This document shows, piece after piece, positions 1-64,000 of a stretch of 64,000 nucleotides of DNA; the first letter of the stretch is position 1, and each line of letters opens with the position of its first letter. The DNA comes from Cinnamomum chago (taxonomy: Eukaryota; Streptophyta; Magnoliopsida; Laurales; Lauraceae), in NCBI GenBank assembly GCA_038049695.1, contig CP142451.1:70200001-70264000 (forward strand), read 5' to 3'. A program made the position numbers and the translations under genes. The notes beneath the pieces were generated by a model. That model was not told where the DNA came from, did not search any database, and saw only the letters and a program-made list of their open reading frames with translations.

Positions 1-2071
1 GCTTTGTACTTGAGTTGACCGTCTCTGAAAGAATTCCATGAGTTTTGCACGTTTCTTTTCCACTTGTTTTGTAATCGGGAGCACTCGGGTGTCTTTTAGT
101 AGACTATTTGTGCACTCTGCAGCATTGCTGGTAAGCATGTCATACCTGCGTCCATGAGCAAATGTCGTTGACCAAAACTGACAGCCGATCGCATGGATGT
201 AATTATATGCACGCTCATCTACACTTTTTATGTGGTCCATGCAAGCATCGTACTCACAAGGTCGGTATGCCCTCGCCGCGCTCCAAAACTTTCTTATAAT
301 GCCATGGTCGTTGAAAGCCGCCTTTATGTTTTTGGCTATATGATGGCAACAAAAATAATGCTTTGCGCTTGGCATTATGGCTTTTTTTGTAGGAATTAGA
401 CCTTTCTGACGGTCAGATACGATTATCAGATTTTTTTGGCTCCCCAACGACAAGGACAAGTGTGCAAGAAACCACTCTCAACCATCATGTCGCTCCGCTT
501 CAGTAAAGGCAAATGCAATGAGGCACAATTGATGATTTGCATCATGTGTTACGGCCACCATTAGCACTCCTGAATATTTGCCATGAAGGTGTAATCCATC
601 CACCGCTATCAATGGCCTTAGAGAGGTTTGGAATGACCTTAAGCATGGACCGAATGACCAAAAGAAGCGTCTGAATCGTTCATCCTCCCTGATGTCCAAC
701 GCAGTGTACGAACTGAGGTTGGTTCGATGAAGCTCGTTGCAATAGAGCGGCAATATCATAAAAGACTCCTCGTACGATCCACGCACTTTGCACAGTGCAA
801 GCTCCTTTGTCATAAGTGCTCTCCTGTATGTAATGCGGGTCCCAATCTCAATCTGACATTCATTGATGATCTCCTTTGGCCTGAAATCGTTACTGCATCG
901 CACCTTCTTTTCAATGAACTCTGTTACTAGTTTCGTGGTTGCTTGTCGATGTGCAGTTCCCATGAGTGATTTAGAGCAACAATGTTTGGAATTATACTTT
1001 CGAACTCTGAAGTGTTGAAAAGAATCTACCATGGAGGCATGTATACGCCAGGGACAATCTACTGATTTGCAACTCACTGTCACCATCTTCATGTTAGTTC
1101 TCTTGTGTTTCAAGGTGAAGTTGTTGTATATTGCGTACTTTGCTATAGCTCTTCTAAAAGCCTCACGATCAGGAAACTCCATACCTAACCACATCTCCCT
1201 ACCTGAACTGGTCCTTTCTTCGGGCACGACATTATCAAGGACCATCGAGTCCACGAGGGGAGCTTTTTAAATGTTGTCTTCTTCATTTCTGCTTCTAGTA
1301 TCTCTTTTGACACCTGATTTAATTAGCTCGGCGGCTGCTGAACTTCCATTCCCAACCACATTAGTTGCTGGAGCACCTATGAAGCTGTGCACACTTTCGC
1401 TTCCATGCACATGAAGCATTTCTACATTGATTTCTTCGAACATAGACTCATCATCATCTGCAAAATAAGACAATGTTGTTGGGAATTTTATATCGTCATC
1501 CTCCTGTATATCGATCGTGGGAAATTCTTTCAAAGGTGGAGGTGACGGTGGTAGATTGCCCTTTAATTTATTATCAGGCTTTTCAATGCTAGGAGCGTCT
1601 CGAATGATTTTGTTTCTTTCATCCTGTAAAGACCTGCAATATTGAGTTAGGAAAATAAAAAATTACTTTCGATCCATGCTGAAAATGTTGAAATATAGTT
1701 TTAACTTCATAACATAACTATTGCCACGGGTGTGTTGGAAACTGTCTTCATCGCATAGCCTTCTTGAAACGAATAATAATATCCCCTTTGCTTCGCTTCT
1801 TAATGATTTTAACAAACCATTGATTTCATTGTCATCGTCGATATCTATCAACAAAAAAAATTGCCATTGTGTAGAAGATACTTCAAGTTAACTCATCGGA
1901 AGTTGTTGACCAACTCGATGCTTCCAAAGCAATTTTGGACAACTCCTTAAACGTAACATTGCTCGAGATATATCTCATCTTCTACCTTCCACCCTTGTAA
2001 TGAGGACGATTGAGCTCAAATTCAAGCTCATCGTCATAGTGAAAGATTACGAGGTGCTCAACGTCTGCCAT
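1..2071 (-). pseudogene. MULE (Mutator-like) transposase gene, cut by window start
   Basis: This is the transposase of a Mutator-superfamily DNA transposon, which would cut and paste the element in the nucleus. The first ATG is at 2069-2071 (MADVEHLVIFHYDDELEFEL), the start of the N-terminal region usual in plant MULE proteins. An intron probably ends at an acceptor near 1634, after which the frame reads LQDERNKIIRD. A MuDR-type DNA-binding segment with the pattern C-K-S-V-D-C-P-W lies at about 1000-1190. The catalytic core follows: D at 598-600 (IAVDGLHLHGKY), D at 412-414 (VSDRQKGLIPT) and E at 115-117 (NAAECTNSLL), spaced 62 and 99 residues apart, with a CCHH motif between the last two. 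It is broken by a TGA at 478-480, by a frame change near 1267 and by stops in the first exon. The C-terminus lies beyond the window. Family call is confident; it is non-functional as read. Confidence 0.88.
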
Positions 2072-3299
2072 GCTATTAGAACATCATAAAAAACATTAAT
2101 TACTTGGACAATCGTTCTCACGCAAATAATTTATTGGGTGTAGATTAAATTTGTGAACATTTTCCTCCTTATTAGAAACTAATTATGTATAAAGTGCTTT
2201 GAACAGTGCAAAATAGTAAATAGGGCTTCTGTGCAACGTATACCATATTCAATGAAACAGACAATAAACACCATACAATGAAAGAGAACATGTATCCATG
2301 CATTGAATGATAACATATGTATAATATGTTGTCAATAGAAAGAGGGGATTGATTTCTAGGGTTCCATCATGTGAAGAGAAGAAATTTCATTACCTCCTTT
2401 GTGTAAACCCTATCAATAGCAAGAGGAGATCGATTGAAAATTAATGGTGACATCAACGGTGGAAAAATACAGTAGTCATCATGTTTCACAGCTATACAAT
2501 AATATTGAAGGAAGGCGGCCTCTGCGTTTTTGGTGAAGTGGGACGAATAAAGCTCAAAATCAGATTATATAGAAGTTCGTGAATAGGGTCATCGCTGACC
2601 TTATTCAGTGTAAATAAGGTCGGCACCGACCATGTGACAAATTGGTAAAAAAAAAATGGAAAATCGGGCCCAATTGCTCTAATTGGCGCCCCACTTGGTA
2701 AAGTGTTTGATTGCGTAACACGTCCGGATTAAGTGTTTTTTCCGATTAAATCGTCTTTATATTTTGATGTAGCCAGACTAGTCCTTTCTAGTAAAGATAT
2801 TTTTATTGTGGGTGGCAAAATCAAACTCGACTGTTTTCTATGAATATATTTCAAGCTATGTAAGCCCTTAAAGTTTTTAGTTATTTTATTAATATGTGAA
2901 TATTTTCTAAATCCAGATTTTCAAGTCGTAATTTGTAACCTATCGGATCTAGAATCTGAGAGAGAGAAAGGGGAGGAGGAATAACTCCGTCAATATCGAC
3001 CCATTGATCAAAATGTAAGATTAGGAGGACGATGGATGGGATGTGCTTCTGGTTTATTTTATGTGGAACAACTTCTCTCTCTCTCTCTCTCTTTTTGGTA
3101 ACTGTTGTTCTTGTCGGTTGAGTTGCAGGGGATTGGTAAGGGTTGGATTGTCCGCCTCGTTTTAAAAATGAGTTGGATATGGTTTGGCTTCAACCTCCAT
3201 CCGCACCCAACCCGTTCGTGGCCCCTAATTTCTGTAGCACATCTTACATCATGGTTTTCAATTCAAAATTCTTTCACATTGGAAAAAAAAAACAGAGAA
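2072..3299. other. AT-rich flank of the MULE transposase gene, no gene seen
   Basis: No coding region is supported here. The stretch nearest 2072 is probably the 5' untranslated and promoter region of the MULE on the minus strand, and its terminal inverted repeat may lie here, but I could not pair it because the partner end is outside the window. A near-perfect palindrome, GGTCGGCACCGACC, sits at 2618-2631, preceded by two related GACCTTATT/AATAAGGTC half-sites. Confidence 0.5.
3074..3092. repeat. (CT)n microsatellite
   Basis: A run of CT dinucleotides directly visible in the sequence. No function is inferred. Confidence 0.9.
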
Positions 3300-3762
3300 T
3301 ATAAATAAGAGGAATTTACCTGAAAAATCATGCTAGTTGTCTTGTGCACCAAAAAGGCCCTCATAGGTTTTATGAAACAAAATCGTCCTTCCCGCCAAAC
3401 TTTGCTCTCTTTTTTTGCCATTTTTTCAACCAGCATCGATATTGTTACTCTTCTTTATATATACCCCATCGGTTTATATTTAGGAATGTAAATGGGTCCC
3501 CGATTCTATGACTACCTAGTCGTTCCGACCCATTATAAACCGGATTTGGATCCTGAATTTGGTCCCGATTAGTAAATAGGTCCGGTTTCGGATCCTTGTT
3601 TTGGATCCTGTAGCTAAACGGGTTCCATTCCCTAACCACAATGGTTCCGGCCCGTTGACCTCGTATCCGGTTTATGTATCATTTGCACAACAACCTACTC
3701 ATCCAATAGTAGAACGCGGCATGGCAGTTATGTAAGTTTCTAAAACATTAGACCTTGTTAAA

Positions 3763-4841
3763 GGGAATTTCTACTGGCACGCAGATTTCTATTTTTCCCA
3801 CACAAATCCTCTCTACACACATTCCTATAATTTAAAAATTACATTAGTTCTTTTCACACACACCAAAATTTCCTAAACTACCCATCCCTCCATCCCATCC
3901 CTCCATTTCCCTCTTTCCTCCCACACATCCACATCCCTTTCTCCACATCATCGACGACTCAGTTTCTCTGGCGTTCCTTCGGCGTTCCCAGTCCTTTTCA
4001 CCATCTCTTCTTCCAAAGGTAAATGGATCCCTCCAACATTACCATTTATTCTTCTTCCCTATCTCTTCTTTACCATTTTTTCCATCTTAGATTACCTTTT
4101 TTCCCATGAAAACTTGTTATGGGGATAGATTCTCACTCAATGTAAGTTTATTTACAAACAATGTTAGTGTTTTTTCATGCATTTGGGTTGCATTTTATCC
4201 ATCATCGCAAGGGTTTTTAACCCAAAAATCTTGACTCTGTTCGGTCTCTGAGTGACCGAACATATTGTAGGTGTTTGGACCTGAGTGTCCGAAAAAAAAA
4301 AATAGTGTTCGGACACTCAGGTGAAATATCATTGTTCGGTCTTAAAGGTCCGAACAAATGGCATATGTTCAGAGCTATAGGTCCGAACAGATGCATTATG
4401 TTTGAAATTATACATCCGAACATATGCCATTTGTTCGGCCCTGAAAGACCGTACATTTCGGGAACCTGCAACTCGTTCCAAGCGACTAAGAAACGGACCT
4501 TTCCACTGCTGCTTTGATTTTAAGGAACCATTTGATTTTTGTTTTCTTCCTTCATTGCACTAGAAAATGGAGGAATGTGAGTGAAGATGAGTTGCCTATG
4601 AGGAGGGAGGAAGTGGAGAGTGAGATGAGTTGCCCAAGGAAGATGCAAGAAGTGGAGAGTGAGAGTGAGATGGGTGAGAGAAGAAGAAGATGAGCTTGTG
4701 TGTGAAAAGAGAATGGATTTTGAATTTTTGTGGGATAATGGATATTTTGGTCATTTCACGAAGAGATAAAAATATAATAAAAAAATAGATAAATTCCTTT
4801 TGTGTTTGAAAAGTAAAATTGTGTTCCAATAGCAGCACTCC
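3763..4841. mobile_element. MULE-like non-autonomous element
   Basis: Starts GGGAATTTCTACTGGCACGC and ends with the imperfect inverse (reverse strand GGAGTGCTGCTATTGGAACA). A near-perfect 8-bp duplication flanks it: TTGTTAAA at 3755-3762 and TTGTTATA at 4842-4849 (7 of 8 match). The interior holds a pyrimidine-rich tract, a possible splice donor near 4019, a cluster of foldback repeats (4227-4463) and a purine-rich GAGAGTGAGA stretch (4560-4690). No recognisable protein. The superfamily is inferred from TSD length and terminal style, so it is less certain than the larger MULE. Confidence 0.55.
4227..4463. repeat. Cluster of foldback repeats with TTCGG...CCGAA arms
   Basis: Several nested inverted repeats occur in about 240 bp. 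Arms at 4279-4293 and 4308-4322 are a perfect 15-bp pair with a 14-nt A-rich loop. Arms at 4350-4370 and 4418-4438 are a perfect 21-bp pair and extend with few mismatches to about 4339 and 4450. Smaller TTCGG...CCGAA hairpins lie at about 4228-4250 and 4335-4354. A transcript would fold into stem-loops; a small-RNA source is possible but not shown. Confidence 0.8.
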
Positions 4842-4883
4842 TTGTTATATCCAAAACCTCCTCCCTTTTTCTAATTTTCTCTC

Positions 4884-5415
4884 TTTCTTACCCTGCTCAT
4901 GGGTTTCTTTCTTGCTGCCTCCTCCTTGATTTTCTCTCTCTATGTTCCCCACTCATACTCGATCGTCGGCTGTCTTTTTGTGCTGCCTCTTCCACCTTCT
5001 CCTTCTCTCTCCAGCTTACGCAGAGAAAGAGGATTTGATGTACAGTGATAGGGATCTCTCCCTCCAACTAAGGTGGAGAAGAAGGATGAGTTGGATTAAC
5101 AATTACATGGATGGGTTGTTCTGCTCTGGTGGGGTGTTAGAGGTGATTGGGACTGTGGCTTGCTAGAAATTCAGGGTTTGGAAGGAACGATGGTGTTTAT
5201 GGGGTTTTGTGGGTTTGGCTGGAATGGGTTTGGTATTTAGGGTTTGGAATTTGACGGTTATGAAATTTTGACCTTCGGTTGGGTGGAGGGAATTGGTTGT
5301 GATTGGGTTTTGGATTGAAGGGATATAGGCTTGAGAAGCTTGGGGATTTTGGACAATTTGAGTTGGATTTGGGCAATTTCTCTCGATATCTTCCTCAATC
5401 TTTCTCGGCAATTTA
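4884..5415. repeat. Copy 1 of a ~0.53-kb tandem duplication
   Basis: Begins TTTCTTACCCTGCTCATGGG and runs to the copia insertion point. The same sequence recurs, with scattered differences, at 12427-12939. A short reading frame at 4942-5166 looks like a hydrophobic leader, but the second copy does not preserve it, so I do not call a gene. The unit belongs to the body of the hAT element. Confidence 0.85.
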
Positions 5416-6501
5416 TGTTGGAAAAATGGCTAAGAGCTACACTAGTTTTTTGTCAACTTTGAGCCAAAAACTAAGTGGGACCCACTTATCCTTTTGGGTG
5501 GGAATACATGGGAATGTAATCTACTCCATGAGTAGATTATGGACATATATTGAGTTGCACTAATCCATTTAGGAGTGAATGAGAAATTGCCTCCTAAACA
5601 CCACTACTTGAACATGTTAAACATGGAAACAAAAGGAAGTGGTGAACTTGCTTCCCACATTGCTTCGGAGCAAAACATTCATTGGGTATAAATATACTTA
5701 CCTTGGTAGTATAAGATGAGCCCCAAGGGGCACCCCACTTTTGTAGGGGAGGGAGGACCTAGATCAAGGTAGGGTCACCACCACACACGCGCGCGCGCGA
5801 GCCACCCCGCCCCGCACCGAACCGGGCAGGGCCGGGGCTTGGGCTTCACGCGCGAGTTGGGCCTTGCTCGGCCCACTACCCATTTAATTTTTGGAGAAAT
5901 TTTATTTAATAATTTTTTTTTTTTTTGCAAATGGGATGTGTCCTTAGTGGTGTGTCCATTCGTCTTTGAAAGGGTGTGTCCAAAACCCAAGAGAGGTGTA
6001 TGTAGCATCTGTTCACTAAACAGTCACTATTCTAAACAGATGCAACCTCCCCTGAAGAGTCCTAAAGCAGGCTTATATAAAGCATCTTGTCCATGCAATT
6101 TTATTCATTCAATCACTACTGCTGCATTGCATTTTCGAGTCATCATCTGTGTCTAGAGAGAGTCTGTTGCACTGCTGGTTCGCCAGTCACACAGTTTGTA
6201 GTGCTGCAACTGCATTGAAACTGATCATTGTATCCTGGGAGACAAACGCTGTTGAAGCTCGTGAGCACCATTGCGGGGGCGAATTTTGTCTTAAGGACAT
6301 AGTGTCAAACACTAGCCTTGATCATTCTTCTTCTGTAAATTTCTGAGATTCGTAACTCCAGCTACATAGTACTATTTTTCTGCCTACAAACAGTAAGTGA
6401 TTTTCTTTCGTAAATTTACATTCTATAGTTCTGTTTTACTGTTGTTTGTGAGGAACTGTTTCCTGAATTCTGAAATACTACTGCATGTACTCGGACTAAC
6501 A
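5416..6501 (+). repeat. 5' LTR of the Tork-like copia
   Basis: 1086 bp. Contains a TATA-type sequence (TATATAAA at 6074-6081), which probably sets the transcription start just downstream. A (CG)n/GC-rich patch lies at about 5786-5860, followed by a poly-T run. It closely matches the 3' LTR throughout. Confidence 0.93.
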
Positions 6502-6830
6502 ATCTTAAGACAAAATTCTTTCTTTCTGAGTACACTCTGTTTTCAGTTTTACTTCAGTATTCTCTAGTTTCAGTTTATGTCAGTTTCACTACTGGTTTCC
6601 TTTTCTTCTTATTCTGAAACCAATATTGTAAAACTGAGTTTATCTCTGTCTTTTATATCTACTTACAGAACTTCAGTGTGTTTTGTTCTTTACTTTATGT
6701 TTGCCTCAGTATACAGTAACCAGTTACTGGTTACCATATATTCTGAGTTACTGTTTACAGTACTGTTATTTTAATTCTGCAGTATATACTCTGTGTTTTA
6801 TTAAGTCATTTCTGGTTTGTTAAAATAGAC

Positions 6831-9800
6831 ATGGGTATTGAGAAGAATACTCCAGTCACTACCCCTACCCCTGTTATGGTGAACCATGGGGAGAAACCTG
6901 AAAAGTTTAATGGTACTGAGTTCAAGAGATGGCGGCAGAAAATGTTGTTTTATCTCACTACCCTAAACTTGGCTAGGTTCCTTCATGAAGAGTCTCCTGC
7001 TCTAATAGATGGCGAGACAGACAAGCAAGTAGTTGCTGCTGTAAAAGCCTGGAAGCATGCTGACTTCCTCTGTCGAAATTACATTCTCAATGGACTAGAC
7101 AACACATTATATATTGTGTATTGTTCATTGAAGATTGTTAAGGAATTATGGGATACACTTGATAAAAAGTACAAGACCAAAGATGCTGGAATAAAGAAAT
7201 TCGTTGTTACCAGATTTCTTGACTACAAGATGATCGATTCCAAAGCAGTTATCAATCAAGTTCAAGAACTTCAAGTAATTCTCCATGAAATTCATGCAGA
7301 GGGAATGTCTCTTAGTGAGTCTTTCCAAGTGGCAGCAATCATTGAAAAATTGCCACCACTTTGGAAGGATTTTAAGAACTACCTCAAGCATAAACGAAAG
7401 GAGATGAAACTTGAAGACCTGATAGTTAGATTGAGGATAGAGGAAGACAATCGTGCTTCTGAAAAGAAAGCAGGAAAAACCTTCACTAAAGCTAAGGCAA
7501 ATGTGGTGGAACATGGGCAGAATCCTAAGAAGAGGAAGAACAATCCCAACGGTCCAAGACAAGGTCCCAATGACAACAAGAAGTTAAAAGGGAAATGCTA
7601 TGTGTGTAACAAACCAGGCCACCGTGCTAAGGACTGTCGTAAGCGCAAGGACCAAGGCAATACAAGTAAGAAACCCGCGCATGCCAACATGACAGAATTG
7701 GACACTCTCTCCACTGATGTTTCAGACATCAATCTTTCTGCTGTGGTCTCAGAAGTCAATCTGGTTGGTAACACCAGAGAATGGTGGGTGGACACAGGGG
7801 CCACTCGACATGTTTGCTCTATTATAGAGATGTTCTCCACTTATCAAGCATCAACCAGAGAACAACTCTTCATGGGCAACTCTGCCACCTCTAAGGTTGA
7901 AGGCCAAGGACAGGTGGTATTGAAGATGACTTCTGGAAAAGAACTCACCTTCAACAATGTGTTGCATGTACCTGATATTAGTAAGAATCTGGTATCAGGC
8001 TCACTACTGAGTAAGAAGGGTTTCAAACTTGTATTTGAGTCGGATAAGCTTGTACTCACAAAGTCTGGGATGTACGTGGGAAAAGGGTATATGAGCGATG
8101 GGCTCTTTAAGATGATTGTCATGACTATTGTTCATAATAAGAATAAGTCTTCTGCTTATATGCTTGAGTCTTCTAATGTGTGGCATGGTAGATTAGGCCA
8201 TGTTAATTATGATGCACTGCGTAGATTAGTAAACATGGAATGTTTACCTAAATGTAGTTTTGACTCAAATATCAAATGTGAAACATGTGTAGAAGCTAAA
8301 CTCACTAGAACTTCCTTTCAATCTATTGAAAGAACTTCTGAACCTCTTCAATTAATCCATTTTGATATTTGTGACCTAAAGTTTGTTCAAACTAAAGGTG
8401 GTAAGAAATATTTTCTTACATTCATTGATGACTGCACAAGATACTGTTATGTTTACTTACTGAGAAGTAAAGATGAGGCCTTGGAAATGTTCCAACAGTA
8501 CAAGAATGAGGTTGAGAATCAACTTGATAAGAAAATTAAGGTGATAAGAAGCGATAGAGGGGGTGAATACGAATCACCTTTTGGTGAATTCTGTTCACAG
8601 CATGGTATTATACACCAAACTACTGCTCCTTATTCACCTCAGCAAAATGGTGTTGCTGAAAGGAAAAACAGAACTTTAAAAGAAATGATGAATGCTATGT
8701 TAATCAGTTCTGGATTACCTCAGAATTTGTGGGGGGATGCTATCCTCTCTGCAAATTATATTCTCAACCAAATACCTCAAAAGAAAACCAATAAATCCCC
8801 CTATGATTTGTGGAAAGGCAGAATGCCTACTTACAAATACTTGAAAGTGCGGGGGTGTTTGGCTAAAGTGGCGGTTCCTACACCTAAAAAGGTAAAAATA
8901 GGACAAAAAATAGTAGACTGTGTATTCATTGGGTATGCTCATAATAGCAGTACGTATTGGTTTCTAATTCACAAGTCTGAAATTCCCGGTATGCATCCTA
9001 ACACTATTATTGAGTTAAGGAATGCATCACTTTTTGAACATGTATTTCCTTACAAATCATCGCAGGAAACAAGTTCTCCTAAAAGAACTCATGACACTGC
9101 TAGTAGCAGTAATCAAAACCAACAAGAGATTGATGAACCTAGACGGAGTAAGAGGGCTAGAACATCAAAAACGTTTGGTTCAGATTTTCTAACATTTCTG
9201 TTGGAAGATGCGCCTCAAAGCTTTAATGAAGCAGTGTCCAGTCCCGATGCACCATATTGGAAAGAGGCCATCAACAATGAAATCATACATGGGAACTAGT
9301 GGATCTTCCACAAGGTTGCAAAAACTCTTGGATGTAAGTGGATATTCAAGAGAAAGATGAAAGCAGATGGATCAATCGATAAGTACAAGGCTAGGCTTGT
9401 TGTTAAAGGGTACAGACAAAAAGAAGGCTTGGACTATTTCGATACTTATTCACCAGTGACGAGAATAACATCCATTCGAATGTTAATAGCAATTGCTGCT
9501 ATATACAATCTCGAGATACATCAAATGGATGTTAAGACAACTTTTCTCAATGGTGAATTAGACGAGGAGATATATATGGAACAACCAGAAGGGTTTAATG
9601 TTCCAAGTCAAACTAAGAAAGTTTGTCGGCTTGTCAAATCTCTATATGGATTAAAACAAGCATCAAAGCAGTGGCATGAGAAATTTGACAGCTTGATGAT
9701 GTCAAATGGGTTTAAGATCAATGAATGTGACAAATGTGTATATGTCAAGAACACTAACAATGGCTATGTCATTATTTGTTTATATGTTGATGATTTGCTC

Positions 9801-10747
9801 ATTATGGGTAGTAATGCTGATATCATTCAATCTACCAAGAGAATGTTAAACAATAAGTTTGACATGAAAGATTTAGGTGTTGCAGATGTCATACTCGGGA
9901 TAAAAATCTCTAAAACATCAGATGGATTGATGTTATCTCAATCACACTATATTGAGAAAATACTCAAAAAAAATATAATCAAGATAATAGCAATCCAGCA
10001 AGGACACCTATAGATATTAGTATTCATTTATCCAAGAATAATGGAAAAGGCATATCACAACGAGAATATGCACAAATAATTGGCAGCCTAATGTATGTGA
10101 TGAATTGCACTCGTCCTGACATTGCATATGCTGTTAGTAAATTGAGTAGATACACAAGTAACCCTGGATCAGACCACTGGAAGGCCTTAGTTCGGGTTCT
10201 ATGATATTTAAAATACACCGAAAACTATGGTTTGCATTACTCTAAATATCCAACTATACTTGAGGGCTATTGTGATGCCAACTGGATATCAGATATTAAA
10301 GATTCAAAGTCCACAAGTGGATATCTATTTACACTTGGTGGTGCAGCAGTATCATGGAAATCTTCTAAACAAACATGCATTGCTAGATCCACTATGGAAT
10401 TTGAGTTTATTGCATTGGATAAAGCTGGCGAAGAAGCTGAGTGGCTTCGTCAATTCCTCGAAGATATTCCAATGTGGTCAAAACCTGTGCCTTCTATCTG
10501 TATTCATTGCGATAGTCAATCGGCAATTGGAAGGGCACAGAGTACAATATATAACGGTAAGTCTCGACATATTCGTCGAAGGCATAATTCCGTGAGACAG
10601 CTGCTCTCTAATGGCATTATGACAATTGAGTACATAAAGTCCATAGATAACATTGCAGATCCTTTAACCAAAGGATTAGCAAGAGAGCAAGTAAATCGTT
10701 CATCGAGGGGAATGGGGTTAAAGCCTATAAATGAAAAGATGTCATAA
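6831..10747 (+). pseudogene. Copia gag-pol coding region (fossil)
   Basis: The ATG at 6831 opens a Gag-like protein. Parts in order, with approximate bases: Gag (UBN2-like) 6831-7500; CCHC knuckle [14 protein letters not shown] near 7600; protease with the D-T-G motif ([12 protein letters not shown]) near 7785; integrase zinc region with HGRLGH and CETC motifs near 8180-8295; integrase core near 8360-8760; reverse transcriptase with YVDDLLI near 9785; RNase H from about 10260, ending in the [11 protein letters not shown] tail usual for plant copia. This set assigns it to the TNT1/Tork side of Ty1-copia. Largely open but broken in a few places. Confidence 0.9.
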
Positions 10748-11316
10748 TGGAAACCCTACCTAGTTAACTGGAGATCCCAAGATCTAGGTTCAAAGGGACA
10801 ACCAAATTGTGTGTGACTTAACGAAATCATTATGGAGATAAAATCTCCTGCTCATTCTTATGATATTAACAGTGATACCTGCAACGGAAATTAGGATAAG
10901 CAACGCTTTTAATGATTCTTATATCTTGACTAATCAGATGGGGTATAACAGGATACTCTTAATAAGAATCACCTATGTGAGTGTGAACTGGGCTGATTCT
11001 ATGAGAATAATAAGGCTAAATTCTCTAAAGCACTCATGAAACCAGGTATTGTTCAGGGCCAAAATGAACACAATCATGAGAACCAACTGTGTCCTGAAAG
11101 ATTCTGTGTGAACTCTATTGTTTCGGTTTACGCAAAAGGCTGAACAGTTCAAGACATCATGTTTACTGTTCAACCAGTAAATCCGATAATACTTCACAAG
11201 GGAAGGTTCAAGGCCACAAGCTACCTCTCTCTATACAAAAAATTTCAAATTGTACTCTCTCTGTGTGTCTGCATATCATTTCATTGCTTTCGGTCAATTT
11301 CATTCATGTGGGGGAT

Positions 11317-12396
11317 TGTTGGAAAAATGGCTAAGAGCTACACTAGTTTTTTGTCAACTTTGAGCCAAAAACTAAGTGGGACCCACTTATCCTTTTGGGT
11401 GGGAATACATGGGAATGTAATCTACTCCATGAGTAGATTATGGACATATATTGAGTTGCTCTAATCCATTTAGGAGTGAATGAGAAATTGCCTCCTAAAC
11501 ACCACTACTTGAACATGTTAAACATGGAAACAAAAGGAAGTGGTGAACTTGCTTCCCACATTGCTTCGGAGCAAAACATTCATTGGGTATAAATATACTT
11601 ACCTTGGTAGTATAAGATGAGCCCCAAGGGGCACCCCACTTTTGTAGGGGAGGGAGGACCTAGATCAAGGTAGGGTCACCACCACACACGCGCGCGCGCG
11701 CCGCCCCGCCCAGCACCGAACCGGGCAGGGCCGGGGCTTGGGCTTCACGCGCGAGTTGGGCCTTGCTCGGCCCACTACCCATTTAATTTTTGGAGAAATT
11801 TTATTTAATAATTTTTTTTTGAAAATGGGATGTGTCCTTAGTGGTGTGTCCATTCGCCTTTGAAAGGGTGTGTCCAAAACTCAAAAAAGGTGTATGTAGC
11901 ATCTGTTCACTGAACAGTCACTGTTCTGAACAGATGCAACCCCCCCCCCCTGAAGAGTCCTAAGTAGGCTTATATAAAACATGTGTCCATGCAATTTTAT
12001 TCATTCAATCACTGCTGCTCATTGCATTTTCGAGTCATCATCTGTGTCTAGAGAGAGTCTGTTGCACTGCTGGTTCGCCAGTCACACAGTTTGTAGTGCT
12101 GCAACTGCTGTGAGACTGATCATTGTATCCTAGGAGACAAACGCTGTTGAAGCTCGTGAGCACCATTGCGGGGGCGAATTTTGTCTTAAGGACATAGTGT
12201 CAAATACTAGCCTTGATCATTCTTCTTTTGCAAATTTCTAAGATTTGTAACTCCAGCAGCAGAGTACTATTTTTCTGCCTACAAACAGTAAGTGATTTTC
12301 ATTCGTAAATTTACATTCTGTAGTTTTGTTTTACTATTGTTTGTGAGGAACTGTTTCCTGAATTCTGAAATACTACTGCATGTACTCGAACTAACA
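11317..12396 (+). repeat. 3' LTR of the Tork-like copia
   Basis: 1080 bp, begins TGTTGG and ends CTAACA, followed by the ATTTA duplication. Differences from the 5' LTR are few and concentrated in the CG-dinucleotide and homopolymer patches. Confidence 0.93.
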
Positions 12397-12426
12397 ATTT
12401 ATTCTCCAGCCACTCTCAATTGGGTG

Positions 12427-12939
12427 TTTCTTACCCCGCTCATGGGTTTCTTTCTTGCCGCCTCTTCCCTTGATTTTCTCTCTCTATCTTCCCTGTTCAT
12501 CCTTGATCGTCGGCTATGTCTTTCTGTCATGCCTCTTCCACCTTCTCCTTCTCTCTCTAGTCTAAGTAGAAAAGGAGGATGTGATGTACGGTGATGGGGA
12601 TCTCTCTCTCCGACAAAGGTAGACAAGAAGGATGAGTTGGATCAACAGTTACATGGATGGGTTGTTTTTCTCTGCTTGGGTGTTAGAGGTGACTTGGACT
12701 GTGGCTTCCTAGAAAGTCAGGGTCTGGAAGCAACGATGGTGTTTATGGGTTTGGCTTGAATGGGTTTGGTATTTGGGGTTTGGAATTTGAGGGTTCTGAA
12801 ATTTTGACCTTTAATTGGGTGGAGGGAATTGGTTGTGAATGGGTTTTGGATTGAAGGGGTTTAGGCTTGAGAAGCTTGGGGATTTTGGCCAATTTGAGTT
12901 GGATTTGGTCAATTTCTCTCGATCTTTCTCGGAAATTTA
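12427..12939. repeat. Copy 2 of the ~0.53-kb tandem duplication
   Basis: Matches 4884-5415 from TTTCTTACCCCGCTCATGGG to TTTCTCGGAAATTTA. The beginning of a further partial copy (TTCTCCAACCACTCTCAGT...) follows at about 12940-12976, matching the sequence just after the copia (12402-12426). The units are therefore head-to-tail, and the copia entered at the ATTTA that joins them. Confidence 0.85.
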
Positions 12940-13163
12940 TTCTCCAACCACTCTCAGTCGGTTGTTTCTTCTCCAGTCAAAAGAGGAGACTCTCAATTGG
13001 GCGGTTCTTCTTCACTTCGATGATTACACATCCAGAGTCAGTTTTCTAAAAATGAAAAAAATAAAATAGGAACCAGTTCCGGAACCGGACCCGCCAATGT
13101 TATCGGAACCGGCCACCATGGACTTGGATGTAAACCATTTCATTTCCATCCCTATTTTATATT

Positions 13164-13987
13164 CTGTCAAGCGACGACGTTGTCGCTCATTTCAACCGTC
13201 AATTTTGGCATCATATTCTGTTGGGCAACGACATCGTTGTCGATTTCAAATGTCAAGCCCGACATCATATTCTGTTGGGTAAGGATGTCGTCTCCCATCC
13301 TTAATTTTTTTTAAAAATCATTACATTCGCTATATTGTGCACACGTGCACTACATGCTTCATATAAATGATTTTTTAAATTAAAACCATCATGCATCCAC
13401 TTCACGACTTCATTGCAAGCATAATTCCAAACCATAAAAAACAAGTTCAAAAGCTTCATATTCAAACCATCATCACCACTTCCCTCCAATAACACCATAA
13501 TATGCATAACATCAAAATAATCTAAATTGATTACATACTGATTAATAATGTCTGTTCATAGTGATCATGGTTCACTTCCAATTTATCTTCAACTCTAGTT
13601 TTTCTTTTAGATATCACATATTGATGTCTAAAATTAAAATTACAGGTGAATTTGTTTCATTAAACATCAAACCGTTGACATCATATAGGAAGAGAAAGAT
13701 CATAGCCACAAAGAGAAAAATAAAAGATTTGTTCACTTGGACTAGATTGCTAAAAAAATTGGCCAAAATTCACACTGTGGCTAAATTCAACTATTCAAGT
13801 ATTGCTAAATCACATGTGCATTGACAGCAACAATAATTAACCTATCAACGGAATTCTTCTTTCAGGATTTCTCAATTTCAATTCTAACACATTGGTATTG
13901 ATTTATTTTTCTTTTTTCATTTGAAGGTCTAAACTTATTCAAAAGTATAATTTTTCAATCATTTGGACTACAAAAAACCAAGGCTAA
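13164..13987. other. Residual body of the nested MULE, no gene
   Basis: The first ~130 bp carry three ATATTCTGTTGGG/ATATTCTGTCAAG repeats alternating with CGACATCG-type near-palindromes, part of the MULE inverted arm. The remainder is AT-rich with no convincing coding potential. Confidence 0.6.
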
Positions 13988-14506
13988 GGGCACGTTTGTG
14001 TAACACCCTTTCCGAGGGAAGGGGAAATTGCCACGTTAGCAAATCTCATAGAAATGGAAACCTCAGAAAAGGATTTCTGTAGAATTTAGAAATTCATATT
14101 TGGTGCAAATTGTTTTTCCTCGTTGAATTGGTGCTAATGTTGTTTCGTGCGATTGTGGATTCTTTATAGAAAATCAAAATTTCTTATTTAGTGAAATAAT
14201 TTTTTGAAGAAAACTAAAATAACATGTATATTATTTATTCAACATCAATTAATAATTTATTTAAAAAAATAAAAAATGAAAGAGTTGTAGGGTTTTGGGT
14301 TGAAATGGACAAGAGTGAGGAAAAGAGGGAGAAGTTTTTCGAGGAAATCCATTTCCCATAACTCCCTCAACCCCCTCCCCCGAAATCCATTTCCACCAGT
14401 ATTAAGGAAAATGCTGACGAGGAAGGAAAGCGTTTCTGTAGAATGGTTCCACACCAAATGCTTGAAAAATGGGTTTTTCGCGGAAAAGTATTACACAAAC
14501 ATATCC
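13988..14506. mobile_element. PIF/Harbinger-type MITE (Tourist-like), 519 bp
   Basis: Left end GGGCACGTTTGTGTAACACC and right end, on the reverse strand, GGATATGTTTGTGTAATACT form an imperfect inverted repeat that extends into TTTCCG. The 3-bp duplication TAA is at 13985-13987 and 14507-14509. A 3-bp TAA/TTA duplication with GG-starting ends is characteristic of PIF/Harbinger. Internal sequence is non-coding. Confidence 0.8.
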
Positions 14507-14811
14507 TAAAGAATATTATAGATGTGACTCTAATTCTCTAACTTTTCTTGTTTCCAACATGTGTTAGTGCCACATTTTCATTAGCACTGTTTTTGTATTA
14601 TAAATTCCGTGCCAATGAGTCCCGAAGACATTGTCTTTCCATCTACTACAAGGAAGATCAAATTCAAGAGGAATGTCAAACTTTTGGAAGGCCCGAATTC
14701 GTCAAAAGAGGGACTCCATGTGTGTGCCAACCTACTCAGGTAATATCGACCTAAAGGAGACCGTCTTTTGGACCCTACAACCATTGAAAAAATGCTCAGT
14801 CCAGAAGAAGC

Positions 14812-15107
14812 TGGTTCGGCGACCGCAACTAGCCGCTTTGTTATTAGCGTCTAACCGCTAGGAAACCAAACTCCTCGGTTACCCTTTTCGAGAGAAACTC
14901 CAAATCTGATATAAGAGTTTGGTCACTTAGCGGTTAGATCACGGCTAACTGCCAAGTGAAGTGGTGGCTAACTGCCAGGTAACCGAAGTCAGTGGTTACT
15001 TTTCCATAATGCTCCTCTGTCTCTAAAAAAAAATTCGGTCACTTAGCGGCCACCTCACGACTAGCCACCAAGGTCACCAACGGCTAACCGCGAGCTGACC
15101 GAATTCT
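14812..15107. repeat. Palindromic array (CGGTTAACCG / CGGCTAGCCG type) in SIRE-A 5' LTR
   Basis: Repeated half-sites and palindromes of the CGG-T/C-TA-A/G-CCG kind, alternating with CTTTTCGAGAG- and CTTTTCCA-containing spacers about 100 bp apart. Words include ACGGCTAACTGCCAAGT at 14941-14957 and CGGCTAACCGCGAGCTGACC at 15081-15100. Both recur in the gypsy solo LTR at 36246-36685. Confidence 0.8.
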
Positions 15108-15912
15108 AATAATATGACTGTCTCTTCTAATCATTTGAAAAGAGGCTAGCTGCCATACTAGCCATTGGAGCTTTATTTATAAATATCTATAGCTCGTTTT
15201 TCATTATTTCTTTAACAATTTTGAAGATCTCTCACTTCTATATCTTCCCAACCAAAACTAAGCTCTCTAATCCTCTTCCAAACACACCAATACCTGATCT
15301 AGGCAAATCTAAGAGCTTTCTTAGCTCTGAGTAAGTGTGTCTTGAGGAAGACCTTCTAGGGTACTTTGATCTCCAAGTTATTAATCATCTTAACCATAGA
15401 ACACAAAGCTCTTAATTTTGGTTTTGCAACACATTGGAGCATCTTTATCAACACCAAGAAAGCAACTGTTGGAAGTAGGTGGGCCTCGTGAATAGGTTTT
15501 CAGAGTTTTTGACCCACTTGACTCAAGGATCAAGTACCCATAAAGCCATAAACCACATCTAGGATCCAAGAAGCTCAAACTCATGATCAAGATCAGTGAA
15601 ACACTATCTCTAAGATAGATCATGATGTTACCATGCATCCACAATAAATCTGCAACATACAAAGAAGTAGAACCTTCTTTATGACCCACTTCACGTTATG
15701 ACCCACTTCAGATTTCTTTTCTCAAGGAGAATGGTGAAATCTCCAAAAGAAAAACCAACTAGAACCTCAAAGGGAAACCAGAAGAGAAACTAGAAGAGTG
15801 ATGAGAGGCAAATGAGTAACTCTTGCTTTGGGCGTGAATTCGAAAGGGAATAATGTGTTGGACGTCCAAGGGGTCTCCCCTTTTTATAGCTTGAGCAACC
15901 TCCTCTTACTTA

Positions 15913-16058
15913 CTAATTATTATTAGAAGTCTCACTTTCATAACAATTAGTTTAACTTGCTTATTTCTAATTATTATTAGAAGTCTCACTTCCATAACAA
16001 TTAGTAACCTACTCCTTTCTAATTATTATTAGAAGTCTCACATCCATGACAATTAGTA
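15913..16058. repeat. Three tandem copies of a 52-54-bp unit
   Basis: The unit starts CTAATTATTATTAGAAGTCT and recurs at 15913, 15967 and 16019, each followed by CCATAACAATTAG or a close variant. Confidence 0.9.
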
Positions 16059-17474
16059 ACTTTCTATTTCTTTTCCTTTTGAGTTCAAGTAGAATTAGTA
16101 ATGATCTAATAATTGGGCTAGCGTGGGGACCACTAGGGATTTCATAGAAAGCTAGCTCTAACTAGGATACCCTGACCCCGCATCTCATGTGCAATCCGGG
16201 CACACAATTAATTGCAAATAAATCCACTATATAAATGCAACTGTACTCCAGTCCTAACAATTAATTACAAGAAGACCCTAAACTTCCCTATTACAAAAAG
16301 TAGGCATCGCCATCTATATTCATGGATCAATTGGATCTATCCAACCAATTTAGATTCATATCTTATTATCCTTGAGACTCAATCAATCATTGTGATCATC
16401 AGTAGCATCCAATTAACTCTTAATTGAGATGGGTGCGCACTTACTAATGATAAATCCATTAATTGGCACAAGGGGATAATGAGGATAGATACCATCTCGA
16501 CCATTGAATGTTCCCACAGTCCTACCACCACGTGCCCAAGACAACGAGGTGTTGACCTACAGTTGGCTTCACTCATTGGTGACTCAAAGCAAATGAATAG
16601 TTAGAAACTTGAGTTCACTAATATCTCAGGATTAAGAGCCTATTGCTAGAGAATTATGAGAGAAAACTTTAAAGTAAAGACAGTGTTTCATAAGGTGCAT
16701 CTCATGGTCCTTCAATACAACCAATGTACCAGCACAATGATCCAAAGTCTTACACTCAGATGATCGAGACAAATCACACTATCTCATAGTGATCATAATG
16801 TTGCAACCTTGTCAGATGAGATGCCCAATCTCACCACTGGTTGTGAATCAATTTAAGTATAAGATTTGTGACATATGTGTCACGCCCCCAAACCAGAACC
16901 TCGGGGGCGCAGATGGGATTAAGGATAAATATATTTTCTCCCAAGATCCGCGTGTGTGAAGACAATACATTCCAACACACTCTGAATATTTTGCGAAAAC
17001 TTTCGTGGCGTTGCGACCCAGAGACCGTGGCCATCGAATTTCGTGTCGCACTCAACCGTTAACATATAACTATTTTATCAAGAATCATATCAGACCGGAA
17101 TAAACCATTACAACCAAGTACAGAGCTGACAGTAACAGGATATTACATTCCCATACATGTGCAAGTTACAATTATCAATGTGCATTAATTAAAAATCCCA
17201 AGAAAAGGCTACGAGAAGCATACAAGTACAATCTAAATGAATACTACCACACATGTGACGTAGCTCCGATGTCAAGCTCAATGTCTACGTGATATAACCG
17301 ACACTACAACTTGCAAACTCATGGCTCCACAGCCAAAACATCCACTCAGCTCGGGGTGAAGAAGTCTAGACATGAGTGCCAAAATAGTGGGTCAGACACG
17401 ACGGTCCGACAGGTGGGTGAAAAGATAATAAATATACTGAAGAATAAAACATTTGATAAATCATGCTATTTGAT

Positions 17475-17715
17475 CAAATGCTGCGTATAATTAAAACGGG
17501 TGGAAAGATCATGTATATCTGACAAATCATGTATTCATGTAAAACGGGTGTAAAACATGGATATCTGACAAATCATGTATTCATGTAAAACGGGTGTAAA
17601 ATATGGATATTTGACAAATCATGTATTCATTTAAAGCATGAGTAAAACATGGAGATCTGGCAAAATAAGTATCCATTTGAAATATATGCAAAAGCATGGA
17701 TATTCGACAAATCGG
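17475..17715. repeat. Tandem repeat, about five copies of a 46-bp unit
   Basis: The word GACAAATCATGTATTCATGT recurs with spacing 46 (at 17521, 17567, 17613, then degenerate near 17660 and 17706), with AAAACGGGTG in each of the well-preserved units. Confidence 0.85.
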
Positions 17716-18577
17716 GTCATATGAGTGTAACAAGGAACGAGAAACAATATAACAATAACTGAATTTACCTTGGAAAACATTAACACCTATTTAAACAATA
17801 ACTTTCATAAAAGAAATGAATCAATTACTGAAAAACAAATAAGCAATATAAAACATGTAAGGTGTCCAAGGAATCGGGAACTAGCAAGATGACAACCACA
17901 CGAAGCTAAGTCCTCTATCACCGAGGTGACAGAGCAATATCAAGGCGTTGATCTCAGTCACACGAGGTGAGGAGAAACAATGGAATATATACATATAATA
18001 TACTATGCATGACCACGGTAGCGAGCCGGGCATCGGGAACCACAGTAGCAATCTACTGCATCGGGACAAGACCATCTCAAATCGGGACATAAGATGCATT
18101 TATATAAACGGGCGGGACAGGGTGCTCGAAGGCACAAATGCCATCTCAAATCGGGCAATGCACATCGGGGCTAGCAAAATGCTATAAATACAACTTCAGT
18201 GCTTTCGGGAATGATAATTCATAAATCATGAATATTCGGGAGTGCATATCAAAATTCGGGAACAATGGGAATACAATTGAACTTTTGACATTTCGGGCAA
18301 AATATCTAGTTCAAGATTTGTTTAAGGAGAATACGGGTCCCGTATGTTGATTTAATAACAACTTGGTACTCCTTGAGTTTGGGAGACATACCAGGCTCCT
18401 TATACACCTTAGTGATTTCAAAATCTCAAATGAATCTTCGTATTGTGGGTTCTTTCTCAAATGGTTTCATACCTTGTTTATTAGGTCTCCCCAACACAAA
18501 GCGGGTTCTTAATGAACCTCTCAAAACATTTAAACATCTCCTTATTACACCAAACATAGCCCCATATGAACAGTGTC

Positions 18578-18797
18578 CATCGCTCGAGCGGACCAGGGGT
18601 TCGCTTGAGCGGTGAGCTCTCTAGGATGACTTCCTGGTTGGGTTCGCTCGAACTAACAACTCTCTCGATGAGTTCTGGGATGGTTCGCTCGAGGGAAGTA
18701 AGGTCCGCTCGAGCGAACTGTCCACCCGAATGGTTCGAACCATTTCTGGACACTTCGCTTGAGCGACCTATCAAGCTCGCTCGAGCGAACTGTCCAG
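18578..18797. repeat. Palindromic array (TCGCTCGAGCGA type) in gypsy solo LTR
   Basis: About eight exact or degenerate copies of CGCTCGAGCG, several inside the full 14-bp palindrome TTCGCTCGAGCGAA, spaced roughly 20-45 bp and often followed by CTGTCC or GGACC. Confidence 0.85.
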
Positions 18798-21301
18798 AAA
18801 CTGGTTCCGGGACAGTCCTGCTCTTCCCTTTTTCCTCTTCTTACAACATCGTTTGTACCTCATTTCTACACCAAAATGGGGGCTTAAAACTCCCTTCAAC
18901 CATCATCCAAAACACCAACGAAACCTCCATAAACATTTATCAAATCTCCATAAACAATCAACCTAGTCTCCTTCTTCTTCACCCCATTCAACCATAAAAG
19001 AAGAGAGAAAATCCACAACCACAATGATACATTTGAGCTAAATCAAGAGATAAAAGAAAGACTATTGATCACATTTCCATGACAATAGATGAGTTAGCAA
19101 GACTCTTTAATGAGCATTTATTTCAAATCAATGCAAGCTAATAAACATAAATATGAATGGCAAAACCAACCCCATTCCTTATAAAACCATATGAACAAAC
19201 TTTGACCAAATAAAATGCATACATTTCCAAGATATTTAACAAGAGAGAAAGACCCATTAATATGCATTTTCAAAATCAATAGAAATGTGGCAAGAAGCAT
19301 ATGTGAAAACATGTATCAAATTACCAAGAACAAGTAATAAAATTTAGGATTTTCTCATAAAACTTAATGACATTCAAACCATCCATTCATCCACTTGCCT
19401 TGGGTTCCAATTAGCTAATCAAGCTCTCCAAACATTCTCAAGCAATACCTACAAGCATAACCAAAAACCCCCCAAAAACAAACCCATTTAGAACCTTAAA
19501 ATGGCAAATCAAGAAAGACAAGGAATGGGCTCAAACCGAGCTAGGAAATAGAACTTAAGGGGATGCCATTGCACAAAAAAGGAAAATGGAAAGGAGTCCT
19601 TACCTCTAGGGTCATCAATAAACAAGAAGAAGCTTGAAATAGGGGCTGCCCACCTTGGTTTCCCACGAAAATGATGTCAAACGAGAGAGGAGGTGAAGGG
19701 GAAGAAGTTGCCGGAGTTCCATCATCGGATTGGTGGCTTGGAGGCTCCATTAGAGCAAGAGGAATGGAAGAAAAAGAAGAAAGATGGCTGCTGGTACTGT
19801 AGCTAGAGAGTTAAAGTCGATGGAGAGTGGAAAATGAGGGAGAAAGAGAGGGTGATGTTATATAATAAGTGGAGGTGGGGTCCACACTAAGTAGAACTTG
19901 CAATGGAAATTAGAGGGCTTTCCAGACCTCGGATCAAGAAACTTAAAGCATGAAAAGTGTCCGGCATAAGATTAGTTTTCCAACAGGGTCAATATTGACA
20001 TACTTCCGGGGTCCACAGAAAAAGTCAACTTTTTGGTCAAAGGGGTCAAGATAATTGAAAATTTGGGATTTCAAGGGTTAAAACATCGATTTCTGAGCCT
20101 CGGGTGCGATTGACGCAAAAGGGAAAAATGTTTCTCATAAAATCTAGTTTTAAAAAAGTATAATTTTGGCATGGTTCTGGGATCTCGAAATTTGGGTCCA
20201 GATTCAATGTGAAAAGACCGATTTTGCCCCCAGGGCTGGAAAAGCTAATTTTCGGAGCTTCGAATGGGTATGGAGTGAACACGAAAGTTGTAGGGAACGA
20301 CGAGATTCGTCAAACGACACCAAAATGGGAATTTTTCGGAATCACAAAGAACCTCTCTAAGCTTATCACACAAAACAAGTAGGACCCTACGGTCACTGTC
20401 TACGTTCACTGGCTCTCAAAACTTCCCAAAACTAGTGAAAAATCATTTTAGCTCACAAACTCAACCAAATAAACACTAGTCCCACTTAGAGAAACTAATC
20501 CACAAATAAAATAACACTAATCCAGGAAATTAGGGGTCGGGGTCTCACAATATGTCTCATGTATGTGGATCTCATCCACATACATGTATCACATCTAATA
20601 TACTTGTGGGTCCCGGTTTATCTCATGAACTATCATGTCATTCGTATTTATGTGCAAGCAGGGAATAAAACCATTCATCTCATTAAATAAAAGTATTATT
20701 ATATTGATAAATAAAGAAATAAATCAATTTATTACATCATCCACTGGATTGAGACCATATAATCTAACAGCATCAAGAGGTTAAAGCTTCAACTGCGGCT
20801 AAAGCTTCATCGAACACTTTTCAGACTTCGTCAAAGGCAAGTGTTCGCAATCCAATCAAATTCTACAATCTATGTATGTTGAGATAGTGAATTGAAACTG
20901 TGTGCTTCAACCACTCTAAAAATTGTGTGGGGGATTAGATCTGTGTTATCGAACCTAATTATCAAAATTGGGTTGTGGAAGTGTTTGGAATCATTACTTA
21001 TGTAGTTTAATTCTTCATAGTGGAACCAAGGGATTGTGTGACCTTTGTGAGTGGATGTAGGACGCGTGGTCCGAACCACTATAAATCTGTGTGCATCTCT
21101 ATATATTGCTTGTTTCAATATCTTGGTCTTGTTTCATATTCATTCTCTATATTGAACATTGCTGTGTGCACACACCTTTGCCAACATCTCACTCAATCAC
21201 TTTGTAATCTTTTTTAATTTGTTAAAAATTGTAAAGAAGGTCAATAGTCATATTTACCCCACCTCTAAGATTTGTACATTAGCCCTAGCTGCACTTTCAA
21301 T

Positions 21302-21313
21302 TGGTATCAGAGC
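21302..21313 (+). other. Primer-binding site of SIRE-A
   Basis: TGGTATCAGAGC lies two bases downstream of the 5' LTR end. It is complementary to the 3' end of plant initiator methionine tRNA, as in most plant LTR retrotransposons. Confidence 0.9.
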
Positions 21314-22013
21314 GTAAGTTACTCCATAAGTCTTAACAACCCGGAGTAGATATTCTGCCAATACTAGTGCCAATGTCTAACCCAGAAGGTAGTGCTGTAA
21401 ATAGACGACCATTGTTTGATGATATAAATTGTGCTTTTTGGAAAGCCCGAATGATCGTTTTTCTGAAATCTCTTGATTGGGCTGTGTGGGAAGCTGTAGA
21501 GGATGGATGAACTCCTCCTATAGTCATAGCTACAGATGGCATAGTTAAACCTCTTGAGAAGGCCAAATGGACAGCCGATCATAAGGCAATGAGAGGAATG
21601 CTAGAGTTTTTATTTTGTTGCAATTTGATAGGATGCATTTATTTTCATAGCTTGACCTCTCATTCTTTCATGTTCTTATTCTTAGGATCTTGATGTATAT
21701 TTCTCTTTCATAATCTTTGTTTTTATCATATGTTATGCATGGTTTTCAAATTAGTTATGTTTCTTAAGTTCATGAAGTTTTGAGTTCAGATTTTCAAGCC
21801 TCTAAGTGTTTAAATCTTTAAGTTCAAAATCTTTCAAGCTTTCCAAAGTTTCCTTCTTTAAATCCATATTTTGATTTGGAGTTTTCATGTCTTTAGAAAA
21901 TCAGTTTTCATCCTTTTTCAGTCATGAATTCATGCTTGAGAAATGTGTCTCAAAGTCCCCTGGAAAGATGCCCTCTAAGTTGCAAGTTTCTAAAATTTCA
22001 GGAATTCTGGGCA

Positions 22014-22166
22014 GTCTTCAGGTCGACTTGCCTGTGTGGCCGGTCGACCGGGTCTGTACTCTGCGGGTCGATAGGGATTTTTGAGCTGTAGCCTCTCTAA
22101 CGGATTTATTTATAGCCGTTGTGTGTACCCGGCCGACCCGGCCCTGTACCAGGTCGACCGGGCACT
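22014..22166. repeat. Palindromic array (CGGTCGACCG type) in SIRE-B LTR
   Basis: Repeated GGTCGACC and degenerate forms (CAGGTCGACTTG, GGCCGGTCGACCGGG, CCCGGCCGACCCGG, CAGGTCGACCGGG). It ends at the tag CTAGCCGTTGGG, about 15 bp before a TATA box at 22188. Confidence 0.85.
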
Positions 22167-22187
22167 AGCCGTTGGGAACTTTTTCTT

Positions 22188-22195
22188 TATAAAAA
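22188..22195 (+). promoter_or_regulatory. TATA box of SIRE-B LTR
   Basis: TATAAAAA directly downstream of the palindromic array. The sister LTRs have TATAAATA (54664-54671, minus) and TATAAAG (63040-63046) at the same relative place, which supports a real core promoter. Confidence 0.65.
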
Positions 22196-22548
22196 GTGGC
22201 TTTTTGTTTGGAAAAAGTACCTGAACTTTCAAGGACTTTTGAGGCCAAGGACTAACAACTTTTCTAGAGCATTATTGAAGGGATTATGAAGCCATTCCAT
22301 TGATTCAACCTTTGATCTTCTAAATGGGTGTGCTTCCTTTATCCTAAGTCTTTTAAAATCATTCTTTGTCTCTTTATCTTTGTTTTTCTTCAATGCATGT
22401 TTAAATAGATGCTTACCTTTTGAAGTGTTGTGTTTCATAACATGCTTTGAACTTTGAGATATCTTAGCTTTATGAATCCAACATATAGTTTGTGTTTCAC
22501 ATGAAATTGTTGTCTTGTTTATAACACTACAACAATATGCACTTTTAG

Positions 22549-23155
22549 CGACGCTTTTATAAAACGTCGGTAAAAGTATGACTTTTACCGACGTATTCCT
22601 TAAAAACGTCGGCAAATTTCAATCTGGAACATAGGGAAGTGAAAATGAGAGATTATTACCGACGAATTAGAAAACGTCGGTAAAATGACTTTTAGCGACG
22701 TTTTATTTGTTTTACCGACGACAAAACACGTCGGTAAAAGTCTTTTTATTTTTTATTTATTTTTCTATTTTCTTTTACCGACGAAAAAAAACATCGGTAA
22801 AAGTCTTTACATTTTTTATTTATTTTTCTATTTTCTTTTTGCCGACGAAAATAAAAACGTCGGTAAAAGGCTTTACATTTTTTATTTATTTTTCTATTTT
22901 ATTTTGCCGACGAAAAAAAACGTCGGTAAAAGTCTTTTTATTTTTATTTTTTATTTTCCGACGAAAAATAAAATGTCGGTAAAAGGAATTTATTTTTTCT
23001 TTATGTTTTTTATTTTACCGACGAAAATTAGCGTCGGTAAGTTTCTTACCGACGTTTAGCATAAAACGTCGGTAAAAGTTGTTAATTTTTAACTTATTTT
23101 TTATTAATAAAAATTTATTAATTTTTACCGACGGAAAAAAAACGTTGGTAAAGAT
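22549..23155. repeat. Left subterminal repeat arm of the CACTA
   Basis: About ten hairpin-like units of CCGACG-AAAA-CGTCGGTAAAAG form separated by T-rich spacers. Apparent reading frames here are artefacts of the repeat. Confidence 0.9.
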
Positions 23156-26139
23156 CCTATTTTCCCCTCTCCCGCCCAATAGCCCTCTTTTATCTCTATC
23201 CCTCTCCCTCTTTTCTCTCTCTCGATCTGCGCTTCTCTCACTCTCTGTCTCGCTCTCTCTGCTCTCTCTGTTCTCTCTGCTATTTATCTCTCTCCCTGGC
23301 TCGATCTCAGCACTCTCTCTCGTTCATTCTCTCTGTCTCTCTCGCTAGATCTCTCTCTCTCACTCTCTCTCTACCCGAAACCGATCGTCGCTCGAGGAAG
23401 GGTCTCCCTCTCTCACGCCGCTGCCTCTGCTCGGACCCTCTCTGCCGTTGCTGCCTCTGCATCTCTCCCCTCTCTGCAGGTAGAGTAACTTTCTCATCTC
23501 TTCTCTCTTCGTTTCTATCTGATATGGGTATTTGCAGCTTCTATTTGGAATTTTCGTGGTTAATAGGTTGCATTTCTTATTGTTACTCTCTATTTTTTCT
23601 TTTCTTCAGTACTTTATTTTATTCTATTTCAATTATTTTTTTTATGGTGGGGTTCTACTAGTTATCTGCATTTGATTGTAATCAAGTTGATTGTATTTCT
23701 ATTAAGTTGTAAACTTGTTTACCTGTGATTGCTCATGGAAAATAACAAAACAACTGCAACTCAGCCTAGAAAATGTCCAAACTGATGACCCTCATTTGTG
23801 CATAATCCAAGTTATCTGTACTTGGTTTATGAACATCCAAAAGGGCCTACAGTATGGTCTGTTTGATTTTGCCCCCCAGGTGTTTGAGTTTTTGTTTATA
23901 AGTTATGCTTTCCTTATTGAGCGGTGAAATGTACCCGATATGCTTTGAAGCAGTGAATTTAGCGAGGAGAAGTCAAACAATTAATCCTTGGCAGTTTTCA
24001 GTTGCTGTAAATGGAATTATAAAATTGTTTTATGTAATTCTACTATTGAGCAGAGGAAGTTATCTATATGAGTTATTAAACATTAACTATTCATCTATAC
24101 ATTTTTTTGCATCTTTTTATTTTTGTCTAAGTAGAAACCTCTTGAATTTTTATTTTTTATTTTTCTGTTCAAAAGAATAACTTGCTTTAATTCTATAATT
24201 TGAGTAGGGATATTTGGAAAACAATAGACCATACTCTGTAATGGGTTTCCCTTTCCAATCATGAAACAAAATTACCTATGTGCTATGTATTTGATTTTGT
24301 AAGTGGTCATTGGGAATTTTTTGACAAAAGTAGTTTTTCAAGATACTGGTCATTCCATTGCCTTACTTTTTACTCATTGAGTGAGGATTGTTCTTTGGCC
24401 ATTTCTTTTATCTGTCCATTTCAAGATCATTGATGTGAACACGCAATCTTGTGGTGAGCAGAGAGCAAACTATTCTTTCACCTTTCTTCTGCCTTTTACT
24501 GATGATCATTGATGCGATGGCTAAGGTAGTCCAACTGTCATTATTTTAGGTTATGGGCTACGTCTGTTCCAATTAATGGTTGCAACTTACAATAATCACT
24601 TTACACCTACGCCCCCATAAGAGATGAGCTAAATAAATGATTGTGTTTGTTGGCCTTGTTTAATCCACATACAGTGTGGAAAAATCATATATCTAAAAGA
24701 AAGTCAAACTTCTTTGTGGAAGTGTAGATCGCTGTTGTTCATTCACTTGCTCATCTTCTATTAATAATTTACAGGCCAAGATTTACATGGTCAAGATTGC
24801 CAAATTGCTCTATAATTTTGAGGGCATAGCCTATCTATGTAAGGGACCACTATAGATGACCAGACAATATGTTCCTCTCATCATTTGTGATCCAGGGGCA
24901 AATTCTTCTGTCTCTCATTGCATTAATTCTTAGGTGATTCTCTCATCCTCAAGCTTAGAATTCCGGCGTCTCTAAAACTGTAGAGTTTCTATCCTTGCCA
25001 TATCCATGGCATCCCCGTCATATCCTTGCTTCTTCTGAGCATTATAGCTCTTAACATTGATCTTATACTTGTGGCCCTTTCTTATATTTTGGCTTGGAAA
25101 ACACGTTTCTGAAATTTCTTGGAGCAAAAACTTTTGTTGTGGGTGATTTGGGTTCTAGTAAGGCTTGGGTCAGAAAATGATAACCCAGTATGAATTTAGA
25201 TCAGGGAAAGGACATAATCTTAAAAAAGATGACCCTAAAAAATATATATAATACACAAACAGGGAAAGGAAACAAAACTTTATAAAGATGGGGAGTCTTC
25301 TAATTTCTTGCCAATGTATCAGCCTCTTCACTCCATTCTCTTATAATATAAGAAAAAGCTATTTAGGGGAAGCTATAATCATGATCTTCATAACCTCCAA
25401 TTACACCAGTTTCATTCTTGAATATGAAGCTCCTTGTGCCCACTTGTAGAATTAAGGCAATCTGTTTCAACTAATGACATTGTAATCTTGTCATACATGT
25501 AAAACCATACATGTAATCTTGTAAAAAAGGACATTGAACTAGAGCTGAATGATTCATAGTTCACACATTTGAGTCTGCATTTGTCAGACCTTAAAGAGAG
25601 AAATTTGGGCTCAATCCAGAGCCAAGGGACTTGTCAAGGCCAAAGACACAGGAGCACGCCTATCCTTTCCTTAGGTCTCTTTCTTTTATTTATTTTTTTT
25701 CTCTACCCATACATTTTTCTCATACTCGCTTGGTCCAACTGATGAATGGGAACCATACTCTGTTTTCAGGACTGAGATTATCTGATTGGTTACCTCATTC
25801 TATTACCTGGTTGGTTAGGTCCAAATTTTGGCTGAGAGTTAGAAGACTAACTAGCCAAAAACACCTGGGTTGAGTGTTTTAGTCATGCATACCCTCATCC
25901 AAAGGTGGTTTACATATTATTTGTATATGTATATTGGACATTTATATGAGACTGTATCATTATTGATTGTAATATTTGTTTAATGAGATGAATTAGTTGA
26001 TGAAAAATGACAATGGTTGTTTGCATGCATTTTTTATATTGAATATAGGTATATGAACAGGTTTGTCTTTTGATACAGGTACATAAACAGGTTTACAGGA
26101 AAATTATATTGGAAAAAATATTAAAAAAATAATAATAAA
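23156..26139. other. Interior of the CACTA, no gene recognised
   Basis: The first 330 bp are a CT/TC-rich tract like a plant 5' leader, followed by a possible splice donor near 23481. The rest is AT-rich with only short frames. A captured host fragment is possible, but I cannot identify one. Confidence 0.5.
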
Positions 26140-26765
26140 ATACTTTTACCGATGAAAAAAAACGTCGGTAAAAGTATTTTATTTTTTTAAAATACTTTTA
26201 CCGACGAAAAAAAACGTCGGTAAAAGCATTTTATTATTTTTTTTAAATACTTTTATCGACGAAAAAAAACGTTAGTAAAAGTATTTTATTTTTTCAATAT
26301 ACTTTTACCGACGAAAAAAAAAACGTCGGTAAAAGTATTTTGAAAAAATAAAAATAAATAAAATACTTTTACCAACGAAAAAAAACGTCGGTAAAAGTAT
26401 ATAGAAAAACAAAATTTTCTTTTTAAAAAATAAAATACTTTTATCGACGAAACAAAAACGTCGGTAAAAGTATTTTATTTATTTTTTATTTTTTCAAAAT
26501 ACTTTTACCGATGTTTTTTTTCATCAGTAAAAGTATATTAAAAAAATTATTTTTTATAAAAAATAAAATATTTTTGCTGACGAAAAAAACGTTGGGAAAA
26601 GTCAAATAAGCGTCGGTAAAAAAATAATTTTTTGCCGACGAAAAAATATTTCGTCGGTAAAAGTTTTTGTCCACCATTTGTTGCCGACGTTTGGCCGACG
26701 AAAATATTTTCATCGGTAAAGTTTTTACCGACGTTTTAGTGACTTTTGGCGACGAAAAATTCCGT
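26140..26765. repeat. Right subterminal repeat arm of the CACTA
   Basis: About a dozen CGACGAAAAAAACGTCGG units with TAAAAGTATTTTA spacers, then a terminal GGCGACGAAAAATTCCGTCG pair just inside the end. Confidence 0.9.
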
Positions 26766-27446
26766 CGCTGAAGGTGCAATTTCTTGTAGTGTAAACTAAC
26801 TTGTTAGATTAAGTTTATCTTCTTTAAAAACAAGTTAGTTCACTTTAAAAAAATTCATGTGTTTGTCAAACAACTCTTTCTCATACATATGATTATCATC
26901 TTTGCATCAATTTAAAGTTTCATCTTTCTAAAAAGAGATAGAGTGATTTCTAGTATATGCATTATTCATAGACTTTGTCATTCATATGCATGCTTCTAGA
27001 AGTTGAGATTTCATTTTCTATTTAGCCTATTTAGAGGCACTCATTTGCACTTACATTGTTCTCTTAATCCATGCATTCATAGGCATTTTTCTTAAGAGAA
27101 AATCTTCTTGTTGTAAAGGTTGGTGCTTAGCCTTGAAAAGCATGCATAGTGTTGTAAAGGTTTATGCTTAGCCTTTGAAAAGCATAGTGATGTATTTGTA
27201 AGGTTGAAGGTGAACCTAAACCTTAGTTTGAGTTAGTGAAAATCCGGTAGGGACACCGGGAGTGGATGTAGGCATGTTGGCCGAACCACTATAAATGCTT
27301 GTGTTATGGTAATTGCCTTTATGCTTACTTTTCATGGATGTTGCTCTCTTGTTTGATTCTATTATTCTTCTTCAAAGCATAAGAGACTTAAAAGCAAAGA
27401 GAATTAAAATCGGTGTAGTTATTTGAGCTCACCCTATTCACCCCCC

Positions 27447-27623
27447 CTGTCGGTCACCTCTCGGTTAACCCTCGGTTAATCGAACTCAGTCGGTTACCTC
27501 TCGGTCACTTGTCGGTTCGCATTCTAGAGACCTGAAACTTCACTTAATTTCAAGAGGGCTCGGTTGACATCTCGGTCGACCGGACCTTACTTGTCGGTTA
27601 ACCAAACATGGTTCGGTCACCTC
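27447..27623. repeat. Extra palindromic array (CGGTTAACCG type) near the 3' end of a SIRE-B LTR
   Basis: At least eight TCGGTTAACC, TCGGTCAC and TCGGTCGACC words lie between CACCCTATTCACCCCCC and CTCTAGGATT. The sister LTR (53466-55233) passes directly from the poly-C to CTCTAGGGTT. The word CGGTCACCTCT stands at both edges (27451 and 27614). Confidence 0.8.
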
Positions 27624-28799
27624 TAGGATTCGATCTTGGACTTTCAAGGAAATGATGCAAAGGCATTGAATGCCATAACTTGTGCCATGAATGCTAAAGA
27701 GTACAAAAAGATTATAATATGTACTTCAGCTAAAAAAGCTTGGGATCTTTTGGAAACAACTTATGAAGAAACAACCATTGTTAAGAAAGCTAAGCTCCAA
27801 ATGTTGACATCCCAATTCGAATCTGCAAGAATGACGGAAGATGAAATGTTTGACGAGTTTTGAACAAAGTTAATGGTGATTGTAAATGAGATGTGGTTAC
27901 TCGGTGAGCAAATCCCCGAAGGCAAAGTATGTAGCAAAATCCTTATGCCTCTACTTGAAAGATTTCGCCCCAAGGTGACATCTATAGAAGAATACAATGA
28001 CCCTGAGACTATGAAAGTAGAAGAGCTGTCTGGTAACATTAGGACCTTTGAGATGAAGTTGAATAATGCATCCAATAAATCCAAAGATAAGAAATCAATT
28101 GCTTTAAAGACTTCATAACCATCTCCTTCTAAAGAAGAATTAGGTAATGAAAATGAAAGTGATAATGAAAATGTTGCATTACTTGGTAAAAGATTTCTAA
28201 GACAATTTAAGAAGAAGAATTCAAATTTTAATAAAAAGGAAAAACCATTTGATAAGAGTAAAACCAAAGCCGGATCCTTTAAGAATCAATCAAGAAATGT
28301 GAAATGCTTTAACTGTCAAAAGTTTGGACATATATCGTATGAGTGTCCAATGGAAAGAAAAGTTAAGAAAAAGACACTTGTGACTACATGGGATGACTCA
28401 TCTGAATTTGAATCTGAATCACACCAAGACAGAAAATTACACTATCTAGATGGCTAGAACATTTTGTAATTCATCGGTTGAGTTGAAAATTCTGGAAAAA
28501 CTGATGTTGAGAAATCTGAGAGTGGATCTGAATCTGAAGATGACAGTTCGGATGATGAAAAAGATGATGAAGATCCACAAGAAGTCTGTGATAGACTCTG
28601 AGGAGAGCTGCAAATTAATTGAAGCTATGAGCAAACAAAACTCCAAGAACAAAGTTTTATAAGACAAAATTGAAACCTTAACTAATGAACTAAATGAAAT
28701 TAATTCAAAATTATAAATTGCTAATGAAAATTTAAACAAGTTTGAGAGTAATGAAAAAGAAGCAATGGATGTCAAAATAATTTTACTTACCATTGCTTG

Positions 28800-30010
28800 C
28801 TCTTTAAAGTTCAAATTATATCAAATGGATGTCAAAAGTGCTGTTCTAAATGGATTTCTAGAAAAATAAGTATATGTTAAGCAACCTAAAGGGTTTCAAG
28901 GCCCTAAGCAGCCTAATCATGTTTATTATCTTAAAAAGGCTCTCTATGGTCTCAAACAATCCCCTAGAGCATGGTATGAAAGGCTAACATAGTTTTTAAT
29001 TAATCACAATTTAAAAAGGGGCCGTGTGGATAAAACATATTTTCTTCAAAGAAACAACAATATTATATTCATTGCTCAAATTTATGTTGATGATATTGTG
29101 TTTGGATCTACTTGTAATGATTTGATAGAGGAGTTTGCTAGTTATTACAAAATCTGAATTTGAAATGAGCATGGTTGGTGAACTTAATTTCCTTTTAGGA
29201 TTACAAGTGAAGCAACTGCATGATGAAATGTTTGTTTCCCAAACTAAGTATGCTAAAGAGTTGGTCAAAAAGTTTGGATTAGATTCAGCTAAGCACATGA
29301 ACACACCCATGAGCACAACACTCAAATTGTCTAAGGAACCTAGCTAGTGGTTAAAGTATTAACCCTAGTATGGATAGAAGCATAATATGCAGTTTGTTAT
29401 ATCTTACAGCTAGTAGACCTGATATTGCATTTAGTATAGGAGCTTGTGCTAGATATCAATCCGATCCCAAAAAATCTCATTTAAAAGTTGTTAAGAGAAT
29501 AATTAGAAAAGTATCAGGGACCCCAGGATACGGTTTTTGGTATCCATATGATTCATCTACTTGCATTGCTGGATACTCATATGCAAATTGGACTAGACAT
29601 GTGGATGATAGAAAGTCTACTAGGGGTGGATGTTTTTACCTAGAAAACTGTCTAGTTGCCTGGCACAGCAAGAAACAAACATCTATTTTCTTATCTATAG
29701 CTGAAGCAGAATATATAGCAGCTAGAAGTGGTTGTATTCAACTACTATGGATGAAACAAATGCTCCAAGACTATGGTATTGAACAAGGTAGCATGAACTC
29801 ATATTGTGATAATAGAAGTGCTATCAGTATCTCCAAAAATCTCATCCAACACTCTAGAAGCAAGCATATAGATATTAGACATCATTTATTAGAGAATTGG
29901 TTGAACATGGAATCATAGTATTAGAGCATATTCCTACTGAGAGGCAGCTAGCAGACATTTTGAGAAAACCTTTGGATGTTTCAAAATTTGAAAATATGTG
30001 AAAATCCATT
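28800..30010 (+). pseudogene. Reverse transcriptase and RNase H remnants of SIRE-A (fossil)
   Basis: Copia reverse-transcriptase signatures [29 protein letters not shown] and YVDDIVFGST are at about 28818-29115. RNase H follows, with a TASRPDIAFSIGACARYQ boundary near 29410, the SIAEAEYIAA motif near 29695, and SKHIDIRHHLL near 29860. Broken in several places. Confidence 0.88.
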
Positions 30011-32547
30011 AGTGTATGTGAAATTAGATAATCTTTTTGTGTGTATACTATTCATATAAATTAATTTTTACTATTTTCTATTAAGTTAAAAAAGAGGGGT
30101 AAAGCGGCTAGTCGTGAATCTCCTTGGCAGCTAACCGCTGTATTGGGCCAGCTACTTAAAACGTCGCAAAACCCTATTCTATTTTCACTCCTTTCACATC
30201 GTCTTCCTCACTCTCCCTTCCTCCTCGTCTGTTCTGTTGGAATTTCATCTTCTTACTCCTCAAAAGGTATTTTTACTCTATTTTCTATTTATTTTCTTCA
30301 TTTAATCTCATTTTTCCCATTGTGTTGTTTTCTTTTATGTGTTTTTCAATACATGGATGTGTTGTATTTCTTCTCTTTGTAGGGCATTCCAACCGTTTCA
30401 TATCCTCTTTCCCTCTTCCACTTTTCTCAAGTTTTCCTTAGTCTTCTTGTCCTTCTCTCCTCATTACATTTATTGTATCTTGTTTCCCCTCATTTTCATT
30501 GTGTTTTCTACCTGTCACTCACTGTGCACTCCAACTGTTTGTCAATATGCCTCCAAGAATGAAGTCATCCATTAATCACCCCTCTAAGCGAGGACGAACT
30601 ACTCTCGCCTCGTCTTCTCGTAGATAGAGGTTGTCACCATCTCCTCCACCCTCACAATCCACTTCACCTACTCTTACACCTCCATCTTCTCCACCACCTC
30701 CACCATCTTATACGGCCCAATCGGCTCACAAACCTAAGGCTCAAGTGCTAACTGCCATGCAATCAAGGCTCATTATTATTGAACGTCGCACTCTTCGTAA
30801 TGTTGTGAATCCTTACGAGAAAGTAGCCATTCGATGGGAAAATATTTTGGATTAGGGTGATAAAACATATCCATCTCTTGTATATGGGATATATGCATCT
30901 ATTACAAGTGCAGTAGCCACGGTTGACTCCTACTCCTTCAATATTGCTTTTAGAGATCGAGAAGTCACCATTGATCCCCCGATCGCATTTCCTCTATCCT
31001 CAACATTTCTGTGAATCCAAATGGCTTGTCTTTGATTTCTGACACTCTTACTGAGGCAAAAAGGGTTGAAGCAACCCTTGCTCTTTGTGGTTTTCATGCT
31101 AAATGGGATCGCAAAAAGAACTTCCTTCCATCATCAACTTTGATGCCAAGAAACCGGCTCTTGCACAACATCTTCAATTTCAATGTCTATCCCCACAAGG
31201 GAAATATGACTGAATTGACTACTTAGATGATCAATGTCCTTCACAAAGTGGCTTCTGGTGTTTCAATCTGCCTTCCCTCTCTTATTTGTCGTACCATTGT
31301 TCGTTTTCACTTGTCAAATGCTGCAAAGACTGCATCTTCTTTTGGTTTCTTAATGTCTCAGTTAGTTCGCTCTTACGGCGTTGCTCGTCTTAATGAGAAC
31401 CTCTTTTCCTTGCTCCCTTTGGTCAAGCGAATCTCATCCAAATGAATCTTCAACCAAATGTGGAAGCAGGGCAAGTACCCCTTCAAGCAGATGTTCTATC
31501 CCCACAACAGCAAGCTCCTCCAGCTCCACAAAGATAGGCTCCTTATCCTCCTCCGATTGTCCCCATAAACATTGGAGAACGCATGGATGCACTCGAGCAA
31601 TGGCAGTCCAAGACCGAAAAGCTACTGAAAAAGACTCTGAAGTATTTGAGCGCACTATCCAAGGGCTGTCGTTGGCATGATTTTAATGACATGCCTCCCT
31701 CTCCTTCTCCTCCATCTGATTAGTCTTCTTGGGAACCTTAGCCACATCTGTTTCTATTGGTTATCTTTGTTTTGGTGGTGTTTTTAGCATGTGGCAGTCC
31801 TCATTATTTTTGAAATATTTCTTTTAATGAAAGTGGTCTATGGCTTCTTAACTTTTGCTTTGGATGGTTGTTTTTAATGTTTGTTCAGTCCATGGATGGT
31901 TTTATGGTCTTAATGCTGAATATTTAAAAATGAAAGGCTTGACTAGCTGTAACCAAAATCTTTCCTGCATATCTTCTCTTTACCATGACTATTATTGATG
32001 CATAAGATCTCATACTCATTGTTTGTCCCTTATAGTCATACTTTGTTGCAAATATAATGTTTATATAGGATCATCGTTCAGCTCATGCAGATCTAAATGT
32101 GAAAGAGATCATAGCTTGAATCTCTTATATGTGTTGCCTCTCCCAGTTTCATTTTCCTATCTTTGTCCATTTGTGACAGAAATGGGGAGAGAATGTATTC
32201 ATTAAGGGGGGGGGGGGGGGGATAACTCTTCATGATCTATGTAACAAAGGGGGAGAGTCTTCCCAAATATTGAATATTATGTTTATGCTAACAAAGGAAG
32301 GAGATTCCCTTAATATGTTTTGTGTTTGTTAAGTGTTGTACTTTTACAGGAAAATATTTCCATTCAAACACAATTGAAGAGGGAATGAGCCACACAAGAC
32401 TTGAGTTCTTTAGTTCTTGAGATCTGTATATCATTTGTAAAGGTCATGTACTTGTTGTATGGGTTTAATTTTGAGTTGTATTAAATATTTGCATGTGAGG
32501 ATATATAGGATAGATGGTTTTGTCTCGAAATTGACAAAGGGGGAGAT
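30011..32547 (+). other. 3' region of SIRE-A, probable env-like remnant
   Basis: About 2.5 kb separates pol from the 3' LTR, which is where SIRE/Maximus elements carry an env-like reading frame. A proline/serine-rich stretch (PSPPPSQSTSPTLTPPSSPP, about 30631-30700) and longer frames to about 31680 fit this, but I recognise no fusion or membrane domain. A run of 16 G at 32206-32221 and an AAAGGGGGAGA tract at 32248-32257 lie near its end. Confidence 0.5.
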
Positions 32548-32835
32548 TGTTGTGCCACATTTGCATGAGCACTATTTTTGTATTGTCAATTCCATGCCAA
32601 AGAGTCCCGAAGACATTGCCTTTTCATCTACTACAAGGAAGATCAAATTCAAGAAGAATGTCAAGCTTTTGGAAGGCCCGGATTCGTCAAAAGAGAGACT
32701 CCATGCGTGTGCCAACCTACTCAGCTAATATGGATCTAAACGAGACAGTCTTTTGGACCCTAGAACCATTGAAAAAAAATGCTTTGTCGTAAACTGATTT
32801 TCAAACATATATAGACAACTTTATACAGTCCAGAA

Positions 32836-33112
32836 GAAGTTGGTTTGGTGACCGCGGCTAGCCACTTTGTTATCAGTTGCTAACCACCAGGTAACTGAAC
32901 TCCTCGGTTAATTTTTTCGAGAGCAACTCCAAATCTGATATAAGAGTTCGGTCACTTAGCGGCCAGATCACAGTTAACAGCTAGGTAACCGAAGTCAGCG
33001 GTTACTTTTCCAGAATGCCCATCTGTATCAGGAAAGTAATTTCGGTCACCTAGCGGTCACCTCACGACTGACCACCAAGGTCACCGACGGTTAACCGCGT
33101 GCTGACTGACTT
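32836..33112. repeat. Palindromic array in SIRE-A 3' LTR
   Basis: Counterpart of 14812-15107, with words such as GCGGCTAGCC, CGGTCACTTAGCGGCC and ACGGTTAACCGCG. It differs from the 5' copy mainly by substitutions inside the half-sites. Confidence 0.8.
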
Positions 33113-33184
33113 CTAATAATATGATTGTTGCTTCTAATCATTTGAAAAGTGGTTAGCCGCCATACTTGCCGTTGGAGCTTTGTT

Positions 33185-33192
33185 TATAAATA
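33185..33192 (+). promoter_or_regulatory. TATA box of SIRE-A LTR
   Basis: TATAAATA, conserved in the 5' LTR at 15178-15185, directly downstream of the array and the GCCGTTGGAGC tag. Confidence 0.65.
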
Positions 33193-33995
33193 TCTAGAGC
33201 TCATTTTTCACTATTTCTTTAACACTTTTGAAGAGCTCTCATTTCTACTTCTTCCCAACCAAAACTAAGCTCTGTAATCCTCTTCCAAACACACAAATAC
33301 CTGATCTAGGCAAATCTAAGAGCTTCCTTAGCTCCAAGTAAGTGTGTCTTGAGGAAGACCTTCTGGCTTGAGGAAGACCTTCTAGGGTACTTTGATCTCC
33401 AAGTTATTAATCATCTTAACCCTAGAACACAAACCTCTTCATCTTGGTCGTGCAACTCATTGGAGCATCTTTATCAATACTAAGAAAACATCAAGAGGTT
33501 AAAGCTTCAACTGTGGTTAAATCTTCAACGAACACTTTCCAGACTTCATCAAAGGCAAGTGTTCGCCCACTAATCAAATTCTACAAACTGTGTGCTTCAA
33601 CCACACCAAAAATTGTGTGTGGGAGATTAGATCTACGTGATCGAACCTCGTTATCAAAATTGAGTTGTATAAGTGTTTGGAATCATTACTTTAGTAGTTT
33701 GATTCTTCTTAGTGGAACCAAGGGACTGTGTGACCCTTGTGAGTGGATATAGGGCATGTGGTCCGAACCACTATAAATCTGTGTGCATCTCTCTATATTA
33801 CTTGTTTCAATTTCTTGGTCTTGTTTCATATTCATTCTCTATATTGAACATTGCTATGTGCACACACCTTTGCTAACATCTCACTTAATCACTTTGTAAT
33901 CTTGTTTAATTTGTTAAAATTAGCAATGAAGTTCAATAATCCTATTCACCCCCGTCTAGGACTTGTACAATGGCCCTAATTGCACTTTCAACATG

Positions 33996-34690
33996 AGTGG
34001 AATATAGCTACACATCTTAACAAGGCACCACCTCCAAGTGGTATTGATGGACTACAAGACACATTGGGTGGTCCCTCCACACCAGTGGTGCAAGTTGAAT
34101 TACAATGGATCTCTCAACACTGTCTGGGATGTCTAGTATTATTGGGGACATCATTCGTTTAATCTTCCAATACTAAGAGTGCCAAAAAAAAAAAAAAAAC
34201 TCTGTTTTGTTTACAGTTCGTTCCCTACATCATCATCTACTTCTAATTATTCACCATGGAAAAGATGCAATGACATGGTTCAATCATGGATAACTCCAAC
34301 AATGTTATTTACACTACTACTGCCCAGATTTTAACCCATTTAAGGAGGGAAATGAAAGGATTGATTGTGGTTTGATTCATTGCAGAAAAAACGTGTAGTG
34401 CATGAATATCAACAATTTTAGAATGCAATATCGGAAAGAGGTTACAGGTAATGGAAAGAAAATGAAGAAACCCATACAAATTGTCATTTAGAAAACAAAT
34501 AATAGGGAGACAACAAGAAGAATACCTCCACGTGATAAGATGCTTGAATCTATGATGCTTCAGTCCAAAAGTGGTTGGAAAACGACCTCTGGAACCACGT
34601 TACAAATTGTTGAGGAAAAAGGAGACGAGGGCAAACCATTGGGAGGAAGAAAGGAAAAATAGGGCTTCGTGGGTTTTGTAAGGCTTAAAC
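33996..34690. other. Residual MULE body, no gene identified
   Basis: Contains an open stretch at about 34480-34662 ending GGRKEK and stop, without a recognised family or start. A run of A lies near 34185-34199. It could be a captured host fragment in the MULE, but I cannot identify it. Confidence 0.4.
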
Positions 34691-34838
34691 GAGCGACGAT
34701 GTCGTCGCTTAATGAAAACTTTAATAAAAGAACAAGATTGGTCCCAGGGGACCACTTTCATGTCATATGAACTACAGGGGCCTTTTTTGTTTAGTGGTCA
34801 TCTAAAGTGATTTTTCGGGTAATTTCCTCTATAAATAA

Positions 34839-35048
34839 ATGTTGAACATCGAAAAAACTACTCACTCAAGAAAGAAAAAACTATATTTTCATATATATAT
34901 ATATAACAAGAAAGGGCTCTCCACAAACATACCATTGCGTTCAGAAGTGTGTTTTCTTGCTCAAGCTACTCAACCCTATAGAATGGGGTCGGGTCTATTG
35001 CTAACATGTAAAGGTTGATCACACCCCAGCACAGCCAATCAAATGGGT
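34839..35048. other. Short unassigned spacer
   Basis: AT-rich flank between the MULE duplication and the Tekay solo LTR, with a short (AT)n run near 34890. No gene. Confidence 0.5.
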
Positions 35049-36245
35049 TGTTAGACCCCGACCCAGACCAAGTCGATTAGTGTGCGATTAGTATGTGTTT
35101 AGTTCTAAGTGGGTTTAGTTATCGTTGGATTAGAAGTAATTAGTTTAGTCTTGGACATAGCTTTGGGAATTTTGAGAACGTTTAGTGTTAGTCTGACACA
35201 CCCAGGAAGGCCTGAGTGCACGTGTAAGCTTGGGAGGATCGTATCGGTTTCCGTGTGATTGTAATTTTAATTTCATTTGAATGATTTTTCTATGTGTTAC
35301 AACTTTCGTCTTAAGCACATTCATGTTTGAAGCCTAAAAACCCAAGTTTTGGCCAAAGAGGGTAAAATTGTCTTTTATGCACAAATCTGGACACAATTTT
35401 CGAGATCTAAAAACCATGTCAAAAATATACTTTTTGGAAACTAGATATTTCGAGGATCGTTTTATCTTTCTTCGTCGAAGTCATCCGAGGTCCACAAGAT
35501 CGTGTTTTGGTCATTTCAAGGTTCATGTTAATTGGGGCCCATTGTCTTCACTTAAGCCCCATCTCCCTCTCTTTTCATTCACTTTACCAAATCTCTGTAA
35601 CTTTCTTAACCTAGGGTTGAAAACCCCTCTTTCCTTTCCATCTTCCTCACCTTGCATGATCTAGCTAGAGATCTCCAAGTAGAATTCCAAGACCATCATC
35701 TTCTTCCTCTTCTTGCAAGCTTCCTATTGGTACAAATTTCTTGGAGTTTCTTGTGGGACAAGCTCTTCATTTTCTTCCTCCTCTCTTGTTTGACCTTCTC
35801 TAGGTAAGAGCTTCAATCCATGCTTTTCATAAAAAAATTTTAGTTCCTTAAAGATCATGTTTTTCATGTTTCAAACCCTTTTGTTAAAATGGGTTCTTTG
35901 TTTCCATTTTGAGTGAGTTTGTGTGGTTTTCTTGGGTTTCCTTGTAGCATTGGAATAGCTTGAGTGAAGTGCTTGAGAAGGATTGTTAGCATTGGTCAAG
36001 GCAAGTAATCTCTATAGGACCATTGTGCATGTGTATTTTAAGCTTCATTGTTGTTTTAGAAATTTGCATATAAATATGTTTAAAAGCTTCATGATCATGT
36101 TTTCCTTGGATTGAATATTTGAAATTGGGAACAATGTGTGTTTTGTCCCTTGGAGAGCATGTAGGCTCAGGGAGTGCAAGTGGGATGAGAAACAAGAAGA
36201 AGGGAAGAAGGAAATGTGAAAATCTGAACTGAACTGCAATTCCCG

Positions 36246-36685
36246 TGCAGCTTCGGTCAGCCGTCGGTCGGCTGGCGGCTAGCCGAAATCCTCATTTCGG
36301 TTAACCGCGAGCTGACCGAGCTCTGCGGTTCCCTTTCCAGAAGCTGACATTTCGACAGTGGGTGTCGGTCAGCTGGACGGTTAGCAAGCGGCTAGCCGCC
36401 ATACCCCATGTCGGCTAACCGCTGGCCAACCGCGCGTTGTCGGCTCCTTTTCCCGAGAGCTATATTTCAGACTGGATTTCCAGCGGTCAGCCCTACGGTC
36501 AGCTTACGGCTAACTGCCAAGTCTCAGTTCGGCTAACCGTAAGCTAACCACTGTCAGTTCGGTTTCTTTTCCAGAAGGCTATGTTGGACCTAGATTTCCA
36601 GCGGTCAGCCTGTCGGTCAGCTGGCGGCTAGCCGCCAGACCCTAGTTCGGCTAGCCGACACCTGACCGCGAGGTGACCGAAATTG
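36246..36685. repeat. Palindromic array (CGGCTAGCCG type) in Tekay solo LTR
   Basis: Four repeats of about 110 bp, each with CGGTCAGC, GGCTAGCC or CGGCTAACCG words and a spacer of the CTTTTCCAGAAG...ATTTCCAGCGGTCAG kind. The homologous position in the related LTRs at 40322 and 48924 is occupied by CGCTCGAGCG units instead. Confidence 0.85.
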
Positions 36686-37327
36686 ACAAATTGCCTGTTT
36701 TGAAGAGTTTTTGCAAGAATGAAAACTAGAACATGTTAAGTGGCCTTTAGCCTGATATTATGCACTCGAAACCCGAGATGTCCTTGAACTTCTGAGGCAC
36801 CAATTCTGTTTTAATTCCAACATCTGGGCTTCGGCTGCACAACGATCAACCAAAGGTCCTTGCATGAGCTTGACAGGCTTTGTATTCGTACTTTGGTTTC
36901 GATATAATGAATATCATCGTGTACTCGTTTTGAAGTTTAAGTACAAGCTCGTTTGAAGACGTGTTTCAAGAAAAAGGGGATCACTTCCTAAGCGTGTTAT
37001 GCATATTAATTATGCCCTTGCTAGTCGTGTTCATCGTGTTTTGATAAGTGAGTTTCCCCTTTTTATCTCGACAAGTTTTGATATATAGTGTTTCGCGTGT
37101 TTTGTGCATTTATGAATTAAGTAAACACCACTGAGCATGGACTGCCCTTTCAGTTTGATCCACTGTCTGGGGGTCCTTAAACATGTGGACTGTCTGAAGA
37201 CTGGTCGTGTATTTATTACACATCGTGCGTGTCCGGTTCCGCGGCCGAAAATTCCCGTCTTTGTGGGAAATCGTGTCGTGATTATATTATGTATATCGTG
37301 CTTGTCGTGCGTGCTTGCTCTTTTCAT

Positions 37328-37336
37328 TATATAAAT
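37328..37336 (+). promoter_or_regulatory. Possible TATA box of Tekay LTR
   Basis: TATATAAAT in a conserved part of the LTR; the same sequence is present on the minus strand in both LTRs of the related full element. Assigned only by motif. Confidence 0.4.
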
Positions 37337-38061
37337 GATAGAGAAAGGATGAGCTCTTTGTGGATTGTAACTATTCATGATATATTATGTACTCATGCTA
37401 GTTTGTTTTAGTATTTCAGCTCAGTTAACCATTTCTGCAAAAGTACCTCAGTCATTATAGTATTTCAAATCAAGGAATTGCTTATATGTTTTCTAAAACG
37501 TTTATTGCTTCATGCTTGCACCTAAATTGATTACCTGCCAAACCGTTGTGTTTGACCCTTGTTTGTTGGTGCCCAGGTGCAGGAGACGTTGCCTTTGAGG
37601 AGGAGCGTCAGGAGGAGGCTTGTGAGCCAACCCCTGTGAGAGAGTGGCAGCCCGACGATGTCATCTAGACGTCGGGCGGGTTCTTGAGTCTCGTCATCTT
37701 TTCGTTGGGGTTTCCTTTGATTATTTTTGGAGAAGTGTATTGGCCTCTGTTGGCCTCTTATGGGATGTAACTAAAAACTTAACTTGCTTTCTTGTTAGTC
37801 TCATAACTTGAACTATGTTGGGAATGCCATGTTAGCTTCTTTCTTTGATACTATGTCTTGTTACTATTTGTCATGGCACTTAAATATTTTATTGGTGCTT
37901 ATCTTGATGTGTTTTGCTACACGCTTCCGCATATTTGATCGTGTGAGTCAGATTCCGCGTGTCTTTGGGAATCCTCACCGTGGGAACCTGTGGGAAAGTA
38001 TATCTCCAACACAATCGACACGTCGCGGGCCCGGGGATCGTTCCGCGGTCGCGACATGGGT

Positions 38062-38612
38062 CCACACCTCTACCTAACACAAGAAAATATTCATAGCAAA
38101 GATTTTATGTGGCTCTCTTGTTATCAATTAACGCCCATTCACTACGTCCATAAATTGGCACGCACACTAATTTCACACTAGTTGCAGCATATTTTCCATT
38201 ATTATTGTTATTGGGTAATCGAATTTACCATTGAATTGAATCACATAATAATGTCTTTTCTTTGGGCTTTCTTTTTTCTAAAAATTTATAAAGAATTTCG
38301 CAAAATGGTATGTGGTAACATGGTTTCAAACTTTTGCCAAAAAAAAAATGATAACTAAGTATTTAAGGGTTTTTCTTTTACCAAAATGCCCACGAGCGAT
38401 GACATCACAACTAGTTTTTCCTTTACAAAAGCCTTAAGAATTTCGAGATCAATTCAATTTTTTGAAAGGGTCGTTGCACATTTGTATCAAAGCATCCTTA
38501 TCTTCTTTCTCTTTTTACGTTATAGAAGAGATATGATGATCCTTTTTTTACGTATCAAAGCATCCGGTACTCCAAAATGACTTACTGCAATAGTCTCAAT
38601 TAATAAACAAAG
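38062..38612. other. Unassigned AT-rich spacer
   Basis: No gene or recognisable element. It lies between the TGGGT duplication of the solo LTR and the presumed end of the old gypsy. Confidence 0.5.
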
Positions 38613-39305
38613 TGTAACCCCGTCGGGTACAACATGGCCCAAGCTAAGTAGTGCCGACTCAATCAAATCAAGTGATAATAGAATGTGAATAAATTCCATA
38701 TCATATAATTTCATAACATCATATCGAATTGAATCAAATAGTAATTGTTCACATTCATATTATTTCAAAGAATCCACTTCGAATATAGTAATCGAATTAG
38801 AAGTATACCAATATATAATGCATTGATAAACCACTTGAAGTCAATGATAATATTCCACTCAATATGAAGTGCAAGGGGAATTTAAGGAATCAAGGTAATT
38901 ACTAACCAACTCTAATCTATTTATTCATAGTCTCCCACCGTCCATTTCAAGGTAGCTTTAGAAGGTCAATGTATTACTATCATGTATTTGGTGCCACGAA
39001 TTATAAGAAAATACATTGAATTCCTAAACCAACCCCCATAGCATATTTTAAGACCAATGAGTAAAATCTATGAGTGTTCTCAGCCTCAATGAACATTCAT
39101 AGAGTTATAATTCTCATTTAGACAAATGAAGAGGTTAAGGGTTCCATTTTAAAGTTATAAAGGTCCATTTTGAATCTTAATCACCTATTGGTTTAGGGTA
39201 CGTTCCACAAAATTCTCTTTAGGGAGGATTATGGAGTGTTAATATAAGTTAGGGTGAGGTAATACACCTTCTATTTGGGGCAAAAGACCCCATCCATACA
39301 TTCCA

Positions 39306-39445
39306 AGTTCGCTGGAGCGGATGCAAGTTCACTCGAGCGAACGTCTTCTAAAGAGGTGGTTGCTCGAGAAGACCCCTTGGTCGCTCCAGCGAGTGCCATC
39401 CAGAGAGGGGTTCACTCGAGCAGACCCTTGTTCACTCTAGCGCCC
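39306..39445. repeat. Palindromic array (CGCTCGAGCG type, decayed) in old gypsy LTR
   Basis: Five or six degenerate copies (CGCTGGAGCGG, CACTCGAGCGAAC, CGCTCCAGCGAG, CACTCGAGCAGACC, CACTCTAGCGCCC) in the same position relative to flanking LTR sequence as in the related LTRs. Confidence 0.7.
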
Positions 39446-40321
39446 ACTCCAGAATTTCAAAATTCCAGAATTTTCATCCATTCTTCTCCCATTACAACTA
39501 CAGTGCATAAACCGGTACAAGAGTGAAGTTCATAGCACTTCTACTCCATCTAATAGTACCCATTCATCACATTCTCCTAATTCCAACTCTTATTACCATC
39601 ATGATAGCCATTACCCATATAAACTCACCAAAGACTACAAAATTAGGTTGAAAGTCACTAATTTAGAATCTGAATAATGGAATCAATCTTAAGAAAACAA
39701 CATGCATTTCATATTAAAGCTTATACTTGCCTCAATCAAAGCTTTTCCAACCTCTAGCTCTATTAATAGCTCCAATGAGCTAAAACCCCCAATAAAAAAC
39801 CCTAAGCAAGGAAACCCATGAAAAGATGCTAATGAATATGCATGCATGATTAATTAGGAGTCTCTTTTCCCCTTTTTAACTCAAAACATGAATATCAAGG
39901 TTTGGGTTCTTACCTATAACAAGAAGTTCGAAAATGGGAGTTGTAGGGAATGAGTCCTTGTCAACAATGGTAAGGCAGTGAAGAGGAAATGATGAAGAGA
40001 CCCAATCTTGCTTTCAATTTCACATGCAATGAATCCTTTAGCCAAATGGAGAAGAAAGAAGAGATAGTGGAAAGGAAAAACAAGAGGAAGAAATGCTCCT
40101 CTCTCTCAGATACATAAATGGTTCGACTGAAATGCATTGGGCTGAGTTTTAAGTGAAAGAGGTGTCCATTTTACAAAACAGTTCCTCTAGTGTTAGATAT
40201 TTACATAAAGATTCAAATGGTGGCCCACTAATTCAACAGATGATCAAATGAAGTACAAATCTATATGAAAATCGACGTGTTCGATGAGATACACGCGATG
40301 ACGCCAAGATGATGTGCATTT

Positions 40322-43151
40322 TGTCGCGACCCCGGAACGGATCCCTGGGCCCGCGACGTGTCGATTGTGTAGTTGTATATACTTTCCCACAGGTTCCCGC
40401 GGTGAGGATTCCCAAAGACACACGGAATCTGACTCACACGATCAAGTTTGCGGAAGCGTGTAGCAAAATATATCAAAATGAGCACCAATAAAATATTTAA
40501 GTGCCACGACAAATAGTAACAAGACAGAGTATCAAAGAAAGAAACTAACATGGCATTCCCACCATAGCTCAAGTTATAAGACTGACTCCAAAGTAATTTA
40601 AGTTTAATTACAACCCATAAGAGGCCAACAGGGGCCAATACACTGCTCCAAAATAATTAAAGGAAACCCCAACAAAATGATGACGAGACTCAAGAACCCA
40701 CCTGACGTCTAGATGACATCGTCGGGCTGCCACTCTCTCACAAGGGTCGGCTCACAAGCCTCCTCCTGACGCTCCTCCTCAAAGATAACGTCTCCTGCAC
40801 CTGGGCACCAACAAACAAGGGTCAAACACAACGGTTTGGCAGGTAATCAATTTAGGTGCAAGCATGAAACAATAAATGTTTTAGTAAACATAAAAGCAGA
40901 TCCTTGATTTGAAATACCACAATGACTGAGATACATTTACAAAAATATTTAATTGAGCTGAGATACTAAAACAAACTAGCATAAGTGCATAATATATCAT
41001 GAATAGTTACAGTCCACAAAGAGCCCATCCTTTCTCTATCATTTATATAATGAAAAGAGCAAGCACGCACGACAAGCACGATATACATAATATAATCACG
41101 ATACGATTTCCCACAAAGACGGGAATTTCGGCCGCGGAACCGGACACGCACGATGTGTAATAAATACACGATCAGTCTGCAGACAGTCCACATGTTTAAG
41201 GACCCCCAGACAGTGGATCAAACTGAAAGGGCAGTACAAGCTCAGTGGTGTTTACTAAATTCATGAATGCACAAAACACACGAAATACTATCAAAACTTG
41301 TCGAGATAAAAAGGGGGAAGTCACTTATCACAACACGATGAACACGACTAGCAAGGCATAATTAATATGCATAACACGCGTAGGAAGTGATCCCCTTTTT
41401 CTTGAAACAATTCTTCAAAACAAGCTTATAATTGAAATCCAAAACTAGTACACGATGGCACTTATCGTACCAAAACGGAATTCAAACACGAAATCTGACA
41501 AGCATGTGCTAAGGTTGCTAATTGACCTTTGTGAGATTGAGACTCCAAATGTCGGAATATATAAGAATTGGTGTCCCCGAAGTTGGGTTGCATTTCGAAG
41601 TTCCATTTACACAATGTCAAGTCAAAACCCTTAACATAGTCCAGTTTTCAACCTTCACGAAAATACACACGAAATAAATCTTCTTCCTGAATCTGGCAGG
41701 TTCGCTCGAGCGAACTTTATAAGGTGATGACACTTCGCTCGAGAGAGACAGTTCGTTCGAGCGGATAATAAGTGCGCTCGAACGGACAACTCTCTGTCTT
41801 GCTCCAGACTATACGGAGGGCAGTTCGCTCGAGCGGACCATAGGGTCGCTCGAGCGGACAGCTCTCTGTCTGCGCTCGAACCAAACAGAGGCTTGGTCGC
41901 TCGAGCGGACCCAAGGGTCGCTCGAGCGAATCAGCTTCTGCCGGAACTCGCAGACTGCAGAAACTGCCTTTCTCAGGTCCAACCTCCACTACATTTTTCT
42001 CCTTCTTCTCATCCTTCAATCACATACAATCCCTTGAGCCTTCATGCTCACCAAGGGTTCATTTATCACCATTTCACACATCCAAATCCAATAAAACATA
42101 ACCATGAAGCTTGTAAACAATTTAATGCACAATTTCTAAAATACAATGAAATCAAAACACAGATGCACATTGAACCTATAAGGATTACTTGCCTTGACCA
42201 ATGCTAAATACTCCTCTCAAGCATTCACTCAAGCTATTCCAACACTACAAAGAAACCCAAGAGAAAACTACTCAAAACTCAAACAAAAATGGAAACCAAG
42301 AACCCATTTTTAACAAAAAGGGCTTACAAACATGGAAAACAAGATCTTTAAGGAACCAAAAGACTTCATGAAAAGCATGGGTGGAAGTTCTTACCTAACA
42401 ATGGCCAAACAAGAAGAGATGAAGAAGATGAAGAGCTTGTCTCAAAAGAACTCCAAGAAACTTGTATGGATAGAGAGCTTGCAAGGAGATGAAGAATATG
42501 ATATCCTTAGAATTTTCTTTGGAGATCTATAGCTAGAGCATGCAAGGTGAGGAAGATGGAAAGGAAAGAGGGATTTTCCAGCCCTAGGTCAAAGAAATTG
42601 CAGAGATTGGGGAAATGAATGAAGAAGATGAGACTTGGGGGTTTAAGTGATGATAATGGGCCCCCAAATGACTTAACCTTGAGATGACTAAAACATGGTC
42701 TTGTGGGCCTCGGATGACTTCAACGAAGAAGGATAAAACGATCATCGAAATATCTAATTTCCAAAAGGTATATTTTTGACATGGTTTTGAGATCTTGAAA
42801 ATTGTGTCCAGATTTGTGCATAAAAGACAATTTTACCCTCTTTGGGCCAAAACATGGGTTTTTTGGGCTTCAAACATGAATGGGCTTAAAACGAAAGTTG
42901 TAACAAATAGAAGAATCATTAAAATGAAATTAAAATCACAATCACACGAAAACCGATACGATCTTCCCAAGAATACACGGGCACTCAGGCCTTCCTGAGT
43001 GTGTCTGACTAATACTAAACGTTCTCAAAATTCCCAAAGCTATGTCCAAGACTAAAACTAATTATTCTAACCCAGCGACCACTAAACCCACTTAGAACTA
43101 AACACATACTAATCGCACACTAATCGAATTGGTCTGGGTCGGGGTCTAACA
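40322..43151 (-). repeat. 3' LTR of the Tekay-type gypsy
   Basis: 2830 bp, on the plus strand TGTCGCGACCCC to GGGGTCTAACA. It carries nine CGCTCGAGCG-type units at 41699-41937. Confidence 0.93.
41699..41937. repeat. Palindromic array (TCGCTCGAGCGA type), nine units
   Basis: Nine exact or near copies of CGCTCGAGCG, alternately spaced by GGACC...GGGT and ACAGCTCTCTGTCTG-type spacers. The outermost two units are the only ones found in the partner LTR. Confidence 0.9.
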
Positions 43152-43188
43152 TCCTCCACTCCTTAGGATATTTGGTCCACTAAATAAA

Positions 43189-46100
43189 TCAAACAATTAC
43201 CTCTGGTAAAAGCTGTGGATACTTCCTTTGCACCTGCTCTCTCAATTCCCAGGTGGCTTCCTCTGGCTCATGATTTTCCCAAAGTACCTTGACCCAATGA
43301 ATAGTCCGGTTTCTCAATTCCTGCTCCTTGGTATCAGTGATCTTGATCGGTCTTTCCACATACGAGGCATCTTCCCGAATCTCTAAAGGCTCATGCTGTA
43401 GAATGTGTGCAGGACTAGAGACATATTTCTTGAGCATAGAAACATGAAAAACATTATGCACCCCGGAGAGTTCCGGCGGTAATGCAATTCTATAAACGAC
43501 ATCTCCAATCTTGCTCAAAATCTCATACGGACCAATAAACCTTCTAGACAATTTGCCCTTCTGTCCGAACCTCAAAGTCCCTCTAGTTGGTGAGATCTTC
43601 AAGAACACCTTGTCACCCACCTGAAACTGCAATTCTCTTCGGCGAGTGTCTGCATAACTCTTCTGCCTACTCGGACGATCTTCAAACGTTCCTGAATCAG
43701 CTTGACCTTGTCACTTGTCTCTCCAACTATCGTCGGTCCAGGAAAACTACGTTCACCGACTTCTTCCCAGCTAACCGGAGTTCTGCATCTCCTACAATAA
43801 AGTGCCTCGAAAGGTGCCATATCGATGCTAGAGTGGTAACTATTGTTATAAGCAAATTCACAAAGAGGTAAGCACTCATCCCACTGAATCTTGAAATCCA
43901 ACACACAAGCATGCAACATGTCTTCGAGAGTCTGTATCGTCCTTTCTGACTGACCATCGATCTGAGGATGATAAGCTGTGCTGAACTGAAGTTTGGTACC
44001 CATCGACTCATGAAGAGTCTTCCAAAACTTAGAAACAAACCTACTGTCTCTGTCTGAAGTAATGGAGACGGGCTGACCATGTTTACTAACAATCTCATCA
44101 ACAAATAACTTTGCAAGTGGTGCCATATGCATCATATTCCCTGTCTTCATCGGAATGAAATGAGCAGACTTTGTCAGACGATCCACAATGATCCAAATTG
44201 CATTATTTCCCTTCTTGGTATTAGGCAAGCCGGAAACGAAATCCATGGTGATGTGCTCCCATTTCCACTCCGGAATCTCCAAAGGTTGTAACAAACCTGG
44301 AGGCTTCTGATGCTCTGCCTTAATCAACTGACAAGTTAGACAACGAGACATAAAAGCTGCTATCTCTCTTTTCATGTTGTTCCACCAGAATCTATTCTTC
44401 AAATTTTGGTACATCTTCGTACTACCCGGATGCATAGAATATCTCGTGCTGTGAGCTTCATTCATTATTTCACTCTTCAAATCATCCACATTTGGCACAC
44501 ACAACCGGTCACGAAAATACAATATCCCATTCACCATCTTGAAATCGGGACGTTCTGTAATATGTTCTACTATCTTGGCCAAGTCTGGATCTTGCAACTG
44601 ATTTTCTTTGATCTTCTGGATGAAGGTAGGTTCTGATACTGTCATGTTTGCCAACATAGCACCCAATTTTAGAGCTTGCACTTCTACACCCAACTCTTCA
44701 AACTGCTGTAAGACACCCATTCCTCTCAAACTGGCCATAATCACCGATTTCCTACTCAAGGCATCTGCTACCACATTCACTTTGCCTGGATGATACTTGA
44801 TTGGGAAGTCATAACCCTTGATATACTCCATCCACCTCCTCTGTCTCATGTTCAAATCCTTCTGCGAGAACAAATACTGCAAACTTTTGTGATCTGAATG
44901 GACCTCAAACTTCTCTCCGTAGAGGTAGTGTCTCCACATCTTCAATGCGAAAACAACTGCTACCAACTCCAAGTCGTGAGTCGTATAATTCTTCTCATAG
45001 TCCTTCAACTGTCTCGAGCCATAAGCAATCACCTTGCCCTCTTGCATGGATACACAACCCAGTCCCACATTCGAAGCATCTGTGTAAACAATGAACCCGC
45101 CGTTGCCCGAAGGTAATGTGAGGATTGGAGCTGTGGTTAACCTTCCTTTCAATTCTTGAAAACTTGTTTCACACTTATCAGTCCACACAAATGGGACATT
45201 CTTCCTAGTCAATTTTGTCAACGGGGCTGCAATGGATGAAAAACCTTGAACAAATCTTCTGTAATAGCCTGCTAACCCCAAAAAGCTTCTAATTTCTGTC
45301 ACACTGCTTGGCCTCACCCAATTCACAACAGCCTCTATCTTAGCTGGATCAACTGCTAAACCTTCTCTGGAGATGATGTGGCCTAGAAAAGCAACTTGCT
45401 CTAACCAGAACTCACACTTACTGAGTTTTGCATACAGCTGGTTGTCCCTCAAGAGCTGCAACGCTGTCCTCAAATATTCTTCATGGTCCTTTTTAGTCTT
45501 GGAATACACAAGGACATCATCAATAAATACTACGGTGGAGTGATCCAAATGAGGTGCAAAGACCTTGTTCATCAAAGCCATAAAGACTGCGGGTGCATTT
45601 GTCAAACCAAAGGGCATCACCAAGAACTCATAGTGCCCATATCTTGTCCTAAAGGCTGTCTTCTGAACATCTGAGTCTCTAACTCTCAACTGATGGTACC
45701 CTGACCTCAAGACTATCTTGGAAAAATAGGCTGCTCCTTGCAATTGGTCAAACAATTCGTTTATCCTTGGCAATGGATACTTGTTCTTCACAGTCACATG
45801 ATTCAACTTCCTGTAGTCGATGCACATTCTCAAACTCCCATCCTTCTTCTTCACAAACAACACCGGTGCTCCCCACGGTGAAACACTTGGCCTTATGAAG
45901 CCTTTGCTCAACAAATCTTGCAATTGGAGCTTTAGCTCACCCATTTCTGCTGGAGCTAGGGGTGAAAGTGGGCCGGGCCGTCCTAGGGCCGCCCGCGGAC
46001 GGCCCGTTATAGGCTCGGCCCGAGCTCGGCTCAAAAGGCAAAAGAGCCGAGCTAGGGCCTAGTAGGAGGCCCGTTTGCTTAAAAGGGCCGAGCTAGGGCT

Positions 46101-48792
46101 TGATGAAGCCCGGCTCGTAAGCCCTAGGGCCTACATATATTATATATAAGGATTTATTCAGGTCAAGTGGGAACCGTTGGATCATTAAAGTGGATCCAAC
46201 CAACGGCTGCCCAGTTTTTAAGTCTTGTAAATCAAAAACAATCTTTCCTTTGTTGTTATTATTATTTATTAACAAGGCTCTATTCTTGTGTTATAGGTGA
46301 TGCTGGTGATGATGAAAACTTTATTTTATGATGTTAGCCGAATACTTTATTTTTTTCTATGATGCTATTGGAGTTTAATTTGATTTGTATTATTGTTGGA
46401 GTTTAATGATGCTAATCTACATTAACATTGAACTATTATGGAGTGTTGGAACTAGGCTCCCTTTGCTTTTATGAAGTCTTTCTTATTTTAGTTAATTTTA
46501 GTGCTGCAATCCAAATTATGAGAATGGGAATATGGGATGAATGCATGCATTTGACCATTTTTTTGTTCTGGTTTGCATATGCAGATTTCTTTGAATTCCT
46601 ACAGGATTTTTTTTTCTTGAAAATATTTTTTTTCAGCTAGTACTATATCATTATAAAACAGGCCGAGCTCACGAGCCGAGCCTAGGGCCTCAATCGAGCC
46701 AGGCTCAAAGGGCCGGCCCTAGGGCCTCATAACTTAATAAGGGCCGAGCCCAAGCCAGGGTTTTTGAGGCCCTCTAGGGCTAGGGCCGAGCTAGGGCCTA
46801 CTGAAAAATACTAGGGCCTAGCCTAGGGCCTGTCAAAGCCCGGCTCGGCCCGGCCCACTTTCATCCCTAGCTGGAGCCATCCTGTATGGTGCAATCGAGA
46901 TCGAAGTTGTCCCTGGAAGGAGCTCAATTGTAAACTCAACTTCTCTCTAATTGGTGGTAAATCCAGGATTTCTTCTGGAAAAACATCCGGAAATTCACAC
47001 ACAATGGGGATATCCTCCACCCCTTGGGACTGTTTATCCTCCGTGATAAACGCAATAAATGCCTGGCACCCACTCTGAACTAATCTGCTTGCCTTCAACA
47101 CTGAAATAAACCCTGCTTGAGTTTTTCTCCTGTTCCCTTGAAATATCAATTCTGCCTGTGGCCCTTGGAATCTGAATGTGATGGTCTTACTAAAACAATC
47201 CATAGTGGCATGATATGCTTCTAACCAATCCATGCCTAAAATGACATCAAAATCATGCATGTCCAAAACTATGAGGTTGGCCGGTAGATTAACATCTCCT
47301 AACAAAACTGTACAGCTAGGGTAATGGGTTCTACACACAACTTGTTTCCCTACTGTAGTGGTCACTACTAAAATGTAATCCAACTCACTACATGGTGCAT
47401 CAATCAACTTAGCAAAACTAAGAGATGCAAAGGAATGTGTGGATCCAGGATCAAATAAAATCTGGGCTTCTACCCCACAGACAAGGAGTTTACCTTCCAC
47501 CACGTCTCCTGCAGCTTCAGCATCTGCACGGTTGAGATAATACAAACGTCCATGCATCTGTAGTCTGTTTGGTACTTGGTTCTGCCTTCCTTGGACATGT
47601 CTGTTCTGCTGTGGAGCACGAGCATTCTGATTCTGTGTTGGTGGCCTAGCCTACTGCTGCTGCTGAGGTGGTCCAACTTGATTCTGAACTGGTGCTTGAT
47701 TCTGAGAAGCTATTTGTCTCTGTTGCTGGTTTCTGTTCCCTTGATTCTGAAGTAGTGGGCAATCCTTGATTGCATGATTCATGGCCCCACACTTGAAACA
47801 GGCACCCATAGCCTTACGACATTCATGTGTTTCATGATTCTTGCCACAATGGCCACAACCCTGCCTCACATGACCTTGTTCTTGTCTTGGCTTCTTGCCC
47901 TACTGTTGCCTCTGATTCTGCTGCTGATATTGCTGCTTCCTATCCTGAACAATCATATTGTTAATATCTTCAAATGTATAAGCCCGCTTGACTGCCTCGT
48001 CATATGTAGCTGGAGGTACTACTCCTATGACATCTCTCATGATGTCGGGTTCAATCATTCCAAGAACTTTGTTATCTTCTTCCTTTCAGTGTCAATCAGC
48101 TCGGTAGCATATCTAGCCAATCTTTCAAATTTGGTGACATAGTCTAGCACCGTCATGCTACCTTGCTTAAGCTGCTGAAACTCAATAGCCTTCTGCCTCT
48201 TGACATGAGAGGGAATGTATTTATCCTGAAACTGTGTCTTGAATGCTGCCCATGCCTCCTCGTCAGCCATCACTGCATAAGGATCCTTGACTGTTTGCCA
48301 CCACCGGTCTGCAAGCCCATAGAATAGTGAAGCTGTGAGATTGACCTTCTGTATTCCCGTGCACATAAAAACATCGAAGATCTTCTCCGTATTGACTAGC
48401 CAGTCATCTGCCACCAACGGGTCCTCATTGCCCGAAAATTCCTTCGGTGCTCTCTTCCTAAACTTCTCAAATAGGGCATTAGGGTCAGGATCCCTATTTT
48501 GAATAACAATCTGCGGACCCACGGGTGGTGCCACGTTCCGGTTCTGAAGTACTTCTAAAAGTTGCATCTGGACTTGTGCCATTTCATCATCCTTCTTTGC
48601 TAGCTGTTATTGAAATCTAGCTTGGTTCTCATTAGCCTGTCTTTGCTGTGCTATCATGGCTTGCATAAGTTCCTGAAATTGTGTGGTTGGTGTATCAGAT
48701 GCGTCTGACTCATTCTGATTATTGCCTGAAGCATGATGGTTTGGAGCTTTTCTTGGAGGCATATTGCTGTAAAACAAAGAGTTAGTACACAA
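43189..48792 (-). pseudogene. Gag-pol of the Tekay-type gypsy, split by a hAT (fossil)
   Basis: From the 5' side (high coordinates): Gag at about 48780-48055 (RQKAIEFQQLKQGSMTVLDY); CCHC-like knuckle (CFKCGAMNHAIKDC) near 47800; protease with DPGSTHSFAS near 47440; hAT guest at 45957-46869; reverse transcriptase ([30 protein letters not shown] near 45500); RNase H ([11 protein letters not shown] near 45090); integrase ([16 protein letters not shown] near 44330; [20 protein letters not shown] near 43950); and a C-terminal chromodomain-bearing tail (HVSMLKKYV near 43430; VLWENHEPEEATWELREQV near 43260). A chromodomain of this kind is thought to guide integration into heterochromatin. Confidence 0.92.
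45957..46869. mobile_element. Non-autonomous hAT element, 913 bp
   Basis: Ends TAGGGGTGAAAGTGGGCC and, on the reverse strand, TAGGGATGAAAGTGGGCC: a 23-24-bp inverted repeat with one difference. The exact 8-bp duplication GCTGGAGC is at 45949-45956 and 46870-46877. Both subterminal regions (45975-46130 and 46660-46850) are dense in GGGCCGAGCTAGGGCC-type words. The centre is AT-rich, with a poly-T near 46609-46634. No transposase. Confidence 0.93.
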
Positions 48793-48907
48793 TAATCATG
48801 GTACAAGGGCTTCTAAGGTCTTATACCAACGAATCTATCGAACTCACGAATCCTCGCCACGTTCCTAGGACCTTTCCAGTTTCTTTTAAGTGCCTGAAAC
48901 ATGTCCC

Positions 48908-48919
48908 GCTCTGATACCA
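48908..48919 (-). other. Primer-binding site of the Tekay-type gypsy
   Basis: Reads TGGTATCAGAGC on the minus strand, four bases after the 5' LTR end; complementary to the 3' end of initiator methionine tRNA. Confidence 0.92.
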
Positions 48920-48923
48920 GTCC

Positions 48924-51553
48924 TGTCGCGACCCCGGAACGGATCCCTGGGCCCGCGACGTGTCGATTGTGTAGTTGTATATACTTTCCCACAGGTTCCC
49001 GCGGTGAGGATTCCCAAAGACACACGGAATCTGACTCACACGATCAAGTTTGCGGAAGCGTGTAGCAAAATATATCAAAATGAGCACCAATAAAATATTT
49101 AAGTGCCACGACAAATAGTAACAAGACATAGTATCAAAGAAAGAAACTAACATGGCATTCCCACCATAGCTCAAGTTATGAGACTGACTCCAAAGTAATT
49201 TAAGTTTAATTACAACCCATAAGAGGCCAACAGGGGCCAATACACTGCTCCAAAATAATTAAAGGAAACCCCAACAAAATGATGACGAGACTCAAGAACC
49301 CGCCTGACGTCTAGATGACATCGTCGGGCTGCCACTCTCTCACAAGGGTCGGCTCACAAGCCTCCTCCTGACGCTCCTCCTCAAAGATAACGTCTCCTGC
49401 ACCTGGGCACCAACAAACAAGGGTCAAACACAACGGTTTGGCAGGTAATCAATTTAGGTGCAAGCATGAAACAATAAATGTTTTAGTAAACATAAAAGCA
49501 GATCCTTGATTTGAAATACCACAATGACTGAGATACATTTACAAAAATATTTAATTGAGCTGAGATACTAAAACAAACTAGCATGAGTACATAATATATC
49601 ATGAATAGTTACAGTCCACAAAGAGCCCATCTTTCTCTATCATTTATATAATGAAAAGAGCAAGCACGCACGACAAGCACGATATACATAATATAATCAC
49701 GACACGATTTTCTACAAAGACGGGAATTCCGGCCGCAGAACCGGACACGCACGATGTGTAATAAATACACGACCAGTCTGCAGACAGTCCACATGTTTAA
49801 GGACCCCCAGACAGTGGATCAAACTGAAAGGGCAGTACAAGCTCAGTGGTGTTTACTAAATCCATGAATGCACAAAACACACGAAATACTATCAAAACTT
49901 GTCGAGATAAAAAGGGGGAAGTCACTTATCACAACACGATGAACACGACTAGCAAGGCATAATTAATATGCATAACACGCGTAGGAAGTGATCCCCTTTT
50001 CTTGAAACAATTCTTCAAAACAAGCTTATAATTGAAATCCAAAACTAGTACACGATGGCACTTATCGTACCAAATCGGAATTCAAACACGAAATCTGACA
50101 AGCATGTGCTAAGGTTGCTAATTGACCTTTGTGAAATTGAGACTCCAAATGTCGGAATATATAAGAATTAGTGTCCCCGAAGTTGGGTTGCATTTCGAAG
50201 TTTCATTTACACAATGTCAAGTCAAAACCCTTAACATAGTCTAGTTTTCAACCTTCACGAAAATACACACGAAATAAATCTTCTTCCTGAATCTGGCAGG
50301 TTCGCTCGAGCGAACTTTATACGCTCGAGCGAATCAGCTTCTGCCTGAACTCGTAGAGTGCAGAAACTGCCTTTCTCAGGTCCAACCTCCACTACATTTT
50401 TCTCCTTCTTCTCATCCTTCAATCACATACAATCCCTTGAGCCTTCATGCTCACCAAGGTTTCATTTATCACCATTTCACACATCCAAATCCAATAAAAC
50501 ATAACCATGAAGCTTGTAACCAATTTAATGCACAATTTCTAAAATACAATGAAATCAAAATACACATGCACATTGAACCTATAAGGAGTACTTGCCTTGA
50601 CCAATGCTAAATACTCCTCTCAAGCACTTCACTCAAACTATTCCAACACTACAAAGAAACCCAAGAGAAAACTACTCAAAACTCAAACAAAAATGGAAAC
50701 CAAGAACCCATTTTAACAAAAGGGCTTGTAAACATGTAAAACAAGATCTTTAAGGAACCAAAAGACTTCATGAAAAGCATGGGTGGAAGTTCTTACCTAA
50801 CAATGGCCAAACAAGAAGAGATGAAGAAGCTGAAGAGCTTGTCTCAAAAGAACTCCAAGAAACTTATATGGATAGAGAGCTTGCAAGGAGATGAAGACTA
50901 TGATATCCTTAGAATTTTCTTTGGAGATCTATAGCTAGAGCATGCAAGGTGAGGAAGATGGAAAGGAAAGAGGGATTTTCCAGCCCTAGGTCAAAGAAAT
51001 TGCAGAGATTGGGGAAATGAATGAAGAAGATGAGACTTGGGGGTTTAAGTGATGATAATGGGCCCCCAAATGACTTAACCTTGAGATGACTAAAACATGG
51101 TCTTGTGGGCCTCGGATGACTTCAACGAAGAAGGATAAAACGATCATCGAAATATCTAGTTTCCAAAAAGTATATTTTTGACATGATTTTGAGATCTCAA
51201 AAATTGTGTCCAGATTTGTGTATAAAAGACAATTTTACCCTCCTTGGGCCAAAACATGGGTTTTTTGGGCTTCAAACATGAATGAGCTTCAAACAAAAGT
51301 TGTAACACATAGAAGAATCATTCAAATGAAATCAAAATTACAATCACACGGAAACCGATACGATCTTCCCAAGCTTACACGGGCACTCAGGCCTTCCTGA
51401 GTGTGTCCGACTAATACTAAACGTTCTCAAAATTTCCATAGCTATGTCCAAGACTAAAACTAATTATTCTAACCCAGCGACCACTAAACCCACTTAGAAC
51501 TAAACACATGCTAATCGCACACTAATCGAATTGGTCTGGGTCGGGGTCTAACA
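48924..51553 (-). repeat. 5' LTR of the Tekay-type gypsy
   Basis: 2630 bp, nearly identical to 40322-43151. Only two CGCTCGAGCG units remain (50298-50334) against nine in the partner. Confidence 0.93.
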
Positions 51554-51775
51554 CATTTGAGGTAAAATGAGCAAATCCTAATTTACGTAAAAATCCTTGA
51601 CTCTACTCAATCTAGACAAATCGAGGTCAAACTACCTACCCAAGGCTCAAGGTCTATCCCAAAGGCTAAAACAAGACTAATTAGTCGTAAAATAACTTAA
51701 TTAGCCACTAAGTATAGTTAATTAAAAAAACACAATTAATTAGTGTTAAACACCTTTAATTTGGGTTGGGTGTAA

Positions 51776-53460
51776 CATTTCTCCCCCCTCTTAGGAATCA
51801 TTTGGTCCTCCGAATGAGCATACCTAAGCAAAGAGTTCGGGATAGTGTCATGCAACTTGCTCCTCGAGCTCCCACGTTGTTTCCTCTGGTCCATTATGAT
51901 CCCAAAGTATTTTAACCCAACGAATAGTCCTTGTCCGCTACACTTGTTCCTTCTCATCAATGATACGGAGCGGACGCTGAACTATGTTGAGTCGGGTTTG
52001 ATCTGAACTTCATCGTATTGAATGACATGAGATGGATCGCGAACGTACTTACGAAGCATCGAAACATGGAAGACATCGTGTACACCCATGAATTCCAAAG
52101 GAAGATTGAGTCTATAAACTACATCGCCAATTCGACTCTTGATTTCAAATGGTCCCACAAAGCTAGGTGAAAGTTTTTACTTCTTCTTGAACCAAAGCGT
52201 TCCCTTCATTGAAGATGTCTTCAAGAATACCCTGTCTCCAACCTTAAATTTGAGTTTCCTTCTTCTGTTATCTGCATAACTCTTTTTTCTTGATTGAGCA
52301 ATTCTCAGTCTTTCTCTGACCTTAAGAACTTTCTCAATTGTGTCTACAATGATAGTGGGTTCATGAAAGCTCATTGTCCCTACTTCTTCCCAGCACACTG
52401 GATTTCTGCAACTACGTCCATAAATAGCTTCAAATGGTGGCATCCCAAAAGCTGAACAGAAGCTGTTATTATAAGCAAATTCACACATTGCCAAATGCTC
52501 ATCCCATTCTCCACCAAAGTCGAGAACCTAGCTCGTAACATATCTTCCAAAGTCTGTATTGTGCGTTCGAACTGTCCATCAGTCCGCGGATGATAAGCAG
52601 TGCTAAAGTTGAGTTTAGTACCCATGGACTCCTGAAATGATTACCAAAAAGAAGAGACAAATCTAGTATCTCGATCGGAAACTATCGAATCGTGTGTGCC
52701 ATGTAATCAGACTATCTCTTTCACAAAAATCTTAGCCATATCATTAAACTTCATACCTTTCTTGAATGGAATAAAATGGGCTAATTTTGTCAAACGATCA
52801 ACAATCACCCAAATCACATCATTCTTTCTGCTAGTCAAGGGTAACCCTGAAACAAAATCCATAGAGATATCTTTCCATTTCCATTAAGGAATGTATAAAG
52901 GATGTAGTAACCCTGGAGGTTTTCTATGCTCATACTTCACTTTTTGGCAGGTAATACATCTAGATACATATTCTGCAATTTCTCTCTTCATGTTATTCCA
53001 CCAAAACCCGCCTTTAAGATTTCAATACATTTTGGTGCTTCCAGGATGCATTGCATATCTTGCATAATGGACCTCTGTTAAATTGATAATATCGTATTTC
53101 TTATAGTCGGAACACAGAACCTATCCTTGAAATAAAGAATCCCCTCTTCCAACCGAAAGTCTGGTTTATCTATAATATTATCTCGAATCTTGGCTAATTT
53201 TGGGAAAATAAATTATTGTTCCTTGATCTCCTAAATAAGGGTTGGTTGAAAAATCGACATTGCTGCAAGTGCCACTTTGTCATCAATTAGCTTCATTGTC
53301 ACATCCAAATCCTTGAACTCTTCAAGTACAAACCATTTGTCATTTATCGCTGCTAGGGTAGATGATTTTCTGCTCAAAGCATCTGCCACTACATTACCCT
53401 TTCCTGGTATGTACTTAATAGGAAAATCATAGTCCTTGATATATTCTAACCATCTTCGCT
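51776..53460 (-). pseudogene. Old gypsy: integrase and C-terminal remnants (fossil)
   Basis: Integrase tail ([20 protein letters not shown] near 52590; [20 protein letters not shown] near 52460) and the post-integrase region (FHVSMLRKYVRDPSHV near 52050) typical of chromoviruses. RNase H end and spacer ([24 protein letters not shown]) lie near 53380-53460. Many breaks. Confidence 0.85.
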
Positions 53461-54663
53461 GTCTCTGAAAGTCCTGAGATCCTAACCCTAGAGGGGGGGG
53501 GGGTGAATAGGGTGTGCTACAATATGTGACCAATTATGACAAATTTTAATTTCTTTGAAATAAACAAGTCACAAGTGATGATTTACCAAATAAGATGCGG
53601 AAGCTAACAAAAGAAATCACTACAAGTATACACAAAGATTTATAGTGGTTCGGCCTCAATGCCTACATCCACTACCGGCTTGTGATCCAATCACCCTACC
53701 GGATTTTCACTATCTATGCTTTTCAATAGGCTAAGCAATAACCTTTACAATGTTGTTTTTTCTAGGCTAAACAACAACCTTTACAAGATGCTTTTCCAAG
53801 GCTAAGCAATAACCTCTACACTAATGCTTTTCTTTAGGCTAAGCAATAACCTTTACAATAAAAAGATTTTCTCTCAATGTAGTGTCTACACAAACACTTT
53901 AAGAGATACAATTAAAGCTCAATATATTTGCCTCTAAAATAGGCGGATATGAAAGTGAAAAACTAACTCACACAAACACTAAATGAATGCAAAGATGTAT
54001 GCTCATGATGTGTGTGTGTGATAACTTTAATCAAGTTTAAAAAGTAAGCTCAATAAATATATGCTCAAAGCATTTAAAAGTTTAAGGCACATAAAATTTT
54101 TTGATTGAAGTGAAATGCAAATCACATGTATGGATACAAACTTGTTAATGATATGAAAATCAAAGGCACACAAGTTGTATGAAATTAATTAGCTGTAAAC
54201 ATGTGATGCATGTGCAATGTTGTTTTCAAAACCAAATTAATTTAACTAAAGTTTAAATGAATGAAAACAACAAATAAAGATTCAACCAAGAAAATGAATC
54301 ATGCTTTAAAAGAAATCAAAGATTTTGGCTAAGCATGATTAAGGAAGATTTTAAAACAACTTGGATTGAAATCAAAGTGGAGAATCCAATCTAACTTAGA
54401 TCAAAGATTAAAAAAAAAATGAATTCAACACATCAAAGTTATCATGCTAAAAATCATTTACCAATAATTTAAACAAAGCATATAACATATGATTAGTAAA
54501 AGTAAAGCTTACTTAGAGATTTAATTTCATTGATCCAAGCTTTAGCTTCACTAATGACCCATTGGTCTCTCTTAGTTCATCCCCCTTTCTTTGTCTTAAA
54601 ACACCTCAAGAGTGGCTCTTGGTTCCTCTCTTTTTCAACAACTTTTCCAAAGGAATGAACTTG

Positions 54664-54671
54664 TATTTATA
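54664..54671 (-). promoter_or_regulatory. TATA box of SIRE-B solo LTR
   Basis: TATAAATA on the minus strand, downstream of the array at 54697-54860 and the tag AGCCGTTGG (54769-54777, minus). Confidence 0.6.
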
Positions 54672-54696
54672 CTCAAAAATTGAGTTTCTGCGTCTC

Positions 54697-54860
54697 CCCG
54701 GTCGACCTGCCTTAACCCCGGTCGACCTGGCCTTCAACGGTCATAAAACTGACCGTTTGAAAAAGAAGCCAACGGCTCTTTCCCGGTCGACCGCGCAGTG
54801 TGGCTGGTCGACCGGGTCCCCTGGGCCGGTCGACCGGCCACACTGCGGGTTGACCCGGGC
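54697..54860. repeat. Palindromic array (CGGTCGACCG type) in SIRE-B solo LTR
   Basis: At least six GGTCGACC units, two of them extended perfect palindromes (CCGGTCGACCGG), with the companion word CACACTGC/GCAGTGTG between them. Confidence 0.88.
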
Positions 54861-55238
54861 CTGGGACCAAAATTCCCTAAAATTGCATTTTTCAAATAGA
54901 TTTCTTGTGGGAACTTTTGGGCCATTGAATCAAGCTTGTAATCATTATTTAAATCAAACTAAGAGGGTTAAAATCATGAAACATAAAAAGCCTAAAGTGG
55001 TTTGAAAGATTTAAAACATAGGCTAGCTTGATTTGGTAAAACTCCTTTTCAAAATAAATTGCATCCAAGTTTAAAATCAAAACATGCATAAATCAACATT
55101 TTTACAAGTCTTAAAAACAATGCATGTATAAATCAAGATTTCAAGTTTTTCTAAATCAATGCATGTGAGTAAATTCAAATGATGCGAAAATGATAATGCA
55201 TCCATCAAATTGCAATACACAAAATCCCTATCAGTCTC

Positions 55239-58069
55239 ATGTTAATGTCCTGCTGCGAGAATAAGTATTGAAGACTGTGATGATCTGAGTGTACTTCAAA
55301 TTGCTCCCCATAAAGGAAATGTCTCCATAACTTTAGAGCAAAAACAATGGCTGCCAATTCAAGATCATGTGTGGCATAATTTTTCTTGTGTCCTTTCAAC
55401 TACCGAGACCCATAAGCAATCACCTTGCCATGCTACATACGTACACACCCCAAACCAACTCTAGATGCATCAGAATAAATTACAGAACCTCCACTACCTT
55501 CAGGTAAGGATAATATTGGGGTTGTGGTCAATTTCTTCTTTAGGGTCTAAAAACTAGCTTTACATTCATCAGTCCATATGAAAGGAACATTCTTCCAAGT
55601 CAACCTTGTCATTGGAGCTGAGATCTTTGAAAAATCCTTGACAAATCTGCGGGAATATCCAGCAAGACCTAGAAAACTTCGAATCTCTGCAACCGTTTTA
55701 GTGCTCTTCCAATCGGTGACCGATTCTACCTTCACAGGAACAACTGCCAAACCCTTACGAGTTATAATGTGTCCCAAAAATGCCACTTGTTGAAGCCAAA
55801 AGTCACATTTTTTAAGTTTGGCATATAACTGATGAATCCTCAAGAGCTGAAGTGATGTCCTCAAATGTTCTGCATGGTCTTCCTTAGACTTTGAATACAC
55901 CAAGATATCATCAATAAAGATCACAATAAGTTAATCCAGATATGGAGCAAAGATTCCATTCATCAATGCCATAGACACGGTCGGTGCATTAGTTAAACCA
56001 AATGGCATCACAAGGAATTCATAGTAGCCATACCTTGCTCTAAAGGCTGTCTTTTCAATATCTTGCTCACAAACTCTCAACTGGTGATACCCGGATCTGA
56101 GATCTATCTTCGAAAAGTAAGTTGCCCCTTGGAATTGATTAACAACTCATCAATACGAGGCAATGGATACTAATTCTTTATTTTCACCTGATTGATTTGC
56201 CTGTAATCTATACACATCTGAAGAGTGCCATCTTTCTTTCACACAAAAAGTACTGTAGCTTTGGATCCTTTATCTAACAAGTCTTGTAATTGCTCCTTCA
56301 ATTCTTTGAGTTTTGTAGGAGCCATTCTATATGGCACTTTGGATATTGGAGCAGTACCCGACACTAGGTCATTGGGAAAATCTACCTCCCTAGACGGGGG
56401 TAATCTAGGAACTTCATCCGGAAATACATCTGGAAATTCACACACCACCGGAATTTCTCCTAACATCTTGGGTGGTTTCTTCTCGGTAATAAAAGCCAAA
56501 TAGCTTCCATAGCCATTCTCTAGAAGCTTCACAGCATCCAATGTTATAACTAGTCCGGTGTTGGACTTCTATCTCTGAACACCCTCGAATATCACATTGA
56601 TTTGGGTTCCTCTACCTTGAAGGTAATAGTCATGAGGAAACAATCCACACAAGCTCTATACTCTGCAAGCCAATCCATTCCAAGGATGACATCAAAGTCA
56701 TGCATCGCCGGAACTATCAAGCCTACTAGCGTTAGCAATCCTCTGATTTGAACACTACACTTAGGGTAGAAATTCTCGCAAGCCACTCTTTTGCCTACTG
56801 GTGTAGTCACCATGCAAAACGAGATGCCACAAACGAATGTGTAGACCCCGAATCAAATAAGGCCTTAGAATTTTTAGTACATATCAAAATAGTACCTTTC
56901 ACAACATTTCCAGCTACTTCTGCTTACTCATGATCCATTGCATTGATTCTTCCTGCTTACTGTGGTCGTTGTCTGGTTTGTTGATGCGATGTTCGTGCCT
57001 TCCTTGCTATTGTTGTTGTTGTTGTCTCACAGGTGGTGCTGGTAGTGCCAAACGTTGTGGTGGAGCCGGTAGTGCTCGTATACCTTGCCGAGGAAGAGGT
57101 TGTTGTGGTGCCCTGTTACCACCTCTATCTCTAGGATACATAGCTGCATGATACTCCATTGATCCACAAAGAACACATGCCCCTGTATTCCTCTAACACC
57201 TCTCAGTCAAGAGCCCCTTTCCATAAGTGTCACATTTTGGTGCGCCAATAACCAAACCCTTATGTTTCTTATGTTGTTGCCCTTTTTCCAGAGTAAAATG
57301 GATTTCTCTTGATGTCGTTGGCCTTTTTCCTCAAGGCCACTTCTTCTGCGGAGAAGTCTCGGTCTACAATATCATCACATGTTTCTGGCCTTTTAGAAGC
57401 CACTACACGCTCCACATAGGCTAGGTTCATGCCATCAATAAATCTATCCACCTTCTTCTCTTCAGTATTTATCAAGTCTTCAGCATACTTAGATAATTGC
57501 AGAAAGGTGTGTACATAATCCATCATGATCATTTGATTATGCTGCAAGGCTAGGAATTCATTATGTTTCTTCCTTCGCACATGATCGAGTATGAACTTTC
57601 TGCGGAATTGTTTCTTGAATGTCTCTCATAAGGTGGGATTAGGCAATAACTTAAAAGAATTCCTCACACTTTTCCATCATGTATTGGCTATGTCTCGAAA
57701 CATCGAAGCGGTAAGTACGACCCTTTGTTTATTGTCACATATGACAGTTTCAAAATCATCACCAATGTGATCTAGCCATTCATTTGCTTTTACAGCACCC
57801 TCATTACCATAGAATTCTGTAGCTCCCCTCTTTCAAAACTTCTCAAACAAAGTGTTAGGACCCTTGTCCTTGGATTGCAAGATAACTTGAGTTCCTGCAT
57901 TTGGCTGTTCGGGACCTTGTCTTGCCATTAGCATAGTTATATTTTCATTTGTCTTAGCCATTTTCTCCATGAGCATCATCATGTGAGCAACCATGTTAGG
58001 AGGATCATTTTCCACCACTACGAATGGATCAGTATTGTGAGATTCATTGTTCCCCAAACCGGACGCCAT
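55239..58069 (-). pseudogene. Old gypsy: Gag, protease, reverse transcriptase, RNase H remnants (fossil)
   Basis: Gag at about 58069-57270 (FEKF; ADRF-like helices), protease near 56800 (TTPVGKRVACENFYPKCSV; FDVILGMDWLAEY near 56690), reverse transcriptase about 56330-55560 (IFIDDILVYSKSKED near 55900), and RNase H with [14 protein letters not shown] near 55370 and [20 protein letters not shown] near 55260. Old, with many breaks. Confidence 0.87.
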
Positions 58070-58233
58070 TTATCTACAAAAGAATTTCCAAGTTGAGTTA
58101 GAAGTAACACTCTAACTCCCCCTTAATCAATACTAACACTAAACTAAGACAATATCTCTATGTTCTTAATCAGTTTCTAATGTATCCTCACAACATTTCT
58201 AATGGCTTCTAAGTCTTTTAGAACGACTTCCAT

Positions 58234-58245
58234 GCTCTGATACCA
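58234..58245 (-). other. Primer-binding site of the old gypsy
   Basis: TGGTATCAGAGC on the minus strand, six bases from the inferred 5' LTR boundary (TGTAGATCACATCCCG on the plus strand at 58252). Confidence 0.85.
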
Positions 58246-58251
58246 TAGTTA

Positions 58252-58625
58252 TGTAGATCACATCCCGATCCCGAATCATCCTGGCCTAGGCTAATCTCCA
58301 AGGTGTGACACGCGTACTCCCGTTATATAATACCCGTCCTAAGTCAAGTACGGCATCACGAAGGGGAAAATCAACCTTCTAGGTCTGAGTCTAGCTCACT
58401 AACACATGTCAACAACATTTGATAGCAGAAGATAAGTTTCAAGTTTATACAAAAGTTATACAAAAGTTATTTACACAATGGAACCAAAGTTGGGATTATA
58501 AAAAAAAAAATCACCCCACCCAACCTATATAGAATATAATCCAAAAGTATCTATTTAGTGTGACCCACACAAAAAGAAGTAATTGCACTTCCAATCTAGC
58601 TTTCAAAAGTTCCCCCTTCGCTTTC
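58252..58625 (-). repeat. Part of the 5' LTR of the old gypsy
   Basis: From the primer-binding side to the CACTA insertion. The rest should lie beyond the window. It holds CACATCCCGATCCCG at its edge and otherwise nothing recognisable. Confidence 0.55.
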
Positions 58626-59981
58626 ACTATAAGAAAAAACATGTTTGGTGGCATGAAAAAATGTCACCGAAGGCCCAATTTTTATCACCTATTATCATTG
58701 ATGACACGGGATGGGGGTGTCATTGTATCCATGACACTAGAAGTCAAGGGTGACAAAGTTTGTGCACTTGTCACGGAATGATGTCAACAGTGACAAAAAT
58801 ATGGTGTCGTGGAAGAAAGATTTTCCATGACATAGTAGGGTGTCACTGAAAGCAATGGTGACAACAATGCGGGTGCCATAGAAAAGAGATCTTCTATGAT
58901 AAGAATTGTCACTGAAAATATTTACCCTGACAACCAAATGCGTGTCACCGATAATATTACCAGGTTGGCACACAAGGGTGACATACTCTTTTTGTCACAA
59001 AAAACACAATCAAAATATTTGTGCCACCCAAATTATCATTTCACACTTGCTTACAAAGTTTCAAATATTTGTATCTAGATACACCCATTAGCAAAACTTA
59101 TACCACAAAGACGCAAAATATCATTCAAATCAAATATCTAACAAGGCAACATTCTATCATCCAAGTTCCCAACCCTTCAAAATATTCATCCTTCAACAAT
59201 AAACACTTCAAAGTTAATAGTTTGAAGCTCCTTGGCTCGAATATGGGGACCAGGCCATTGTTCGGTCCCCATATTCAGGCCACATAGCACCCCTCTAACA
59301 GTTTTAGCATAACTACAAAACATCCATACACGGTGTGTCGTGTCAAACGACAAAATAATTCAAAATAAGTGTTCCAGTTAACTACAAAAAGTCTTCAACT
59401 CCATCTTGGTCATCTTAGTTAACTGCCAAAAAGTAACTCCATCTCGTTAGTAACCTACCTGTATAAAATCGCAACAAAAAAATGTAATTACTTAACATGT
59501 TATGAAGCACAAAACTCAAAATAAATGAATGATAAAATAAAATGTTTCTGACCATTCTTGTGGTTATACGTAGTAGGATGCTTTTCTCTTTTTGTTAAAC
59601 ATAGATATGTTTATGCAACGTATCCTATCTGTACCCATATCCTATTTTCTAAATTTTTTCATAACATTGCATTGGCCTCGTACTCTATCTTGTCCCTAGG
59701 GAATCAGTTGATACTTCTGCTAATACACTCTTTTGAAGTTTGGAATGCTAATACACTCCAATGATCAATGATAATTTAGTTTAAAGACAAAGATCATATT
59801 AGTTATATGCCTTCAATTTTCTATAACTGTTGGCTCCATTAGCATTGATTAATCCTAACCCATACAGAAGATCTACTAGTAGAACCATGAATGAAAATCA
59901 GACCTCAAATATTTCCATATCAGTGCAAGCTTCAACACGATCAAATAAGAGAAAACACAATGCAAATTTAATTAAAGAAAA

Positions 59982-60232
59982 CTAGTGAGGTCTCACTAGT
60001 TTCCTCTTCCAAGTAACACATCTCACCAATTTTCAAAACTAGTGAGATTTCACTAGTTTCCTTTTCCTTTAAGTGACATCCCACTAATGTGACATCTCAC
60101 TTATTCTCAAAACTAGTGAGATCTCACTAGTTTCCTCTTCATTTAAGTGACATCTCACTAATTTTCAAAACCAGTGAGATCTCACTAATTTCCTCTTCTT
60201 TAAGTGACATCTCACTGATTATTATTATCACT
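59982..60232. repeat. Palindromic array (AGTGAGATCTCACT type), about five units
   Basis: Units of about 60-70 bp built on ACTAGTGAGATCTCACTAGT (a perfect palindrome near 60112-60131; variants near 59991, 60043 and 60170), spaced by TTTCCTCTTC...AAGTGACATCTCACTAATTTTCAA. One CGGTCGACC word lies just beyond at 60282-60292. Confidence 0.88.
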
Positions 60233-60889
60233 CAGTGGTTTCCTTATACAGAATGAGCACTCATAACCTGATTAGCCCCTGGCCGGTCGACCACGTGCAC
60301 TACGGAAACAGAGCCCAGGTTTTGTTTATGCAGTGAAATGGGTCATTCCCTTTCATTCCTTCCTGAACCTGATTAGCAGTCCAAACATTGTTATATACAA
60401 GTCCATTCTAATCCCAGCAATCCATCTAATCAAGCCATAAACGTCATAATCCATTTCATTAAATAATTAAACATAATTATCATGTTTTCCAAAATTAAAG
60501 ACATCAACGAGCATGTGGTCATCTAAATCATTATTAAATCATCGAATCAAAGGAGAGACAAACATATCTAAGCATATATATAAATATCTACTTGCCTTTG
60601 GTCAAAATTAAGTAAATCCACAAATCCTAGCTCCATAGCCCAACAAACCAAGCCTAAGGGATAAATAGCAAAATAAAACTAAACTAAATATAAAATTACT
60701 AGAGGGGAAGCTCTAAGCTACCAAATACATTTCTACAACCAAAGTATATTAATCCAAACCTAAGGGGAATGAGAGCTTACCAAACAATGAAGGGAATGGA
60801 ATAGTGGCTTGCAAATTGAAGATGAGTCGCTCGCGGGGTCCTTGCGGAGATGATAGTGATCATCGGAGGTTGTGGGGCTGCCTTTGTAG

Positions 60890-61620
60890 TCCGTTTCTAG
60901 CAAGATGGGTGAGAGAGATTGAGAAAGAGAGAAAAAGAATTGAAATGGAGATGAGTAGGTAATGGGGCCCACTAGATTAGTGGCCCATTGACAGAAAATT
61001 GTAAAAGACAGAACGGAAGAAATAAAGAAAGAAAGAAAGAAAGAAATGGTGAGATAGGTGGGTGTGAGGAGAAAGTCAACGGGGTGAGTGGAGTGGGGTG
61101 AGGGAGATGAGATGAGAGAAAATGAAATGAGATGATGAGAAAATGAGAGGGAATGAAATGGGTATGGGTTAAAATCGTTGGCAGCAAGAAGAATGAGAGA
61201 GAAAGAAAGGAAGAGAGAGAGTGGAAAAAGGAAATGGGGAGGGGTGATTCACGCCGGCAGCAAGGAGGGGGAAAACAGGGAAAGAAAGAGAAATGGAAAA
61301 GGGAAAAATGGGGGAAGAAATAGAGAGAGAAAGAAGGAGATGGGGTGGCAGTGTGCTTGGAAGAGGAGGGAGATGGAGAAGAGAGATGGAGTGGGCTGGG
61401 TTCGCGGGAGATGACTGGCGGCAACGAGCTTGGAGTCTGGCGGTGACGACGTGAGTGAGAGAGGGAGGACGACAGAGATGAGAGAAAGAGAGGGAGTGGC
61501 TGCTGTTGGTGACGAATGAAGATGAGGAGGAAAGGGGGGGTTTTGACCTAACATAAATGGAAAGGGGAAATGGGTATGGGGCAGCACGTGGGATTGAGTG
61601 GGGTGGGGGCATGATGGGAT
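60890..61620. repeat. Strongly purine-biased tract
   Basis: Long GA/GGA-rich plus strand (GAAAGAAAGAAAGAAAGAAA near 61023, then GAGAGAAAG words). All long reading frames here are low-complexity and not supported as genes. On the minus strand of the solo LTR it would be a pyrimidine-rich leader after the transcription start. Confidence 0.75.
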
Positions 61621-61973
61621 GAGATGGGAATTAATAAAATGGGCTTGGTTGGGTACGGGTCAAGTCAAGTTTTGGGTCGGTTCGAGGGTCCGGATCGAGG
61701 TGCAATAGAAGGATAAAGTCCGGGAAATTAGGTAATCTACCCGTTGGTGCCAAAATCTTGAAAACCGGAAAATACTAAAAAACCCTCGGACCTTTCCGGA
61801 AATAGCAACACACACCCCTATTGTACCCAAACGGGCTCGGATCTCAACCCAACTTCGCACGCGCGATCCTAAAGATTAATCGGACCTATTTGGCTTATAA
61901 ATGAGCTTAATTAGCTAAAAGCCTAATTAACTAATTTAATTACATCCTTGGAATCCCGGGATGTTACAAAATT

Positions 61974-62365
61974 GCTTTGGACGTAGGTCGGGGCGGTGGT
62001 AAGAAACTTTTTCAAAGCAGAGAAGATGGAATACCTGCAGTTTCATCCTCCACGGTGGTGGTGGTGGAGAGAGAAGATGCGGTGGAAGCTGAGTTGGGCG
62101 AGGATACGGGCGAAGTGGGAAGTCGAAGATGACGCTGATGAGGTAGAGAGAGAGAGAGAGACCATCACAGCTTTAGGCGTGAATTGTGAGAGAGATGAAG
62201 CAGAAGTTTGATTAGGGCTTTAGTTTCGCGTCTAAATGAGGAAGAGCCCACTAGCGGGAAATTTAGATCTTTCAATGACAAGTTTGTACTTGTCACCCAA
62301 AAATTTGTCTTTTGGTGACAAAATTTTTTGTCACCGAATCTCCCCTTTATTTGGCACCTTGGTTA
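61974..62365. other. Interior and right arm of the second CACTA
   Basis: A GGTGGTGGTGG and GA-rich stretch (62030-62165), then TGTCACC words at 62295-62335. A frame at 61996-62211 is low-complexity and not supported. Confidence 0.55.
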
Positions 62366-62867
62366 TGTTAGGAATTTTGTATTTGCAATTTGATGGATGC
62401 ATTTTCACTTTAGCATCATTTGAATTTTCACACTTGCATTGTTTTAGAAAACCTTGAAATCTGGTTTTATACATGCATTGCTTTTAAGATTTGAAAAATT
62501 ATTGTTTTATGCATGTTTTGTTTTTATACTTGGATGCATTGTTTTTAGAATTCAAACTCTTTTGAAATCCTAATTCTTTGTGCATTACTTTTGAGAAATC
62601 ATATTGAGGATTTAGGTTTGTGCCTTGGATACATTCATCATTTTCAGAATCACTTTTGTATGCATTTATTTGTGAAAAGAGTTTTTAGAAATCAAGCTAG
62701 CCTTTGGTTTTAAAGTTTCGAATCATTTTAGGTTTTTTGTGTTTCATGTTTTTAAACATCTTAGATTGATTTAAAACATGTTACCAAGCTTGATTTAGTG
62801 GCCCAAAAATCCCGACAAAGAAATACCTTCAATTATGCAAAATATGGATTTTTTGGTCCCAGGGGGT

Positions 62868-63018
62868 CAGCTGCCTGTGTGGCCGGTCGACCGGCCCAAA
62901 AGTCCCTGTCGACCGGGAACACTACAGGCAGAAATGGCCCTGAAGCACCAACGGTCAAAAATATGACCGTTGTGTGATCCCGGTCGACCGAGACCTGTTT
63001 CCAGGTCGACCGGGGACT
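62868..63018. repeat. Palindromic array (CGGTCGACCG type) in third SIRE-B LTR
   Basis: Four GTCGACC units (GGCCGGTCGACCGGCCC, CTGTCGACCGGG, CCCGGTCGACCGAG, CAGGTCGACCGGGG) ending at the tag AGCCGTTGG. Confidence 0.88.
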
Positions 63019-63039
63019 AGCCGTTGGACTGTTTTCTTG

Positions 63040-63046
63040 TATAAAG
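63040..63046 (+). promoter_or_regulatory. TATA box of third SIRE-B LTR
   Basis: TATAAAG, about 20 bp after the tag CTAGCCGTTGG, in the same layout as the two sister LTRs. Confidence 0.6.
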
Positions 63047-63674
63047 TCCATTCATTTCCCATCCTTTTTTAGGCTTGAACCATGAACTTTTGAGACCATT
63101 TTGGAGCCAAAGAAAGGGGAAGAAGTTGGAAAGGCTAGAGGGCTATTTGGAAATCAAATGCTTGAGTTTTAAAAAGGTACATCTTACTTATCATTTTGAT
63201 TTCCATTAAAATTAGAATCAATGCATGGTTAAATCTTTGTATTTTCTTTTATGCATGATTTCTAGTTTTTAAAGAGTTGTTTTGCAAACTCATTACCATC
63301 TTTGGAATACTAAGAATGGTTTGCAAACTCTCTTGACTAATTCACATGCTCTTAGATTTTAATATTCATACAACTTGTTTAGTTCATTTCTTCAAAGTTG
63401 TTTGAATCTTTTATGTGATTAGTTTTCTCTTCAATCATCATTTTATAAGCTTTGATTTTAAAATGCATCATGCATTCATTTAAGAGCTTCATTGTTGAAA
63501 TTGATTGAAGAAAAGCATTCATACACTTGTGCACAGACTTTAGCTCATTTAGTGTATGTTTGTAATTTGAATTACACTTTCATATTAGCCTATGTAGAGG
63601 CAATTCAACTGTGCTTAAATTGTATCTCTTGAAGTGTTCTTTTGTGAAGACACCTTCTTAGAGAAATCATTCTT

Positions 63675-63846
63675 TTGTAAAGGTTATTGCTTAGCCTAAG
63701 AAAAGCATCTTGTAAAGGTTATTGCTTAGCCTAAGAAAAGCATTTTGTAAAGGTTATTGCTTAGCCTAGAAAAGCACATTGAGAGGTTGTTGTTTAGCCT
63801 AGAAAAACAACATTGTAAGGATTATTGCTTAGCCTAGTAAAAAGCA
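63675..63846. repeat. Tandem repeat, five copies of a ~34-bp unit
   Basis: TTGTAAAGGTTATTGCTTAG with CCTAAGAAAAGCATC following, at 63675, 63710, 63745 and, degenerate, near 63778 and 63813. Homologous, differently numbered arrays are at 27110-27190 and about 53725-53870. Confidence 0.9.
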
Positions 63847-64000
63847 TAAATAGTAGAAATCCGGTGGGGTGATTGGATCACAAACCGGTAGTGGACGTAG
63901 GCATTGAGGCCGAACCACTATAAACCTTTGTGTTGTGGTGTATGCTTGTTGTGATTCATTTTTTAGCTTCCGCATCTTGTTTGATTAATATTATCACATG

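Follow-up and report, generated by a model that had tools for sequence, protein, structure and literature searches.

Arrays and their host LTRs

The window, i.e., the whole stretch of 64,000 nt of Cinnamomum chago DNA that was analysed, carries arrays of short palindromes inside LTRs. These arrays are real: all 12 intervals listed by a first-pass annotation were checked and their existence was confirmed. Dyad sites with one core occur 2-17 times per array. Array sizes range from 37 to 440 bp, which replaces the 150-450 bp originally given. The copia-type (Sirevirus-type) features are:

14562..33990, +: E3, Sirevirus-like Ty1/copia element with nested insertions, TSD ACATG
14562-15464 + 20771-21299 and 32548-33990, +: E3 LTRs
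21302-21313: E3 PBS; two E3 PPTs at about 32249 and 32539
28780-29906: E3 copia RT/RH remnants
14812..15107, +: array a14, CGGYTARCCG type, decayed, E3 5' LTR; TATAAAT 71 bp downstream
32836..33112, +: array a32, CGGYTARCCG type, E3 3' LTR; TATAAAT 73 bp downstream
21599..27646, +: E4c, Sirevirus-type solo LTR in the E3 gag region, split by a CACTA-like insertion, TSD AGGAA
22014..22166, +: array a22, CGGTCGACCG type, upper part of E4c; TATAAAA 22 bp downstream
27447..27623, +: array a27, CGGYYARCCG type, second E4c array
53466..55233, -: E4a, Sirevirus-type solo LTR within the pol of an older gypsy element, TSD GTCTC
54697..54860, -: array a54, CGGTCGACCG type, in E4a; TATAAAT 26 bp downstream
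62366..64000, +: E4b, E4a-related LTR, continuing past the window end
62868..63018, +: array a62, CGGTCGACCG type, in E4b

The gypsy features are:

40322..51553, -: E2, Ty3/gypsy element with a candidate chromodomain, TSD CATTT, PBS 48908-48919
40322-43151 (3') and 48924-51553 (5'), -: E2 LTRs
41699..41937, -: array a41, TTCGCTCGAGCGAA type, E2 3' LTR; TATAAAT 652 bp and TATATAT 136 bp downstream
50298..50334, -: array a50, the site of a41 in the E2 5' LTR, two units left after a deletion of ~200 bp
35049..38056, +: soloG, solo LTR of E2's family, TSD TGGGT
36246..36685, +: array a36, CGGYTARCCG type, in soloG; TATAAAT 645 bp downstream
16878..20549, -: gypsy solo LTR, TSD ATATG
18578..18797, -: array a18, TTCGCTCGAGCGAA type, in the preceding LTR
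38608-40321 + 51558-51778, -: LTR of the older gypsy element, cut by the E2 insertion; bounds inferred from PPT and termini
39306..39445, -: array a39, TTCGCTCGAGCGAA type, decayed, in the preceding LTR
58253..61968, -: 5' LTR of the older gypsy element; bounds inferred from PBS (58234-58245) and termini
59982..60232, -: array a59, AGTGAGATCTCACT type, in the preceding LTR; differs from the other types in lacking both CpG and helical spacing

All arrays lie within LTRs (12/12), as the first-pass annotation had claimed. For 9/12 the host LTR is established by a paired LTR, a 5-bp target duplication or both. The other three were placed by other features, namely the LTR of a62 by homology to E4a, with its right end beyond the window, and those of a39 and a59 solely by termini close to a PPT or PBS. 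Arrays a22 and a27 belong to the same solo LTR, which is divided by what seems to be a nested CACTA-like element at about 22650-26660. Here, a27 sits between a C-tract and the CTCTAGG end of E4c, where the relative E4a is empty. The arrays are found upstream of a TATA-like site. Raw matches lie 22-73 bp away in four Sirevirus-type LTRs (E3 5', E3 3', E4a, E4c), and in gypsy LTRs the distance to TATAAAT is about 475-650 bp. No TATA-like site was found in the part of E4b within the window.

E3 has GGGGGAGAT directly followed by TG at 32548, with a second GGGGGAG at 32249; these letters match the Sirevirus PPT octamer. A PPT followed by an AT/TG attachment site, as well as multiple PPTs, are among the Sirevirus traits described by Bousios 2010 (PMC2829016), and both count toward the copia assignment of the E3 family. 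Positions 28780-29133 of E3 are 35% identical to the RVT_2-bearing RT of the copia element E1, i.e., E3 has a copia-type pol. The family is placed in copia because its member L070, located between the E3-type LTRs L060 and L056, encodes RVT_2 along with a copia integrase. E4a, E4c and E3 share CTATTCACCCCC...CTTTCA, which was matched to the Sirevirus motif by description only. The terminus of E4b lies beyond the window and hence outside this comparison.

E2 and a soloG-type element on C5 (L069) both carry RVT_1, RNase H and Integrase_H2C2 along with a candidate Chromo domain, whose hits (PF00385; E=4.7e-4 in E2, 9.3e-5 in L069) are both under the Pfam gathering score. We assign soloG to gypsy since LTRs 93.5-93.7% like soloG (L022, L013) lie on either side of gypsy-type RVT_1, integrase and Chromo domains. 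The array flanks of soloG are 84-88% identical to E2, and the first 471 bp of the solo LTR with a18 are 63% like the start of the E2 LTR. E2 may be a Tekay/Del chromovirus, as its LTR length of 2.8 kb suggests. A Sirevirus host was considered for the gypsy arrays (a36, a41, a50 and, by likeness, a18, a39, a59) and rejected, as E2 and the soloG-type element are gypsy chromoviruses by their domains.

Palindrome content and recurrence

Perfect palindromes of at least 10 bp occur 25 times in 2545 bp of array DNA (9.8/kb) compared to 1.43/kb elsewhere in the window. Relative to 1000 dinucleotide shuffles per array, an excess of such palindromes is found for 7/12 arrays (p<0.02; a18, a36, a41, a50, a54, a59, a62) and is not significant for a14, a22, a27, a32 and a39. 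For a27, an excess over the shuffles does appear when palindromes are counted from 8 bp upward (p=0.012) and when near-palindromes are counted (p=0.003). Both a14 and a39 lack perfect palindromes even at 8 bp; their units are all decayed and recognisable through comparison with relatives. When whole LTRs are counted (300 shuffles), only 5/11 array-bearing LTRs show a palindrome excess (p<0.05). Both LTRs of the array-less E1 are also in excess (p=0.007), with a CGCGCG run present there. CpG is enriched in 11/12 arrays, the exception being a59 with zero CpG.

Genome-wide recurrence, a refuting check proposed by the first-pass annotation, was examined in part by array-blind genome searches. For the gypsy solo-LTR family (40 scored of 4333 candidates), the array is present in 30/30 fetched loci, one of which is the window itself. 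For the E3 family (40 scored of 503 candidates), it is alignable in only 17/30 fetched loci, three of which are the window's own LTR pieces. The array-less E3 relatives L063/L064 have 99.6% identical LTRs, i.e., they moved recently, and the array is therefore not needed for transposition.

Dyad spacing and proposed array exchange

Dyads are separated by near-whole helical turns in 3 of the 4 core types. In gypsy and Sirevirus CGGYTA arrays alike, CGG-to-CCG gaps peak at 4, 15, 26/27 and 37/38, and CGG-CGG steps at 11/12 and 22/23. Centre steps are mostly 20-22, 31, 41-43 and 50-52 in CTCGAG arrays and mostly 20-22 or 65 in GTCGAC arrays. The cosine phasing score is 0.65-0.81 for these three types vs. 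0.13-0.20 for random placement (p=0.002 per type, the floor), and comparison with spacing jitter also reaches its floor (p=0.0002). Best periods are 10.25 (CTCGAG), 10.75 (GTCGAC) and 11.5 (CGGYYA), the last being the edge of the tested band (10-11.5); only 57% of CGGYYA steps are at most 1.5 bp from a multiple of 10.5 (chance 29%). The dyads of a59 are not phased (p=0.97, 0.72). Some units arose by duplication (in repeats of 118 and 72 bp) and the copies share ancestry, so the spacing steps are not independent; the effective sample for phasing is three core types. We found no covariation between the arms, given Fisher tests of position 4 against position 7 (p=0.87 for 207 units from 30 copies; p=0.20 for 35 units from 17 loci). 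The near-helical spacing points to protein on one face of the DNA.

Arrays are mostly inherited together with their LTR. A different picture emerges when E2 is set against the C5 element of soloG type. Their internal/coding DNA is 93.5% identical and their LTR flanks 82-91%, but the arrays at the corresponding LTR position are entirely different, with the break at the array edges. That is, the array differs between two branches of one gypsy family, which corrects the earlier view of family-specific arrays in unrelated retrotransposons. Family-specific cores are likewise only partly right, given that one copia and one gypsy family have the CGGYTARCCG type in common.

The soloG array (a36, with higher-order repeats of about 118 bp) is homologous to a copia Sirevirus array over ~420 bp (E=6e-32), while the remaining LTR is not. 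It is 66% identical to the array of the Sirevirus-type L061 over 411 columns, with a score of 86 vs. 24.8+-4.7 for shuffled spacers (z=13) and 23.6+-3.5 for shuffled blocks (z=18). The other E3-family arrays tried (a14, a32, L047) score above all 300 shuffles of each kind. When four of the 17 E3-family arrays were searched against the whole window, they matched only E3 LTRs and a36 (the latter with E from 6e-32 to 3e-17). No direct donor was found, since the branch leading to the soloG-type arrays is long (0.74) in the unrooted tree of arrays. An array seemingly common to two unrelated kinds of elements suggests that elements trade control switches. Our best reading is that arrays behave as cassettes that are now and then swapped whole.

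A putative regulatory module and its alternatives

CACTA (En/Spm) transposons carry subterminal arrays of short, inverted, protein-bound motifs, which resemble the arrays studied here but differ in their transposase-type binding at transposon ends. The array design itself is already known from the 'RM boxes' of Sireviruses (Bousios 2010, PMC2829016). These are described with at least 8 palindromic units per element and a TATA box on average 37 bp after a CpG island. RM boxes and the arrays here share many dyad-symmetric palindromic units with a CGG-CCG signature (here in CGGYTARCCG and CGGTCGACCG) in a CpG-rich cluster of the upper LTR just upstream of the TATA box, and the Vitis core CGGTCGACCG is identical by letter to that of a22, a54 and a62. 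Units per LTR, counted with 2-3 mismatches in decayed copies and single LTRs, are 8 (a14), 3 (a32), 13 (L061), 6 (a54), 4 (a62) and 5 (a22). As described there, RM boxes are Sirevirus-specific and missing in the classic copia elements compared; unlike them, the arrays here also occur in chromodomain gypsy LTRs, have CTCGAG and AGATCT cores, and show near-helical spacing and putative module exchange. We found none of arrays in chromodomain gypsy LTRs, near-helical dyad spacing and cassette behaviour in print.

The first-pass annotation left dimer sites, hairpin or small-RNA sources and methylation targets side by side. We favour dimer binding because of the near-helical spacing in three unrelated core types and the lack of arm covariation. 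As for methylation targets, CpG enrichment is present in 11/12 arrays and absent from a59. Judged from sequence, the arrays are probably U3 cis-regulatory (enhancer-like) modules to which dimeric proteins bind and which pass on with their LTR, with an occasional swap. The proteins, sequence-specific and most likely transcription factors of the host, would sit as symmetric dimers on neighbouring dyads along one DNA face and raise LTR transcription. With a changed array, the element could change its activator. Swaps might arise by recombination, e.g., template switching in reverse transcription or gene conversion. We are evenly divided on a broader version, in which the arrays would form a pool of interchangeable enhancer cassettes, helically phased for dimeric regulators, that pass between copia Sireviruses and gypsy chromoviruses and replace each other at one LTR docking place, such that regulation evolves apart from lineage. 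If true, Sirevirus palindromic boxes are a shared control module rather than one lineage's quirk, and the near-helical spacing offers a binding model open to test where there had long been only a descriptive puzzle. Furthermore, the regulation of abundant plant retrotransposons could change by cassette swapping between copia and gypsy, and TE families set by coding sequence need not have common regulation or silencing triggers.

Alternatively, the arrays could chiefly be hairpin sources, i.e., U3 RNA folds and is diced into small RNAs that silence or self-limit the family. Predicted folding is strong in 11/11 arrays (z from -2.05 to -10.1 vs. shuffles; six flank controls -1.4 to +2.4), and PMC5311732 and PMC10760457, both citing Bousios et al. 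2016 (Genome Res), describe the palindromes of maize Sireviruses as hotspots of small RNAs. The maize palindromes also form clusters in the LTR cis-region with strong folding and variable sequence; that work takes a small-RNA view, and the passages at hand describe no gypsy arrays or swaps. We nevertheless consider this role unlikely. An RNA hairpin would give no reason for near-helical spacing, the commonest unit CGGCTAACCG (77/208 and 25/35 units, both families) is mispaired at one step, and arm covariation is absent, although this test is weak because copies are related. Folded U3 RNA and derived small RNAs would rather be a cost than a purpose; we regard the folding as a probable side effect of the regulatory module and small-RNA production as a possible consequence. 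Rather doubtful, too, is that the copia/gypsy CGGYTA likeness reflects convergence on one binding-site composite. The same proteins would demand the same spacing and half-sites, and the long branch in the array tree fits as well, but the alignment runs in order through the spacers for ~420 bp and far exceeds both shuffled nulls.

Dyads could also be targets of an element-encoded anti-silencing protein, with core switches tracking that protein. The VANC targets of Arabidopsis VANDAL elements, as portrayed in PMC5735166 and PMC10398659, evolve in the same style; they are short noncoding sites, often tandem repeats, that differ among close relatives, and Sireviruses may have an extra envelope-like ORF (PMC2829016). 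VANDAL differs in that its protein is known. The gypsy ORFs scanned, which include part of the short ones, represent the usual gag, protease, RT, RNase H, integrase and chromodomain and nothing else, with no candidate gene for an array-binding protein among them, and E2 differs from the soloG-type element in array but little in internal DNA. Such a system thus appears very unlikely, and we give equally little credit to a mutational origin, in which short palindromes readily slip and duplicate in tandem, leaving arrays that serve no function. In line with such a by-product are the 72-bp and 118-bp higher-order repeats, the array deletion that distinguishes E2's own two LTRs and the recent movement of array-less relatives. 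Against it, distant Sireviruses are of similar design (PMC2829016), the arrays are placed upstream of a TATA-like site, and three unrelated core types share the near-whole-turn spacing.

Elements housing the arrays

The window belongs to a 1.06-Gb assembly of 14 contigs and is dense with nested LTR retrotransposons. We studied the 12 palindrome arrays listed in the first-pass annotation, which are named by their start in kb (e.g., a14 for 14812-15107). Their housings were defined by self-comparison, termini, target duplications (TSDs) and Pfam. The annotation's statement that arrays always lie inside LTRs holds for all 12 intervals; for 9 of them, an LTR pair and/or TSD fixes the LTR.

Elements of the window and the arrays they house
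5416-12398: E1, copia; no array listed, CGCGCG run only
14562-33990: E3, Sirevirus-like copia; TSD ACATG; houses a14 and a32
16878-20549: gypsy solo LTR; TSD ATATG; houses a18
21599-27646: E4c, Sirevirus-type solo LTR; TSD AGGAA; houses a22 and a27
35049-38056: soloG, solo LTR of E2's family; TSD TGGGT; houses a36
40322-51553: E2, gypsy with chromodomain; TSD CATTT; houses a41 and a50
53466-55233: E4a, Sirevirus-type solo LTR; TSD GTCTC; houses a54
62366 to window end: E4b, Sirevirus-type LTR; houses a62
Split by E2 and E4a: older gypsy element, LTR ends inferred only; houses a39 and a59

The 5' and 3' LTRs of the older gypsy element (51778, 58253) are without similarity, yet the coding remnants between them are colinear; two families may have recombined to form the element. 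Inside LTR E4c, a CACTA-like element (22650-26660) carries CTTTTACCGACG-A8-CGTCGGTAAAAG inverted motif arrays at both ends, as tandem repeats at 22706-23040 and about 26136-26600. A 0.5-kb direct repeat (86%; 4884-5416 and 12427-12940) is found on both sides of E1, outside its LTRs, and a MULE transposase remnant (DBD_Tnp_Mut, weak MULE match) at 481-1266 on the minus strand.

Palindrome content and helical spacing

The window holds 113 perfect palindromes of at least 10 bp, 25 of which are within the 2545 bp of arrays, i.e., a density of 9.8/kb compared to 1.43/kb outside. The anticipated excess over dinucleotide shuffles (1000 per array) is significant in 7/12 arrays (p<0.02) but not in a14, a22, a27, a32 and a39. 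That all listed arrays are clean palindrome arrays is ruled out, since a14 and a39 are without any perfect palindrome of at least 8 bp. For whole LTRs (300 shuffles each), palindrome counts reach p<0.05 in 5 of the 11 array-bearing LTRs, and both LTRs of the array-less E1 also exceed their shuffles (p=0.007).

Ten arrays have an observed/expected CpG ratio of 0.85-1.35, and the 37-bp a50 reaches 2.47; whole LTRs show 0.42-0.82, and a59 (59982-60232) has zero CpG. Predicted RNA folding of the LTR sense strand gives z values of -2.05 to -10.1 in 11/11 arrays tested (all except a50), with -1.4 to +2.4 for six flanks as controls. The AGTGAGATCTCACT array a59 has neither CpG nor helical spacing, yet the strongest predicted folding of all (z -10.1); it may be of a different nature.

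For CGGYTA arrays, gap lengths between a CGG and a later CCG have maxima at 4, 15, 26/27 and 37/38 bp; the maxima for CGG-CGG steps are 11/12 and 22/23. Both the gypsy soloG family (30 loci, window included) and the Sirevirus E3 family show this pattern; among the 17 loci of the latter are pieces of both E3 LTRs in the window. For CTCGAG arrays, the usual distances between neighbouring dyad centres are 20-22, 31, 41-43 and 50-52 bp (exceptions 18, 25, 26 and 33), while GTCGAC arrays show dyad steps of 20-22 in 8/12 cases (remainder 24, 65, 65 and 75).

Because arrays grow by duplication, we counted the three core types as independent cases. Their cosine scores for periods of 10-11.5 bp are 0.65-0.81, compared to 0.13-0.20 for random placement. 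Each type differs from random placement with p=0.002 (floor of 500 trials; grouped arrays without a32, a27, a39 and a50) and from a jitter of the observed steps with p=0.0002 (floor; without a32 and a27). When scanning periods from 8 to 14, the best values are 10.25 for CTCGAG, 10.75 for GTCGAC and 11.5 for CGGYYA, the last being the edge of the helical band. Steps at most 1.5 bp off a multiple of 10.5 make up 83%, 75% and 57%, respectively (chance 29%). No phasing is found for a59 (p=0.97 and 0.72). Left and right arms show no covariation (Fisher p=0.87 and 0.20) in a test that is weak for related copies; thus, the half-sites themselves, rather than their pairing, seem to be what is maintained.

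Array homology between copia and gypsy families

For the soloG family, we used an array-blind search with the downstream flank as query (40 of 4333 candidates scored; 30 loci fetched, one being the window). All 30 loci carry the CGGYTA array and 0/30 a CTCGAG array. The E3-family search (40 of 503 candidates scored) provided 30 loci, among them the window's own LTR pieces L039, L049 and L052. Here, the array is alignable (score at least 60) to that of L061, an LTR 69% like E3's, in 17/30 loci; the 13 loci below 60 possibly include some cut or decayed arrays. Among the fetched loci, the predicted recurrence in family members is complete for soloG and partial for E3. The E3 family is copia, since RVT_2 and integrase are encoded by L070, a locus flanked by two E3-type LTRs, L060 and L056, that are 95% alike along 736 bp.

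The alignment of the soloG and L061 arrays runs from end to end, through the spacers, and 66% of the 411 aligned columns are identical. Their score of 86 compares to 11.4±1.3 for dinucleotide shuffles, 24.8±4.7 for shuffled spacers with half-sites kept, and 23.6±3.5 for permuted blocks. Against a14, a32 and the E3-family locus L047, the soloG array scores 51, 29 and 42, each above all 300 shuffles of every kind. When four E3-family arrays are compared with the whole 64-kb window (E<=1e-3), they match only E3's two LTRs around a14/a32 and a36 (36246-36685; best E 6e-32, 2e-25, 3e-24 and 3e-17). Against the 30 E3-family loci, soloG's downstream flank reaches at most 20, and arrays of different core (soloG vs. 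a54 or a41) show no similarity.

In an unrooted tree of 26 array rows (17 E3-family and 9 of the 30 soloG-family arrays), the gypsy copies group as a single clade, whose long branch (0.74) lies amid Sirevirus rows (support 86), with no close donor of the soloG array among the sampled rows. Given this placement, we take the soloG and E3-family arrays to be homologous; the annotated rule of a distinct core per family holds only in part. Shared LTR sequence is ruled out as a source of the soloG upstream-flank matches in L039, L056 and L061, which are beyond the E3-type LTR: the match in L039 is soloG itself, and those in L056 and L061 are taken for neighbouring gypsy sequence. Homology of a27 to the E3/soloG arrays was not supported (p=0.02-0.03 with spacers shuffled, p=0.08-0.31 with blocks permuted).

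Within the gypsy family, the array differs between branches. The E2 search (40 of 2745 candidates scored) found CTCGAG arrays in 8/8 fetched loci, one being the window, a frequency biased by a query LTR that contained the array. In a soloG-type element (C5), the two LTRs share 99.2% identity, and their identity to soloG is 93.5-93.7%. The element's internal region (L069), with 93.5% identity to that of E2, codes for gypsy protease, RVT_1, RNase H, integrase and chromodomain. The C5 LTR matches that of E2 with 82% before the array and 91% after it, with no match within; the soloG-E2 alignment also breaks at the array edges. Since the gypsy LTRs housing a18 and a39, of distant or no detectable LTR similarity, also bear CTCGAG arrays, the CGGYTA array would most simply be a newcomer in the soloG branch.

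E2's two LTRs are 96-99% identical and its 5' LTR lost most of the array (50298-50334 vs. 41722-41896), i.e., we read a quick contraction after insertion. Faster point divergence of arrays was rejected for both families. That is, the 30 soloG-family loci give 0.068 for the array, 0.076 for the upstream and 0.0375 for the downstream flank (biased, being largely the query itself), and 15/17 E3-family array loci (L049 and L059 dropped) give 0.286 vs. 0.232 for the flank (correlation 0.83).

Four E3-family LTRs (L062, L063, L064, L066) resemble E3's LTR at its start (78-79%) and from position 622 onwards (71%); the sequence in between is different and array-less. L063 and L064 are an LTR pair with 99.6% identity, so array-less members moved recently. 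Judged by these copies, the array is dispensable in E3's kin. Both LTRs of this Sirevirus-like pair show CCGTTGGA repeats just before TATAAATA. In the a39 family, CTCGAG units are found in 7/8 fetched loci (window included), from one (L075) to about six (L077); the only candidate unit of L078, CCCGCTTGAGCGGG, is located at the margin of the examined stretch. The second array of E4c, a27 (27447-27623; CGGYYARCCG type), is located between the C-tract and the CTCTAGG LTR end, where the related E4a has no array; it appears to have been acquired away from the usual site.

Position relative to TATA-like sites, proposed role and known arrays

In Sirevirus-type LTRs, a candidate TATAAAT/TATAAAA follows the array at 71 (E3 5'), 73 (E3 3'), 26 (E4a) and 22 bp (E4c), with none after the array in the portion of E4b within the window. 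For gypsy LTRs, a candidate TATAAAT is found at 474 (16878-20549), 645 (soloG) and 650/652 bp (E2 5'/3'), E2 having a further candidate TATATAT at 135/136 bp. In the older gypsy LTRs, there is either a candidate TATATAT at 489 bp or no match within 700 bp.

From the observed dyads, their spacing and place upstream of a TATA-like site, we infer that the arrays are enhancer modules: symmetric protein dimers would bind the dyads on one face of the helix, and the arrays would activate the LTR. The cross-superfamily homology and the array difference within one gypsy family are likewise observed; the way of exchange is our proposal, for which two reports offer context: plant LTR elements can be fused by template switching (PMC1950507), and lineages within a single centromeric family reportedly underwent exchange (PMC11302176).

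A scan of viral contigs for the CTCGAG array gave no match. In the openly licensed literature, as far as its text was accessible, we found no prior arrays in chromodomain gypsy LTRs, helical phasing or copia-gypsy array exchange; the available portions of PMC6911290, PMC11963269 and PMC10794571 mention palindromes but not LTR arrays. Sirevirus RM boxes are described as palindromic, CGG-CCG, CpG-rich arrays before the TATA box and termed Sirevirus-specific (PMC2829016), and two further papers report maize Sirevirus palindrome arrays as small-RNA hotspots (PMC5311732, PMC10760457). The present set as a whole differs from RM boxes as described there by its occurrence in chromodomain gypsy LTRs, by helical spacing and by the putative cassette exchange. 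The E3 and E4 arrays are of the RM-box kind and provide additional members.
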